Source of the DNA: Anadara kagoshimensis
Taxonomy: Eukaryota; Mollusca; Bivalvia; Arcoida; Arcidae
DNA: 64,000 bases
NCBI GenBank assembly: GCA_021292105.1
Contig: CM037869.1
Span: 50,217,234 to 50,281,233, forward strand
Direction: 5' to 3'
A model generated the notes under the pieces. It saw only the letters and a program-made list of their open reading frames with translations, ran no database searches and was not told the DNA's origin. The translations under genes were made by a program, and so were the position numbers. How positions within the stretch are numbered: position 1 is the stretch's first letter; the number at the start of each line of letters is the position of its first letter. This document shows positions 1-64,000 of the stretch, piece after piece.

Positions 1-47
1 AATTTGTTACTAAGTTCGTGGGAAAAAATACTTCAAGATCGGAAATA

Positions 48-398
48 TTACAGTTTCGTTGCTAAATCGCGCACTAGATCCTCCATAATGTTAAAACGTT
101 TCGGGCCGATGTGTTTGGTGAATTTGCGCGTAATAACATAAGTAATGTCAATAATATTGTTTTGTGTCATACATTGTAGGAGTTTTCTTCCGGCGCCGTG
201 TTCCCCGTCATCGTGATATCCCTCGTGTAGTTTACCATCTCTGTCTCTGAATCTATAGACGAGTATGCGATGATGCGCGCGGGCCGCCTCTGGATCACAT
301 GCGATTTTTTTACATATTGCGGACACTGTTGACTGTATTACATCGCGTTGCATAACCTGTAAATTGGTTTCCAGCTTCCGTAGTGCTAGCCGTTTCAA
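48..398 (-). CDS. IMPACT/UPF0029 (YigZ)-like domain, probably the C-terminus of the LINE ORF1 protein
   Basis: A 116-residue frame overlapping the end of ORF1 by 89 bases in another frame. It shows the hallmark IMPACT order: ARAHHRILVYRFRD, then EGYHDDGEHGAGRKLL, then a strand ending in TRKFTKHIGPKRF. In the UPF0029 family the corresponding blocks are A-H, DDGE-P/H-GAG, and a G-P-RF motif. The true domain start is best read from the ORF1 frame, switching frame at an A-run (plus-strand T7, 305-311). I infer one fused ORF1-IMPACT polypeptide in the active element, broken here by an indel. A host IMPACT gene by chance next to ORF1 is less likely because the ORF1 tail is homologous to the domain start. 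Function within the element is unknown. Confidence 0.75.
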   Translation of the reverse strand: MKRLALRKLETNLQVMQRDVIQSTVSAICKKIACDPEAARAHHRILVYRFRDRDGKLHEGYHDDGEHGAGRKLLQCMTQNNIIDITYVITRKFTKHIGPKRFNIMEDLVRDLATKL

Positions 399-1272
399 CT
401 GTAATGTTATCTAAAACCGTTTGTTCTTCTTGTCCGACTGACAAAATATCTTCAGCTCGGATCATTGGTATTTTTTCCCGGTAAACACTTCCGTTATTGA
501 AGATAATTTTGTCTTTGACAATTCGTGTTTGCACATTTTGCTGTGTGTAGTTTTCGCGAACTTTGACCAGTTTTTTCCTTTGCTCAACAACTGGGACTGG
601 GGATTGTGGTGTAATATAGAAGGGCAGTTCAACTTTCTGTTCTTTCTTTTGCTTTTGCGCTGCCAGAATATCGTCTTTCTGCATACGATTAACAAGTCGA
701 CCAGTGATGGAACGTGGTTTTCCTCCAGTTTTATTGTAAGGACCGTTACGGTGTATATTAACAAAATCTACATTTATATCAAAAAGTTCTTTCAGGAGTT
801 TTGGGATGTCAACTTTCAGGTTTTCCCCCCGATTTTCCGCCAAGTTGTGTATTAAAATGTTGTCTCGCATTGAACGACCTTTCAAGTCAAGTATTTCGGA
901 AGCTTGTTCCGTTACCTTGCGATCCAAATTGATAACAACTGATTTTAGGAGTTCTATTTCTCTTACAAGTTCGGAATTTGTACGTTTTAGAGAGACAATT
1001 TCTGAAGCATTATCTTCAGACTGCTGTGCAATATAATGTACTTTACAATCAAGGCCATCCTTTGCCCAAACATCTGCCTTCAATTCATCCACAGTATATT
1101 TAAGCTGGTCATATTGTACTAATCGTGTGTTAATTTCGCGTAGACTGTCCTGTATACCAGGTAAAGTACTTAAAGCGTTACTTACTTCTACCGGTAACAT
1201 GTTACCTTGTACTGGTGATGAGTACTTTTCACGATTTGGTTTTGTAGTTTGTTTATGTCCTTCAAAGTTCAT
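310..1272 (-). CDS. L1-like ORF1 protein (coiled coil plus RRM-like domain)
   Basis: A 320-residue reading frame. The first ~60 residues are polar. Residues about 60-135 form heptad-like Leu/Ile-rich coiled coil (SEIVSLKRTNSELVREIELL). The RRM-like part follows: RDNILIHNLAENRGENLKVD, then FVNIHRNGP and a Lys-rich stretch, ending in KIIFNNGSVYREKIPMIRAE. This order is that of L1 ORF1p (Transposase_22 type), which binds element RNA in ribonucleoprotein particles. The start at 1272 is the first Met. The frame does not stop at the usual ORF1 end: its last ~20 residues (GNQFTGYATRCNTVNSVRNM) read like the beginning of the IMPACT domain encoded by the next frame, so the stop at 310-312 probably reflects a small indel. 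Confidence 0.82.
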   Translation of the reverse strand: MNFEGHKQTTKPNREKYSSPVQGNMLPVEVSNALSTLPGIQDSLREINTRLVQYDQLKYTVDELKADVWAKDGLDCKVHYIAQQSEDNASEIVSLKRTNSELVREIELLKSVVINLDRKVTEQASEILDLKGRSMRDNILIHNLAENRGENLKVDIPKLLKELFDINVDFVNIHRNGPYNKTGGKPRSITGRLVNRMQKDDILAAQKQKKEQKVELPFYITPQSPVPVVEQRKKLVKVRENYTQQNVQTRIVKDKIIFNNGSVYREKIPMIRAEDILSVGQEEQTVLDNITVETASTTEAGNQFTGYATRCNTVNSVRNM

Positions 1273-1439
1273 ATTTTATGAAAATCTCACTAAAAATCCA
1301 AAATAGCAGATTCCTGAAGTAATATGTTAAATCCTGATGCCAAAATTGACTTCAGTTTCGCCTTTTTTCGCCCAAAATTTGACTTTTTACAGAGACCAAA
1401 AAACACCGTCTACACTGCTGACATTCGCTCACTCACCCC

Positions 1440-2293
1440 AATTTGAGCCAAATTTTTGATAGATTGAAAAAAGTCGCTTTGAACCAAATTTTTGATAGAT
1501 TAAAAAAGTCACTTTGAGCCAAATTTTTGATAGATTAAAAAAGTTGCTTTGAGCCAAATTTTTGATAGATTAAAAAGAGTCCCTTTGAGCCAAAGTTTTG
1601 ATAGATTAAAAAAGTCGTTTTGAGCCAAAGTTTTGATAGATTAAAAAAAAGTCACTTTGAGCCAAATTTTTGATAGATTAAAAAGGTCGCTTTAGCCAAA
1701 TTTTTGATAGATTGAAAAAAGCTACTTTGAGCCAAATTTTTGATAGATTAAAAAAAGCAACATTGAGCCAAATTTTGATAGATTAAAAAAGTCGCTTTGA
1801 GTCAAATTTTTGATATATTAAAAAAGTCGCTTTGAGCCAAATTTTTGATAGATTAAAAAAGTTGCTTTGAGTCAAAGTTTTGATGGAATAAAGAAGTCAC
1901 TTTAAACCAAATTTTTGATAGATTAAAAAAGTCGTTTTGAGCCAAAGTTTTAATAGATTAAAAAAGTCACTTTGAGCCAAATGTTTGATAGATTAAAAAA
2001 GTCGCTTTGAGCCAAAATTTTGATAGAATAAAAAAGTCACTTTGAGCCAAATTTTTGATAGAATAAAAAAGTCATTTTGAGCCAAATTTTTGATAGATTA
2101 AAAAGGTCGCTTTGAGCCAAAGTTTTGATAGAATAAAAAAAGTCGCTTTGAGCCAAATTTTTGTTAGATTAAAAAAGTCGCTTTGTGCCAAATTTTTGAT
2201 AGATTAAAAAAGTCGCTTTGAGCCAAATTTTTGATAGATTAAAAAAGTCATGTTGAGCCAAATTTTTGATAGATTAAAAAGTCACTCTAAGCC
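1440..2293. repeat. 35-bp minisatellite, about 24 copies
   Basis: Tandem degenerate units of about 35 bp built around GAGCCAAATTTTTGATAGAT followed by an A-run and GTCGCTTT. Copies differ by single substitutions and by A-run length. No coding capacity. It separates the LINE from the first MARS2 exon in the window. An isolated half unit recurs near 3842. Confidence 0.9.
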
Positions 2294-2438
2294 CTGCAGG
2301 GTTTTCATTTTCATTGTAGCTTTGGTCATATTGATCTACAGAGTGTTTAGTTCCACTGTAGTTTGGAAGACAATTTAGTCCAAAAGGTATTCCATTCTTG
2401 TGTACCATGAAAAATAATGTCTTGTTTTTCTATTTCAG

Positions 2439-5400
2439 TAATATACCCAGACAACCACAAACATGGGCTGTGTAAACATGTCAAGGCGCTTGGTGATTTA
2501 TCTATTTCCAGACAGAGAAGTCGACTAAAGTGGGGTATACCCGTTCCTGGGGATGAAACACAAACCGTAAGTAGCTATGACAGGACACTGAGTTGATTTA
2601 TCTTGGTGATTAATCTGTATCCAGACAGAGAAGTCGACTAAAGTGGGGTATACTTGTACCTGGGGATGAAACACAAACCGTAAGTAGCCATGACAGGACA
2701 CTGAGTTGATTTATCTTGGTGATTAATCTGTATCCAGACAGAGAAGTCGACTAAAGTGGGGTATATCTGTACCTGGGGATGAAACACAAACCGTAAGTAG
2801 CCATGACAGGACACTGAGTTGATTTATCTTGGTGATTAATCTGTATCCAGACAGAGAAGTCGACTAAAGTGGGGTATATCTGTACCTGGGGATGAAACAC
2901 AAACCGTAAGTAGCCATGACAGGACACTGAGTTTATTTATCTTGGTGATTTATCTGTATCCAGACAGAGAAGTCGACTAAAGTGGGGTATACCTATACTT
3001 GGGGATGAAACACAAACTGTAAGTAGCCATGACAGGACACTGAGTTTATTTATCTTGGTGATTTATCTGTATCCAGACAGAGAAGTCGACTAAAGTGGGA
3101 TGACCATTTCTTTGCCAATGTGGCCACCAAAATGTTTTCCTGATCAAGTCTCAAAGTTGCAACTAAACTAGGTGCCATTGCAGCTAAAATTTTCATTTTG
3201 TGACCATTATTTTGCATCAAGTCACCAATTTGGTTACAGAAATTTCCATCATCAAAAGCTGCTTAGATTCTGATCCCACTAAGAACAGTGTGAGAAAAAT
3301 TGCTGAAGGTCACTAGATTTCTTCAGGTGCTGGTTCCCTCCACCATTCCTGAACCTACCACATCAATATAAGTGAAAAATTCTTGACTAGTATACTCAGG
3401 GCTCAAAATTGTGACGAAATTAGGTACCATTATCATGGCTCCTTGATCATGGCAGATTGCGTTTTTCTGTTTGTGTTTTACATATTATCACTCCTCGGCC
3501 GGTCACGTGACTTATAGAAGGCATCTATCTATATGTATCTATGCAAAACGTCAAAAGTGTACCAATAGAACAGTAATCATGGCTGAGAAGTAGCTGTTGA
3601 TGTTTCTAGGCAAGTACGTGTGATGCTCCAAAAAAGTAGGGAATACATATATCCATTGCCTGATGATTGGTTGATAATAAATGTTTGATATTATACAATG
3701 TGTTTTTAGATTATTTTTAGGATAAAATCACATTAATTTTATCCCAATGTCTAAAACTGCTAAAAGTCTCAATTTGCACCTAAAAGTTTTAATTGGTGCT
3801 TAATATTTTCATAAAAGGAGCCAGGCTGGCTCCTAGAATCAAAAAGTCACTTTGAGCCCTGATAGTTATTAATGGATGGCAATGTACCTGCCTTTAAGAC
3901 CACCTTTATATACAGACCACCTCTATATAAGGGTCACCTGTCTAAAGAGGCCAGTAGTATTGTATCTTAATCGTTCTTTATTCACATTATTTGAACATGT
4001 TTTTAAAGGCCACCTGTCCATAAAGGTCTCTTTTACTTGTAAATATGGGTGGCCTTTATAGACAGGTTTGATTGTATTAATGGATGGCAATATACATGTA
4101 TTTATACCCCCTGCAAACTAGATTGAGATGGGTATATAGGAATTGCTATGTCTGTCTGTCTGTCTGTCATGTAAAATCATGTCCGGGTCATATCTCATAA
4201 TTGCTTTGGACGACTGTCATAAAACTTTGCATGAATAATCTACATGGTCCAAAGGTGTGTCATGACCTTGAACCAAGGTCATATTGAAAAGGTCAAGGTC
4301 ACAGGGAAACATTAAATGTTGGGGACAGGAGTATTTGGCTCTTATGAGACAGCTCTAGTTTAAATAGGAATAATCATCATTTTACTTGTAGATCTATGTA
4401 TGGTTAGATGCCCTCATTAACTACCTGACTGTGGTCGGATACCCAGACACACCTAGTTATTGGCCCCCTGACTGTCATGTGGTCGGCAAAGATATACTAA
4501 CGTAAGTCATCATAAGACAGTATACATGGTATCAAATGTCAGAGATATTTCTGTCCTGTAATTCACAGGGTCTGATAAAATGACCTATTTGTAATACTAT
4601 TCAGAGTCCTGTGAAATGACTCGTATCATTTTCCATGCTGTCACTGGGTTTGGTAAAAGGACTTATTCCCAATGCCATCACAGGATCTGGTAATAGGATC
4701 CATATCATTTCCCATGAAATGCCATCACAGGGTCTGGTAAAAGGACCAATTCCCAATGCCATGACAGGGTCTGGTAATAGGATCCATATCATTTCCCATG
4801 AAATGCCATCACAGGGTCTAGTAAGAGGACCAATTCCCAATGCCATGACAGGGTCTGGTAGGTAATAGGATCCATATCATTTCCCATGAAATGCCATCAC
4901 AGGGTCTGGTAAAAAGACCAATTCCCAATGCCATGACAGGGTCTGGTAATAGGATCCATATCATTTCCCATGAAATGCCATCACAGGGTCTGGTATTATG
5001 GGATGTGCAATTCTGTGTTTTTTTAAGCAAAATAAATCATGTCAGATGCAAAAAAATTATCAAATGCATCCAGAAGGATTCAAAAAATTCTGTTAACCAA
5101 TTTGAATAAACTGAGAAAACGTGTTTGAAAATTCTGTTAATCAACGAAGATTTTTTTAAATGTTGGAATTCCCCAGTGTACTATAAAAAAATAGTGTGTA
5201 AAAATAGTATTCGTAAATTTCCGGCAAAATTTTGATTGGCTCGTACTCGTATTTGTATTGAATCGGTTAGACATTTTATGCCGATATCTTTGACAGCATA
5301 CTGTCACAATGGCTAAACACCAGAGTAATATTGGCTATTTTGTTAACTATATATACACCTAAAGAAAAAGAGCCAAAGGCACCTGATTCAGAACCTGTGC

Positions 5401-8400
5401 ACTCGGGGCTTGTCTGACTTGACATCTTTATTAGATTGAGGGTTTTCAACAGCATGGTTATCACAGTATCAATGGCTGAAATGCACTGCAAAAAATGTAA
5501 TGGTGGGTGATTCATGCATCTGTGCATTTGAAAACAATGCATTCACAGTCGGTGGTAACAATTTTCAAAATTCAACATTACCGTGACAGCATTATATATA
5601 ATAGTAATTATATAATTAATATTAATTTAATTCAGTTATGGGACCCACATTTATAGGTTTGGACCCCATTTATTTTTATTGGAGTCCCAAAAACCCACAT
5701 TTTTTAAAATTTTTGTAAAACCCTGCATATAAATTTCCAAATTTTATTAGCTGTAATTCCCAAATTCATACTGCATGAAAATTCAGGTGGATAAAGTGAT
5801 CAAACCCCATATTTTAACTCTAGAGTTGGTTTGTTCATTTTCGTAGAAGATATAGCCCTTTGAACATGAGTTGAGTTGAGTAATGGTTTTTAATGTCCCA
5901 GTCAAGAATATTTCACTTATATCGAGAGGTCTCCAGCTATAGACGAAGGTGCAGAAATGTTGCCTGTGCGTTGCGCTGATGGCATTATACAGCAGGGTTC
6001 TTTAGCCTGTCAAGCCCACAGTGACATGGGACCTTGTTTTATTTTAAGTTCTTTTGTAATGAGCAATTTAAAAAAAGTACCTACTGATGAGAGATCCTTA
6101 TTCAGCTTTTGTTATTATACCCCCTGCTTAATAAGTTAGAGGTATAGAGTGATAGGTGTGTCTTTTCGTCCTTCCATCCTTCCGTCCTTCCGTTACACCT
6201 TAGGGTACCTATCTCCTATCCGCAAATCCTCCTAAACCCTTCAATGGATTTTCATGAAACTTTCACACAATCTTTGTGATATAATGTAGATGTGCACTTT
6301 CTATTTAAAAATTTGATCCAATGGATTTTTTTGGTTTTTCCGTAGCAAAACATGGACTTAGCCATTAAACGACAAGGGGGTACCCATCTCTTATCCACAA
6401 CTCCTCCTAAACCCTTCAATGGATTTTCATGAAACTTTCACACAATCTTTGTGATATAATGTAGATGTGCACCTCCTATTTAAAAATTTGATCTGATGGA
6501 TTTTTTTTTCAGGGGGGGGGGTATTTTTTTGTATTTTTGACACACCCAAAGTGTATGATGCAAGTTGTTATTGTCATTTTATATATTCTATGTGTGAAAA
6601 TTTAAATTTAAAAAATAATAATAAATACAAAAAAAAATAATAATAATAATGTATCATTATTAAGTTAAAGTTTTTAAAAGATATTATTTTAATTTTACAG
6701 ATTTCATGCTATTTATTGGCCAGCATTTTAATGGCAGCTGATCTACCACTTCCAAAGAAAATAATATGTCATGGTCACTGGCTGTCTGAGTCTGTCAAGG
6801 TAATGTTACCTGTTCCATTTGCCTTTGTTACCACTGTGGTAGCTCAGTAAAGTGCTTGCTCTGTAAGTGGGAGGTCATGGGTTTGAACACTGACCAAGTC
6901 TGCCCCAAGACTTGAAAGTGGATATTGATTGTTCTTTTGCCAAGTACTTGACAATAACATTCTTTTGGATTGGAACTTAAATTAAAAGAGGTCCTGTGTC
7001 ACAGTAGGCTTGGCAAGATAAAGAACTTTACTGTATAATGTCATCAACGAAACACACAGGCAAAATTTCTGCACCTTTTCACCTATAGCTGGCAATGTCT
7101 CAATATAAGTGAAATATTTTTGACTGGGACATTAAACAGCATTACTCATCTCTAAGAAAGCCTTTTGACTGGAAACTTTAAACAATTAAATTTTACAATT
7201 GTGTGACCAGAGACAAAATCTGATGTGATGATTTCCTTCTCAATAGTTTTAAACTTATAATTCATACATTTGGTGAAATTAGGGATCATCTGAACTAATT
7301 TTGCTTTTGGTGAAATTAGGGATCCTCTGAACTAATTTTGCTTTTGGTGAAATAAGAATCCTATGAACTAATTTTGCTGGTTAATTCTTATTTTTTACAA
7401 AAAAAAAAAAAAATTCTGATGTTGGGTAAACACTTTGTTAAAATTGGAATATAGTTTATTTCATATTTTAGATGTCAAAAAGTCGAGGAAATGTGATTGA
7501 TCCATTAGAAAAACTAGAACAATACACACCTGAAGGACTAAAACTTTATCTGTTGGCTCAGGGATCACCTTTTGATGACAGCAGTAAGACTGAGTGTTTT
7601 TACTACAGGGATTTATCAGGGTCTTTTGGGAAATGGCCCTAAACTAAAAATTGGGAAAAACTATCAATTTTTGGTTCATTTTGGGAAATCTTCGACATCA
7701 TTTTTGATGCCATTAATGATTAAATCACTAACCTCTTCATCCCTAGAACTGGAATTGTTATTTTCAGCCACTGGGAATTTATAATTCTCATGATCACTTG
7801 TTGAATCAGAATAATCTTTTTCTGCCGCTTAGTGTTTATTAGTGCTTAATTTACTTTCGTTTTCATTTAAAAACAACACAATTTTCTAATTGGGAATTTT
7901 CTCAGCCAGTTTTGGGAAAAAATTAATGTTTTTCCTTTGGGAAAGGGGCCAAATTTTGGCCCTAAATAGACCCTTGATAAATCCCTGTACTAAATAACAC
8001 ATCATCTCAATATAAGTTGATAATGACCTTACTGGTCAGTTTTAAAGTTTTTACTTTGCCTCTGGATTGTGATTTGGACATGGGAGTACAGTCAAACCTG
8101 TCTTAAAATCCACCTTTATATAACAGCCAATTGCTCACAAACGCCAGTAAAATTTTATCCCAATCAACGTTTATTCATGTTATTTGAACCTGTATATTAA
8201 GACCACCTGCCCTTAAAGGTCACTTTTATTGGTTCCCTTTATAGACATGTTTGACTGTAGTATGTTTGTTTTTGATTGATAGGTATTATGTTATTGTATC
8301 AAAAATTACCATCTTAAAGTTTATTCCAATTTTGATTACACAAATGGCAAGTGTAGCTAGCTAAACAGGAGTTGATTACCCTTCTGGAGAAACCAGCCTC

Positions 8401-11400
8401 ACTTTCCTGGTAAAAATTCACATGTTTAACCTAATTTGTCAGTTTTAAAATTTTGACTTTGGTTTGGGATTGTAGATTGAACCTAGATTGATATGTTTGT
8501 TTTTGAAATCATTAATTTTCCTGTAAACCCATTGTTTCTTTGGACACTCTAAACCATGAATTTATATGTTCAGTCAAATACTATAGATTTTGAGTTTTCA
8601 TTAAAAGAAAACCACAAACTAGTAATTTATTGCCCCTCAAAATGATATTTTTCTGAGAATCACGGAAATTAAACACTGTTAATAAATGATTTCACTGTAA
8701 ATTGTCTTTAAACCCTTGAACTGAATTAGAGTGGTTTAACGGTGCTTAACAACAGTCAATATTCTATCACTAAAATCGGTGTGGTCAGTTTTTGGATAGG
8801 GGAGGAAACTGACCTCCCCCCCCTACTGTCAAGGCACACACTTTAACATTGAGCCATTGAGGCAGCCAACTATCCTTATTTTATTTCAAAAATTTGTGGA
8901 GACTTAAAAACACACCTGTACATCTTAAACATATACAAAACTTGCTCTTAGATTAGATTCTGATGTGAGTTGCTGAAACAGATATTTGTCTTCACTGTAG
9001 GCATAGAAGGATAAAGAACCCTGCTGTACAATGCCAATAGCAGAATGCACAGGCAAAATTTCTGCACATTCGCCTATAGCTGGCAATGTCTCGATATAAG
9101 TGAAATATTCTTGACTGGGACGTTTACACCATTACTCAACTCAACTTGCACATCTCAAATAAACTTGATCTTAGATTAGAACTACTACAGAGCCACCAAA
9201 GCAGTCAACTATCTGTAATAATTTTTTTTTTTTAGATTATTTGGAATCAACAGCAATAGACATTATTAATGATCAGTTGGTTAACACTTGGGCTAATTTA
9301 CTCTCCAGAAGTTGTGGTGCTAAAATCAACCCTGCGGAGAAGTTTCCTGCCTTAAACATGGATATTTATAATGAAATTATGAACGAAGAAGACAAAAAAA
9401 TGTTTGAAAATCTTTATAAATTGGCAGGTAGGTGTCACCAGTGCAGAACATATTATTCTCATACACTAGACATCATGAGACATGGGAATCCTGCATTTTT
9501 TTTTACTCTTGTGAAATTTTCCTGTCTGATCCTAGGGCGAGATCACTTTTCTCAACCAACAATTTCTCAACGTCACAATCACATACACATGCTTAATTGA
9601 TGACGTCATAACTATTTTACGTGAGAAGGTCAACAAAAATCGACTACATCATTTCCAGAAGGCATGGATGATGGCCTGAAAACTGAATTGTTTGATGCAA
9701 TATTTTGTTTACAAATCATGTTTTTATGTTGCAAATTTTGAGAAAAAGAGTCTTACAACTGTTATAGTAACAGTACGAGACGGAGATATCTCAGACTCTG
9801 GTGAATATTCACAATGTCAAGGACTTTCTAAAGCTTGTTCCTGGACAAGAAAATATTCATCTTCACTTCAGATATCTCTGTCTGTGTAAGATTTTATTCT
9901 TATTTATCTTTAACCTTTTAAGGTTTTTGCGACCTTTTTATTTATTTATTTTTTTTTTTGAAAATAAAAAGTGCATAAACAGACATTCATATGGAGTAAA
10001 ATGTGTAGTAGTCACTTTATTGAAATTAAGCTAACTATGAAGCAGGCATGATGTCAGGCATAGATTATAAGAATCCATTATGAGTATCCATGGAGGATAG
10101 GGAAATCTCACCAGAGGGGTTGAACATTTCAGTCAGAGACGAGGCTTGTCAAGTTTCTAACCAGAAATGTTCAACCCCGAGGGTGAGATTTCCTTTTTCT
10201 ACATGGATAAACTTATAATGGATTGTTTTTCTCCCATTTTAATGACGATATTTGGCTTCAAATTCGATTTACATAGACATAGACGCCATGATGAAAAAAT
10301 TAACTTTAACTTTAAGTTGTTATTCATTATTCTACTGTAAAATAAATATCACCATCTGAAAGAATGTACCTGATATTGTTTATACAAAGTATAAACTACA
10401 AAACAAAATTATTTATTCTTAACTCCCAGAAAAAAAATTTAAACATACTCAAAATTTCTTAGTTTTGAAGACTTGTGTGTCCCTTTCATGTTCCCCACAT
10501 GATGATATCATGGAATTGTCTTTTGATAATGACGCCACTAGTGCTAATTTGCACACGCGGCCCTTATAGGGTAGAAATATCCACCTTGAGTATCTCCAAT
10601 GCAATATTTCTATATTACATTGCCTGTTATGGCAGAAATCAATGTTTTTGTTAGCTCACCTGACCAAAGGTCATGTGAGCTTATGGTATGGTGCAGCGTG
10701 TGTATGTGCGTGCGTGCGTGCGTGCATCGTTAACACACATTTTCGACTTCTCCTCTGAAAGTACTTGGCAGATTTCAACGAGACTTGGTCAGAAGCATGT
10801 CTGGGTCGGTGCAATTCAGATTTGTTCGTGGCATTGCCATGGCTACCATTACTAGGTCAAGGTGACCTAGGGGTGCAAAAATCTTAAAAAATCTTCTTCT
10901 CCGAAAGTATTGATTGGAGAAAAAATCTGATGTGATATTTGGCTTCTCTACGGTCTTAAGCCTGTAGTTTGTTCATTTCGTGAAATTCGGTCGAAAATGG
11001 GTTACGCGTTTTTGCGTTTAATTTTGAAAAAATCGTAAAATAGCTTCAAATTGTTATAACTTGACTACTTGACCAGATAATGACATGGGGTTTCAGTTTT
11101 GACATCTTCTTGTTAGTATCTTCAAAATGAGGTCAAGGTCAATTGTGAAGGTCGTGACCTAATTTTTTTTAACTCTGATTATAATTATTATCTCTAAAAC
11201 TATAAACTTTTTGTATAGTTATGTATATTAGAATGTTGTAGGTATTGATACAACGATCATTTTGATGTATAGAAAAAGGTCATGGGTTCAAAGGTCAAGG
11301 TCACAGATGCGAAACAATACAGAAATGGTTAATTATCTCGAAAACTATAAACTTTTTATATAGGCATTTATATTAGAATGTTGTAGATATTGTTACAACG

Positions 11401-13684
11401 ATCATTTTGATGTATAGAAAAAGGTCATGGGTTCAAAGGTCAAGGTCACAGATGCGAAACAATGCCGAAATAGTTAATTATCTCGAAAACTATAAACTTT
11501 TTGTATAGGCATGTATACTAGAATGTTGTAGGTATTGATACGACGATCATTTTGATGTATAGAAAAAGGTCATGGGTTCAAAGGTCAAGGTCACAGATGC
11601 GAATCAATACTGAAATGGTTAATTATCTCGAAAACTATAAACTTTTTGTATAGGCATATATATTAGAATGTTGTAGGTATTGATATAGCGATCATTTTGA
11701 TGTATAGAAAAAGGTCATGGGTTCAAAGGTCAAGGTCACAGATGCGAATCAATACTGAAATGGTTAATTATCTCGAAAACTATAAACTTTTTGTATAGGC
11801 ATGTATATTAGAATGTTGTAGGTATTGATACAACGATCATTTTGATGTATAGAAAAGGGTCATGGGTTCAAAGGTCAAGGTCACAGATGCGAAACAATAC
11901 AGAAATGGTTAATTATCTCGAAAACTATAAACTTTTTGTATAGGCATGTATGTTAAAATGTTGTAGGTATTGATACGGTGATCATTTTGATGTATAGAAA
12001 AAGGTCATAAGTTCAAAGGTCAAGGTCACAGATGCAAATCAATACTGAAATGGTTAATTACTGTATCTCGAAAACTATAAACTTTTTGTATAGGCATGTA
12101 TATTAGAATGTTGTAGGTATTGATACAACGATCATTTTGATGTATAGAAAAAGGTCATGGGTTCAAAGGTCAAGGTCACAGATGCGAAAACAATACCGAA
12201 ATGGTTAATTATCTCGAAAACTATTAACTTTTTGTATAAGGATGTATATTAGAATGTTGTAGGTATCCATAAAACAATCATTTCGATGTATAGAAAAAGA
12301 TCATGGGTTTAAAGGTCAAGGTCACAGATGTAAAACAATACTGAAATGGTTAATTATCTTGAAAACTATAAAAGTTTTGTATAGGCATGTATATTAGAAT
12401 GTTGTAGGTATTGATACAACAATCATTTTGATGTAAAGAAAAAAGTCATTGGGGTTTAGTTTTTACGTTTTCTTTAAATCTATCAGCTAGCCGTTAGTTA
12501 TCAGGTGAGCGTATAAGGCCCATGGGCCTCTTGTTTTTAGAGAACTGATGGTTGGTTGAATGTTGCTTAATGTCGCATCAGCAATTTTTCAACTTTTTGC
12601 GATGAGAACTATCCAAATAAAAAATGTTAAATTTAAATTCAAGATATTTTTTCAACATTGAAACCAACCTTACTCGTCCATAAAATTGACCAGCAATTCA
12701 TCATTTAATCTTGTTTTTGATGAATATAGCTTTTTTGTTTGTATTTCTAGATTCTCAATCCATGTATATAAATTAACCCAAGCTATGTTTTGTAACTGGA
12801 AGGAATGCCAGGGATTTTTCTGACCTTTTTGGGAAAAGGACCTTGGGATGAAATTGGGAAAATGCTCAACAAAAATGTAATTTTGGGAAAAATCACAACA
12901 ACATATTAGAAATTCTAGACCACTAGAAAACTGGTTATTGAACAAATTATATTGGTGTTCACAGCAAAATAGTACTGTCTTTTGTCTCTATATAAATTAT
13001 CCAGCAAAATGTAGGTTAATATAGATTAAAATCATTATCAGAACGAGATATCCTCCGAATATGATGTTGATGATCTTGTGAATTTTTTTTTTCTCAAAAA
13101 ATTGATAAACATAGCTAATTGGGAATTTTTTACTACAGAATTGGGAAAAATGTATGTTTTTAGCATTGGGAATAAGTCCCTTTACCGGACCCTGTGGATA
13201 CCCAGAAAAATCCCTGAATGCTCTGATGCCAACCCATTTTAGCTCACCAGTCAATACACATAAAAATAGTTCTAGAAAGGAAATTGAAATATAAAAAAAT
13301 ATGACTTTTTATATTTTTTCAGATATTGCAGATGAACATTACAGAAGCTACAATGTAAATAAAGCTAACATTGCCATATTTGATCATCTGAGATGGGCAA
13401 ATAGGGTTTTTCATAATAATGAACCGTGGAAACTAGTGAAAATAAAGGAGAAAAAGGACCACGTTGATTGTGTATTACATGTTGCCATGGAAACATTAAG
13501 AGTGTGTTCAATATTGTTACAGCCTGTTACACCACAATTTTCTGACAAAATCTTAAACAAGTTAAATATTCCAGTAGACTGCAGAACTGTAAAGCATGCA
13601 AAAAGAAAGCTTAAAATTCCTCTTACTGATGGACATGAACTTGATAAAGGACCAGTAAATATAATGAGGAGACTACAACATTAA
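2439..13684 (+). CDS. MARS2: Mitochondrial methionyl-tRNA synthetase, C-terminal six exons (5' exons outside window)
   Basis: Class Ia aminoacyl-tRNA synthetase charging mitochondrial tRNA-Met. Predicted exons: 2439-2566, 4392-4501, 6701-6799, 7472-7583, 9236-9427 and 13323-13684, with consensus AG/GT borders and compatible phases. Motifs in order: [55 protein letters not shown], with its first Lys closing exon 3 and MSKSRGN opening exon 4; then the anticodon-binding helical domain with [15 protein letters not shown]; stop at 13682-13684. About 334 residues are present, against roughly 590 for the vertebrate enzyme, so the HIGH-motif half is upstream of the window. The short C-terminus, without a tRNA-binding appendix, points to the mitochondrial form. 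Oddities: exon 3 needs one more T in the T-run at 6726-6729 to stay in frame, and the 3' half of the first exon is tandemly repeated in the intron. Confidence 0.9.
2489..3099 (+). repeat. 113-bp tandem array made of MARS2 exon 3' end plus splice donor
   Basis: The last 78 bases of the exon ending at 2566, plus 35 bases of intron, are repeated at exactly 113-bp spacing. Donor GT dinucleotides fall at 2567, 2680, 2793, 2906 and 3019, each in GTAAGTAG context. A sixth partial copy ends at 3099. Copies 2-4 carry TAA in place of the TTA leucine codon; copies 5 and 6 keep TTA. Each copy also has TATCCAG just upstream of ACAGAG, a possible weak acceptor. A 55-base pseudo-exon from that acceptor would break the frame, so only the first copy is expected to be coding. 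Confidence 0.93.
3870..4080. mobile_element. Palindromic MITE, CCTGTCTATAAAGGCC family
   Basis: Inverted ends related to GACAGGTTTGA and TAAAGGCCACC. Related copies lie at 8086-8262, 13765-14053 and 46968-47150. All four are near-palindromic and noncoding. The copy at 13765 holds an internal ~100-bp direct duplication. Confidence 0.7.
4098..4365 (+). repeat. Dispersed repeat with (CTGT)n and AGGTCAAGGTCA
   Basis: Holds a CTGTCTGTCTGTC tract, then TGACCTTGAACCAAGGTCA and AAAGGTCAAGGTCACAGGG. A reversed relative is at 40440-40682. It lies upstream of the second MARS2 exon seen here. Confidence 0.6.
4625..5000. repeat. 84-bp tandem array, about 4.5 copies
   Basis: Units carry TAATAGGATCCATATCATTT and GCCATCACAGGGTCTGGTAA. 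TAATAG recurs at 4691, 4775, 4863 and 4947; one unit has a 4-bp insertion. The period is a multiple of three, so long reading frames appear on both strands, but they translate to low-complexity repeats and are not genes. Confidence 0.9.
5010..6700. other. MARS2 intron: AT-rich DNA with dispersed repeat fragments
   Basis: No exon recognised. 5880-5955 is an inverted SINE-tail fragment. At about 6115-6540 a repeat has two ~190-bp direct copies, marked by CCTAAACCCTTCAATGGATT at both ~6230 and ~6400. A poly-T/poly-G tract sits near 6507-6530. The rest is simple AT-rich sequence. Confidence 0.6.
6825..7165 (+). mobile_element. tRNA-derived SINE
   Basis: A tRNA-like head (GTGGTAGCTCAGTAAAGTGC as A box, GGGTTTGAACACTGA as B box) is followed by a body with CCAAGACTTGAAAGTGG and a conserved tail, CAATATAAGTGAAATATT and TTGACTGGGACATTAAAC. 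The same body or tail recurs at 8990-9150, 18050-18250, 29630-29930, 42735-42830 and 55635-55975, and inverted near 16140-16390 and 48280-48940. RNA polymerase III-type SINE inferred from the boxes. Confidence 0.82.
7604..7990. mobile_element. MITE with ACAGGGATTTATC termini
   Basis: Begins ACAGGGATTTATCAGGGTCT and ends with its inverse, AGACCCTTGATAAATCCCTG. TTGGGAAA is repeated inside. A related element with CAGGGATTTTTCTG ends lies at 12805-13217. Both are in MARS2 introns and noncoding. Confidence 0.75.
8086..8262. mobile_element. Palindromic MITE, CCTGTCTATAAAGGCC family
   Basis: Starts CAGTCAAACCTGTCTTAAAA and ends in an inverse related to TATAGACATGTTTGACTG. Copy of the element at 3870. 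It lies in the MARS2 intron between 7583 and 9236. Confidence 0.7.
8990..9150 (+). mobile_element. SINE fragment (body and tail)
   Basis: Matches the 3' half of the SINE at 6825: GGCAAAATTTCTGCACATTC, CCTATAGCTGGCAATGTCTC and the GTGAAATATTCTTGACTGGG tail. The tRNA-like head is missing. It ends about 90 bases before the MARS2 exon at 9236. Confidence 0.75.
10071..10225. repeat. Imperfect inverted repeat (foldback element)
   Basis: AATCCATTATGAGTATCCAT and GGGGTTGAACATTTC are mirrored by GAAATGTTCAACCCC and TTATAATGGATT. A small MITE in a MARS2 intron. The hairpin near 50590-50740 has a similar layout. Confidence 0.65.
10655..12535 (+). mobile_element. Non-autonomous element bounded by GCTCACCTGA and CCCATGGGCCTCTTG, with 145-bp internal repeats
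   Basis: Starts TTAGCTCACCTGACCAAAGG and ends AAGGCCCATGGGCCTCTTGT. The centre (about 11150-12450) is a tandem array of about nine 145-bp units. Each unit carries TCAAAGGTCAAGGTCACAGA and AACTATAAACTTTTTGTATA. A reversed, shorter relative with the same two ends lies at 19540-20675. No protein coded. It fills much of the last MARS2 intron. Confidence 0.8.
12805..13217. mobile_element. MITE with CAGGGATTTTTCTG termini
   Basis: Left end CAGGGATTTTTCTGACC; right end CCAGAAAAATCCCTG. TTGGGAAAA motifs recur inside. Relative of 7604-7990. It ends about 105 bases before the last MARS2 exon. Confidence 0.72.
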
Positions 13685-13764
13685 GAGATATATAAAGATA
13701 TACTGATATATCTGTAAAACTCAACTGATTAATGCTGTACAAGGTTTACCAATACAGAAAAAAT

Positions 13765-14053
13765 ATATCAAACCTGTCTTGAGGGTCACCTGTTTATGAT
13801 GGCAACTGCTTTTAAAGGCCAGACAAAAAAATTCCCAATTACTCTTTATTCATTCTATTTGAACCTGTATATCAGGGCTACCTGTCTTGAGGGTCACCTG
13901 TTTATGATGGCAACTGCTTTTAAAGGCCAGACAAAAAAATTCCCAATTACTCTTTATTCATTCTATTTGAACCTGTCTATCAGGGCTACCCGCCTATAAT
14001 GGCCAGTTTCCTGGTCCCTTAGGTTGCCTTTATAAACAGAATTGACTGTGCTT
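13765..14053. mobile_element. Palindromic MITE with internal ~100-bp duplication, at the MARS2 3' end
   Basis: About 80 bases after the MARS2 stop. The segment with CTTGAGGGTCACCTGTTTAT is duplicated, giving open frames such as 13796-13999 that are only repeat translation. The right end matches the CCTTTATAGACAGGTTTGAC family. It may lie in the MARS2 3' untranslated region. Confidence 0.7.
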
Positions 14054-14249
14054 TTCACAATCGGTTGCTGCCAAATTCATATTACAATATTATAAACACA
14101 TGAAATGTTGTCAAGTGTTTTTCTTATTTATTATCCCCCACCTTTTGAAGAAAGAGGGGGATTTTAAATTCGAGTTCCCACCTGTCTTTTCTTCTGTTTG
14201 TCCAAACTTTTGTCTGTCTGTGCAAATGCTTCAAAACTATAAAGCACTA

Positions 14250-14572
14250 TTTAACGAAATGTTAAAGTTAAGTTAAAGTCTGTCCTGAGCCATTAGGCCA
14301 ATCAGGCCGGAGCTTATCCCGGTTTCTGTGGCGTTAAGCGACTGAGAGTACAAGACTCTCCCCTGAATGGGACGCCGGTCCATCGCAGGGTTAACCCCCA
14401 GCATTTTGCTGGTACTCATTTATTTTTCAGCTGAGTGAACTGGAACAACGTGAAATTAAGTGTCTTGCTCAAGGACACAACACATCGCCTGGTCCAGGGA
14501 TCGAACCCAGGACCTTCTAATCATGAGTCCAATGCCTTAACCACTAGACCACGAACTTCCACTTTAACAAAA
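14250..14572 (-). mobile_element. tRNA-derived SINE, second family
   Basis: Read on the minus strand the head has GTGGTCTAGTGGTTAAGGCA (A box) and GGGTTCGATCCCTGGACC (B box). The body includes GTGTCCTTGAGCAAGACACT. Not a true tRNA gene: no closed acceptor stem, and SINE sequence continues downstream. Confidence 0.75.
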
Positions 14573-15098
14573 TGTGATGCGAAGCATCTACATACTGTTC
14601 ACCTGAGTTGATTTGCTTATTTTTCTTGGATTTTTTGCCTCTTAGACTGAAAAATCTAAAATAGTTAAAATTTTCTTAAAGGACTGACTCAAGGAAAAAT
14701 CTGATTTGATATTTAGCTTCTCTATCTATGTCTTTAATTTGAAATTAATAATTTATTCATTTTGTGAAATTTGCTAAAATATGGGTAACATTTTCCCTAA
14801 AATTTTGATAAAATTGAAAAATGCCCTTATAATGTAATGTCCAGACAAAATTGACAAAATTTTGTCTGGAGCAATTCTTCATAACTATGAAGCACTATTT
14901 CATGAATTTTGGGCAAGCTTCCACATTAATAGATGCGCCTATTGTAACATGAGTTGGTTTGCTCAATTTCCTAGGAGTTATTGCCCTTTGAACGCAATTG
15001 AAATCGGAAAAAATAACCTGTTTTTGGGGGATCCTTATTCACTGAATTTGATTGTTTTTTTTCATGTTTGTAAAGGATAGGTTTGACACATAGTGTAA

Positions 15099-15727
15099 AG
15101 GTAAACAACATTGACCTGTCCACTTGACCTTTAATTTTAATATTTATCACAGACACAGGTGTTTGTTTCTTCTACATAAAGATATTTACATTTATGATGT
15201 TTGATTCTATTAAACTCTGTTTTAGACCAAATGAAGTTATAGGACTACAATTACATTTGCTAATGTGACGTCACTCATTTCCTGCTGACACCTATGCTCG
15301 TGACGTCATTGATAGGCTGTTCCAGGAATTGGAATTGCATGTCGTACACGACAGTGTTTTAAATTTATTTCAGGATTCAAAAACAAAAATAAGATTTTCA
15401 AAAAATGTGAAATGTAAATATAACCATTGAACTGTCTAGAAATGGCGTTTATAGTGCTATAACTTCCATTGCCGTGCAAAGCAAACTAGTCATAATGCAC
15501 TAGCGCGCATTATTCGGTTTGCTTTGCACGGCAATGGAAGTTATAGCACTATAAACGCCATTTCTAGACAGTTTAATGGTGAAATAAGACTAATCAAGTG
15601 TCTTGTGTATACACTAGTGTTATAAATTGCCTGCGAATCCTAACATTACCCATGTAATGGGTGAACCTCCTATATGAATATGCCTAATGAAAGGTCAAAG
15701 GGACAGGTCAATGTTGTTTGACTATAC
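15099..15727. mobile_element. TIR element, AAACAACATTGACCTGTCC family, with a nested palindrome
   Basis: Left end GTAAACAACATTGACCTGTC; right end is its inverse, GGACAGGTCAATGTTGTTTG. Inner flanks also pair (TTGACCTTT with AAAGGTCAA). A perfect-looking foldback element is inserted at 15424-15579. Relatives: 23999-24236, 34900-35255 and 58549-58765. Confidence 0.82.
15424..15579. mobile_element. Near-perfect 63-bp inverted repeat with 30-bp loop (foldback MITE)
   Basis: Arms 15424-15486 and 15517-15579 are complementary with a single mismatch seen (CCATTGAACTG against CCATTAAACTG). The loop, 15487-15516, has a smaller imperfect palindrome. Such identity suggests recent insertion or gene conversion. 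It could form a long hairpin if transcribed. Confidence 0.93.
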
Positions 15728-16134
15728 AACATCAGTTTAACATGTTAAACAAACATAAGGTTTATACTGTAAACCAAATTTTATTCCTCGAGGATTTACT
15801 CGTGTTTATTTCACAAGGACTAAATGGTCCTGAATGTTAATTGTTGTCACCATGTTTCTGAAAATGGTTTTATTTATATCCGATATTCAGCTTAAGTCAA
15901 TATTGCATAAGTTAATATCTGCGAAATGGTTTTGGTAAGAGAATCACGAAAATTAATGGCCAGGAATAAAAATTGGGGTTTCAGTTACTTCTCTTTGGAT
16001 TTATTTATAACATGTACCATACTGTAAAATGTTTATATTTAGTTCGCTATATTTCCGGTCTAGTGTATTTCTGCAAAAATAAAACCACCTTGGTTTTACA
16101 TCCCAGTCAAGAATATTTTATTTATATCAAGACA

Positions 16135-16400
16135 TCACCAGCTATAATTGAAGTGGAAGAAATTTTGACCTTTGCAGTGAGCTCGGGGCAATGTGAAGGG
16201 AGGGTTTTCTACATGCCATGCCTGCCATGATACAAGGGCATCGGTTTTTAAGGTCTCTTCTGGAGAACCCCATGACTTTCATTTCTAAATGCCCAGTGCT
16301 TTTTGAAAGAACAGCACTTCTTTTTTTCAAGTTTTGGTCAGACTCAGCAGAGGTTGGAACCCACAAGCTCCCACAGACAGTGCGAGCATATTTTATCAAG
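16135..16400 (-). mobile_element. SINE, inverted and decayed
   Basis: On the minus strand it has a decayed tRNA-like head near 16345-16395 and the body with CCAAAACTTGAAAAAAAG. The tail (inverse of AAGAATATTTTATTTATATC) is near 16110-16140. Short frames on both strands here are noncoding. Confidence 0.6.
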
Positions 16401-16439
16401 AGGTCAACATTATAACATAAGTTTATCTGTTTCATTAAA

Positions 16440-17540
16440 CATTGGTGTTAACGATCCATATAATTACATATTTTTGCTTATAAGGAAAACTGCAGTTATA
16501 AGGCAAGTTTGTGAAAGAGGGAAAGCCGTATAACACGGGGTTCTCGTACGTATGAAGTAACTAAAAATCTATGTCCTTAGGTTCTATATATATGTTTATT
16601 GAACGGCTTGATGTAATAAATACAACAAACGAAAGTCTTGAAAATACAGAAGATTGAAACATTCATAAATATTTGGTAAATGAAATAAATTACAAAATAG
16701 AATATGCCTAAAATAATTATAAAAATTCAAAAATTGGAAAAATAAATTGTTTTTCTTACCAGATGTTCGTTCTATGTTGATGAAAATAGGTTTTGTAAGT
16801 ATAATGATATGCTGTTTAATGAAATTAGTAAAGAGTTAAATGCAAAAAAAAAAAAAAAAAAACGTGCGCGAGACCAGAATGCAATGGATTTCGTGCGTGA
16901 TTATAGAACCGTGAATAACATATTTATACAAGTATTGCACATGGACAGAGATACGTCACAACACATTACGCATGTTCACTATACACAAAAACGTACATAA
17001 AACAAAGATTTACAGACTACAGACGGAAAATTCAATACTATATACTCTACTCTACTCTATATAGAAAACTTTGGTTACAACAGTATAATTAATATTATTT
17101 TGAGATATAGTTTATGGTCATGGGATTAAATGTCAAGACCGCAAATGTAAAAATACAATAAATTGCTTATAATATCTTATAATATTAGTACATTATATTT
17201 TTCATCCCAAAAATGTTAAGCTTCATCTGATTCAATTTGGTCCGAAGTGTCCAGTAGAATTGTATCCCAAATGTTCTTTATTGATACTATTGTCATATAT
17301 CATTTTTTAAATGTATTTTATGATTAAATACAAAAAATGGTATATGACAGTAGTTTCAAAACAATTGTCAAAATATGCAAGAATTAATTATAAATTAAGG
17401 AAAATATCAGTTAAGGAATAATTGAGATCTGTAACAAAATGCATTTGTTGGTCAATCACTGGAAATGAATTATTTACATCTTGTTTCACAGGAACAATAC
17501 AACTGAACACACTCTAGCAAACTTGTCATAGTTTAATAAA
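16440..17540. other. AT-rich intergenic DNA
   Basis: Between MARS2 and the receptor gene's last exon. I see an A18 run at about 16844, no exon and no recognised repeat apart from a weak fragment of the CCTGTCTATAAAGGCC family near 17240. Part may be the 3' untranslated region of the minus-strand receptor gene. Confidence 0.5.
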
Positions 17541-17544
17541 AAGT

Positions 17545-17888
17545 ACCTGTAACCGTTAATTACAGAATATGTAACTAGTCCCAAGAAAAACTTAACTTTT
17601 TGTGTTGATACAAGGTGATACTGCTAGACGTCTTGATGTAAACTGCAACACTATTACAGAATATGTTACTATAGTTCCAAGAAGAGTTAACATCAAGTTA
17701 ATTTTGAGTTGATATAAGGTGACCCTGCTAGACACCCAGGGGCAATCTGTTACATAACCACAGAATAATTTAACTATAGTCCCAAGAAGAATTTAGATGA
17801 CTGTCGAGTTGGTACAAGGCGACCCTGTTACACTACCAGGTGCAAACTGTAACATAACCACGGAATATGTGATGACTGTCCCAAACAA
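17545..17888 (-). repeat. Tandem duplicates of the terminal exon of the receptor gene
   Basis: About 3.5 copies of a ~100-bp unit. The copy nearest the gene (17793-17888) is the intact last exon. The copies further downstream match it with substitutions (CCAAGAAGAA, ATAACCACAGAATAATTTAA, GGTGACCCTGCTAGACACCC) and keep the TACAAGG/TATAAGG-TGA spacing. They would fall in the 3' untranslated region if the TAA at 17793 is used. Confidence 0.85.
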
Positions 17889-20800
17889 CTGAAAATATAC
17901 AAGATAAAGTATGTTTAGAATTTGCTCGGCAAAACAATAGTCACTAAATATTTTCATGTGTTAGTCAGACACGGCCCTACTTCCCAAATGGAAAGAGTTA
18001 GAACTAGTTGGCCGAGGGATCTAAAGCGCATGTTTTCCAGTCACAGCTCCTTTTACCACCTCACCGCTGGTAGTTCAGTTGGAAGAGCGTTCGCTCCACA
18101 AGTGGGTCTAACCCAAGACTTGAAAATGGGAAGTTCTTTCGCCAAGTACTCAGCATTACAAAATGAACGTTCATGTTCCTTCGGATGATGACTTAAAGTA
18201 AACGAGTTCCCGTGTTACGATAGGCATTGCACGATAAATAACATTGCTGTATAAGGACATTCTAACAAGCTACACATGTCTTGTGTGTGATATCAAAATT
18301 GAGAATGGAAGGATTATAGATCAAAAACAAACATACTAATCCATGTCCGAATCACAATAAAAGTAAAACCTTGGAACTGACAAGTTAGCTTAGACACGTG
18401 AACTTCCACCAGGGAAGTGAGGCCGGGTGCTTCGGAAGGGTAAGCACCTCCTGTTTAGCTAGCTACACCGGCCACGTGTGTAATGAAAATTGTGTGAAAG
18501 AAACATGGAACTATGAGACGTCAAATATATCCAGGGCAATCCTGGACAGAGACACCAAACTTATCAACAATACTGTGATGACGGCCATAAAACTTTTTGA
18601 GGGCCTTGATAAGCCTAGGCTTGCAATATCCCTAAGCCAACAGAACCACAAATGCATCCAGGGTAGTTATTGATATAGATGCATCCTTATTTTTTTTCTT
18701 ATGTAGTTTATGTTTAATTTTGTATAAATATTGTGGTGTGTTCTCGGTTGCCTTGTTGACTCCGACGAAAACGTTGCACTAGTGATATATTTCTATGATT
18801 TCATTTACCGGAAGTTATGCATCTGGAAAGAATTCTACGCTTGCATATCATCATATGCAAAGGGTTGTGTTTAAATTTCAATTTATATTTCTGGCTTATA
18901 TATGGTTCCTTATCCGAGGGTATCACATACTCAGTAGGCATTGATTGTATATTATTGTCAGAAATATACTATTGTCTAAATTTGCTGTTAGTTGAAATTC
19001 AAAATTCAAAATTCCTCAAAATCTAAGGTAACTCCCTCTTGCAAAGTATTTCCTTAGCTAAATTTGGTAAAATATATTTTGGTCCTTTTTGGGTATCAAA
19101 TTTTAGTTTCATAATTTTGGTCCAAGCACTACTGATAAGGAATTGCATTTCGAAACGACTGTCTAGTGTTGTAAAGTTAAAACTGGTATAATATGTAATT
19201 ACCATTAAAATGGTTGATTTATCAACCACAAATAAGCCGTACACACTATATCCAATAGGTGGACCATTTAGACTTGCAGTAAAAATTGCAATCTGAAAAA
19301 GAGAAAAGGGATATTGATCAATATATATAAACTTTGATTTACAATATTTTTGTCACATTTACTAAATATTGATGGTGAACTGGTAAAATATGAAACTGTT
19401 GATGTTTTTCTTAAGTACGATCTTCCTCTCTCATTTCCATTTTCTTAAATAATCTTTGTTTCAAATACCACATGTAGTTGTCAGAAGTAAAAAAATAATC
19501 CACCAATTACATGTATAAAATTGTCATATAATTAGAAACAGAAACAAGAGGCCCATGGGCCTTAACGCTCACCTGTGACCTTGACCTCTGAACTCATAAC
19601 CCTCATTTATATATAATAAAATGATCATTAGACCAATACCTACAATATTCTAGCATACATGCCTATACAAAATATTTATAGTTTTCAAGATAATTAACCA
19701 ATTCAGTATCAATTTGCACCTGTGACCTTGACCTTTGAACTCATGACCTTTATTCATATATCAAAATTATCATTAGACCAATACCTACAATATTCCAATA
19801 TATATGCCTATACAAGGAAGTTATGGTTTTTGAGATAATTAACCATTTCAGTTCTTGCTTGCATCTGTGACCTTGACCTTTGAACCCATGACCTTTATTA
19901 ATATATCAAAACGACCATTGTGCCATTACCTACAATATTCTAATATGTATGCCTATAAAAAGTTAATAGTTTTGCAGTTAATAAACTATAACGGAAATAG
20001 TTGTTCATCTTTGACCTTGACCTTTGAACCCATGACCTTGATCTATGTATCAAAATGATCGTCATGTCAATACCTACAATTAACTGAAAATCCCATGCCA
20101 TTATCACTTGAAATGTTTAAAAAAATAGCATTTTTAACAAAGGTCAAAAACAGGGACATGACCTTGACCTTTGACCTTGACATCAATCGGAAGAAAATCG
20201 CAACACAAGATCAACAGTGAAAACTCCATACAATTATCGTCAGCCGTTATTGAGTTATAACAATACATGTCTCATTATCAAAATTACATAATTTTATGGA
20301 AAAAATGCGTAACCTATTTTTCGTTCAATATTCATGAAAAACACAATTTTAATGTCCCGAGGTATGCTAAATCCAAATATCCAATCAAAATGTGCCTGTA
20401 CCTTCTGGTTCCAAAGAAGAAGATGTTTTTGTCTTTTTGCTATTTTAAGTAACGGCAGCCATCTTGTTGGGCGTGGCCAAACCCCAAACACAATTTTGAA
20501 AGGCTGTTATCCAGGCATGATAATCACCAAGTTTCATCAAATTTGACTTAGTAGTTTTGGAGGAGAAGATTAAAATGTAAAGTTTATACACGACGCACGA
20601 CGCACGACACACGACGCTCGACGGACGGTGATAGATTGCAATAGCTCATCTGAGCCTTTGGCTCAGGTGAGCTAAAAAGGTCAAACAATTAAATTGTTGA
20701 AAAAATTATCCTGCAAATTCAAAAGCTGTTTGTATTTCAGCTAAAATAATAGTTAGCTTTGAAATATATATTTGTCTAACAAAATATTATGAATAGCTGA

Positions 20801-23800
20801 GTATGTTTAAAACTCAAAGGATACAAACTTATCTCTTAATATAACTTTAAGTGCTGTAAATATAATTATAAAACTGGTATAATATGTAATTTAACCTCTG
20901 AGCCGATATCTCTGCTGGTGGCTGTGCCCCGAGGATATCACAAACCCAGTAGGCAATAATTTCGTATTATTGTCAGAAATATACTATAATTGTCTAAATT
21001 TCCTGCAAGTTAAAATTTGAAATTTCTCAAAAACTAAGGCATACTCCCTCATGCAAAATATTTCCTTTGAGGAATTGTATTCCGAAACGGCCGTCTAGTG
21101 CTGTAAATATAAAACTGGTATAATATATAATTTAACCAAAAAAGTGATTTGTTTAAAAAATACTCCAGATACATTTCACAACTGCACTATTCGCATAAAA
21201 TTTTTATTCTACAATGTTTGTATCTATATTCTATTTTTAATTATTTGAGAAAAGAGTTTTTACCTCCAAGTCAAAAATATTTCACTTATATTGAGGCGGT
21301 CAGTTCTGGGATGTTAGAGGAAACGGAAATGTTCAGAATAAAACACTAGCAATCGTCAAGCGAACTTTTTTACACTTTTGTCTTTCCCGATTCAAACCTA
21401 GGTTGAGATCCGGAAGGCAGTGCCGTAGACTTTTCTACCACTGAGTGTCCGCTAATTGTATTTAGTTTGGAATCAAACTCAAACAATAATTCATGTCCGA
21501 ATCACAATCCAGAAGCAAAGTTTGGAACGGACAAGTTACGTTAGACACGTGAACTTTTACCAGGGAAGTGAGGCCGGGTGCTCCGCCACGTGTCAAATTA
21601 AAATTGTGTGAAAGGAACATAAAACTATGGGACGTCAAATATATCTCGGACACAAGAGACCTAAAACGTATCAACAATACTATGATGACGGCCATAAAAC
21701 TTTTTGAGGGCCTTAATAAGCCTAGCTTTGCAATATCCCCGGGTCAAAGATTTATTTGCAAGCAGCATGCTTTAATGTATACAAATTCCTCGTAGAGGAA
21801 ACATGCTCTACTCTGGCGTATTAATTGGGAAACAAGTATTTCTTGATAGAATTACATTTCTATTTGTTACCTGGTGTATCGTTCTTTCTGGTAAGGTTGA
21901 AAGATCAATTCTATGGATAAAGTCAAGGGGTGCGTGAGCCTGAAATGAAACAAAATAACGTTTTGTGTATTTAGTACATCGCATAATAAAGTTAAAGAAA
22001 ACGTACAGATCCGTGTTCAAACCACAATTTTATATACTAGTTAAAACTTAAAAAACTTACAAATTCAGTTAGGTCAAACACCTGACCTGAACCTTCGCCA
22101 GTGGACTGGGGCCAGTTAGTCTAAAAGGGTTAACACCTGTCAAACTAGCTTCGCCAATTGGTATAAATCATCAAAACAAACATACTAATCCATGTCCGAA
22201 TCACAATCCAGAAGCAAAGTAAAAACTTTGGAACTGACAAGTTAGATTAGACACGTAACTTCTACCAGAAAAGTGAGGCCGGGTGCTCCGGAAGGGTAAG
22301 CACCTCCTGTTCAGCTAGCAACACCCGCCACGTATGTAATGAAAATTGTGTGAAAGGAATATGGAACTATGAGACGTCAAATATATCCAGGGCAATCCTG
22401 GACACAGAGGCATCAAACTTATCAACAATACTGTGATGACCGCCATAAAACTTTTTGAGGGCCTTGATAAGCCTAGGCTTGCAATACCCCTAAGTCAACA
22501 ATTTATTTGCAAGCAGCCTACTTCCTTATAAAATAATATTGAGAATGAAAAGAAATTGGAACTATGGAACGTCAAACATATCAAGGGTTATTTTGAAGAG
22601 ACATCATGATTATCAACAATATTGTAATGATGGCAATAGAAATTTAAGCTGTTTGAGGGCTTTGATAAGCCTAGATCTGCAGCACCCCCGAGTCAGTTAT
22701 TTCTTTGTTAGCAACGTGGTTCGGTTTTTAAAAATAATTTCACTAGTGGAACACAGGAAAAATAGATATATTGAAAAGAGAAAGTATGCGCTGAAAACTT
22801 AATGGCAAACGAGATAAGCCTATGCTAGCAATATCTCTGAGTCAACAAATCATTTATAAGCAGCTCATATGTATCTTAATAACCCACCTGTGAACATACG
22901 GTTGCTCCCACCGTTACTATGGTAGTTAGGATGACGCAGATCATAATAATGATATTCATCATTGAGTCTATATCTTCTTTTGGAAGTGACTGGTGTATAA
23001 GTCCGTACAGAAGGAAACAAATTATTGGAATTTCCGTGGACAGAATGACAAAAACTACGTGCTGAATTATCTTGTTAGCCTCCAATAAAATTGTTTTAAT
23101 GGATTCATGCTGTTGCCGCAAGTGTTCGAACTCGTTACAAACATCCTCTTGTGAGCCACTATTCACTATCTTCTGTATTCTATTCGACACAAATTTAAAT
23201 TCACAATAAAAACAGTATGAAACATGCATATAAAACATGCAAATACCAAACTGAATCATTACCACAATGGTCCGAATGATTGAAAAAATAGTCGCAAAGA
23301 TAAGTAATTTGTCGAATGGCTCGTCTTCAAATGGTGTAAAATTGGCTTTGACAATTGACCAACCCGTGATGTGTATATAAATAAGCATTATCATAATGGA
23401 AAGAATCACACTGCTTAAAATTGAAATAATCGCCATTATGATTATTTCAATAATCATCACCTTTCTCGTTTTTGACAAGTTAAAATGTACTCCGTAATCA
23501 ATGCGGTATTGTTCGAATAAATCTAAAAAATTTGGTAAATACAATGACGAAGATATAAAAAATGACACAGTTAATGCTGCACCGGCTATATAATAACACA
23601 TATACGCACAAATTCCCATAATGGTGGAGGAAATCTCTTGTATCTGTCCCAGGAGTGTGAGGAAACGAACAGTATCTGCCGCAATAAGAAATAATATTAT
23701 CATACAGTAGATCCGATGGAGCAAATCTTTTCCGTTTAAGCTGCCCTGTTTCCTTTCACAATATATTCCTGAAATTTTTAAAAACGTTATCATCGGTTTA

Positions 23801-23934
23801 AACATTTTATGTATGGATAAACTGCTTGAATCTTCCTTCTGAAAATCTCTTTCTTTGACATTTTGTATTGAAATGACAGTATTTCTTCTATAAGTATCAT
23901 TCTGTAACCCGTGCGAAACGTCAGATACCTTCAT
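17793..23934 (-). CDS. Gustatory receptor-like 7TM protein (7tm_7 superfamily)
   Basis: Four exons on the minus strand: 22888-23934, 21871-21939, 19203-19292 and 17793-17888, all joined in phase 0. They encode 433 residues, a usual length for the family. Membrane segments at roughly 74-96, 104-130, 158-188, 209-245, 288-313 and 325-347; the seventh spans exons 3-4. The cytoplasmic N-terminus and the long loop before TM5 (VSNRIQKIVNSG to LLEANKIIQ) fit the inverted topology of insect Gr/Or proteins. The C-terminal signature TYSVVMLQF (409-417) matches the TYhhhhhQF motif that defines the family. Exon 1 ends at CSQ with donor GTGGGTT; the later acceptors are pyrimidine-rich. Role inferred as a ligand-gated cation channel subunit; the ligand is unknown. 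A TIR element lies about 65 bases 5' of the start codon. No breaks seen. Confidence 0.86.
18050..18250 (+). mobile_element. SINE (head and body)
   Basis: CCGCTGGTAGTTCAGTTGGA as A box, then CCCAAGACTTGAAAATGGGA and CCAAGTACTCAGCATTACAA. It lies in the last intron of the receptor gene; the B box is poor. Confidence 0.68.
18330..18680 (+). repeat. Dispersed ~350-bp repeat, GAAGTGAGGCCGGGTGC family
   Basis: Marked by GAACTTCCACCAGGGAAGTG, GGAAGGGTAAGCACCTCCTG and AACAATACTGTGATGACGGC. Other copies: 21470-21760, 22165-22520, 28815-29020, and reversed at 41222-41500; partial copies near 8370, 22540, 24890, 28160, 37290 and 62570. Small reading frames in each copy are not conserved as proteins. 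Confidence 0.8.
18900..19200. repeat. Single copy of the ~330-bp satellite-like repeat, abutting receptor exon 3
   Basis: Same sequence as the array at 30868-32145. Its right end, AAAACTGGTATAATATGTAA, directly meets the donor of exon 3 at 19202, so the first intron bases are shared with the repeat. Further copies at 20870-21140, 36440-36930 and, reversed, 42080-42340. Confidence 0.75.
19540..20675 (-). mobile_element. Reversed copy of the CCCATGGGCCTCTTG element
   Basis: Begins AACAAGAGGCCCATGGGCCT and ends in the palindrome CTGAGCCTTTGGCTCAGG inside AGCTCATC...GGTGAGCT. It holds about four degenerate ~140-bp units with TGACCTTGACCTTTGAAC. It lies in a receptor-gene intron. Confidence 0.78.
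21470..21760 (+). repeat. Copy of the GAAGTGAGGCCGGGTGC repeat
   Basis: Shares TCATGTCCGAATCACAATCC, GGGAAGTGAGGCCGGGTGCT and AACAATACTATGATGACGGC with the copy at 18330. The middle is shortened by a deletion. Confidence 0.75.
22165..22520 (+). repeat. Copy of the GAAGTGAGGCCGGGTGC repeat
   Basis: Best-preserved copy in the window, from CATACTAATCCATGTCCGAA to CAATTTATTTGCAAGCAGCC. A decayed partial follows at 22540-22720. Confidence 0.78.
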
Positions 23935-23998
23935 CTTGAAGTTAGTGGTGAATTGTACTGCTGATGTTATGATTACCGAACGATGAATTTATATACGA

Positions 23999-24236
23999 GA
24001 CAAACAACATTGACCTGTCCGTTTGACCTTTCATCAGTATTATTCATATATGATGGTTCACTCAATACATGGCTAGTGTTAGGATTCGCAGTTAATACAT
24101 AAACATTGCACGCTTTCCGTGATGTCGATGAAATACACACATTATAGTTAAGCGTACTGGGTCATAGTAAGTATTTAAATTTAAGGTCAAGCGGACAGGT
24201 TAATGCTGGTGGGCTATACCTGTGCATATATTCTTA
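23999..24236. mobile_element. TIR element 5' of the receptor gene
   Basis: Ends ACAAACAACATTGACCTGTC and the inverse GCGGACAGGTTAATGCTGG. Inner flank TAGTGTTAGGATTCGCAGTT is shared with the copy at 34900. It starts 65 bases upstream of the ATG at 23934, so promoter or 5' untranslated sequence of the receptor gene may lie in it. Confidence 0.78.
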
Positions 24237-24419
24237 ATAGATACCATAAAAGGATGTATTCTATAAATACGAATGATGTGTTTATGTCCTCATATGCCCC
24301 AATGAATACAATGAGCTCATACACGGATATGCACTACTATTTTCAGGACAGGCCTTATAAGAGATTGTTGAATATCGAATCAATTGAAATGGCATCCCAT
24401 GTTTTTTAAAATAGGTAAA

Positions 24420-25850
24420 ATGTACAATGAGGTTGTAAAATACATCAAATATTAATCTTACTTGAAATTAAATAAACAAAGTTTGTGAAATTCCAAAGGT
24501 GCAATGCATTAACCATTTAGATATGCGACAAAAAGACACAATTAGAATTATTGAATACTATAAGATTTTTTTTTTCTGAATATTACATTAATACAAATGA
24601 TCGTGATTGTTTTACTTCCACAAAGAGTTAACATATATATCTTATATGACGTCAGGGACGTTGTTGTGGGTCCTAAACTATATGCGTTTATAAATCACAG
24701 CGAATCTCAGCAACTAGATCTGAATACAACTCCGACAATATCTAGATTAAAAATGTTTGCCAGCTAGCTTACCGATCTTGGATAGTTTTTGGCTACTCAA
24801 GTTTCCAGCTCGATTCAAGACATATATTGTATCGGTTAATTATAAGCTAAAATCAAAGCAAAACCTGTGAAATTGGGCCAAAAACGTGATATTTGCAAGT
24901 GAGAACGGGTGCTGCGGAAGGGTAAACACCTTCTGTCTATCTAGCATACACCCGTACCTTGACACCAAAATTGAGAATAAAAGGGTAATGAAATTATCGA
25001 GCTTGATGGGATATAACAAATTCAAGTATTCAAGTACTAGTGTTGAGGAGTTATATTCCGAAACGGCCGTCTGGTGATGTAAAATTTACATTCAATTTGG
25101 TATAATATCTAATATACACAGGGCGTTTTTTGATTTCAGTGATGTGTTACATATCAATATTTGTTTAAGGGTTATAAATTAGTCTTAGCTTGATTATTTT
25201 ATTCTTGCAATATGTCTGAGTCTGAATTTATTTGCAAAAAGCTTGCTTTGGTTTGTAGTGGCAACAAATTTAGCGGTTGATGTATTAACTGTAGAACAAA
25301 TACGCCATAAGCAGGAGAAACAATATATTACTGCGCAAAAAGTTAAAAAAGAAAATAATTAATAAAACATAGTCATCCCGTTTAATTTGTCATAACGCTT
25401 AAAATGTAGCTTTTCGCGGGTGTCATAATTATGATACAAGTATAGTGCCGTCCATTGCGGTAAAATTAACACTAGTGCAATATGTAATCCTAAATATATA
25501 GCAGAACCAGTTTATATTTATAGCAAAGGTATCGAAAGAGTCATGGCCTTGCTCCGATTAGTATTCGATCTCTGTTTCTCTCTTCGAGTTTTTGTTTAAA
25601 AATAAAACGCGTCTTTTATCTTCTTGTTATGTTGTAAATAATAATGGAATGTAATCTGCTGTCGTAAAGCAAGACTTTTCTCCTCTAGACCCTTATTGAA
25701 ATATATTTACTCAGGAACATAGATAATTATTGAGCATTATTGAAAATGTTTTTACAATTAGAGCTCTCTAAACATACAGAAGCAAGAGTTTTAATGCAAT
25801 TGCATACTACACACCAAATCGTATTCCCTTATGCGAAACAATAAATGATT
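24420..25850. other. AT-rich intergenic DNA
   Basis: No gene seen. 24890-25110 holds partial copies of the GAAGTGAGGCCGGGTGC and ~330-bp repeats. The remainder is unassigned. Confidence 0.5.
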
Positions 25851-25859
25851 TATAAACGA

Positions 25860-27180
25860 TAAACCGTTGTCTTGGTTACTTTGGTACTACCCTTTGTGTA
25901 CATTTCACAGAAGAACAAAGACCCCGGAAAAACCATTCTGATGGTAATCTCGTTTGTATCTAGTTTATATATAGAGTTTAATTTGCATGAGGTAATCTGT
26001 ATTAGTGAAATATTGATCGGGTTTTTACGTGATTGTCTGATGCAATTTAAGCAATTTATGAAAAAGTCAGAATTAAGCACATTAAAATTAAAAAAAAAAT
26101 AAAAGTAAGTCATGATTCTTGATGTTCCCACTTATTCAACATTAAAATTAAAAAAATAAATGTATGTCATGATTCTTGATGTTCCCTCTTTTTCAACATC
26201 AAAATTATTTTACAATTTTCAGACAAAAGACAGAAGAAGTAGTGACCTGTAATGACATTATGAGCGTTCACAGCAAATCTTATTCCCTGATGCAAAACAA
26301 AAATGATTTTAACTTCGATAAACTGTTGTCATGTTTATTTGGTACTACCCTTTGTGTACATGTTCTAAAAGAACAAAGACCCTGGAAAAACCATTCTGAT
26401 GGTGATTGCATTTGTTAATCTATTGATATATAGAGTTTAATTTGCATGAGGTAATCTGTATTAGTGAAATATTGATCGGGTTTTTACGTGATTGTCTGAT
26501 GCAATTTAAGCAATTTATGAAAATAGTCAGAATTAAGCACATTAAAATTAAAAAAAAATAAAAGTAAGTCATGATTCTTGATGTTCCCACTTATTCAACA
26601 TTAAAATTAAAAAAATTAATGTATGTCATGATTCTTGATGCTCCCACTTATTCAACATTAAAATTAAAAAAAAAAATAAATGTAAGTCATGATTCTTGAT
26701 GTTCCCACTTATTTAACATTGAAATAAAAAAAAATGTATGTCATGATTCTTGATGTTCCCTCTTTTTCAACATCAAAATTATTTTACAATTTTCAGACAA
26801 AAGACAGAAGAAGTAGTGACCTGTAATGACATTATGAGCGTTCACAGCAAATCTTATTCCCTGATGCAAAACAAAAATGTTTTTAACTTCGATAAACTGT
26901 TGTCATGTTTATTTGGTAATATCCTTTGTGTACATGTTCTAAAAGAACAAAGACCCTGGAAAAACCATTCTGATGGTGATTGCATTTGTTAATCTATTAA
27001 TATAATTTACACAAGGTTATCTGGATTGGTCAAATAATGCGATTTATTTATTGGGTTTTTACGCGATTGCCTGATGCAATTTACGCAATTTATGAATTCA
27101 GAATTCAGAGTATTAAGAACGTTAAAATTAAAAAAAAAAAGTCATAATTTCTTGATGTTCCCGCAAATTCAACCCTATGT
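25860..27180. repeat. 574-bp tandem duplication with inner ~55-bp repeats
   Basis: 26176-26418 and 26750-26992 are nearly identical at 574-bp spacing; a decayed third copy lies at 25860-26100 and a fourth at about 27000-27360. Inner units with AAGTCATGATTCTTGATGTT are repeated at 26095-26750. Both 80-residue frames inside are repeat translation; they lack any known domain. Confidence 0.85.
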
Positions 27181-27359
27181 GTACATTTCATGAAAAGGCA
27201 AATATTCAAATACTCTAGAAAACCCATTTTGATCTAATGCCATTCGTGTTGTGATTAATCTTTTAAGTTGAATATGCATCAGATAATCTGGATAAGTTAT
27301 AAAGTGTGTTTTATTGATTGTGTTTTTACGCGATGTTCTGATGCAGTTTATGATATTAA

Positions 27360-28810
27360 AAATCAATCAAATTGTTCAGTTACAGATTGTTGCATAGAAT
27401 TTTAGCTACAAATAAGTTTTTATTTGAAGTTAAAGTTAGAGATGATCAACATTGCTCTTTCTGTAAACAAATGAGGAAAATTTAAGTAATTTGTATTATC
27501 ACTGCTCATACATAATGGAATTTTGGCATGGGATAGAAAATTGGAGAACGGAAAAAATTGATAAAAACATTAAAATTGAATTAAAAGACATAATATTGGT
27601 TAAAAAGGGTAAACAGTTCAATGCAATCAACTTTATTATTAGTATTTGTTAAATTATATATATATATCAACAAAGAATGAACAACAAAACAATAAGTTTA
27701 GATCAATATATTATCAAAATTAAAATATACTTTATAATGGAGAAAAAAAAATTTAATATCCAAGGAAAACTAGACTTTTTTAACGAAACATGGAAGGGAT
27801 GGGCGAGATTATTTGAAACATAACAGAAATGTTCTTTGAATAATAATATGTTAAATACGATAGCAATGCTTTTTTTTGTTATTTTCGATTATGTAGAATG
27901 TAGACTTTTTGTGAATTTCATATCGTTATTACAAACACAAAACTTGGTTTCGTGTTTGTGGTATTATGATATAGGATTGACACACCCGAAAATGTGTGTG
28001 TGAATGTGTGAATGCAAGGTGTTATTGTCGTTGTTATTTATTCTATGTTTAAATTGAAAAAAAATTGAATTTTAAAAAAAAAATAAAATTGTGGAAGCGG
28101 GAACAAATAAGAATAAAATAAAATGTTAAAATTTATCTTGATTGATATATTCTTTTTGATCATGTCCCTTCTGGAACACCCGGCCTTACTTTCGTGATGA
28201 GGGTTCACGTGATTAAACTAATTTAGCTGCAAAGTCTATACATTCCTTTGGGATTGTAGTTTGGACATGGATCAGTATGTTTGGTTTGGATTCACAACTT
28301 GCATGCTAGATGGAGTAGTAGTGTGCTGACATTTGATAAAATAAAAGTGATGATATACATCTACATAAGGGGGATGATATTTTTAATAATAAAATTTTGA
28401 AATACTCGAGATGATTTTCAAATGATCTTTAGAGCTAAAAATGAAGTATATTTAATCCGATGTTGTAAGAATAGCATATCAGAGTTCCAATTAGACCTAA
28501 GGTTAGTGTTGCCATTGTAAAACAGGTCTTGAGGAAATTGCGCCATATTTTAAAAAACAACATGTCAATGTTGAAAATGTAATACAAGTTTAAGAAAAGA
28601 AAAGGATGTAGCAGAGCAATATCAATCGATAATGAAAAGATAGACCAATGATAGCACATTGGCAGTGTGTTTTCAGGCTTATATCTTTATTTTTAAACTC
28701 ATTTTGTCCAATGATAGCACGATGGCAATGTGTTTTCAGTCCTATATCATTATTTTTGATCTCATTTCGCATAGGACTTTTTCTACATTGAACACTGGCA
28801 CATGACGTAA
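27360..28810. other. Intergenic DNA, mostly unassigned
   Basis: AT-rich. 28150-28280 is an inverted piece of the GAAGTGAGGCCGGGTGC family. A minus-strand frame at 28435-28659 is hydrophobic (FTMATLTLGLIGTLICY) but has no recognised family, and I do not call it a gene. Confidence 0.45.
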
Positions 28811-28814
28811 TCAA

Positions 28815-29020
28815 AAACAAACATACTAATCCAAAGGAAGTGAGGCCGGGTGCTCCGGAAGGGTAAGCACCTCCTGTTAAGCTTTCTATACCCGCCACGT
28901 ATGTAATAAAATCGTGTGAAAGGAACATGGAACTATGGGGCGTCAAATATATACAGGGCAATCCTAGACACAGAGACATCAAACTTATCAACAATACTGT
29001 GATGACGGCCATAAAACTTA
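28815..29020 (+). repeat. Copy of the GAAGTGAGGCCGGGTGC repeat
   Basis: From CATACTAATCCAAAGGAAGT to GTGATGACGGCCATAAAACT; internally shortened. It ends about 90 bases downstream of the stop of the membrane-protein gene. Confidence 0.75.
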
Positions 29021-29105
29021 ATAAGCTACGTTATGTTCAGAAACAACAAAAACAAGTTCATCGTTGAAGATGTTTATTTTGTTAATAGTCTTTATATCAT
29101 TTATT

Positions 29106-32100
29106 TTACAAATATTTCCGAACAAATTTTATAAGAATATACACAACCTTGATAATATCAGATACAAATACTACCCCAAAAATTAATCCAATGAAAACAA
29201 CAGCCAAAGCCCCAGTGACTTGTGATGAAGCCCGGCTGTCTTTAGCACACGATTTCTTTCTAATGGTACTAGAGAGAATATCGGTATTTACAGATAAGTT
29301 GGCTTTTATTTGTGCTATTTCATCTTTTAACATTTCCTCTATCTGGTCATTAGTCATATTTGGATATAAAGATTTATACACAGAACGGCAGTTACATGCT
29401 TGAATGCTCTCTTCTGTCGTTGTTTCTGAAACATAAAAAAAATTTGTGTCAATTATACAGCAAGGGTGGTTTAATCAATTGGGTGTTTAGAAGTAATTAT
29501 ATCAACACAACTAGGTGTCAATTCGGTTTAAAATTTATTTTTATGAACAATTAAGAGGAAAACTGCCTAATAAAAAGTGTGATTTTATTTGACTATGTAT
29601 TATTTTTTATTATATATTTGTCGTTTGTTACTTCTACCAATACGGTAACTCAGTCGTATGTGAGAGGTCTTTGGTTCGTACCCCGGTCGTGTCTGACCAA
29701 GACTTGAACATAGGTAGTGACTTTTCTTCCTCCAAGCACTCGGTATTTCGAAAATAAAACTCCAAGGGTCATTCGGAGAAGAACTTAAAAACCGATCCTC
29801 CGTTCAAAAATCCTTGATCACTCATTGTCCTAAGAGCACTGCATCCAACTTCTACCACTTCACCTATAGATATTGAGGTTTTACCATAAGTGAAATATTC
29901 TTGACTGAGAGAGGAAAACCACATTCAATCAATCAATAAATCTTTTATTACTTATATATAAACTATGGGTTAAATTTAATATTTGAACCAAGGACATTGA
30001 TCAACACATGAGATTAGTATGTAACGCTTCATTTGAAATTTGAAAACCATACATACATAGATGTTAAACACGCAAGTGAATTCCTACACAATAGCATAAT
30101 AACTGTTAATTCGAACATAATAATTCAAAAGTCCTATTTTTTCATTTAAACAATTCTACTGACATCCGATCTATTAAACTTTGATGAAACCGTAAATTTA
30201 GTGATTTATTCCACTGGTTCTAAAATTAGATGGATGGTTCACAGGACCCAAGAAATACTAAAACTACCGACTAGACATTTTTCCCCGACGACAGACAGAC
30301 TGGTATACATGTAGCATGTTATTTCATAAATAATGATCCCACTATGTTTTTATCTCATCTATACTCTTCTTGTAACGCTCTCATTTATTCTTAATACATG
30401 CATGTCGTATTCTGGGTTTTGCCAGGTATAAATTTTTCCATTTGCAAATATATATGTTTTATTGTACTATTACATACCAACAATTTTGTCATATTGTGCT
30501 ACAAGTGTGATTCGAGAAGATTCAATGAAAATGTCGTCTGAAAAAAAAGAAAATTAGTATTATTAAATAAAAACAAACATGTCAATCAATGTTCAAATCA
30601 TAGTCCCAAACCACAAAAATAAATTCATTAAAATTAAATAGCCATTTCAATCTTAATTTTGTCTTTTTTGTAAGGTTGCCACGCTTTGTTTCGCTTCTAA
30701 CTATGTTGGTCGTTTAGACATGTATGTTGATATTAACCTTTCGAGGAAACCGATAAGACTACTGTATTTCCATAAATTATTGACTTTAATTGAAAATGTT
30801 TCCATTTAACTATTAATAAAACGCATTTAAAATGCTCTGACCTAACCAAATTATATTTGCCCGAGATGCCCCGAGGATATCACAAACTCAGTAGGCAATA
30901 ACTTCGTATTATTGTCAGAGATATACTAAAATTGCAAGTTAAAATTTGAAATTTCTCAAAAACTAAGGGATACTCCCTCATGCAATGTATTTCCTTAGCT
31001 TAATTTGGTAAAATATATTTGGGTCCCTTGGGTAGCTTTTCAACATCTTCAAAATAATTTTGGTTTCATAATTTTGGTCCAAGCACTAATGATGAGGAAT
31101 TTCATTCCGAAAGGGCCCTCTTGTGATGTAAATATAAAACTGGTATAATATGTAATTTAAACTCCTGAGCCGATATCTCTGCTGGTGCCCCGAGGATATC
31201 ACAAACTCGGTAGGCAATAATTTCGTATTATTGCCAGAAATAATAATTGTCTAAATTTCCTGCAAGTTAAAACTGAAATTTCTCAAAAACTAAGGTATAC
31301 TCCCTCATGCAAAGTATTTCCTTAGCTTACTTTGGTAAAATATATTTTGGTCCTTTGGGTAGCTTTTCAACATATTCAAAAAAAATTTGGTTTTATAATT
31401 TTGATCCAAGCACTACTGATGTGGAATTGTATTCCGAAACGGCCGTCTAGTGATGTAAATATAAAACTGGTATAATATGTAATTTAAACCCCTGAGCCGA
31501 TATCTCTGCTGGTTGCTGGTGCCCCGAGGATATCACAAACTCAGTAGGCAATAATTTCGTACTATTGTCAGAAATATACTATTATTGTCTAAATTTCCTG
31601 CAAGTTTAAATTTGAAATTTCGCAAAAACTAAGGTATACTCCCTCAGGCAAAGTTTTTCCTTAGCTTAATTTGGTAAAATATATTTTGGTCCTTTGGGAA
31701 GCTTTTCAACATCTGCGAAATAATTTTGGTTTCATATTTTTGGTCCAAGCACTACTGATTCGGAATTGTATTCCAAAACGGCCGTCTAGTGCTGTAAATA
31801 TAAAACTGGTATAATATGTAATTTAAATTCCTGAGTCGATGTCTCCGCTGGTGGCTGGTGCCCCGAGGATATCATAAACTCAGTAGGCAATAATTTCGTA
31901 TTATTGTCAGAATTATACTATAATTGTCTAAATTTCCTGCAGGTTAAAATTTGAAATTTCTCAAAAACTAAGGTATACTCCCTCATGCAAAGTATTTCCT
32001 TAGCTTAATTTGCTAAAATATATTTTGGTCTTTTGGGTAGCTTTTCAACATCTTCAAAATAATTTTGGTCCAAGCACTACTGATGTGGAATTGTATTCCA

Positions 32101-35100
32101 AAACGGCCGTCTCGTGCTTTTAATATAAAACTGGTATAATATGTTTTTTAATCAAAAACATTATTGCTGAGTTCTCCTGTACATAGAGAAATTTTGCGAA
32201 AATTTTGGAAATTTGATCACGTTTATACACCAATTGGGCCTCATTCAAAGTTACATAAGGGCATTTAGGTTCAGGTAGGTCATTGTTGTTCGGTTTTTTT
32301 CCTGGTGTGGTTATCATTCCAATAATAACTATCCAATTCCAATTATGACATAACATTTATAGTTGTTCTGAGTAAGAAGGTACAGAAGGGATAATTTTGA
32401 TATAGTAACATTTGTTGTTTTGTTAAAAAGTACAGAATTTAGTTCACTTTTTCATGAATGAAAAATATTTTTACTATGAGGTCAGTATATTTTGTATTAA
32501 GTTTTTACAAATTTTGTGTGAGTTTATTGGAAAATACGACTTTATTCTTGCATTTTCCATGTGCACTGAATTTGTGGAAATACAGTAGTACATAAGACTA
32601 GTGTTAACGTTAGTCGTGCTTATGTCTATTTGTGCGCATGTCTGTTTTCTGTCGGTCCACAAAAATGATAACCGCATCTCGATCTAATGCGCTTATTGGA
32701 TTCAAATTAGAGCTGTTTTTTTAAATAATCCATGTGTGAATTATGTAGATAGCTTAGTCCATCTGTTTATTCATATTGTACTTTAATTTCAAATATCATG
32801 AAATGACCATTTGTCTGTTCGTCAGTTTTTCTGTCTCTCCATCAAAATTTGTTATCGCATCTCGCTCTAATGAGCTTAAATGTTTGCAATTAGAGAGCTG
32901 TTTTATTCAAACACATCATGTCTGATATAATAATGCAGGTAGCTCAGGCCATTGTTTAAGCATATAATATCTGATATATATATAATTATATAGGTAGCTC
33001 AATCCATCCGTTCATTTATATTGTTTTTCGCTTGCCCATCAAAATTTGTAACCGAATCTCCTAAGGCGTTTATTAGATTCAAATGAGAGTTGTTCTGTTT
33101 TAGTATACCATATCTGATATAAGAACGTGGCTTATTTCATATGTTTATTTTTATTGTACTTTTATTTCAGTGTCTTCAAATGACAAGTCTCGGCAAAATC
33201 CACTGATGCAAAAATTTCCCGAGTCACAGTATTATAATTTGTAATCATTATATTTCTGTTCTATAACTTACCTGTAACATACAGTTCATAAACCACGTCT
33301 GTTACATTTTCTGAAAAAATAATCCTTAAGCATTCTGGTCTGATAGGTGATAAAGCTATGTAGCTTCCATTACATACACCTTCAAAATCCTTGAAATAAC
33401 AAGAAACCAGATCTATTTAAAATTGTATACTATAGACCATTTTGGCCTTATTCGCGAACATGTGAATTCGCGTTTTGAATATTATTGAATACAACATATG
33501 TATGTCAACATATAAATATCTGTTTGCTGGAAATATTCGCGTGATATTTGAATTCGCGAATGGGATAAGTCGCGAATTTACGCGAAAATAAATCTTTTGC
33601 GAAATAAAAGTGATCTACAGTAATCTTAAATGACGTAAGCTATTGAAATTTAAAATCTATTATCTAAAATTACGTTATTATGAAACTCTGAAAGACTTAA
33701 AACATGTCTTACGATCTCTTTAAAAACTTCCAAAACTTTGTTGCTCACTAAAAACTTCCAAAACTTTGTTGCTCACTAAAAACTTTAAAAACTTCCAAAA
33801 CTTTGTTGCTCACGAAAAACTTTAAAAACTTTGTTACTCACTAAAAACTTTCAAAACTCTGTGACTCACCAAAAACTTCCAAAACTCTGTTGCTCACTAA
33901 AAACTTTTAAAACTTTGTTGCTCACTAAAAACTTTCAAAACTTTGTTGCTCACTAAAACCTTTCAAAAATGTGTTACTCACCAAATACTTTCAAAACATT
34001 GTGACTCACCAGAAACTTTCAAAACTTTGTGACTCACCAAAAACTTTGAAAACTCTGTGACTCACCAGATATGGTACAAGAACAGTCTCTTTTGAACAAA
34101 TTTCGCCTCCATAGTTTGTATACTCAATCGTGAATGTAGTGTTTAGATTTTCGAGTGTTATGGATATTCCGTTCATAATAGGCATATACTCCATCCAGCT
34201 CTCATTAAATCGTCTTAACATAAATAAGGACATATAAATAAATAAATAAATACTGTAAAATTATTCATTTTCGCGGTGTATTAAATTTCGGGTTTTTTTT
34301 CCGCGGTCGTTTGTTTCCGAGAAAATTAATTCCGAGCTAAAGTTATATTATGCTTATTGTGCTATAGTGCATATTTTAAAAACTCGGAAATTACTCGAAA
34401 TTTCCTAAACAGCGAACATAAATACACACAAAATTAAATAAGTTTACAGTAAAGAGATACCAAAATGTGGTAATTCCTACTGTAATATGAATTTACTTAG
34501 TTGTTGGTAAACGTTAAAGACTTGAAGTAAAATATATATTAAGCAAAACGAACACATGCACACAATCAGGCAATGTATATCAGATGACAGCTATCTATTT
34601 TGTCCATTTACATTGCATGGAGTAAATGTTTCTGTTGATTCAGACAGAATAATAAATATAAATTATGATGAGAAATTACTAGATATTGTAAACAGCCCAA
34701 AACAATGGTCATATTTTTAACTATCTTTTTTGTACTTTTAATTAATAGTTTTTTCAAGACTTTTTGACAAGAATAATTTGTTTCTACCACAGCAGAGTGT
34801 ATTTTCAATAAGAGTTGTCTCCCTTTCTTTGTCATTAGACATAGCAACCACGTATATTTTAAACATAAACGATATACAAATGAATTTGTATAGGTCATTA
34901 AACAACAATGACATGTCCGTTTGACCTTTCATCAGAAATATTTATATAGAAGGATCCACCCAATAAATTGCTAGTAGTAGGGTAGGATTCCCTGTTAATA
35001 GTATGTATAGGCAAACAATATTGACCTGTCCGTTTGACCTTCCATTAGAATTATTCATATAGGAGTGTCGACCCAATACATAGGTAGTGTTAAGATTCGC

Positions 35101-38100
35101 AGTTAATACATTTACACATTGTCCATGATTAGTGTTCACATCAGGTATACGAATTATACACTCACAATCCCTATTTTTTTTAATTTACTCGTCCATAATG
35201 AATATTTAAATTAAAGGTCAAGCGGACAGGTCAATGTTGTTTACCTATACTCAAGGTACATGATCAGTGTTCACATGATGTAGATAAAAAAACACCTGTG
35301 CTCCCTATATATCGATGTACTTGGTACGAGATAAATATTGAAATCAAAGGTCAAGCGGACAGAAAAAAGTTGTTTACCGATATATACAAGAATACTGATA
35401 AAAAATATAACTATGTAAGACAATTGACGCCTATCGTAGCTATATATCTGTATCATAAATTATCCTACATTTATTTTGCGTCCAAATAGCTCCATGCTCC
35501 TTACATTCCATAGTTTGATTATACACTTGGCATGTTTTGCTAGCTAGAGAATTCCGAATCACCCGATCCTGCCTCAATTCCCTGATTAAATTTTACGTGA
35601 TTTTCCAAACTTGCCAGTTTTAAAAGTTTAACTTTGATATTTAGTTTGATTTTCATAACGACCGATATGTTTGTATTTAGACTTAATTTTACACAGGCTT
35701 AAAAAGCAGTTATTTTCATTAGTAAAACTTTAATTTATTGCTAAACTTACGTGCAGGGTGTCGAATTCATTCATTTCAGTAATACTGTCTTGCTGAAATA
35801 ATCTTGTAGTTTTAACTGTATTATCTGAAAAACGACAAATAAAACCAACATGTATTTTTTGTAATGTATGTTTTTATTGTCCCAGACACTAAATAGGGAT
35901 GGTCAAGTGCCAGGGTTGGGGTCACTGGGTTCTCTTACCGGATAACAAAAGGATAATTTTACATACACAAGACATATACATAAATATATAATTGTACAAA
36001 CTTCAATCTATATTCTAGGGATTAATCTAGATGTTGTAGTTAGGCGCACTTCCGATTATGGGGGATGTGTGTGTCTTATAGCAGTTATAACCAACATGTA
36101 TTGCAACTCAATTAAGGTAAGTCTCCCTACTTTTGTTGTCAATCAGAACATCACATGTCGCGTAAATATCGTATAAGAGTTCGTCTGATCTATTTGGCTG
36201 ATGCCCCTAAATACTGTAACGTTTTTATTTTCACGGTGTACTAATTTTCGCTTGTTTCGAGACCGATTGGTTTGCGCGAAAATAAATACCGAGCAAAAAT
36301 TATATTGTGCTTATTGTTTTAAAGTGCATATTTAAAAAATTCAACACCGCGGATATGTCTTAGTTTCATATACCTCGGAAATTAATACACGTGAAATTAA
36401 ATACGTTTAGAATATATATTTGTCTATTTACCAGCTAAATCGAAATTTGTTGCTAGTTAAAATCTGAAAATCCTAAAATTCTAAGGTATACTCCTTTATT
36501 TAAAGTATTTCCTTAGCTTAATTTGCTACATATACATGTATTTTGACTCTTTGGAAATTGTTTCAGTAATTCGAGTCCAAACACCACTATTTAGGAATTG
36601 TATTCTGAAAGCGTCGTTTAGTGCTGTGAAACTTACACAGTATTTTATGTAATTTAAACCACTGAGCCGGTTGTTTGTTGTTTCCCCAAAGATATCACAA
36701 ACTCAGTAGGCAATATTTGTGTGTTATTGTTAGAAATACACTATTGTCTAAATTTGCTGCTAATTTAAAATTAAAATGTCTCAAAACTAAGGTATGTTTC
36801 CTCATGCTTAGAATTTCTTTAGCGTATTTTGGACAGATATACTTTGGTCTTTTGTGTATTTTTATACCAATTTGAAAATGGTTTCCTAAATTTGGTCAAA
36901 GCATTACTGATCGGGAAATGTATTCTGAGACGGTCGTTAAGCACGCATAAAAACCATCTTTAATATAAGTAACTCTCTCTCTCCTTTCTGTTTACATTAA
37001 TTAAACTTACTATATACTTATTCTTATAACAATGGTAGTGTCACAATAAAATATCTTTAACAAGTTTCTGTTACAGTGTTTAAAAGGGTCGGGTCGTTTA
37101 TAACAACACACTTTGTTTATTCGATAACTAAACGTCTGTGGTTTTTATGGTATCCTAGAGCTGACTGCCTTGATATAAGTGAAACGAGTATCTGCATATT
37201 TTTTTTCAATTTCTATCATCCTTTTATTCTCAATTTTGATTTCACAGTGACATGTGTAGGTAGCTAAACAGAACGTGATTACCCTTCTTGATCAGCCTGC
37301 CTCACATTCCTTGTGGGAATTTATCTGTTTAACTTACTTTGCCAAATTACAAAGCTGCTTATTTCTAAGGATTGATGTTTGGATGTTGACAGGTATTGGT
37401 TAGTTTCCCACCACACTTGTGTATCATACTAAATTGAAGGTTTTATACTGGTTACTCACACTTAAACAGAGGCTGCTGTGGCCTAATGGACAAATTTTCA
37501 GTCTACATATCAAGGGTCTCTCACCACTGTGAGTTCGAGTCCCGCTCAGATCGCATGTGGGAAAGTGACTTTTCCTTGCCATTGGCCTTTACTGCTTCAC
37601 CTGGTTTCAGTATAATGGACTGGGGAGCGTTACGCTGTGGCCTACAGACTCAGTGACCTAGCACCTTAAAGTCGCCCGAGTGCCGCCTGTTACAAGGCAG
37701 ACCATACAACACACTCGCACTTCACATGCATACACGAAATTGTCCATAGATTAATAAAATAGTTCTCGTCGCGAATAGCTGTAAAATTGCTGATGCGATG
37801 TTAAGCAACATTCACCAAACCATACAACACTCAGAAAGTGGATAAGTGTAATATTGATCCCTATGTATGTATTTGAATTGTGAAAATGTGGTTTTAGCAT
37901 AGACCGGTATGTTTGGGGTTGACTTTTGGTATTGTTTTTTAACATTGACTGGCAAATTTGTTTTTCATAACTTACAGGCAGACAGTGGATAAGGGTAACA
38001 TGGATCGGTATGTTTGTTGTTGATATTTGGTATTGTTTTTTTAACATTGACAGTTATCTTTGTTTTCTATTACTTACAGGCAGACAGTGGATAAGGGTAA

Positions 38101-41100
38101 CCGTCTTTGGTAATAAGTATGACATTCCTTGTAGTAGTAAAGCCAATACCCTGGTAGACGTAAATATAGGAGTTTGATGAATCATTGCTTAGAAATGCTC
38201 TCCCATTACTGAAAAATTATAGTATAGATTACATAGGTATTGTATATAAATCCATATCATTAAAAATCGTCATCGTCATTATCATCGTATTATTATTACT
38301 CTTACTATAACAAATTGTAATAATTTATTATTATTATTATTATTATTATGATTCCCCACCACCGAAGGTGGGGAATCATATTGTTTTCGTTCTGTTTCTT
38401 CTTATTATTATTATTATTTTATTATTCTTATTATTCTTCTTCTCAAGACCATATGCTGCAGCATATCTCGGTAACGGCTTGATGGATTTAGATGAAATTT
38501 GCTACCAATAATCTGTTGTCTGTGTAGATAATCAAGACGCGTTCATTTTCGTTATCTTGAAGGTGGGTGGGTGGGTGTAACTTAATACGTAGTTAAATAC
38601 CGGGGGAAACCAATTCTGAATGGACATAAGCTGGTTACGACACCTTAATTATACAAAGCCAATGCTTTCACCTATGAGTTAATCCGATTAGTGACCGTTA
38701 AAAACTTGGCGATTTTTAAAACCACAGCTTGTCACGTCACACGCCTGTACGTAAAACCTTACACAATGAGATGAATGGTGTATACAATTTGCCTTGATAG
38801 ATCAAACGGCTTGGGGGTTTTCTGTTAATCACTGACTGTGGAAGTAGAAGACTGCCCACTTTTTTAAGTTTACACCATTGAAATGTCTCCTTTTACTGAC
38901 TGACACTTTCCTAATGACCGGTATGTCGAGTACAAAAATTTGTAGTTATAGTCGGAAATGAATCTTCCGAGTAAGCCGCCACTCTGTTACTATTAACACT
39001 TTTCAAATAAGAGATGGACAATTATTTCAGGTATTGTTCAAGTTTAAGTTTTTTGTGTCTTTTTTATTCAATTTAAACATTGGAATTTTCGTAATTTGGA
39101 CTGAAAGTTCACTTCGATTTAAACATGGGAATTTTCGTAATATTTCGTAATTTGGACTGAAAGTTTGCTTCAAATTCGGCATATCGAATTAACTAACAAA
39201 TTTACATAGAAATGCATAGCGATCTTACGGGACCATTTGTATCATTTCGATTTAAGCGAAATTTCGATTCAACCGATTTCGAATTAACGAGAATCGACTT
39301 TATTTCTTTTGCATCAAAAACACCTAAATAATCTATAGAGCAATGAAGATCTGAGTCTTTTAGATGCTGGAAATAACAATATGAGATTTATTCCGTATAA
39401 TACACCTAAACTAATATGTACCTCAACGTGTTGAAAAGTACGTTTTTTTTTTCAATAGAGGGGGTCTTTTAAATTGGACTATATATACAGCGTCGATCTA
39501 TTTCAACACACTATACACAAGAGTGAACATGCATGCTTCATATAAAAATGTCCGTCTTTTACTATTTTGACTGAGTAGATGTATCGTTATGATCATGAAC
39601 CTCAAACATATAGGAATAACCGATATATGGCCTCCTATGATGTGTATTGCGCATTGAATCACAATTATTAATCAATAAACTTTTTAGAAAAAATATTAAA
39701 TAAACATCACAAAGGGTAACTTTTATTATATTTTATTTTGGATTTTACAATAATTCCGAGTCCATGGCTGACGACATCGGGAGGGCACCTGGATATATCC
39801 TCAGGCAGTGTCGACACGCTCCAATATTACTTGGATCTACCTGCCCATCATTAGAAGGTCTTACATTCGGACCTAAGACAATGATCTTAACTCAGTCGTT
39901 AATTACTGTTTATTCAGTGACACTCGCCAATCCGTCACTGGCTTCAATGTGTATCCACCTGTTAATTACTGGTGACCAAGATACCGGTGAACTTTGAAAA
40001 ACTTGTGGCCAGAAAAATCGCGAAGCGCCGTGTTTTGTCGCTAGTTAAAGAAAAAAATCGCAGTAAGCGATGCCCAGCGCAAACCCTCCCATACGTGTTC
40101 ATTCATTGTAACACGTGGCGACGCCAAATCAGAGGCCTGAGAGGGGTTCTACGAGTTTTCTTATTCAATAAAATTCATTGAAAACGTCACTTCCTATACC
40201 GAGAAGTCCTTCCAATGTACGATTTTTCTCAACCGAAAACTTTAATTCAAATCTACTTTAACTTTCAAAGAAATTTTAAAAAACAATCAAGGTATCATTT
40301 TTTTCAGTTTACCAGGTCGGCGCGGTTCAAATGTTCTTGACTGGGACGTTAAACTCCATTATTAAACTCAACTTAACTCTATCTTATAAAATTATTATAA
40401 AAACATATAATATACATAATTCATTGTTTAAACATATAATGCACTAGAACTGTCTCTAGAGAGCCAAATTCCCCCGCCTCCAACATTTGAAATTCTCTGC
40501 GATCTTGACCTTTCTGATATGACCTAGTTTCAAGGTCATGATACACTTTTGGACCATTAAGATTATTCATATCATGTTTCATGAGAGTCCTCCAAAGCAT
40601 TGATGAGATATGACCCGGACACGATTTTACATAGACAGACGGCAGACAGACAGGCAGACAGACAGACATGGTGATTCCTATATACCCAAATAAAATTAGT
40701 TAATTATTAATTTATTAATATTAATTAAGTGGCATTAATGTCACTGTTAATTTAAACTTTTTATGTTTCACTTTCTTTTGCAGCAATACATGATTGCATT
40801 TAGGCATCAAGCATAACAAATTTAAAGGAACAGTACAGACCTGTCGAAAGTTTAACACTTAGCCAAACGAAAAGGAGCCGAGTCTCGGCTTCGGAGTGGC
40901 AGAGATATGATAGCCAGTGACTGAAAAGCGTTCGAGAGATATATTGATAGCAGGTGCCGAGAGAGACCCATCGAAGGGCTGAAATGAGCTGTCGATTCAG
41001 CAGGAATTCGTTGTTTCAGCGTTAAACTTTCGACAGGCCTGTACTGTACTAAGATACAATTTTTTGTTGATACATCTACTTTTGTAAATATAATACCCAA

Positions 41101-44100
41101 TATTCATAAGTTTTTCACTATGTTTTTCGATACAAAATCTAAAAAAAAATCAATATTTTTTTTCCTTCAAATGTACAGGCTCGATTACACATGTAAATAG
41201 GTTTTTACTTTAATATTCTATCAAGGCCCTCAAAAAGTTTTATTGCCGTCATCACAGTATTGTTTATAAGTTTGATGTCTCAGTGTCCAGAATTGCCCTG
41301 GATATATTTGACGTCCCATAGTTCCATGTTCCTTTCACACAATTTTGATTACACACGTGTAACTAGCTAAACAGAAGGTGCTTACCCTTCAGGAGCACCC
41401 GACCTCACTTCCCTGGTGGAAGTTAACGTGTCTTACCTAACTTGCCAGTTCCAAAGATTTTACTTTGCTTCTAAATTGTGATTCTGACATGGATTAGTTA
41501 TTTGGTTTTTATTACAACAAATAGGGGGTTGTATTACAGAAAAAATAGTTTCAATTTCATCTTTAACATTTACATCTCTGTGTACTTTAACAGAAAATTA
41601 TAAGTATATATTAGTCTCTAACTAAGAGTTGAAAGTACCACTGAAAAAAAACATGTTGTTATGGCAGACAAAATTTCAGATTTAAGATGTCATTTTGCAG
41701 ATCGCTTTTAAATAGCTTCAAACAATTTTATTTAGTTCTGTCGAAATTATTTGTTGTTTTAAAAAATTATCACCAAAATTTGTTAAATTTAAATTGAAGT
41801 AAATTTTAATTAAGAAATATTTGTGAAACAGCAGCGAAAACTTACTTTGTATCAAATGATATATCCCCCTGTAACTCTGCACCATTGTAAGAGACATGGT
41901 AATTTGATGTTTTTACCCATGACAAACTTGAGTAGTTGTTTGGAATAAGAAAAATCATCGACCAAAGAATATGGTGGTTTATGTCGTGAAAAAAGATACG
42001 GATCTGAAAAAGAAAACAAACATGTCGTGAAATCATTTATTTAAGTAGTATTTTTATTTCTTGGTTCTTACAAAATACTGTTTTATTACATCTTATACCA
42101 GTTTTTAATTTTACAGCTCTAGACGGCCGTCTTGGAATACAATTCAGTAGTGCTTGGACCAAAATTATTTTGAAGATGTTGAAAAGCTCCCTAAAGGACC
42201 AAAATATATTTTACCAAATTAAGCTAAGGAAATACTTTGCATGAGGAAGTATACCTTAGTTTTTTAGAAATTTCAAATTTACACAACTATAGTATATTTC
42301 TGACAATAATACGAAATCATTGCCTTCTGAGTTTGTAACAAATACTATTACTTGGATATGGTAAATTGTTGGTATATGTTATACACGAAAATAAATAAAA
42401 TAAAGCTTTATGAATATTAATTATTTCGCAGTAACCGAAATATGTATGATCGTACTTCGATAACACCACCATGGCCGTTACCAAAACCGCATGACAAAGG
42501 AGAACGGTTTTGTGTAGGGCCAGCAAGCCTGTCACGTAAAAAAAGAGTAGATATATCAAAAGATTAGATAAAAATATAACATGATGACTTGTATATTTGT
42601 TTTAAAAAATCAAAACACAATTTTAAAACGCATTGGTTAATAAAAAAGTAAAAGAGATATGTGAAATATAATAATAATTTGTCTTTTTTAAAAATAAAAA
42701 AAAATGAAACCGTTTAGATTTGAATTGACTAACAATCCCGACCAGGTCTGACCCAAAACCTGAAAGTGGGAAGTGACTGCTCTTTCGCCAAGCACTCGGC
42801 ATTACGAATTGAACGTCACAAAAGATTATATTGAAAAAAGTCTTTATAGACATATATTTGTTTTAAAAGATCAAAACACAATTTAAAAGCACGTATTGTT
42901 TTATATGTGCTCATAAATGGGTTATATGAAATATATAATTTTTTGTCTTAATAAAGATAAAAAATCAAACAGGCTTATAAAGTAATTTTATTGCTTTGTG
43001 TAGGAGTAGTCATTTGATTTTTATTTAAAGTACTCAGTTTTATATAGACTTTTATTTAAGACTGCAAAAAGGCAATATCGGACCTTTTTTTTTATTGTTT
43101 TCAAATATTTTAAGAAAATTATATTGCACACACAATATTGACTTTAAGGATGCTGATATAAGATTTAACGTTTCCATATAAGTGAAATATTCTTGAAGCG
43201 TGGATATTTTCTAACAGGTTCATTTGGTCCAGATTCGTCATCTCAAGATATTCTGTTAATTTTAATTTCCCGTCATCAAATGATGTAAACGCGATGAAAT
43301 ATTTCAAAATGAACATTTAATTTCGCGAAAATACAACGCGTGAGAATATTTGCTGATTTGCAGTGCTACAGGTACCTCGAATGTTCATATCCATGATAGA
43401 AAGGCGTTGGTAAATATTTAAAAAACCTATTTCATTTCAATCTGCTTTTTAATGCTTGCAAAAAATTCCTTTTATGTGAAAATGCGAACGCTTTTTCAAC
43501 ACGTTGTTTTAACAAACGTTTAATATAGAATTTGGGAATTTTGCCTTTTTGTGAGGGAAGCTGGATTTCAGTACGGATCTGAAAATGGAATTACTTTGAA
43601 TAAACAGCTTCTTAGCAAATACCTTAATTGGGTTCGCCGTTGTACCACGTGATACCTTCTAATGTGTCTGCAAAACGCGTGTTTCCAATAGACATGGAGT
43701 AGCACAATTTGACGTTTTCCCGAAAAAAAAGACGTTAATCCGGGAATTTGTGACGTTGACGTTTTCTTAAACGTTCCGCACAAAGGTTAAGAGGTATTGA
43801 TCACGTGATACAGTGGCGAACCACATTATAAAAGCTTAAGTTAAAATCAATTGCAATCGATCAAATGTATTAAACTTACATATTTAACTTATCGAATTAT
43901 TTACCTTTGTAGGATTATTTTATTTCAGAAAATAATAGAATAGTGTCGATTTATAACGGTGTAATGTACAGTACAGACCTGTCAAAAATTGACGGATCGC
44001 CGGCCATGCCAAAAATGTTCCGACAAAGGCCCAGCAAGGTTAAATAACACACAAAAAGAATAAAATGTCAACCTGAATTGAGCCATTTAATGGCGTCATT

Positions 44101-47100
44101 GACACAAATATGTCATTAGTTGCCGTGACGCTGCTTTGGTACCTAAATGGCGGCCAGTGTCGGAACAATATAGACATGGCCGGCGATACGTCAATTGGAC
44201 ACTAAGTTAACAACAAAAAGATTCTAAGCTCCGGCGCCGAGTGTCTTACAAATGAATAGCGTGTGACCAATAAATGCTACAAGATACATTATAAATATAA
44301 GTAACAGCTGCCAGAAAACTGCCGAGATATAGCTAACGACGGGCCGGTATAAGCTGCCGAGATATAGCTAACGACGGGCCGGTATAAGCTGCCGAGATAT
44401 AGCTAACGACGGGCCGGTATAAGCTGTCGAGATATAGCTAACGACGGGCCGGTATAAGCTGTCGAGATATAGCTAACGACGGGCCGGTATAAGCTGTCGA
44501 GATATAGCTAACGACGGGCCGGTATAAGCTGCCGAGACATAGCTAACGAGGGGCCGGTATAAGCTGCCGAGATATAGCTAACGACGGGCCGGTATAAGCT
44601 GCCGAGATATAGCTAACGACGGGCCGGTATAAGCTGTCGAGATATAGCTAACGACGGGCCGGTATAAGCTGCCGAGATATAGCTAACGACGGGCCGGTAT
44701 AAGCTGCCGAGATATAGCTAACGACGGGCCGGTATAAGCTGCCGAGATATAGCTAACGACGGGCCGGTATAAGCTGTCGATTTGGCATTAATTTGTTGAC
44801 TTAGTATTTATTGTTCTGTAAACCAAAATGTATACCTGGGACTAGTTAAGGAGAATGCATGTACATGTTAATGAAAGCATTTTGCCGATTGTATGGCTAA
44901 ACATGGATGAAAACGAGGTTACTCAAAAGTTTTAGTACATATCTCTCATAAACTTAAGAGGCCGCGGTGGCCTAATTGATAAGACGTCAGTCTTCAAATC
45001 CAGGGTGTCTCACTGCTGTGTGTTCAAGTCCTGCCCAGACCACATGTGGAAAAGTGAAGTTTCCTTGACGTTGGCCTTTACTGGTTCACCTGCAGGTATC
45101 AGTATAATGGACTTTGGGGGGTGGAACGCTTGTCTGCGGCGTACTGACTCTGTGAGCTAGCACGTTAAAGTCGCCCTGAGTGCGCGCTAGTACAAGGCAG
45201 ACCATACAACACATTTGCACTTCACATGGATACACGAAATTGTTCATAGATTAATCCATAGAGATTAATAGATAGTTGTCGTCGTGAATAGCCGAAAAAA
45301 ATGCTGATGCGACGTTAAGCTACATTTACCCAACCACCATAAACTTGAAACAATAAAAATTCAGATTTCTAGCTTTATTGATATAAATGATGTCAAGTGT
45401 ATTATTTACATGGATTTTATAGACAGACACAGTTGTAAAATAGTATTGGGCTTTTCCAGATTTACCCCCGTATGAGACAACGGAACTTCAGAAAATTTTG
45501 CTACAAAAACTCTCTGGAATTCCAGTAAATCTGGTACGGATGGCACTGGAATTCTGGAAAATTTTTACAATCTCATTAGAATTCCAGTAAAATTTGGTAT
45601 GGATGGCACTGGAATTCCGGAATTTTCTTTTACAAATCTCTTTGAAATTCCAGTAAATTTTGGTATACATGATGAATTACATTGGAATTCCTGTATCCAA
45701 ATCCTTTTGGAATTCCATAAAATTGTTATAAATCTCCTTGGAATTTTTAGTAAAATTTAGTAAGGATGACACTGGAATTCCAGCAAAGTTTTACAGATCT
45801 CCTTGGAATTCCAGTAAGATTAGGTACTGATGACATTGGAATTCCAGAAAAAAGTTACCACAATGCTAAAAATTCAATGTAAAAAGAAACCGATTAATTT
45901 GTCAACCATAGGGGGTGTGGACTATAATGGAATAGCCCATGTAAACATTCTGTAATATTAAAATATTGTATGGTTGAACAATGAGAGGTTATTCAAAAGT
46001 GTGCAAACAATGTTATAGCTCAAAGCTCATTACCCTTAAGAATTCTAATTTTTATGAAGTTTGGTATTGATATCAAAGATGTTTGTTACACTCAGAACAA
46101 TTTAAATGAATGTGTTATATATATAGTCACGCTCAGTTATAAAACCTTACTTTCATCATACCATGTAAACGTCATGTGACTATAATCGATCACCAATGAC
46201 GTCATTGGTAAGTGAATAAGGTCTAGTAGCATATGTTAACATCAAAAGCACACGTGTAGTAGTCAGCTTTTAAACTTGACCCTTATTTAAGACATAAGGT
46301 TAATTTTCAAGATCTTTATGAGCTTGCAAAGTATATAATGGGCTGTCTCAAATTGAATAAAAGGCGAAGCTTTTTATGGAAAAATTTAAATCTTAAAATA
46401 AATATTAATTTTGTTATATAGTCATTGGAAAAATGGGTGCGATTTTGACAGCAGGGGCGAATTTGCAAAAAGTGGGGGCGCGATTTTGAACGGGGCGATA
46501 TTGACACGGGCAGAATTTGTTGAAAGTGGGGGGGGGGGCAAATTTACCGTGCTGCGAATTGACTTGATACCATAACAGTATAATATGTGAATTTATATTT
46601 TTTTAAATAAAAAATCAAATTAAAAATAATGCTTCTATAGAAATAAAACATCTTAGTGCATCTATTTCATCATGAATTTAACTTCATACATATTCATTTA
46701 ATATCTAATTGTATTATTAAACGTTGCCAATGTGGCTTTTTACAAAATATTTTTTATTTATAAAATACCGACATAGTAGAAGTGTTCAAGTGAACAATGC
46801 ATTTCATGTTACCAGGAGCAGAGACATTGTTTTGTAAGGAGCGCCTGGTATGTTGAAAAGGATGTTATGTATGATTTCCCTCAACGATGTGATTTATCAA
46901 TACCCTAATGTTATCTTTAATTAACAATTAATATTCTCTTTTTACTGCATCAATTGTTATGAGTATACAGTCCAACTTGCCTTAAAGGTCACCTCTATAC
47001 AAGAGCCACCTGCCTATAAAGGCCAGTAGAATTGTATCCCAATTGTTCTTTATTCATATTACTTGAACCTGTATATAAAGGCCACCTGCTCATAAAGGCC

Positions 47101-49364
47101 ACTTTTACTGGTTTCCTTGGGTGGCCTTTATAGACAGGTTTTACTGTATTATAATCTTACAAACGACTTTTGATAATCACCATTTCATGTCATGTCCGAG
47201 GTTCGAATTCAGTTAATACATTTTGCATTATGAATGCACGACAAAACATTGCAATAAAACCAATACATATTTACAATTAATTTGTTTGCAATTAATTGGG
47301 CATATCCGAGGTCGTATAAAATTCATTTTATGTCACTTTGTAAATCTCAATAAAAGAAGAGATTTTTAAAAAAAATTGGGGCGAATTTGACGGTGAGAAA
47401 ACTGGAGGCGATTTTGAACGGGGTGACTTTGATTTGTTGAAAGTGGGGGCTAATTGACCGTGGGGCGAATTGACCTGATACCATACTGTTATTATTTTTT
47501 TTACTTAAGTTAGCGAAAATTTAAATTTTTATTTTTCAAAAACCAAAAAGGTTCCATTTAGGACAAAATCTCATCAAACTCGCATACGTCTTTAAACTTT
47601 TATTTTTCAAACACCAAAAACGGTCCATTTAGGACAAAGACCCCATCAAACCCGCCATACCTCTTTTATGTTATATTATACATCTGAAGTACATACCCAT
47701 TTCGGGCATCATCCAATCAAATTATTTGTTGTATTAATTACTGTATACCAGTACATACCTATTTCGGGCCTCATCCAATCAAATTACATGTTGTATGAAT
47801 TACATGTATACCAGTGCATGCCTATTTCGGGCCTCATCCAATCAAATTACATGTTGTATAAAAAAATGTATATCAGTATTTACCTATTTCGGGCCTCATC
47901 CAATCAAATTATATGTTGTATAAATTACATGTATACCAGTACATGCCTATTTCGGCCCTCATCCAATCAAATTACATGTTGTATAAATTACATGTATACC
48001 AGTACATGCCTATTTCGGGCCTCATCCAATCAAATTATATGTTGTATAAAATTAGATTATACCAGTACATACCCAGTTCGGTGTACGCGTTCCGAAATCA
48101 TCAATTAGTGTATTGCGGTAACAGCTGGCATTAGCTACAGCGACACCGTTCAACATCCATAAATCGCTAATGTACACATCACTTGGTCCATTTATTGACA
48201 GCAGTGTTTGGTACTCCTTGTCTACAACTATTAATATAAACAAACAAGTATTAAGATTGATAAAATGTTTCTTTTATATCGAGGCGTCAACAATTTCAGA
48301 TGAATTGACAACAAGCTTGGCAGAAGGTCAGTAGGCGTCGGTTACTTCCTAAGTTCCCTATGTCTTCAATTTTTAAATGCCGAGTGCTTTTCGGGAAAAA
48401 GTCCCGACCTATTATCAAGTCGTGGTCCAATTCGGACGGCTTTTGAACCCGGGACCTTCCACATGCATACGAAGCGATTCCCGACCTATTCCCAAGTCGT
48501 GGTCAAATTCGGACGGCTTTTAAAACTGGGACCTCCCACATACAAAGCGAGTCCCGACCTATTTTCAAGTCTTGGTCAAATCCGAACGGCTTTCGAACCC
48601 GGGACCTCCCGAATACGAAGCGAGTCCCGACCTATTATCAAGTCGTGGACAAATTCGGACGGCTTTCGAACCCGGGACCTCTTTCATACGAAGCGAGTCC
48701 CGACCTATTTTTAAGTCGTGGACAAATTCGGACGGCTTTCGAACCCGGGACCTCTCACATACGAAGCGAGTCCCGACCTATTTTTAAGTCGTGGACAAAT
48801 TCGGACGGCTTTCGAACCCGGGACCTCCATCATACGAAGCGAGTCCCGACCTATTTTTAAGTCGTGGACAAATTCGGACGGCTTTCGAACCTGGGACCTC
48901 TCACAAACGAAGCAAGCACTCTACCAACTGAGCTATAACAGTAGTAAATATTTAATAAAATAATTATTTAAAGTTAAGAAGAAAATCATCTGTAGAATAA
49001 GCCAAACATACTTTTGCTGTGCGTATTGTATACACAATAAGATGGGTGATTGGTTGAATGTTTGCTTACCGTCGCATCATCAATTAGGCAGCTATTCGAG
49101 ACGAGTATTATTTGATTATTCTATATTAATTAATCTATGAACACGTTCGTGTACATGCATGTGAAGTGAGAGAGTGCTGTATGGTCTGCCTTGTACTAGC
49201 ACGCACTCAGAGCGACTTTAACGTGCTAGCTCACAGAGTGAAAAATTCGGAAATTACATACACGCGAAAATTTGAACCTGCGAATTAAGTGCATTTACAG
49301 TATCCTTACCTGCTGTTGATCCTGGAACCGAACTAATAATATAAATCACCGCAAGAAGAAACAT
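29106..49364 (-). CDS. Type I membrane glycoprotein of unknown function, mollusc-type C-terminus
   Basis: Nine exons on the minus strand: 49310-49364, 48073-48227, 41846-42003, 38078-38208, 35751-35824, 34066-34200, 33272-33389, 30478-30537 and 29106-29425. All phases agree and total 1206 bases (401 residues plus stop). Residues 1-18 are a signal peptide (MFLLAVIYIISSVPGSTA). The ectodomain (19-365) has few cysteines, a CNC at 306-308, and at least seven N-glycosylation sequons. RKKSCAKDSRASS (351-363) precedes one membrane span (366-386) and a short basic tail. I recall this juxtamembrane pattern from uncharacterised molluscan surface proteins; no ectodomain family is recognised. The exon 6 acceptor is the least certain: one at 34214 fits worse in phase. 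Three of the eight introns start with tandem copies of their own splice donor. Function unknown; a cell-surface or adhesion role is only a guess. Confidence 0.74.
29630..29930 (+). mobile_element. tRNA-derived SINE
   Basis: ACGGTAACTCAGTCGTATGT head, GGTTCGTACCCCGGTCGTG B-box region, CCAAGACTTGAACATAGG body and AAGTGAAATATTCTTGACTG tail. It lies in the last intron of the membrane-protein gene, opposite strand. Confidence 0.78.
30868..32145. repeat. ~330-bp satellite-like array, four copies
   Basis: GCCCCGAGGATATCA recurs at 30868, 31187, 31521 and 31860. Units share AACTAAGGTATACTCCCTCA, GGTCCAAGCACTACTGAT and AACGGCCGTCTAGTG. Single copies are scattered in other introns in both orientations, so this is a dispersed repeat that locally became tandem. 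Confidence 0.88.
32640..33180. repeat. Degenerate tandem repeat, about 3.5 copies of ~150 bp
   Basis: Units with GTAACCGAATCTC or GTTATCGCATCTCGCTCTAA, ATTAGAGAGCTGTTTT, and CATATCTGATATA. Heavily diverged. In the intron between exons 7 and 8 of the membrane-protein gene. Confidence 0.65.
33719..34068 (-). repeat. 28-bp minisatellite repeating the exon 6 splice donor
   Basis: About 12 units. On the minus strand each begins GTGAGTCAC or GTGAGCAAC and runs AAAGTTTTGAAAGTTTTT. The unit touching exon 6 supplies its real donor (34065-34060). At least five further units keep a full GTGAGT. The array is thus a ladder of equivalent donors in the first 350 bases of the intron. Confidence 0.9.
34250..34455. 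mobile_element. MITE with TACTGTAAA termini and TTCGCG motifs
   Basis: From TACTGTAAAATTATTCATTT to AATAAGTTTACAGTA; inner TTTTCGCGGTGTATTAA and CGGAAATTACTCGAAATT are partly complementary. A relative lies at 36210-36420, and a more distant one may lie at 33440-33615. Confidence 0.68.
34900..35255. mobile_element. TIR element AAACAACATTGACCTGTCC, with a nested left end
   Basis: Two left ends, at about 34900 and 35005, share one right end at about 35213-35255, as if one copy inserted in another. A further single right-end copy (AAAGGTCAAGCGGACAG) is at 35344. Confidence 0.75.
36210..36420. mobile_element. MITE with TTCGCG motifs
   Basis: TACTGTAACGTTTTTATTTT to GAAATTAAATACGTTTAG. Shares ATATTGTGCTTATTG and the CGCGAAAATAAATACCGAGC block with 34250-34455. 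Confidence 0.65.
37465..37835 (+). mobile_element. tRNA-derived SINE, third family
   Basis: Head GCTGTGGCCTAATGGACAAA with GAGTTCGAGTCCCGCTCAGA as B box; body CAAGGCAGACCATACAACAC; tail GCTGATGCGATGTTAAGCAA and CACCAAACCA. A second full copy is at 44958-45345, a reversed partial at 49056-49240 and a tail fragment at 12545. Confidence 0.82.
37826..38102 (-). repeat. 102-bp tandem duplication carrying the exon 4 splice donor
   Basis: GACAGTGGATAAGGGTAAC (last exon 4 bases, plus-strand view) next to ACTTACAG (donor) occurs at 38072-38102 and again 102 bases lower. A third, decayed copy lies near 37826-37860. The 102-bp spacer has GGTATGTTTGTTGTTGATA. The copy away from the gene keeps the exon-like bases and a full GTAAGT donor. 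Confidence 0.85.
38330..38600. repeat. ATT microsatellite and dispersed GGTGGGGAATCA repeat
   Basis: (TTA)n at 38318-38348 followed by the small palindrome ATTCCCCACCACCGAAGGTGGGGAAT and further TTA/TTC tracts. Noncoding. Confidence 0.7.
38600..40430. other. Intron DNA without a recognised gene
   Basis: Intron 3 of the minus-strand membrane-protein gene. A plus-strand frame at 39764-39997 and the GC-richer stretch 39760-40160 stand out in composition but match no family I know. The inverse of a SINE tail is at about 40330-40370. Confidence 0.45.
40440..40682 (-). repeat. Reversed copy of the (CTGT)n / AGGTCA repeat
   Basis: Shares GATATGACCCGGACACGATT and the GACAGACAGGCAGACAGACA tract with 4098-4365. 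Confidence 0.65.
40831..41049. mobile_element. MITE with GTACAGACCTGTCGAAAG termini
   Basis: Left CAGTACAGACCTGTCGAAAG, right CTTTCGACAGGCCTGTACTG. 219 bp, noncoding (the minus-strand frame inside is chance). Relatives: 49569-50062 with an inner minisatellite, 62904-63091, and a decayed copy at 50088-50312; a left end also sits at 43970. Confidence 0.88.
41222..41500 (-). repeat. Reversed copy of the GAAGTGAGGCCGGGTGC repeat
   Basis: AGGCCCTCAAAAAGTTTTAT to GACATGGATTAGT; contains the inverse GCACCCGACCTCACTTCCCT. About 350 bases from exon 3 of the membrane-protein gene. Confidence 0.75.
42080..42340 (-). repeat. Reversed single copy of the ~330-bp repeat
   Basis: TTATACCAGTTTTTAATTTT to GCCTTCTGAGTTTGT, the inverse of the unit at 30868. 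In intron 2 of the membrane-protein gene. Confidence 0.75.
42735..42830 (+). mobile_element. SINE fragment
   Basis: ACCAGGTCTGACCCAAAACC, TGAAAGTGGGAAGTGACTGC and CCAAGCACTCGGCATTACGA match the SINE body at 6825. Confidence 0.65.
42850..43960. other. Intron 2 DNA, unassigned
   Basis: AT-rich. A minus-strand frame at 43119-43316 has protein-like composition (FDDGKLKLTEYLEMTNLDQM) and ends in a SINE-tail fragment. I know no family for it and see no splice sites that would add it in phase to the surrounding gene. Confidence 0.4.
43986..44196. mobile_element. MITE with AATTGACG..TCGCCGGCCATG termini
   Basis: Left AAATTGACGGATCGCCGGCC, right GGCCGGCGATACGTCAATT. AATGTTCCGACA and GTCGGAACAATAT are the inner inverse pair. 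211 bp. It sits next to a left end of the GTACAGACCTGTC family at 43970, and a fragment interrupts the LINE remnant at about 51230. Confidence 0.85.
44318..44779. repeat. 35-bp minisatellite, 13 copies
   Basis: Nearly identical units of exactly 35 bp (GCCGAGATATAGCTAACGAC, GGGCCGGTATAAGCT). Differences are mostly GCCGAG against GTCGAG. GC-richer than its surroundings. High identity implies recent expansion. Confidence 0.95.
44958..45345 (+). mobile_element. tRNA-derived SINE, third family
   Basis: CGCGGTGGCCTAATTGATAA head, GTGTTCAAGTCCTGCCCAGA B box, TACAAGGCAGACCATACAAC body, and GATGCGACGTTAAGCTACAT tail. Same family as 37465-37835; the tail has a short internal duplication around ATAGATTAAT. 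Confidence 0.82.
45480..45855. repeat. Degenerate array rich in GGAATTCCAG
   Basis: About nine copies of a ~45-bp unit, CTGGAATTCCAGTAAAATTT with GGTATGGATGGCA. The GGAATTCC core is a palindrome, so the array reads similarly on both strands. Confidence 0.85.
45860..47660. other. Intron 2 DNA with two GC-skewed repeats and a MITE
   Basis: 46425-46590 and 47375-47495 are related G-rich repeats (GGGGCGAATTGACCTGATAC). 46968-47150 is a palindromic MITE of the CCTGTCTATAAAGGCC family. No exon recognised. Confidence 0.6.
47688..48072 (-). repeat. 63-bp minisatellite repeating the exon 2 splice donor
   Basis: Six units of about 63 bp continue from exon 2 into the intron. Read on the minus strand, each unit starts CCGAAATAG followed by GTATGTACTGG, GCATGTACTGG or a close variant, matching the real border GAACTGG/GTATGTACTGG at 48073/48072. 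The remainder is TTTGATTGGATGAGGCCC. The long plus-strand frame (47668-48108) is repeat translation. Confidence 0.9.
48400..48905 (-). repeat. 73-bp tandem amplification of a SINE head
   Basis: About seven 73-bp units with CGAGTCCCGACCTATT, GTGGACAAATTCGGACGGCT and GAACCCGGGACCTC. The last unit runs into CTACCAACTGAGCTATAAC, the inverse of a tRNA-like A box (TAGCTCAGTTGGTAG). The unit therefore covers the B-box region and part of the body of a minus-strand SINE (48280-48945). The open plus-strand frames are repeat translation. Confidence 0.85.
49056..49240 (-). mobile_element. SINE fragment, third family, reversed
   Basis: Inverse tail GGTTGAATGTTTGCTTACCG, then GTATGGTCTGCCTTGTACTA and GACTTTAACGTGCTAGCTCA. 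The head is missing. Confidence 0.72.
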
Positions 49365-49568
49365 TATAACAACTGTCCAAACTCTCCTCAAAACCAGTAT
49401 TCAGACATGCTCTGACTAACATACACTTAATCCTAAAGAAATTTACCGACTTCAAACACAAGACAAACTAGATCCGTATTCCCCATTGTTAAAACCCAAA
49501 TGTGAAGCTTTGATCTTTTTAATTGGTAATATACACTAGGTAGTATTGGTTACGGCTGCTAATATTCG

Positions 49569-50062
49569 GTACAGACCTGTCGAAAGTTTAACGCTAGACT
49601 AATGAAAAAGTAGCGAATCGGCAGCTCATCTCGGCCCCTCGTTAAATACCTATATATATCTCTACAACTGCTGTATATCTGTCGGCAGCTTTTCGGTCAC
49701 TTGCCAACCATATCTAGGTCAGTCACTAACCATCCATATCTAGGCCAGTCACTAACCATCCATATCTAGGTCAGTCACTAACCATCCATATCTAGGCCAG
49801 TCACTAACCATCCATATCTAGGTCAGTCACTAACCATCCATATCTAGGTCAGTCACTAACCACCATATCTAGGTCAGTCACTAACCATCCATATCTAGGT
49901 CAGTCATTAACCATCCATATCTAGGCCAGTCACTAACCATCCATATCTAGGCCAGCCATCCATATCTAGGCTAGTCACTAACTATCCATATCTAGTCCAC
50001 TCGGAAGCCAATCTTCGACTTCGTTTCTTTAGGTCAGTGTTAAACTTTCGACAGGTCTGTAC
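49569..50062. mobile_element. MITE GTACAGACCTGTCGAAAG with inner 26-bp minisatellite
   Basis: Ends GTACAGACCTGTCGAAAGTT and AACTTTCGACAGGTCTGTAC. The interior (about 49700-50000) is roughly eleven units of CCATATCTAGGTCAGTCACT plus AACCAT. Compared with the 219-bp copy at 40831, the added length is nearly all tandem repeat. Confidence 0.9.
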
Positions 50063-50087
50063 TGTAGTACTGTAGATTGTACCGTAT

Positions 50088-50312
50088 ACAGGCCATTCAA
50101 AAGGCTAAGACTAATCTAACAAATACATGCTGAATCGGTACCTCATTTCAGCCCCTCTTTAGCCATATATCGATAGCTGCTTTCTATGTCTTAGCAGTTT
50201 TTTCAGCTACTAGTTATCAACATTTCAGCCATTTTGCCGCCAAATTTTAACTCCTTTTATTTTATTTTTTTTAGTTCAGCTCAGTGATAAATTCTCGCCA
50301 GGGTTGTAATGT
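50088..50312. mobile_element. Decayed copy of the same MITE
   Basis: ACAGGCCATTCAAAAGGCTA at the left, GATAAATTCTCGCCAGGGTT at the right; body matches (AATCGGTACCTCATTTCAGC). Confidence 0.55.
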
Positions 50313-50589
50313 ATAGCAATTTTTTCAAAAGTTTTTGTGTAAATAAAATTTTCAATATTTATACTGTATCAATATTTGCCATTATTTCTCTAATAAATAA
50401 TTTAAAGGGATTTTAGTATTTAGTAATGATCCCTAAATAATCGATAATTAGTACTTAAACAGGTATGTGACTGTTTCTGAACTACTCACCACTACCAATC
50501 TTTTCCAGAATTTTAGTTTATTCATTAAAATAAAAAGTGAGATCAATTAAAAAATTGATTTAATTTAAAAAATAAAACAGATATATACT

Positions 50590-50745
50590 CCAAAGATGAG
50601 ATTAATGAGAGATTAATAGAATCTGTCACACCTGGTGTTGTTAGAGTTCTTAATATATATTTGGTCCAGAACGAAGGTTGTCGAGTTCTGAACCAAATAT
50701 ATTAGAACAAGGGTTGAGATTTTCTTATCTGGCACTTTAAGTAGT
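50590..50745. repeat. Imperfect foldback repeat
   Basis: TTAATATATATTTGGTCCAG pairs with CTGAACCAAATATATTAGAA, and outer AGAATCTGTCA is echoed by TGATTGATTCTATTCT. Layout resembles 10071-10225. Confidence 0.6.
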
Positions 50746-50829
50746 GATTGATTCTATTCTTGCATCAGAAAGTACATTTTTTCAATTTAAAATAAATTCC
50801 AACTTATCGATACACTTCTGATTTTGTTG

Positions 50830-51530
50830 ATAAAATTTTGCGGGAAAAACAGCGTGTAGACTATCTTGCACAGGGGGGTTACAAGATGGAGACGTCTTGC
50901 ATCTCTCTTGTTATGGATTTTTCTATCAGGGGTGCAAGAATTAATCATATAGCACAGCAGTCTGAAGACAAAAACTATTCTGTAATTGACTCATTGAGAG
51001 AAAAAAATTCTGGTTTAAAAAGAGAAATTAAATATTTTAGACCGTAAAGTTAATGTAGCGAAATTTTTGAACTGAAAGGTTGCCCCATGAGAGGCAGTAT
51101 CCTATGTTGAAAATCAGATAGATTATTTACACAAACTTATAATAAGAACACCTAGACGTTGAAATAGAATTTGTGAATAAACATCGCAATGGTCCAAATA
51201 AAACAGGAAAACCGCAGTCAATTGACATACAATGTATCTCCGGCCACGCCCACAATGTTCCGACACTGGCCGCCATCAGGTTACCAAAGCAGCGTCACGG
51301 CAACTAATGACGTTCTAGTGTCAGTAACGTCATTAAACCGCACAATTCAGGCCGAGTTTTCATTCTATTTGCGTATATTTCAAGCATGTCGACCCTTTGT
51401 CGGATGTCACTAATCGCATTGTAAAAGCTTGTTTTCAACAACGGGAAAGTACATCACGAAAAAAGTACCTATAGTTACAGCCGAAGACATCCTGCCAACT
51501 GAAAATGAACTTAGGACTAAAAAACATTAA
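50830..51530 (+). pseudogene. Remnant of LINE ORF1, interrupted by a MITE
   Basis: Blocks match the ORF1 at 310-1272 in order but in shifting frames: INHIAQQSEDKNYSVIDSLR with GLKREI; VNKHRNGP-NKTGKPQSI near 51173-51225; then IIFNNGKVHHEKVPIVTAED near 51430-51495. A 200-bp MITE fragment (about 51228-51430) splits it. Stops and frameshifts show it is dead. No IMPACT-like part is seen downstream, so the fragment is truncated there. Confidence 0.82.
51228..51432. mobile_element. MITE fragment inside LINE remnant
   Basis: GTATCTCCGGCCACGCCCAC, AATGTTCCGACACTGGCCGC and CAAAGCAGCGTCACGGCAAC match the inverse of 43986-44196. The right terminus is decayed. Confidence 0.75.
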
Positions 51531-51702
51531 CAGTCTAAATTTCTGTTATGTGTTACAGATCAAGTTCATCTTTCATTCTACCTCACTGAGATTTGCGTTT
51601 TTACGTTAATGGTAACACTTGATTTCGTCCAATGTGTGGAAGAGTGGGGTATGTGAGGTCGCTCACAATTTTTTTCTACTCCATATTTGCTGATATTTAT
51701 AA

Positions 51703-51756
<54 letters not shown>
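51703..51756 (+). repeat. (CT)n microsatellite
   Basis: About 26 CT dinucleotides with one TT interruption near 51720. The Arg/Glu-rich minus-strand frame across it is not a gene. Confidence 0.95.
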
Positions 51757-51904
51757 GTTGCATTTACAATATTTATTATAAATATCGTTATTAAAGTCAA
51801 TGGACTGCATTTTTTAAATTTTTTTATTTTCTTCAGTCTGTTAAATAGTACGTCTGTAATCATATATGATATTTTGTGCTCCCTATTTAGCAAACCTTTA
51901 AGCC

Positions 51905-53048
51905 CAATGCGCCAGAAACAGGTCATAGTGTGATACCGCCAGAGACAGGTCATAGTGTGGATCCACCAGAGACAGGTCATAGTGTGATTCCGCCAGAGAC
52001 AGGTCATAGTGTGATTCCGCCAGAGACAGGTCATAGTGTGATTCCGCCAGACAGGTCATATAGGTGTGATTCCGCCAGACAGGTCATAGTGTGATTCCGC
52101 CAGACATGTCATAGTATGATTCCGCCAGACAGGTCATAGTGTGATTCCGCCAGAGACAGGTCATAGTGTGATTCCGCCAGAAACAGGTCATTGTGTGATT
52201 CCGCCAGAGACAGGTAATAGTGTGATTCCGCCAGAAACAGGTCACAGTGTGATACCACCAGAGACAGATCATAGTGTGATTCCGCCAGACTAGTCATAGT
52301 GTGATTCCGCCAGAGACAGGTCATAGTGTGATTCCGCCAGAGACAGGTCATAGTGCGATTCCGCCAGACTAGTCATAGTGTGATTCCGCCAGAGACAGGT
52401 CATAGTGTGATACCGCCGGAGACAGGTCATAGTGTGATACCACCAGAGACAGGTCATAGTGTGATTCCGCCAGACTAGTCATAGTGTGATACCGCCAGAG
52501 ATAGGTCATATTGTGATTCCGCCAGAGACAGGTCATAGTGTGATTCCGCCAGAGACTGGTCATAATTTGATTCGCCAGAGACAGACCATAGTGTGATTCC
52601 GCCAGAGACAGGTCATAATGTGATTCCGCCAGACAGGTCATAGTGTGATTCCGCTAGACAGGTCATAGTGTGATACCACTAGAGACAGATCATAGTGTGA
52701 TACCGCCAGAGACAGGTCACAGTGTGATTCCGCCAGAGACAGGTCATAGTGTGATTCCGCCAGACAGGCCATAGTGCGATTCCGCCAGAGACAGGTCATA
52801 GTGTGATACCGCCAGAGACAGGTCATAATGTGATACCGCCAGAGACAGATCATAGTGTGATACCGCCAGAGACAGGTCATAATGTGATACCGCCAGAGAC
52901 AGATCATAGTGTGATACCGCCAGAGACAGGTCATAGTATGATTTCGCCAGACACGTCATAGTGTGATTCTGCCAGAGACAGGTCATAGTGTGATTCCGCC
53001 AGAAACAGGTCATAATGGGATTCTGCCAGAGACAGGTCATAGTGTGAT
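51905..53048. repeat. 27-bp minisatellite, about 42 copies
   Basis: Units GCCAGAGACAGGTCATAGTG plus TGATTCC, some shortened by loss of AGAGA. Because 27 is a multiple of three the minus strand stays open over hundreds of bases and reads as nine-residue repeats (MTCLWRNHT). There is no unique sequence, start context or signal peptide, so I treat it as noncoding. Confidence 0.93.
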
Positions 53049-53049
53049 A

Positions 53050-53824
53050 ACTTCTTAACCTTTTTTATTTTCAGTTTATTATACAGAAGTGTTCAAAACG
53101 ATTCAAAACAGTTTTATTATGTTCCGAATCCTTAACTTATTATTATGAACTTGCATGGCGATGAGTGTCTAGTTGCCTGCTGCGAAATGCACTTATAGGT
53201 GTCTATTGAAGATTGCATTTTGACCGACTAGATAAAAACGGATATGATAAGCAATTTGGCGAGTTCCAAATTTTTTAGTGATGGTTCTCATTCTTTAGCC
53301 ATTGGTCAGAATCTTTTATATTGTTCTTTTTATTTATATACGCATCTAAAAAACCAACCCGCACACAAACACACATGAAGTCTTCTGATCAGTCTGTGTT
53401 GTGACACACACAACTGTCCATTTTCCCATGATCTGTACAAAGGTTACACGTTTTTAAGACTTTCGATAAACATACAAACTCCAATGTCGATTCAACGTCA
53501 TACGAAACTCCGAGAGTATCGATTCGGTAATTAGATGAATGCCCCACTTATATCAATACTTCACCAGCTATATAGCTGTATGCGAAGTGACAGAAAGTTT
53601 GACCAATGGATTGCACTGAAATGAGGGTTAACGTTCTTTTATGTTCTACACCCGCGTCGACATTAGGCGTTGGTTTTTAGGTCTTAGCCAAATTACCCTG
53701 TCTGAGTTCGGACACGCGATCTTCCAAACCCGGAATGAATTCATTCCATTTAAAAAACCAAATAAACTATATAATGGAAACAGAAGCCAATTCTTCGTTA
53801 AATAAAATTGTTGTTCACATTAAA
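53050..53824. other. Unassigned DNA
   Basis: No exon or known repeat recognised, apart from a possible decayed SINE at about 53530-53720 (CACCAGCTATATAGCTG, TTTTTAGGTCTTAGCC). Confidence 0.45.
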
Positions 53825-53832
53825 AATGCATT

Positions 53833-54477
53833 GTTACGCCACATAGCGGTGTTGCCGCATAAACGTGTTCCAACACCTCTATGTGGGGAATTTCAACGCA
53901 TATAGAGAACGCTTTAATGTGGCAAAAAGGCTACATTCCGCCGCATAAAGAAACATTTACTATCATCACCTACACCTACACCCCCATCATCATTAACACC
54001 TTCATTAAAAAACCACAACCATCACTATCATCGTGATGATCATCATTATCGTTATCATTATTATTATTAAAAGCAATGCTCGAAATTCTGCAAAAATCAC
54101 AATTTAACCATCATCAACATTACAGTCACCATCGCTTGCCGTCGTCGCCCTCTCATCGTCCCCGTCCACATCCTCCACCTCCTTCAATTATTATTACTAT
54201 TATCAACAACAGCATAAATTATCAATTGTCATCGTCATAATTAATGTCACCACCACCGTATTTGTCTAGATATTAGATCTTTTTTAAAATTCATACTAAG
54301 TTATTAAAATTAGTCCTCTTTATGCGTGGAAAAAGGCAGCCTCGCGCCGCATATAAGCAACACATCTTTATGCGTTGAACGCCGCCGCATAAACGTGGCC
54401 GACCTCTTTATGCGTTGAAATTCCCCGCATAGACGTGTTGGGCGCGTTTATGCGACAACACCGCTATGTGGCGTTAC
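53833..54477. mobile_element. 645-bp non-autonomous DNA transposon with 8-bp target duplication
   Basis: Flanked by AATGCATT on both sides (53825-53832 and 54478-54485). Terminal inverted repeats begin GTTACGCCACATAGCGGTGT and GTAACGCCACATAGCGGTGT and extend with mismatches for about 80 bases. CGCATAAA(G/C) is repeated within the ends. The centre is an ATC-rich microsatellite with no coding capacity. An 8-bp duplication suggests hAT-type mobilisation in trans; the TIRs alone cannot prove it. Confidence 0.88.
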
Positions 54478-54489
54478 AATGCATTCATA

Positions 54490-55630
54490 TTGTATAATTG
54501 TTCATTTGTCTTTTTTTTCACTGGATGCCTACATTCTATATCGTAAAAGTAATCTCATTCAAATGAAAGAAACAATTTTAACTTCCAAATATCGCTATAC
54601 CGGGGACTCATATTGCAGAATATCGCAAAAGGGGATTTTTTTTACGGATAAACCGAGACCTAACACGTTTTACGCAAAGGCAATTTGCGAACAAACTTCA
54701 AAATCGAAAAAGAAAATATTGTGTAGTTTGTCTAAATTTCGCAGATAATGAAAGAATTTGAATTGACGTTTAAATGCATATAAAACATTTGTAAACGAAC
54801 CCTCAGTATAACCTACACTACTTGATATCTTAGTCTGGTGGAAAAAAATTGAAATTTCACAATAGGGGGACACGAGTGTTCAAAGCTGGCAACATAGCTG
54901 TCTTATATCATCATATGTTAGGGGTCAAGAATCAACCTGTTGCCAAGCTGATCGACCCTTGGTTTAGTAGATAAAAGGTCAAAGGTCAGATAGTGGTTTT
55001 TCCCCAAAAATTAATCTTTGTTAGTTTATAGCTGCCCAAATATATACTTTCTGAGATTTAAATAAATCAAATAAATCTGTTCTCATGCAATCATAGCATT
55101 TCATGTATTTTAACATTGACTAGGAAGCTAATTGAGACGAGACTGTTTAGGCTAAAATTTAAATATTTCAATGTTATTTTTCAAAATTCTGACACAAGCT
55201 TCAAGATAGAATAAAATAAAAGTATACATTCAACATCAAAGCATGAATCAAAATGTTAATATATAATTCTTTTGTAAATACATGACTGTGATTAAAATAA
55301 ATATATTTTTTAAACCCAGCTAATAATTTGAAATTTATTAAAAGTTTAAAATCAAAGTACTGCAAGTACTGTAATCGGCGAGGCATAGTCACGAGAATCT
55401 CTGGAATATATCAGTCACATCTAACGATTTCTTTTCATTCATCAATATCACTATCTGTGGTATTATCATTCAAAGGGTTCAACCAATCAACGGTTTAACG
55501 GCCCCATTGCAAGTGCATACAGCCACCCACTTTCAATTGTATGCCCTACATGTACATCCTGTAGTGCAACATGATTTATATTTACATTTCAGCAATGCAT
55601 GACATGATTTTGGTAAAGGTTATTTTCTCA
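54490..55630. other. Unassigned AT-rich DNA
   Basis: A plus-strand frame at 54479-54748 starts in the flank of the transposon and has no recognised domain. Nothing else supported. Confidence 0.4.
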
Positions 55631-55634
55631 TTAA

Positions 55635-55975
55635 AACCCCTACCGTAGCTCGATTGGTATAGCGCTCACTCCCCGTATGTGGTGAGTCCTGGGTTCGAAC
55701 CCTAGTTGGGTCTGACCAAGACTTGAAATAAGGTAGTGACTGTTTTTTTTTGCCAAACCCTCGGTATTTAGTAACGAAAGTCACGAGATCCTTTGAGAGA
55801 GATCTTAAAATCCGATGCCCCGTGCCAAGGCGGGTGTAACATGTTAAGGAACTTTTCCTGCACATTTCCCTAAGTTCACTGCAAAGGTCAAAATTTTTGC
55901 AACTTTACCTATAGCTGGTGACGTCTTGATATGACTGAAATACGTAAAAGCCCGTAAAACCCCATGTAATCAATA
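55635..55975 (+). mobile_element. tRNA-derived SINE, well-preserved head
   Basis: Head CCGTAGCTCGATTGGTATAG (A box) and GGGTTCGAACCCTAG (B box), then CCAAGACTTGAAATAAGG, CTGCAAAGGTCAAAATTTTT and GGTGACGTCTTGATATGACT. It looks tRNA-like over ~70 bases, but SINE body follows directly, so it is not annotated as a tRNA gene. Confidence 0.82.
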
Positions 55976-56699
55976 AATTTATAATTTTCTCATTAAAACT
56001 GTTTTAAGTCACATTCAGACTCGCACTAACTTAACTGTCCGAGAATAATCGTGAACATCAGGAAAATACTTAAGTCCAAAAAGTTAAGTTTTGTTCATGA
56101 TCCTTTGACATGTAATTGTCTTAGAAAAGTTAAAGTTCAAAGTAAGATTTAAGCAAAAAAAAGTTTAACTGTGAAAAAAAAACCCAGATTTAAGTATAAA
56201 AACCAGTACATGTATTGTGCGTGGTCCTGTTGCCAAATGACAAGACAAAATTAGTGACGAAAAGTTTATGGTGCATCACAAAACAAGGTCGTTTTGAAAC
56301 ATAAACACAAAAGCGACATTGGGAATGGATAGGTCACACCATCAAAACACCTGACAACATCACAAAACTTTGAAATGGAACACACACAAGAATAAAATAC
56401 ACCTTGAGACAAGTTACTGAAATTGAAACAGAGGGGGTAAAATTGCGCAGAACAGAGCCAGTTTGAGGGATTTTGTCGATGGACTAATCTCCATTGGGAG
56501 TGAAAGGCAAACAGTACGCAATTTAGTGAGACTAGCACCATCCGTGTCCTATAGTTGACGGGAGTTCTGGAACAAATACCAGGTATAACTAAATGCAGCC
56601 AAACTGCAGTTTAATAGTGTGCACGTTGAATATGTAGGTCGGTTGCATATGATGTTTGAAGCGAATTTTCAATTGTACTTTTCCCCTGAGAGAAACAGT

Positions 56700-57716
56700 T
56701 TACATCGTAGATGAGAAATCCTCGCTAGGTACATTCAATGAAGGCATCTGCACTCACAAGTTCAGAAAAAAATTCCCTCTTGCAAAGGTGGGAAGAAGAC
56801 CTGTGTTTTCCCTGGAAACACGGAATGCTGTATTTAGAATGTCCAGAGAGTTAATTGACAGTCTTACAGTCTGTAATTGCATGAAATACTGGGAGCTTAT
56901 TCCTTTCCAGAGGTGATAATTTTATGCTATGAACAGGGACGAACTTTAAATGTCCCGGTCTGGAATCATACTTCCTCATTTAAAAGCAACAGAAGAATAA
57001 GGTCATCAGTATCACGACAGACAACAACTGTTCTTTTATAGCCTTGCATGTAAGCATCAACACCATGGGGAACAATTCTAGTATCGGCTTCCTTGTGTAA
57101 AGCTTTAAGAAGGGTAACACTCCTTCCTTTGTATGAATTAAACATGCTGTCTGCTGGACCTCCTGATACCCTCAGCTAAGCTAAGAAGTGTCTTGGATTA
57201 CTACGAGATCCTATTTTTTTTCTTTGTGACTTATAAAATCTTACCAATTTGATGGTAGAGGGACATTTTAATTATCAATAATTCTTCTAACAGAACGGGG
57301 ACCTGATCCCCTTTATCTCTAGATGGTTTCACCTTTTATGGATTAGTTGTCATATCTATCATAATGACATCAATTTTAATACATTTATCTTTCGCGTGGA
57401 TAAACACAGTTTGTGCGTTTCCTAACTCGCCGAATGCATTGATGCCTTTCCGTTTTCCCAGTGCTACAACTTCAAGTTTGACCATTAATTATTTTGGTAG
57501 TAATGTCTCCATGCAAACGTCTTCCTCAGTGATATTTTGAAGATCCGACTCGTCGGCTGCAGATAACAAGGGTCCTGATGTATCAGGTATAGAAAGCGAC
57601 ACTGGTAATAGTTCTTGTTTCAACAGTTCACTAATATTTCCACCAGAAAAAGAGAACACACTTGATAGTATTATACAGATACAGTCATTAAAGTTAATCA
57701 AATCTTTCAGTACCAC
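56700..57716 (-). pseudogene. Decayed transposon-associated gene with EADTR and DTD motifs
   Basis: Minus-strand blocks in order, in shifting frames: ELLPVSLSIPDTSGPLLSAA near 57580-57630; VVALGKRKGINAFGELGNAQ near 57420-57480; KIDVIMIDM near 57350-57390; HKEADTRIVPHGVDAYMQGY near 57050-57105; VVVCRDTDDLILLLLLNE near 56980-57030; FVPVHSIKLS and LPVFHAITDC near 56880-56945. I recall this order (E-x-PVPxSL; IDVV; EADTR..H; DTDV; HAITGCDT) from a multicopy invertebrate family found near mobile DNA. Frame changes and stops (for example after LNEEV) show it is broken. Nuclease function is my guess from the clustered acidic motifs. Confidence 0.55.
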
Positions 57717-57719
57717 CAG

Positions 57720-58545
57720 TACTTTGATTTCTTTTTTTTAAAGTGGATACTTATATAAATACGGGCAATATGATTCAGTAAAATTATTTTAACAGAAGTC
57801 TAAAGTTTTGTTAAACAGTTGTAAATGCACAAATGTGTTTATACTAGGCGTATTTATTTGCCACAATTAATCATATTTGTAAAGGTCAAATTTGTGCGAG
57901 CGTCTAATCTTATTTTTCATGGAAAACTTTGAAAATAAGTGACTGAATTAGTTGGATATAACTTTCTTTTAATTTGAAGATACCACTTACATATTAAGAA
58001 GACAAAATGTATAAAGAAAAACTCCTGTAAACCACCTTGAGTTTGTGTATAGGTTAATATGGGCATTTTCACTTGAGCTTTGCACCCATTGATCTTTAGC
58101 TACCCAACAATGGCCACTGGGTGAAATCTTGCTTGGCAACAAGCCGATTCTACCAAAGTAAAGTTCAAAGAAGGTTATGACATAACTTGCCACCTTTGAA
58201 CACGTTGTCCTCCCTACATCGAAAAATAAGCGTTTTTTTCAAAATCCTCTACCAGACTAATCTAATTCCATTTCAATTGATAGTGAAATTGAACAACTAC
58301 AATTTATGAACTAATACAGTTCATGACTCAATTAACACTAAAATATGGATATTTAAAAATTGTCGGGTCATCTCCACAAATATAAAAACCTTCACAACAT
58401 TAAGTCAAGAACTAATGGGAGTTTAACAATAAGTATAGAGATTATTTTAACTCGATCCCTCGTTAGTTTCCTTATCTCCTTTACTCGACAGCCGACCCTC
58501 GACCACACTCTAATTATCTCTTGTGTACATACATTCCAATTGTTT
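57720..58545. other. Unassigned intergenic DNA
   Basis: Between the EADTR remnant and the Mab-21 gene. Short frames on both strands (for example 57987-58193 minus) have no recognised domain. Confidence 0.4.
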
Positions 58546-58548
58546 ATA

Positions 58549-58765
58549 TAGGTAAACAGCATTGACCTGTCCGATTGACTTTTCATTTGGACTATTTATA
58601 TAAAATGATCCAATATCAAAAACATGGGTAGTTATAGGATAAAACATTGTACGTTTCTCCTCTTTTAGACAAAAGCCCCACTTATATCCCTATATATAAA
58701 TATACTAGTCCATAATAAATATTTACATTAAAGGTCAAACGGACAGGTCAATGTTGTTTGCTTAT
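58549..58765. mobile_element. TIR element immediately 5' of the Mab-21 gene
   Basis: Ends TAGGTAAACAGCATTGACCT and AAACGGACAGGTCAATGTTG. An extra half end, TTGACATGTCCACTTGACCT, follows at 58810-58829, only 14 bases before the first Met of the gene. The family also precedes the receptor gene. Confidence 0.75.
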
Positions 58766-58842
58766 AAATACTGATAAAGATCATACCATATATTATATTA
58801 CAATCAAAATTGACATGTCCACTTGACCTACAAGATAGAATT

Positions 58843-60626
58843 ATGTCAATAGTAGCAGGACTGAGAATAATAAACAGTGGAAGTAGAGCAGAAGGACTAT
58901 CACTGCCTAGTAGTGATTTTGATACGATGTTTTTACTCGAAGAAGTGATTGTGTCAGACAATTTGGAGGATTTAGATAGTGACATAATCATTTAAACAAA
59001 TGATATTAAACCGGGTTTTGTAAAACTTCGTTGTTTACACAATCAAACATATGATATCATCAGCAATGCACTGACATGGACTCCCGAGGGTATGTTCCTA
59101 TCCAGTCTATTGTTCCGTGACTTGCATGTTAGGATAGCATCGAAAAACTACCCAGGTGCGTATGCTCACGGACCGTGTGCAACATATCAATCTGAATATA
59201 AAACCGAATACGACATGTTAATATGTTTGCCTTGTAGGTCGTGGACTAGGATAGCGTCAGAATGGATCGACAGAGTCAGCATAAAAATTGGCCATCACTA
59301 GATTTGATTCAAGATATTCTGCAAGAAGCTTGCTTATTGGTCCCTATTGGAAATCCTAATTCACAAGAGAGAGACATACAGTGGCGAATTTCTTTTTCGC
59401 TTGCTGAGAAAAAACTAGTGCTTTCTTTTAACCATACACAATTTTTGTGCTATGGTCTTTTCAAGTTATTTCTTAAACATGTTATAAATTCCAATGTGGA
59501 AATTAAGGATTTACTTTGTTCTTATTTCCTTAAGACAAGTTTATTCTATTGCATTGAGGAAGAGAACATCGTCTGGAATAAGGACAATTTTATTGACTGT
59601 TTCTGGACATGCTATAGACGTTTGATGAAGTGGGTTCGGGATGAATACTGTCCAAACTATTTTGTAAAAGATAACAACATGTTTGAGGGCAAGGTTTGTG
59701 GTAGTAAGGGGAGAGTACTGTTTGATCATTTATATAGATTGTATAACGATGGGTTAGACAGCATACTACGTATTCCCTGTTTTTCGGACTTATCTCCCTT
59801 TGTAAGGACATGGAGCATACCATCAAGTATTATAACTATTAGAAATGAATTAAGGGAATACCTTTGTGACGTAGAAACATTAAGCATACCCCCTTTGTTT
59901 GACATTGAGTTGATTGAAACAATACAAGTGAATTCCATTATTAGTTCAATGAAGCAACAATCTATCAGTTCCACGGACAGTACAATACTTACTTTAATGA
60001 TGTCTAACAACACTATGTATAACATTGTTCCATCTTTGTATAGGTATACACTAACAACAAGATCACATAAAAGTCGTTATAGACAAATCAGAGGTTTAAA
60101 ACAGTTCATTATCAATAACTGTATGTTCAACGATGTGAGTACCGGTAAGTTACTACTGGCTACTTTATGTTATCTGAGTGGACAATACAAGGAAGTGGTC
60201 ACTATTGTACAGAAAGTTCTGAAGGAGTTCAAACCTTACGTATTATATTTAGGCTTGTATATACAAATTCCTGATCATCCATACGTTGATTTAATTTGCG
60301 GTAAAGGTTTAACTTTCAATCAGAAGTTGAGACTCGGTGTTATCGCAAGAAATTTTATTTGTTGTATAAATCGCAAATTCTATCCCATAGAAATAGAAAC
60401 AGAAGTTGCACAACATTCTGATTTAAAAATAGCACATATACCACCAGTTGTGTATTGTAACGTTCTTTTGTTTCTATCATACTACCATATGGGATGTAGA
60501 GACAGAATGAGCTATACTCTGAATGAACTATATATAGCGGTACACGGAAAAAGATTTGTCGGAGTACTGGAAAGACCGTTAGCAAAAGCGTTGTTGCAAA
60601 GATGTCTGCATATTTTTGAAAACTAA
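58843..60626 (+). pseudogene. Mab-21 domain / cGAS-like receptor nucleotidyltransferase, interrupted
   Basis: Intronless, about 594 codons. The nucleotidyltransferase signature is GSRAEGLSLPSSDFDTMF: GS at residues 13-14 and metal-binding Asp 25 and 27. A third candidate Asp is in EYDMLICLPCRSW, followed by ASEWIDR and NWPSLDLI. The C-terminal Mab-21 half has WRISFSLAEKKLVLSFNHTQ, LLCSYFLKTSLFYC and FIDCFWTCYRRLMKWV. Such proteins, expanded in bivalves, include sensors that make cyclic di- or oligonucleotides for STING; other members have no known activity. Two breaks: an in-frame TAA at 58993-58995, and a one-base loss in the A-run 59283-59287. The N-terminal spine helix expected before GS is missing, and transposon ends lie there. 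The stop is TAAATAAAG, with an AATAAA overlapping it. Pseudogene, or live gene with sequencing errors: undecided. Confidence 0.85.
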
Positions 60627-60639
60627 ATAAAGATAACAC

Positions 60640-61490
60640 CATGACGTGATGAACAAATTAATTTTTCAATTGTAATTAATTGATATATTTATTTTCAACA
60701 CATGTGCCATACATTTAGGTATTCTAATTTTGGATTGTGTTTCATCATTTTGATCATTATATTGGTAAATGAGTTCATTAGTGATCTAGGTCTCATTAGA
60801 GCAAAATGTAACAACAAAGTTTTTTGATTTTCATTTTAATAATATGACATCATATGGAACGTAATTTAAATATAACCAGAATTATCGTTCTTTTTAAATA
60901 GTTGAGTGTTTTATTATAGTTGTATTATACTTAACAGCAAACTGTGATCACTAATTTTCAGTTAATTTTTAAACTTGATTCGAAAAAAACAGAACCAGTT
61001 ATCATTGTTTTAGGGGATGGGTGGGTATTTTATATTAGTTGTATAGATATTTTGCATCAAAATATGACACTTATTTTGATTTAAATATTAAATTTATTCA
61101 TCTATATTGTTTGTTTTAGAAGTGGTTAATTAAGAAATAAAATTCTATTTGAGTGTATTCATTCGGTATTATGTTTTGTCAGAAACCTTATTTTCTATTT
61201 TAGAACCTTCATAAAGTTACATTTTTTGTTTGTAATCCTGCTGTTTGAGTGATCTAAAGCGAGCCCTAAAAAAATAAATTTGTCTCCGGTTCTCTCGCCT
61301 CAATAAACAAAGATATATACATACTGTCAAAAACCTCAACATTTTATTATAGATCTTTGATAAAGTTACATTTGATCTAATTTTACATGTTTATTGTATA
61401 GTCCTGCTGTTTGAGTGATCTAAAGCGAGCCCTAAAGATTAAATTTGTCTCCGGTTCTCTCGCCTCAATCAACAAAGAACATACCACCTC
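60640..61490. other. AT-rich DNA with a duplicated hairpin
   Basis: No gene recognised. Holds the two hairpin repeats described separately. It would be 3' untranslated or downstream sequence of both converging units. Confidence 0.5.
61233..61475. repeat. ~75-bp direct repeat able to form a hairpin, two copies
   Basis: CCTGCTGTTTGAGTGATCTA and AAGCGAGCCCTAAA ... GTCTCCGGTTCTCTCGCCTC occur at 61240-61310 and 61401-61472 with very few differences. TTGAG..GCGAGCC can pair with GG..CTCGCCTCAA. On the minus strand AATAAAC follows each copy's left side closely. Confidence 0.8.
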
Positions 61491-61499
61491 GATATTAGT

Positions 61500-62334
61500 A
61501 TAATTATATTAAATCGGACAAACTCACCATTACTCTAGTATACCATCCTAAAACAGTCCGCATCTGTTTACCATTTGGCTCCAGTTTCCCTTCACTAAGA
61601 TTTTCCTTAATTTTAATTATGGAATTTGGACATTTTTTGAACTACGAACGGTATTTTTTTTACAAAACTGATACAAATATTGTAAGTTTACAGGCATCTT
61701 TAAATTAAATATTATACCAGTTTTAATTTTCAAAATGACACCTTACATTCCAGAATATCTGATATATTAAAGAAAATATCAAGATTTCAAATTTCCCAGA
61801 TTTAAGTCGAGGAAAATCTTAATGATAGTTTTGAATATTTGTGAAACTGGAACCTGTAATGAAATGACAATAGATCCACATGCTATCCATCGTAACAAAT
61901 CTCTGAAGAAAGGTTGAAGGATTTACCCTAACAAATATCAACTGTACTGGCTATATGTATTTCTGTAACTCGTTACCAATCACAAAAATATCATGGACAA
62001 CAACATGATTTCAGGACAGAGATAGCCATCAAGGGTATGCCAGTCGCGTTATAATTTCGTCACCAATCTTTTACTGTATCATATGGAGGGATAACATTCC
62101 CTTATATTGTCAAACTATCAATGTTTCTTTTAATGGTACTATATCAGTTTGTTGGTGCTTAGGTGCTAATACAAATATAGCAAAATTGCATATAAAGGGA
62201 TACTTATCCCTTGTATTGCTAAGCTATTCAATATGTCTCTTTATGTTGGTAGAATATCAGTTTGGGTATTTGAGGTGCTTACCTTTTCTTGTACAAATAC
62301 AGCACAAACCGCTTACCTTCGGGAATAATAAGGC
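61500..62334 (-). CDS. Possible exons of an unidentified minus-strand gene
   Basis: Two exon-like stretches. One, about 62285-62334, lies between acceptor TTTTTCAG and donor GTAAGC and reads LIIPEGKRFVLYLYKK. The other, about 61529-61633, follows a GTTCGTAG acceptor and reads ENLSEGKLEPNGKQMRTVLG then WYTRVM. It ends at donor GTGAGT or, read through, at TAA 61497-61499. Composition is protein-like, unlike neighbouring frames. A weaker acceptor (CTTAG before TGAAGGG) would join them in phase. I do not recognise the family. If real, the upstream part lies right of the window, and the hairpin repeats are in its 3' untranslated region. Confidence 0.3.
62090..62300. repeat. ~120-bp imperfect tandem duplication
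   Basis: CCCTTATATTGTCAAACTAT ... TATATCAGTTTGTTGGTGCT is echoed by CCCTTGTATTGCTAAGCTAT ... AATATCAGTTTGGGTATTTG. The second copy ends at the GTAAGC donor (minus strand) of the possible exon at 62285. Confidence 0.65.
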
Positions 62335-62339
62335 TGAAA

Positions 62340-64000
62340 AATGACGTTGATGAGACACACAACATATATTGTAAATTAACCCTCACGCAAATTTTCGTAT
62401 TTATAATAGTATAACTTGACAGTTGTAATTGCTAACTTACTACTGTATATGTACAATACAATAATCAATACAATAATTTTTTCCATTAAATCAAAAGCAA
62501 ACATGAAAATTAATGTTTAATTACAATCCTAATGCAGGATAAACCCTTTAATTCTGACAAATTATGTGAAACGTGAACTTCCATCAGCAGAACGAGTCCG
62601 CTTAGTTTAAGACAGGGCCTAGTATTATATAAAGTTTTCCAGCTCGCTTCCCAAAAGTATGTTACTCTGGGCACTTCGGTTCCCGCCACCAGGCTAGAAT
62701 TGAAGGCCTGCCTATAGGTGAATCTTGACTTAAGCGTAAAACGTGTAATCTACTCCACTCTTTTACTGGCAATATAATTGGTGATAGTGTTATTTTGCTA
62801 TTTACTCGACTTACAATATTTTGTGTGTATTGGTCATTGAACGATGTTTGTTTTATAAAGGTTGAGGTACAGAATGAGAATAAATCCTTACGACTACTGC
62901 TACAGACCCGTCAAAAGTTAAACACTAAACTAACAACTTAGTGCCGAATCAGGTCCACAATAGTTACAGTATTTCCTCAGCTGCTTTTGGTCAAGTGCTA
63001 TCATTCTCTTGGCAGCTTTTAGTCCACCAAGAAGCCGCTCGGCGCCTTGTCGTTTGTTTGGTTAAATTTTGGACAGGTCTGTCCATAGTTGTACTTTAAA
63101 TAAATACATAATCTTAGATAATATGTAATGATTTAAACTACCGTAAATCGGAAAATTTTGGCGTCGGGATAATTTGGCGGTTTTCTCCCAAAATGTGGGC
63201 GTTTAATTTTGCTGTGTTTAAATTTGGCACTTCGCTAAAAAGGCGTTTTATTTTTGGCACTGCACTGAGTAAGATGTTCACAAACAGCCACAAGACGAAC
63301 GGATATGCTGATTGAAAACCGGAAGTGTTGTAATTTATAAATTAGAAAATGAAATGGAATGCACTATTATGCCTTCCGGGTTTCATAAAATAACTATAAT
63401 AACGATAATACAAATTGAAATAAATTTGAATGAACTTTATTAATCAAATACTATTTATCGAATATGATATTCGAATAACAGCCAACTAATATTTAAATGC
63501 TTAATTTTGGTTTTACTCTCACCTCGATGTTTGAATTATCAATAAAACTGTGGCCTCATACGGGATTTTGTTTACACGGTTTGTTGAACACACGTGGTCT
63601 CGGTAATTAAGTGATTAGAGGATTAACTCTTGTGTTGATTAAACACAGTCAATGATTACTTATCACACCGATTGTCCACCTGTTGGACATGTGGCTTCAT
63701 CTTAAGTCTTGTGTGATTACTCGATCGTGAACTAATCTTAATTGACAAGACAAAATTTAGTAGGTTTATCGGGGGGGGGGATCGAATAACCGAATTTCAA
63801 ATCAGCGATTTTTAGACGATTTCGGCGATTTGTGGGGCCCTGATATCGGTGTATACTATATAGGCAAGTTAAAGCAAAAGTACTGTATACCAGGACATCG
63901 GTTTTCCGGCAAGTTAAGATAAAAGTTCTCTATTACGGAATATCGATTTTAAAGTAAATATTGGCATTGCTTTTTTTTAGAATATGTATTATTTTGGTGT
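62340..64000. other. Unassigned DNA with MITE copies
   Basis: 62904-63091 is a MITE with ACAGACCCGTCAAAAGTTAA and its inverse CAAATTTTGGACAGGTCTGT... ends. 63140-63265 is a repeat with TTTTGGCG and GGCGTTTTATTTTTGGCAC motifs. 62570-62700 resembles the GAAGTGAGGCCGGGTGC family. A G9 run is near 63771. No exon recognised. Confidence 0.5.

Follow-up and report, generated by a model that had tools for sequence, protein, structure and literature searches.

Tandem arrays at 5' splice sites in the bivalve Anadara kagoshimensis resemble the mirages of amphioxus

Minisatellite-like tandem duplications that lie across an exon-intron boundary, with units of 10-160 bp, have been described in amphioxus under the name of 'mirages', and two reports (PMC3087553, PMC3902484) place them in Adh3, in the globins BflGb6 and BflGb9, in TnC and in PGBD5, with many of the repeats carrying splice signals. 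The first report treats the globin mirages and cites Adh3, gives BflGb6 haplotypes with 3 and 6 units, finds both exon ends affected and proposes that introns are gained out of mirages (PMC3087553), and the second adds PGBD5 and troponin C, with splicing that is accurate despite the repeats and with PGBD5 duplications that are imperfect (PMC3902484). In a related system a duplicated segment that crosses an exon-intron border brings ready-made splice signals with it, and a new intron is made (PMC4974935). In the Pacific oyster, Helentrons carry satellite-like repeats that form dispersed short tandem arrays throughout the genome (PMC7492417). Our search of the open-access literature returned no bivalve report of boundary-spanning arrays, though such reports may exist; among the 15 papers listed for the word 'mirages' it occurs in two, both on amphioxus, and the singular 'mirage' occurred in further papers.

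The arrays reported here from Anadara kagoshimensis are like the amphioxus mirages in that the unit spans the exon-intron boundary and the copy number varies between two copies of the same region, with splicing here predicted from the sequence. They are unlike them in belonging to another lineage, in that a single 64-kb window holds four of them, all at donors, with a further two at the 40 donors of a survey, and in that two of the six units searched incorporate dispersed repeats. As in the intron-making system (PMC4974935), the duplication crosses an exon-intron border, but existing introns are lengthened here, with no new intron seen, where a new intron was made there; in comparison with the oyster Helentron repeats, only the intron parts of two units (the 102-bp unit of the window and the unit of the survey locus L061) are dispersed. 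On their predicted exon-intron structure the window arrays correspond to the anatomical definition of mirages, the 28-bp one doubtfully, and they seem to be new members of the class in what is apparently another lineage.

The window, by which we mean the whole stretch of 64,000 nucleotides that was analysed, is C13:50217234-50281233 of an assembly of 1.115 Gb in 36 contigs. A preliminary description of this DNA held that five arrays in it begin exactly at exon borders. Four of these are real, each lying on or abutting a 5' splice site (Table 1), and the fifth, in a receptor gene, is not of this kind. The notion of exact starts was likewise given up once the exonic offsets had been measured: edges fall within 10 bp of the border for the 63-bp array (about 9 bp) and the 28-bp array (about 0 bp), that is for two of the four, whereas the 113-bp array starts 78 bp within its exon rather than at the border and the 102-bp array about 24 bp within. 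Because these last two start inside the exon, what was copied is the end of the exon, the donor and the start of the intron. The same arrangement recurs in a survey of other genes, described below, at two loci with matches to the SLC6 (SNF) family. At L056 the copying of the splice donor is clear, with a 100-bp unit repeated 4.9 times, 74 bp of it exonic, and with the donor present five times, once in mutated form; at L061 a 157-bp unit repeated twice starts at the donor according to TRF, with a short exonic overlap of about 15 bp recognised by eye. The duplicated units contain the exon border itself, and they span it in the 113-bp array (78 bp of exon), the 102-bp array (about 24 bp), the 63-bp array (about 9 bp) and L056. 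In the 28-bp unit only about 4 exonic bases match, as judged by eye.

Table 1. Positions of the arrays and of the exons beside them in the window (a slash marks the exon-intron border)
Feature	Position	Strand	Details
MetRS-like (MARS2) exon	2439..2566	+	acceptor tatttcag, donor ACC/GTAAGT; phase 0 at end
113-bp array x5.4	2489..3099	+	unit: final 78 exonic bp + 35 intronic bp (TRF)
Next MetRS exon	4392..4501	+	tRNA-synt_1g, E=9.5e-6 (Pfam)
Receptor terminal-exon repeat	17598..17888	-	three degenerate copies of ~100 bp, ~70% identity
28-bp array x12.0	33721..34065	-	begins at exon 6 donor; unit has GTGAGT/GTGAGC (TRF)
Membrane-protein exon 6	34066..34199	-	donor CTG/GTGAGT; acceptor placed by eye
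102-bp array x2.0 + one degenerate copy downstream	37898..38101	-	TRF
Membrane-protein exon 4	38077..38208	-	donor CCT/GTAAGT; near-identical in second copy
63-bp array x6.3	47688..48081	-	~9 bp overlap with end of exon 2 (TRF)
Membrane-protein exon 2	48072..48229	-	donor TGG/GTATGT; near-identical in second copy

Most of the window (1442-63141) occurs a second time, inverted, on the same contig (L007-L014). The distance is 640-730 kb as judged by two anchors, and 74% of the window bases can be aligned to this copy, with an identity of 92-98% in the longest aligned stretches and lower values, down to 78%, elsewhere. This second copy may be an uncollapsed haplotype, a reading that draws on several kinase matches being same-contig pairs with similar scores, or it may be a segmental duplication. 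All four arrays are present in both copies of the region, and repeat number clearly differs between them for the 113-bp array (5.4 copies in the window and 1.9 in the second copy, by TRF) and the 63-bp array (6.3 and 8.3). It does not for the 102-bp repeat, of which alignment finds two full copies in either region copy, with no TRF call in the second. The 28-bp array counts 12.0 copies in the window and 11.5 in the second copy by TRF, over spans of 345 and 417 bp. The L056 array is likewise duplicated on its own contig; the other copy is 84-88% identical, and the matches extend over 873 bp against 575 bp. We infer that the arrays grow by unequal exchange.

The reading that we consider likely is that these are mirage-type structures, in which an ordinary tandem duplication of local sequence has by chance taken in a 5' splice site and the resulting array has then grown or shrunk by unequal exchange or slippage. 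As this genome is full of tandem arrays, some begin within an exon, and an ordinary local duplication would now and then happen to take in a donor. Duplicating an exon end, its donor and the start of the intron would be harmless if the first donor is the one used, since all later copies then become intron; the array could subsequently expand or contract through unequal exchange or slippage, and the extra donors would be passengers. The arrays are thus most likely a tolerated by-product and not a device.

Where the unit sequences come from bears on whether the arrays could instead have been inserted beside exons by repeat-bearing mobile elements, with no duplication of exon sequence. Six units were searched genome-wide, with very common words skipped and with counts that are lower bounds. 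The 113-bp, 63-bp, 28-bp and L056 units gave nothing beyond their own locus and its second copy in this search, one further match of 39 bp in these unit searches belonging to the upstream flank of the query, outside the array. The remaining two units hold a dispersed repeat in their intron part. The 102-bp unit consists of about 24 bp of the end of exon 4, the donor and about 68 bp of a dispersed 46-bp satellite; as a query it had 299 matches in all, those at its own two loci among them; of the matches listed, the ones elsewhere are 70-75% identical, and the two examples examined have a period of 46 bp. In the 157-bp unit of L061 the dispersed repeat begins 5-13 bases into the intron and has 41 matches, its own included. 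The earlier view that the units belong to no one mobile family fails for the 102-bp unit, on account of its intron part. These two repeats speak for insertion by mobile elements, as do the oyster Helentrons, which carry such repeats (PMC7492417); yet the repeated units take in stretches of exon (78, about 24 and 74 bp), which contradicts insertion for the 113-bp, 102-bp and L056 arrays, and four of the units occur at their own locus and its second copy only, common words having been skipped. We regard this explanation as highly improbable. For the 102-bp array the junction is informative, as the satellite (...CATGTTA) and the exon (...CGGTTACCC) both hold GTTA. Such a shared motif is what microhomology-mediated duplication would be expected to leave, and on this one case the founding event of the array was probably microhomology-mediated.

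What has become of the additional donors distinguishes tolerance from selection, both of which had been put forward for this DNA. In the MARS2 gene, later MetRS exons match tRNA-synt_1g (E=9.5e-6 and 2e-4) and Anticodon_3 (E=1.2e-5) in Pfam, and neither the array-bearing exon (2439..2566) nor an open frame at 9175-9597 has a Pfam match. The phase of the array-bearing exon and the frame of the next exon are consistent with the first donor, and across the arrays the first donor is probably the one in use. Readthrough past it would meet an in-frame stop after 27 bp in the 113-bp array, 5 bp in the 102-bp array, 18 bp in the 63-bp array, 57 bp in the 28-bp array, 5 bp at L056 and 87 bp at L061. 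If redundant donors were selected, whether for robust splicing or for a regulated choice among alternative 5' splice sites, they should be kept, and some are: the five MARS2 donors in the window (2567, 2680, 2793, 2906 and 3019) all read GTAAGT, as previously described, and so do both in the second copy of the region, which leaves the extra GT intact in 4 of 4 cases and in 1 of 1, respectively. In the 28-bp array every copy followed has GT, 10 of 10 in the window and 3 of 3 in the second region, with the first copy included. In the 102-bp array the full extra copy reads CCT/GTAAGT in both region copies and the degenerate third lacks GTAAGT. Against selection, the extra copies of the 63-bp ladder retain GT in only 3 of 6 cases in the window and 4 of 8 in the second copy, L056 has lost it in one of its four extra donors (3 of 4 remain), each extension examined runs into a stop within 87 bp, and the MARS2 array has a copy number of just 1.9 in the other region copy. 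Within the extra MARS2 units, moreover, exonic sequence is conserved no better than intronic sequence (identity to the first unit of 0.91-0.92 and 0.94-0.97). The intact GT of the MARS2 and 28-bp arrays would be given by selection or by recent origin alike. The evidence is thus mixed from array to array and together argues against selection for redundant donors: the decay in the 63-bp ladder and the stops within 5-87 bp fit tolerance better, and the decay at L056 also contradicts selection, which we hold to be very unlikely.

Whether chance alone places arrays on borders was judged against a null in which the expected number of covered borders is the array density multiplied by (unit + 20 bp), under random placement and for the first unit. 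The 23 window borders were placed by eye from homology and splice signals, some of them only to within a few tens of bases. An array lies on 4 of them, where random placement predicts about 0.75 (P 0.003-0.005, calculated post hoc), and an edge falls within 10 bp at 2 borders against 0.15 expected (P 0.008-0.010); the window having been singled out for this pattern, these P values are optimistic. For comparison we surveyed 40 hand-picked regions, chosen as separate loci with internal profile ends, of which 20 hold 23 of the 101 SLC6 (SNF) matches and 20 hold 21 of the 87 myosin-head matches, some probable second copies having been omitted unsystematically. Thirty kinase loci (L019-L048) were left out because they are mostly single-exon copies of one cluster; contig C2 of this assembly (G000) carries, at 37.37-37.48 Mb, a cluster of near-identical kinase open frames, many of them about 1.8 kb apart.

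Placing the borders by reading the sequence gave 40 donors and 42 acceptors for the 43 exons counted, the two L054 matches being pieces of one exon in different frames and a second exon inside the L078 match being uncounted. The donors of L055, L058 and L063 and the acceptor of L070 were unplaced; placement is approximate for the donors of L078, L087 and the first exon of L068 and for the acceptors of L054, L063, L086 and the second exon of L068, loci among which the sole array with a period of at least 20 is in L068, distant from those borders. At L054 the two frames of the SLC6-type exon meet at one base, which suggests a frameshift or an assembly error. Under a strict rule (TRF score of at least 100, unit of at least 20, border within the first unit or no more than 10 bp from the edge), and with the count made by reading TRF output and not by script, arrays lie on 2 of the 82 survey borders, and a lenient count gives 4. 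The two lenient additions are L065, where the array ends 17 bp before the acceptor (TRF edge 418, acceptor 435), and L084, where a T-rich 40-bp x2 duplication with a score of 101, and with a 19-bp period too, stands at the acceptor. An array at L059 that had appeared border-linked from the profile match was rejected and left uncounted, as it lies 85 bp inside the intron.

The number expected in the survey is 0.98 at the array density of the survey itself, 1.15 at that of the flanks and 3.13 at that of the window, so that the tail probability is 0.26-0.82 for two arrays, 0.076-0.61 for three and 0.018-0.38 for four. Random placement at the array densities measured could therefore account for the survey rate, and no excess of arrays over borders was shown in these 82 borders, which are few enough for a several-fold excess to stay hidden. 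The claim that chance placement of five arrays would be unlikely thus finds support in the chosen window and not in the survey (2-4 of 82 against 1.0-3.1). Two figures tell against chance as the whole account, namely the window rate, which is above random placement, and the lenient survey count of four, whose tail probability falls to 0.018 at the lowest density used. The window rate would be in keeping with exon borders being hot spots for tandem duplication, through R-loops, nucleosome edges or stalled replication, as would the two edges in four that lie within 10 bp and the position of all four window arrays at donors. Set against this are the post hoc nature of the window figures, the survey counts and the exonic offsets, which are scattered over 0-78 bp and unclustered at the border; the suggestion that breaks at exon-intron borders seeded the arrays (R-loops, nucleosome edges) is left unsupported, and we consider hot spots improbable beside ordinary duplication that spans a donor by chance.

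Taking window and survey together, arrays are found at 6 of 51 donors, against 0 of 54 acceptors by the strict rule or 2 of 54 by the lenient one (Fisher P 0.011 or 0.15), where the six donors include the four that prompted the idea of a donor bias; the survey alone gives 2 of 40 donors against 0-2 of 42 acceptors (P 0.23 to 1.0). A bias of donors over acceptors is accordingly a lead and not a result. One tentative account of it, which we think rather doubtful, is that splice-site choice filters tandem duplications. Those over donors would survive, since the first donor wins and later copies turn intronic, and those over acceptors would be purged, since the copied upstream acceptor would be chosen. 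If this were true, donor ladders should greatly outnumber acceptor ladders in minisatellite-rich genomes. Against it stand the amphioxus mirages, which occur at both exon ends (PMC3087553).

The boundary-spanning arrays offer natural ladders of identical 5' splice sites, and with them a clean test of how the splicing machinery decides between equal donors. They are also a visible route of intron lengthening, and the proposal that introns are extended by tandem duplication is supported by what we find. A second lineage with arrays at 2 of 40 sampled donors would make mirages a general by-product of minisatellite-rich genomes, and not a cephalochordate oddity.

The receptor repeat was rejected as a splice-site array. 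It had been described as a repeat of about 100 bp on a splice signal, but the stretch at 17793-17888 yields no TRF array at a score of 40, and by eye the similarity starts inside the terminal exon; it is instead a short terminal exon duplicated in degenerate form (17598-17872, about 70% identity). The most distant copy, read by eye, still codes for a LGTIVTYSVIVLQF-like peptide, and could therefore be a spare terminal exon.

Other features of the window include a 321-aa open frame on the minus strand (313-1275) with a coiled-coil look and no Pfam match over the cut-off, which we take to be reminiscent of a LINE ORF1 protein, and a 458-aa frame on the plus strand (59250-60623) with Mab-21 C-terminal (E=5.5e-12) and nucleotidyltransferase (E=3.9e-5) domains. 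TRF also reports two 145-bp arrays, at 11187-12449 and 19570-20080, which by eye belong to one repeat family in opposite orientation and have a TGACCTTGACCTTTGA-like stretch in common.
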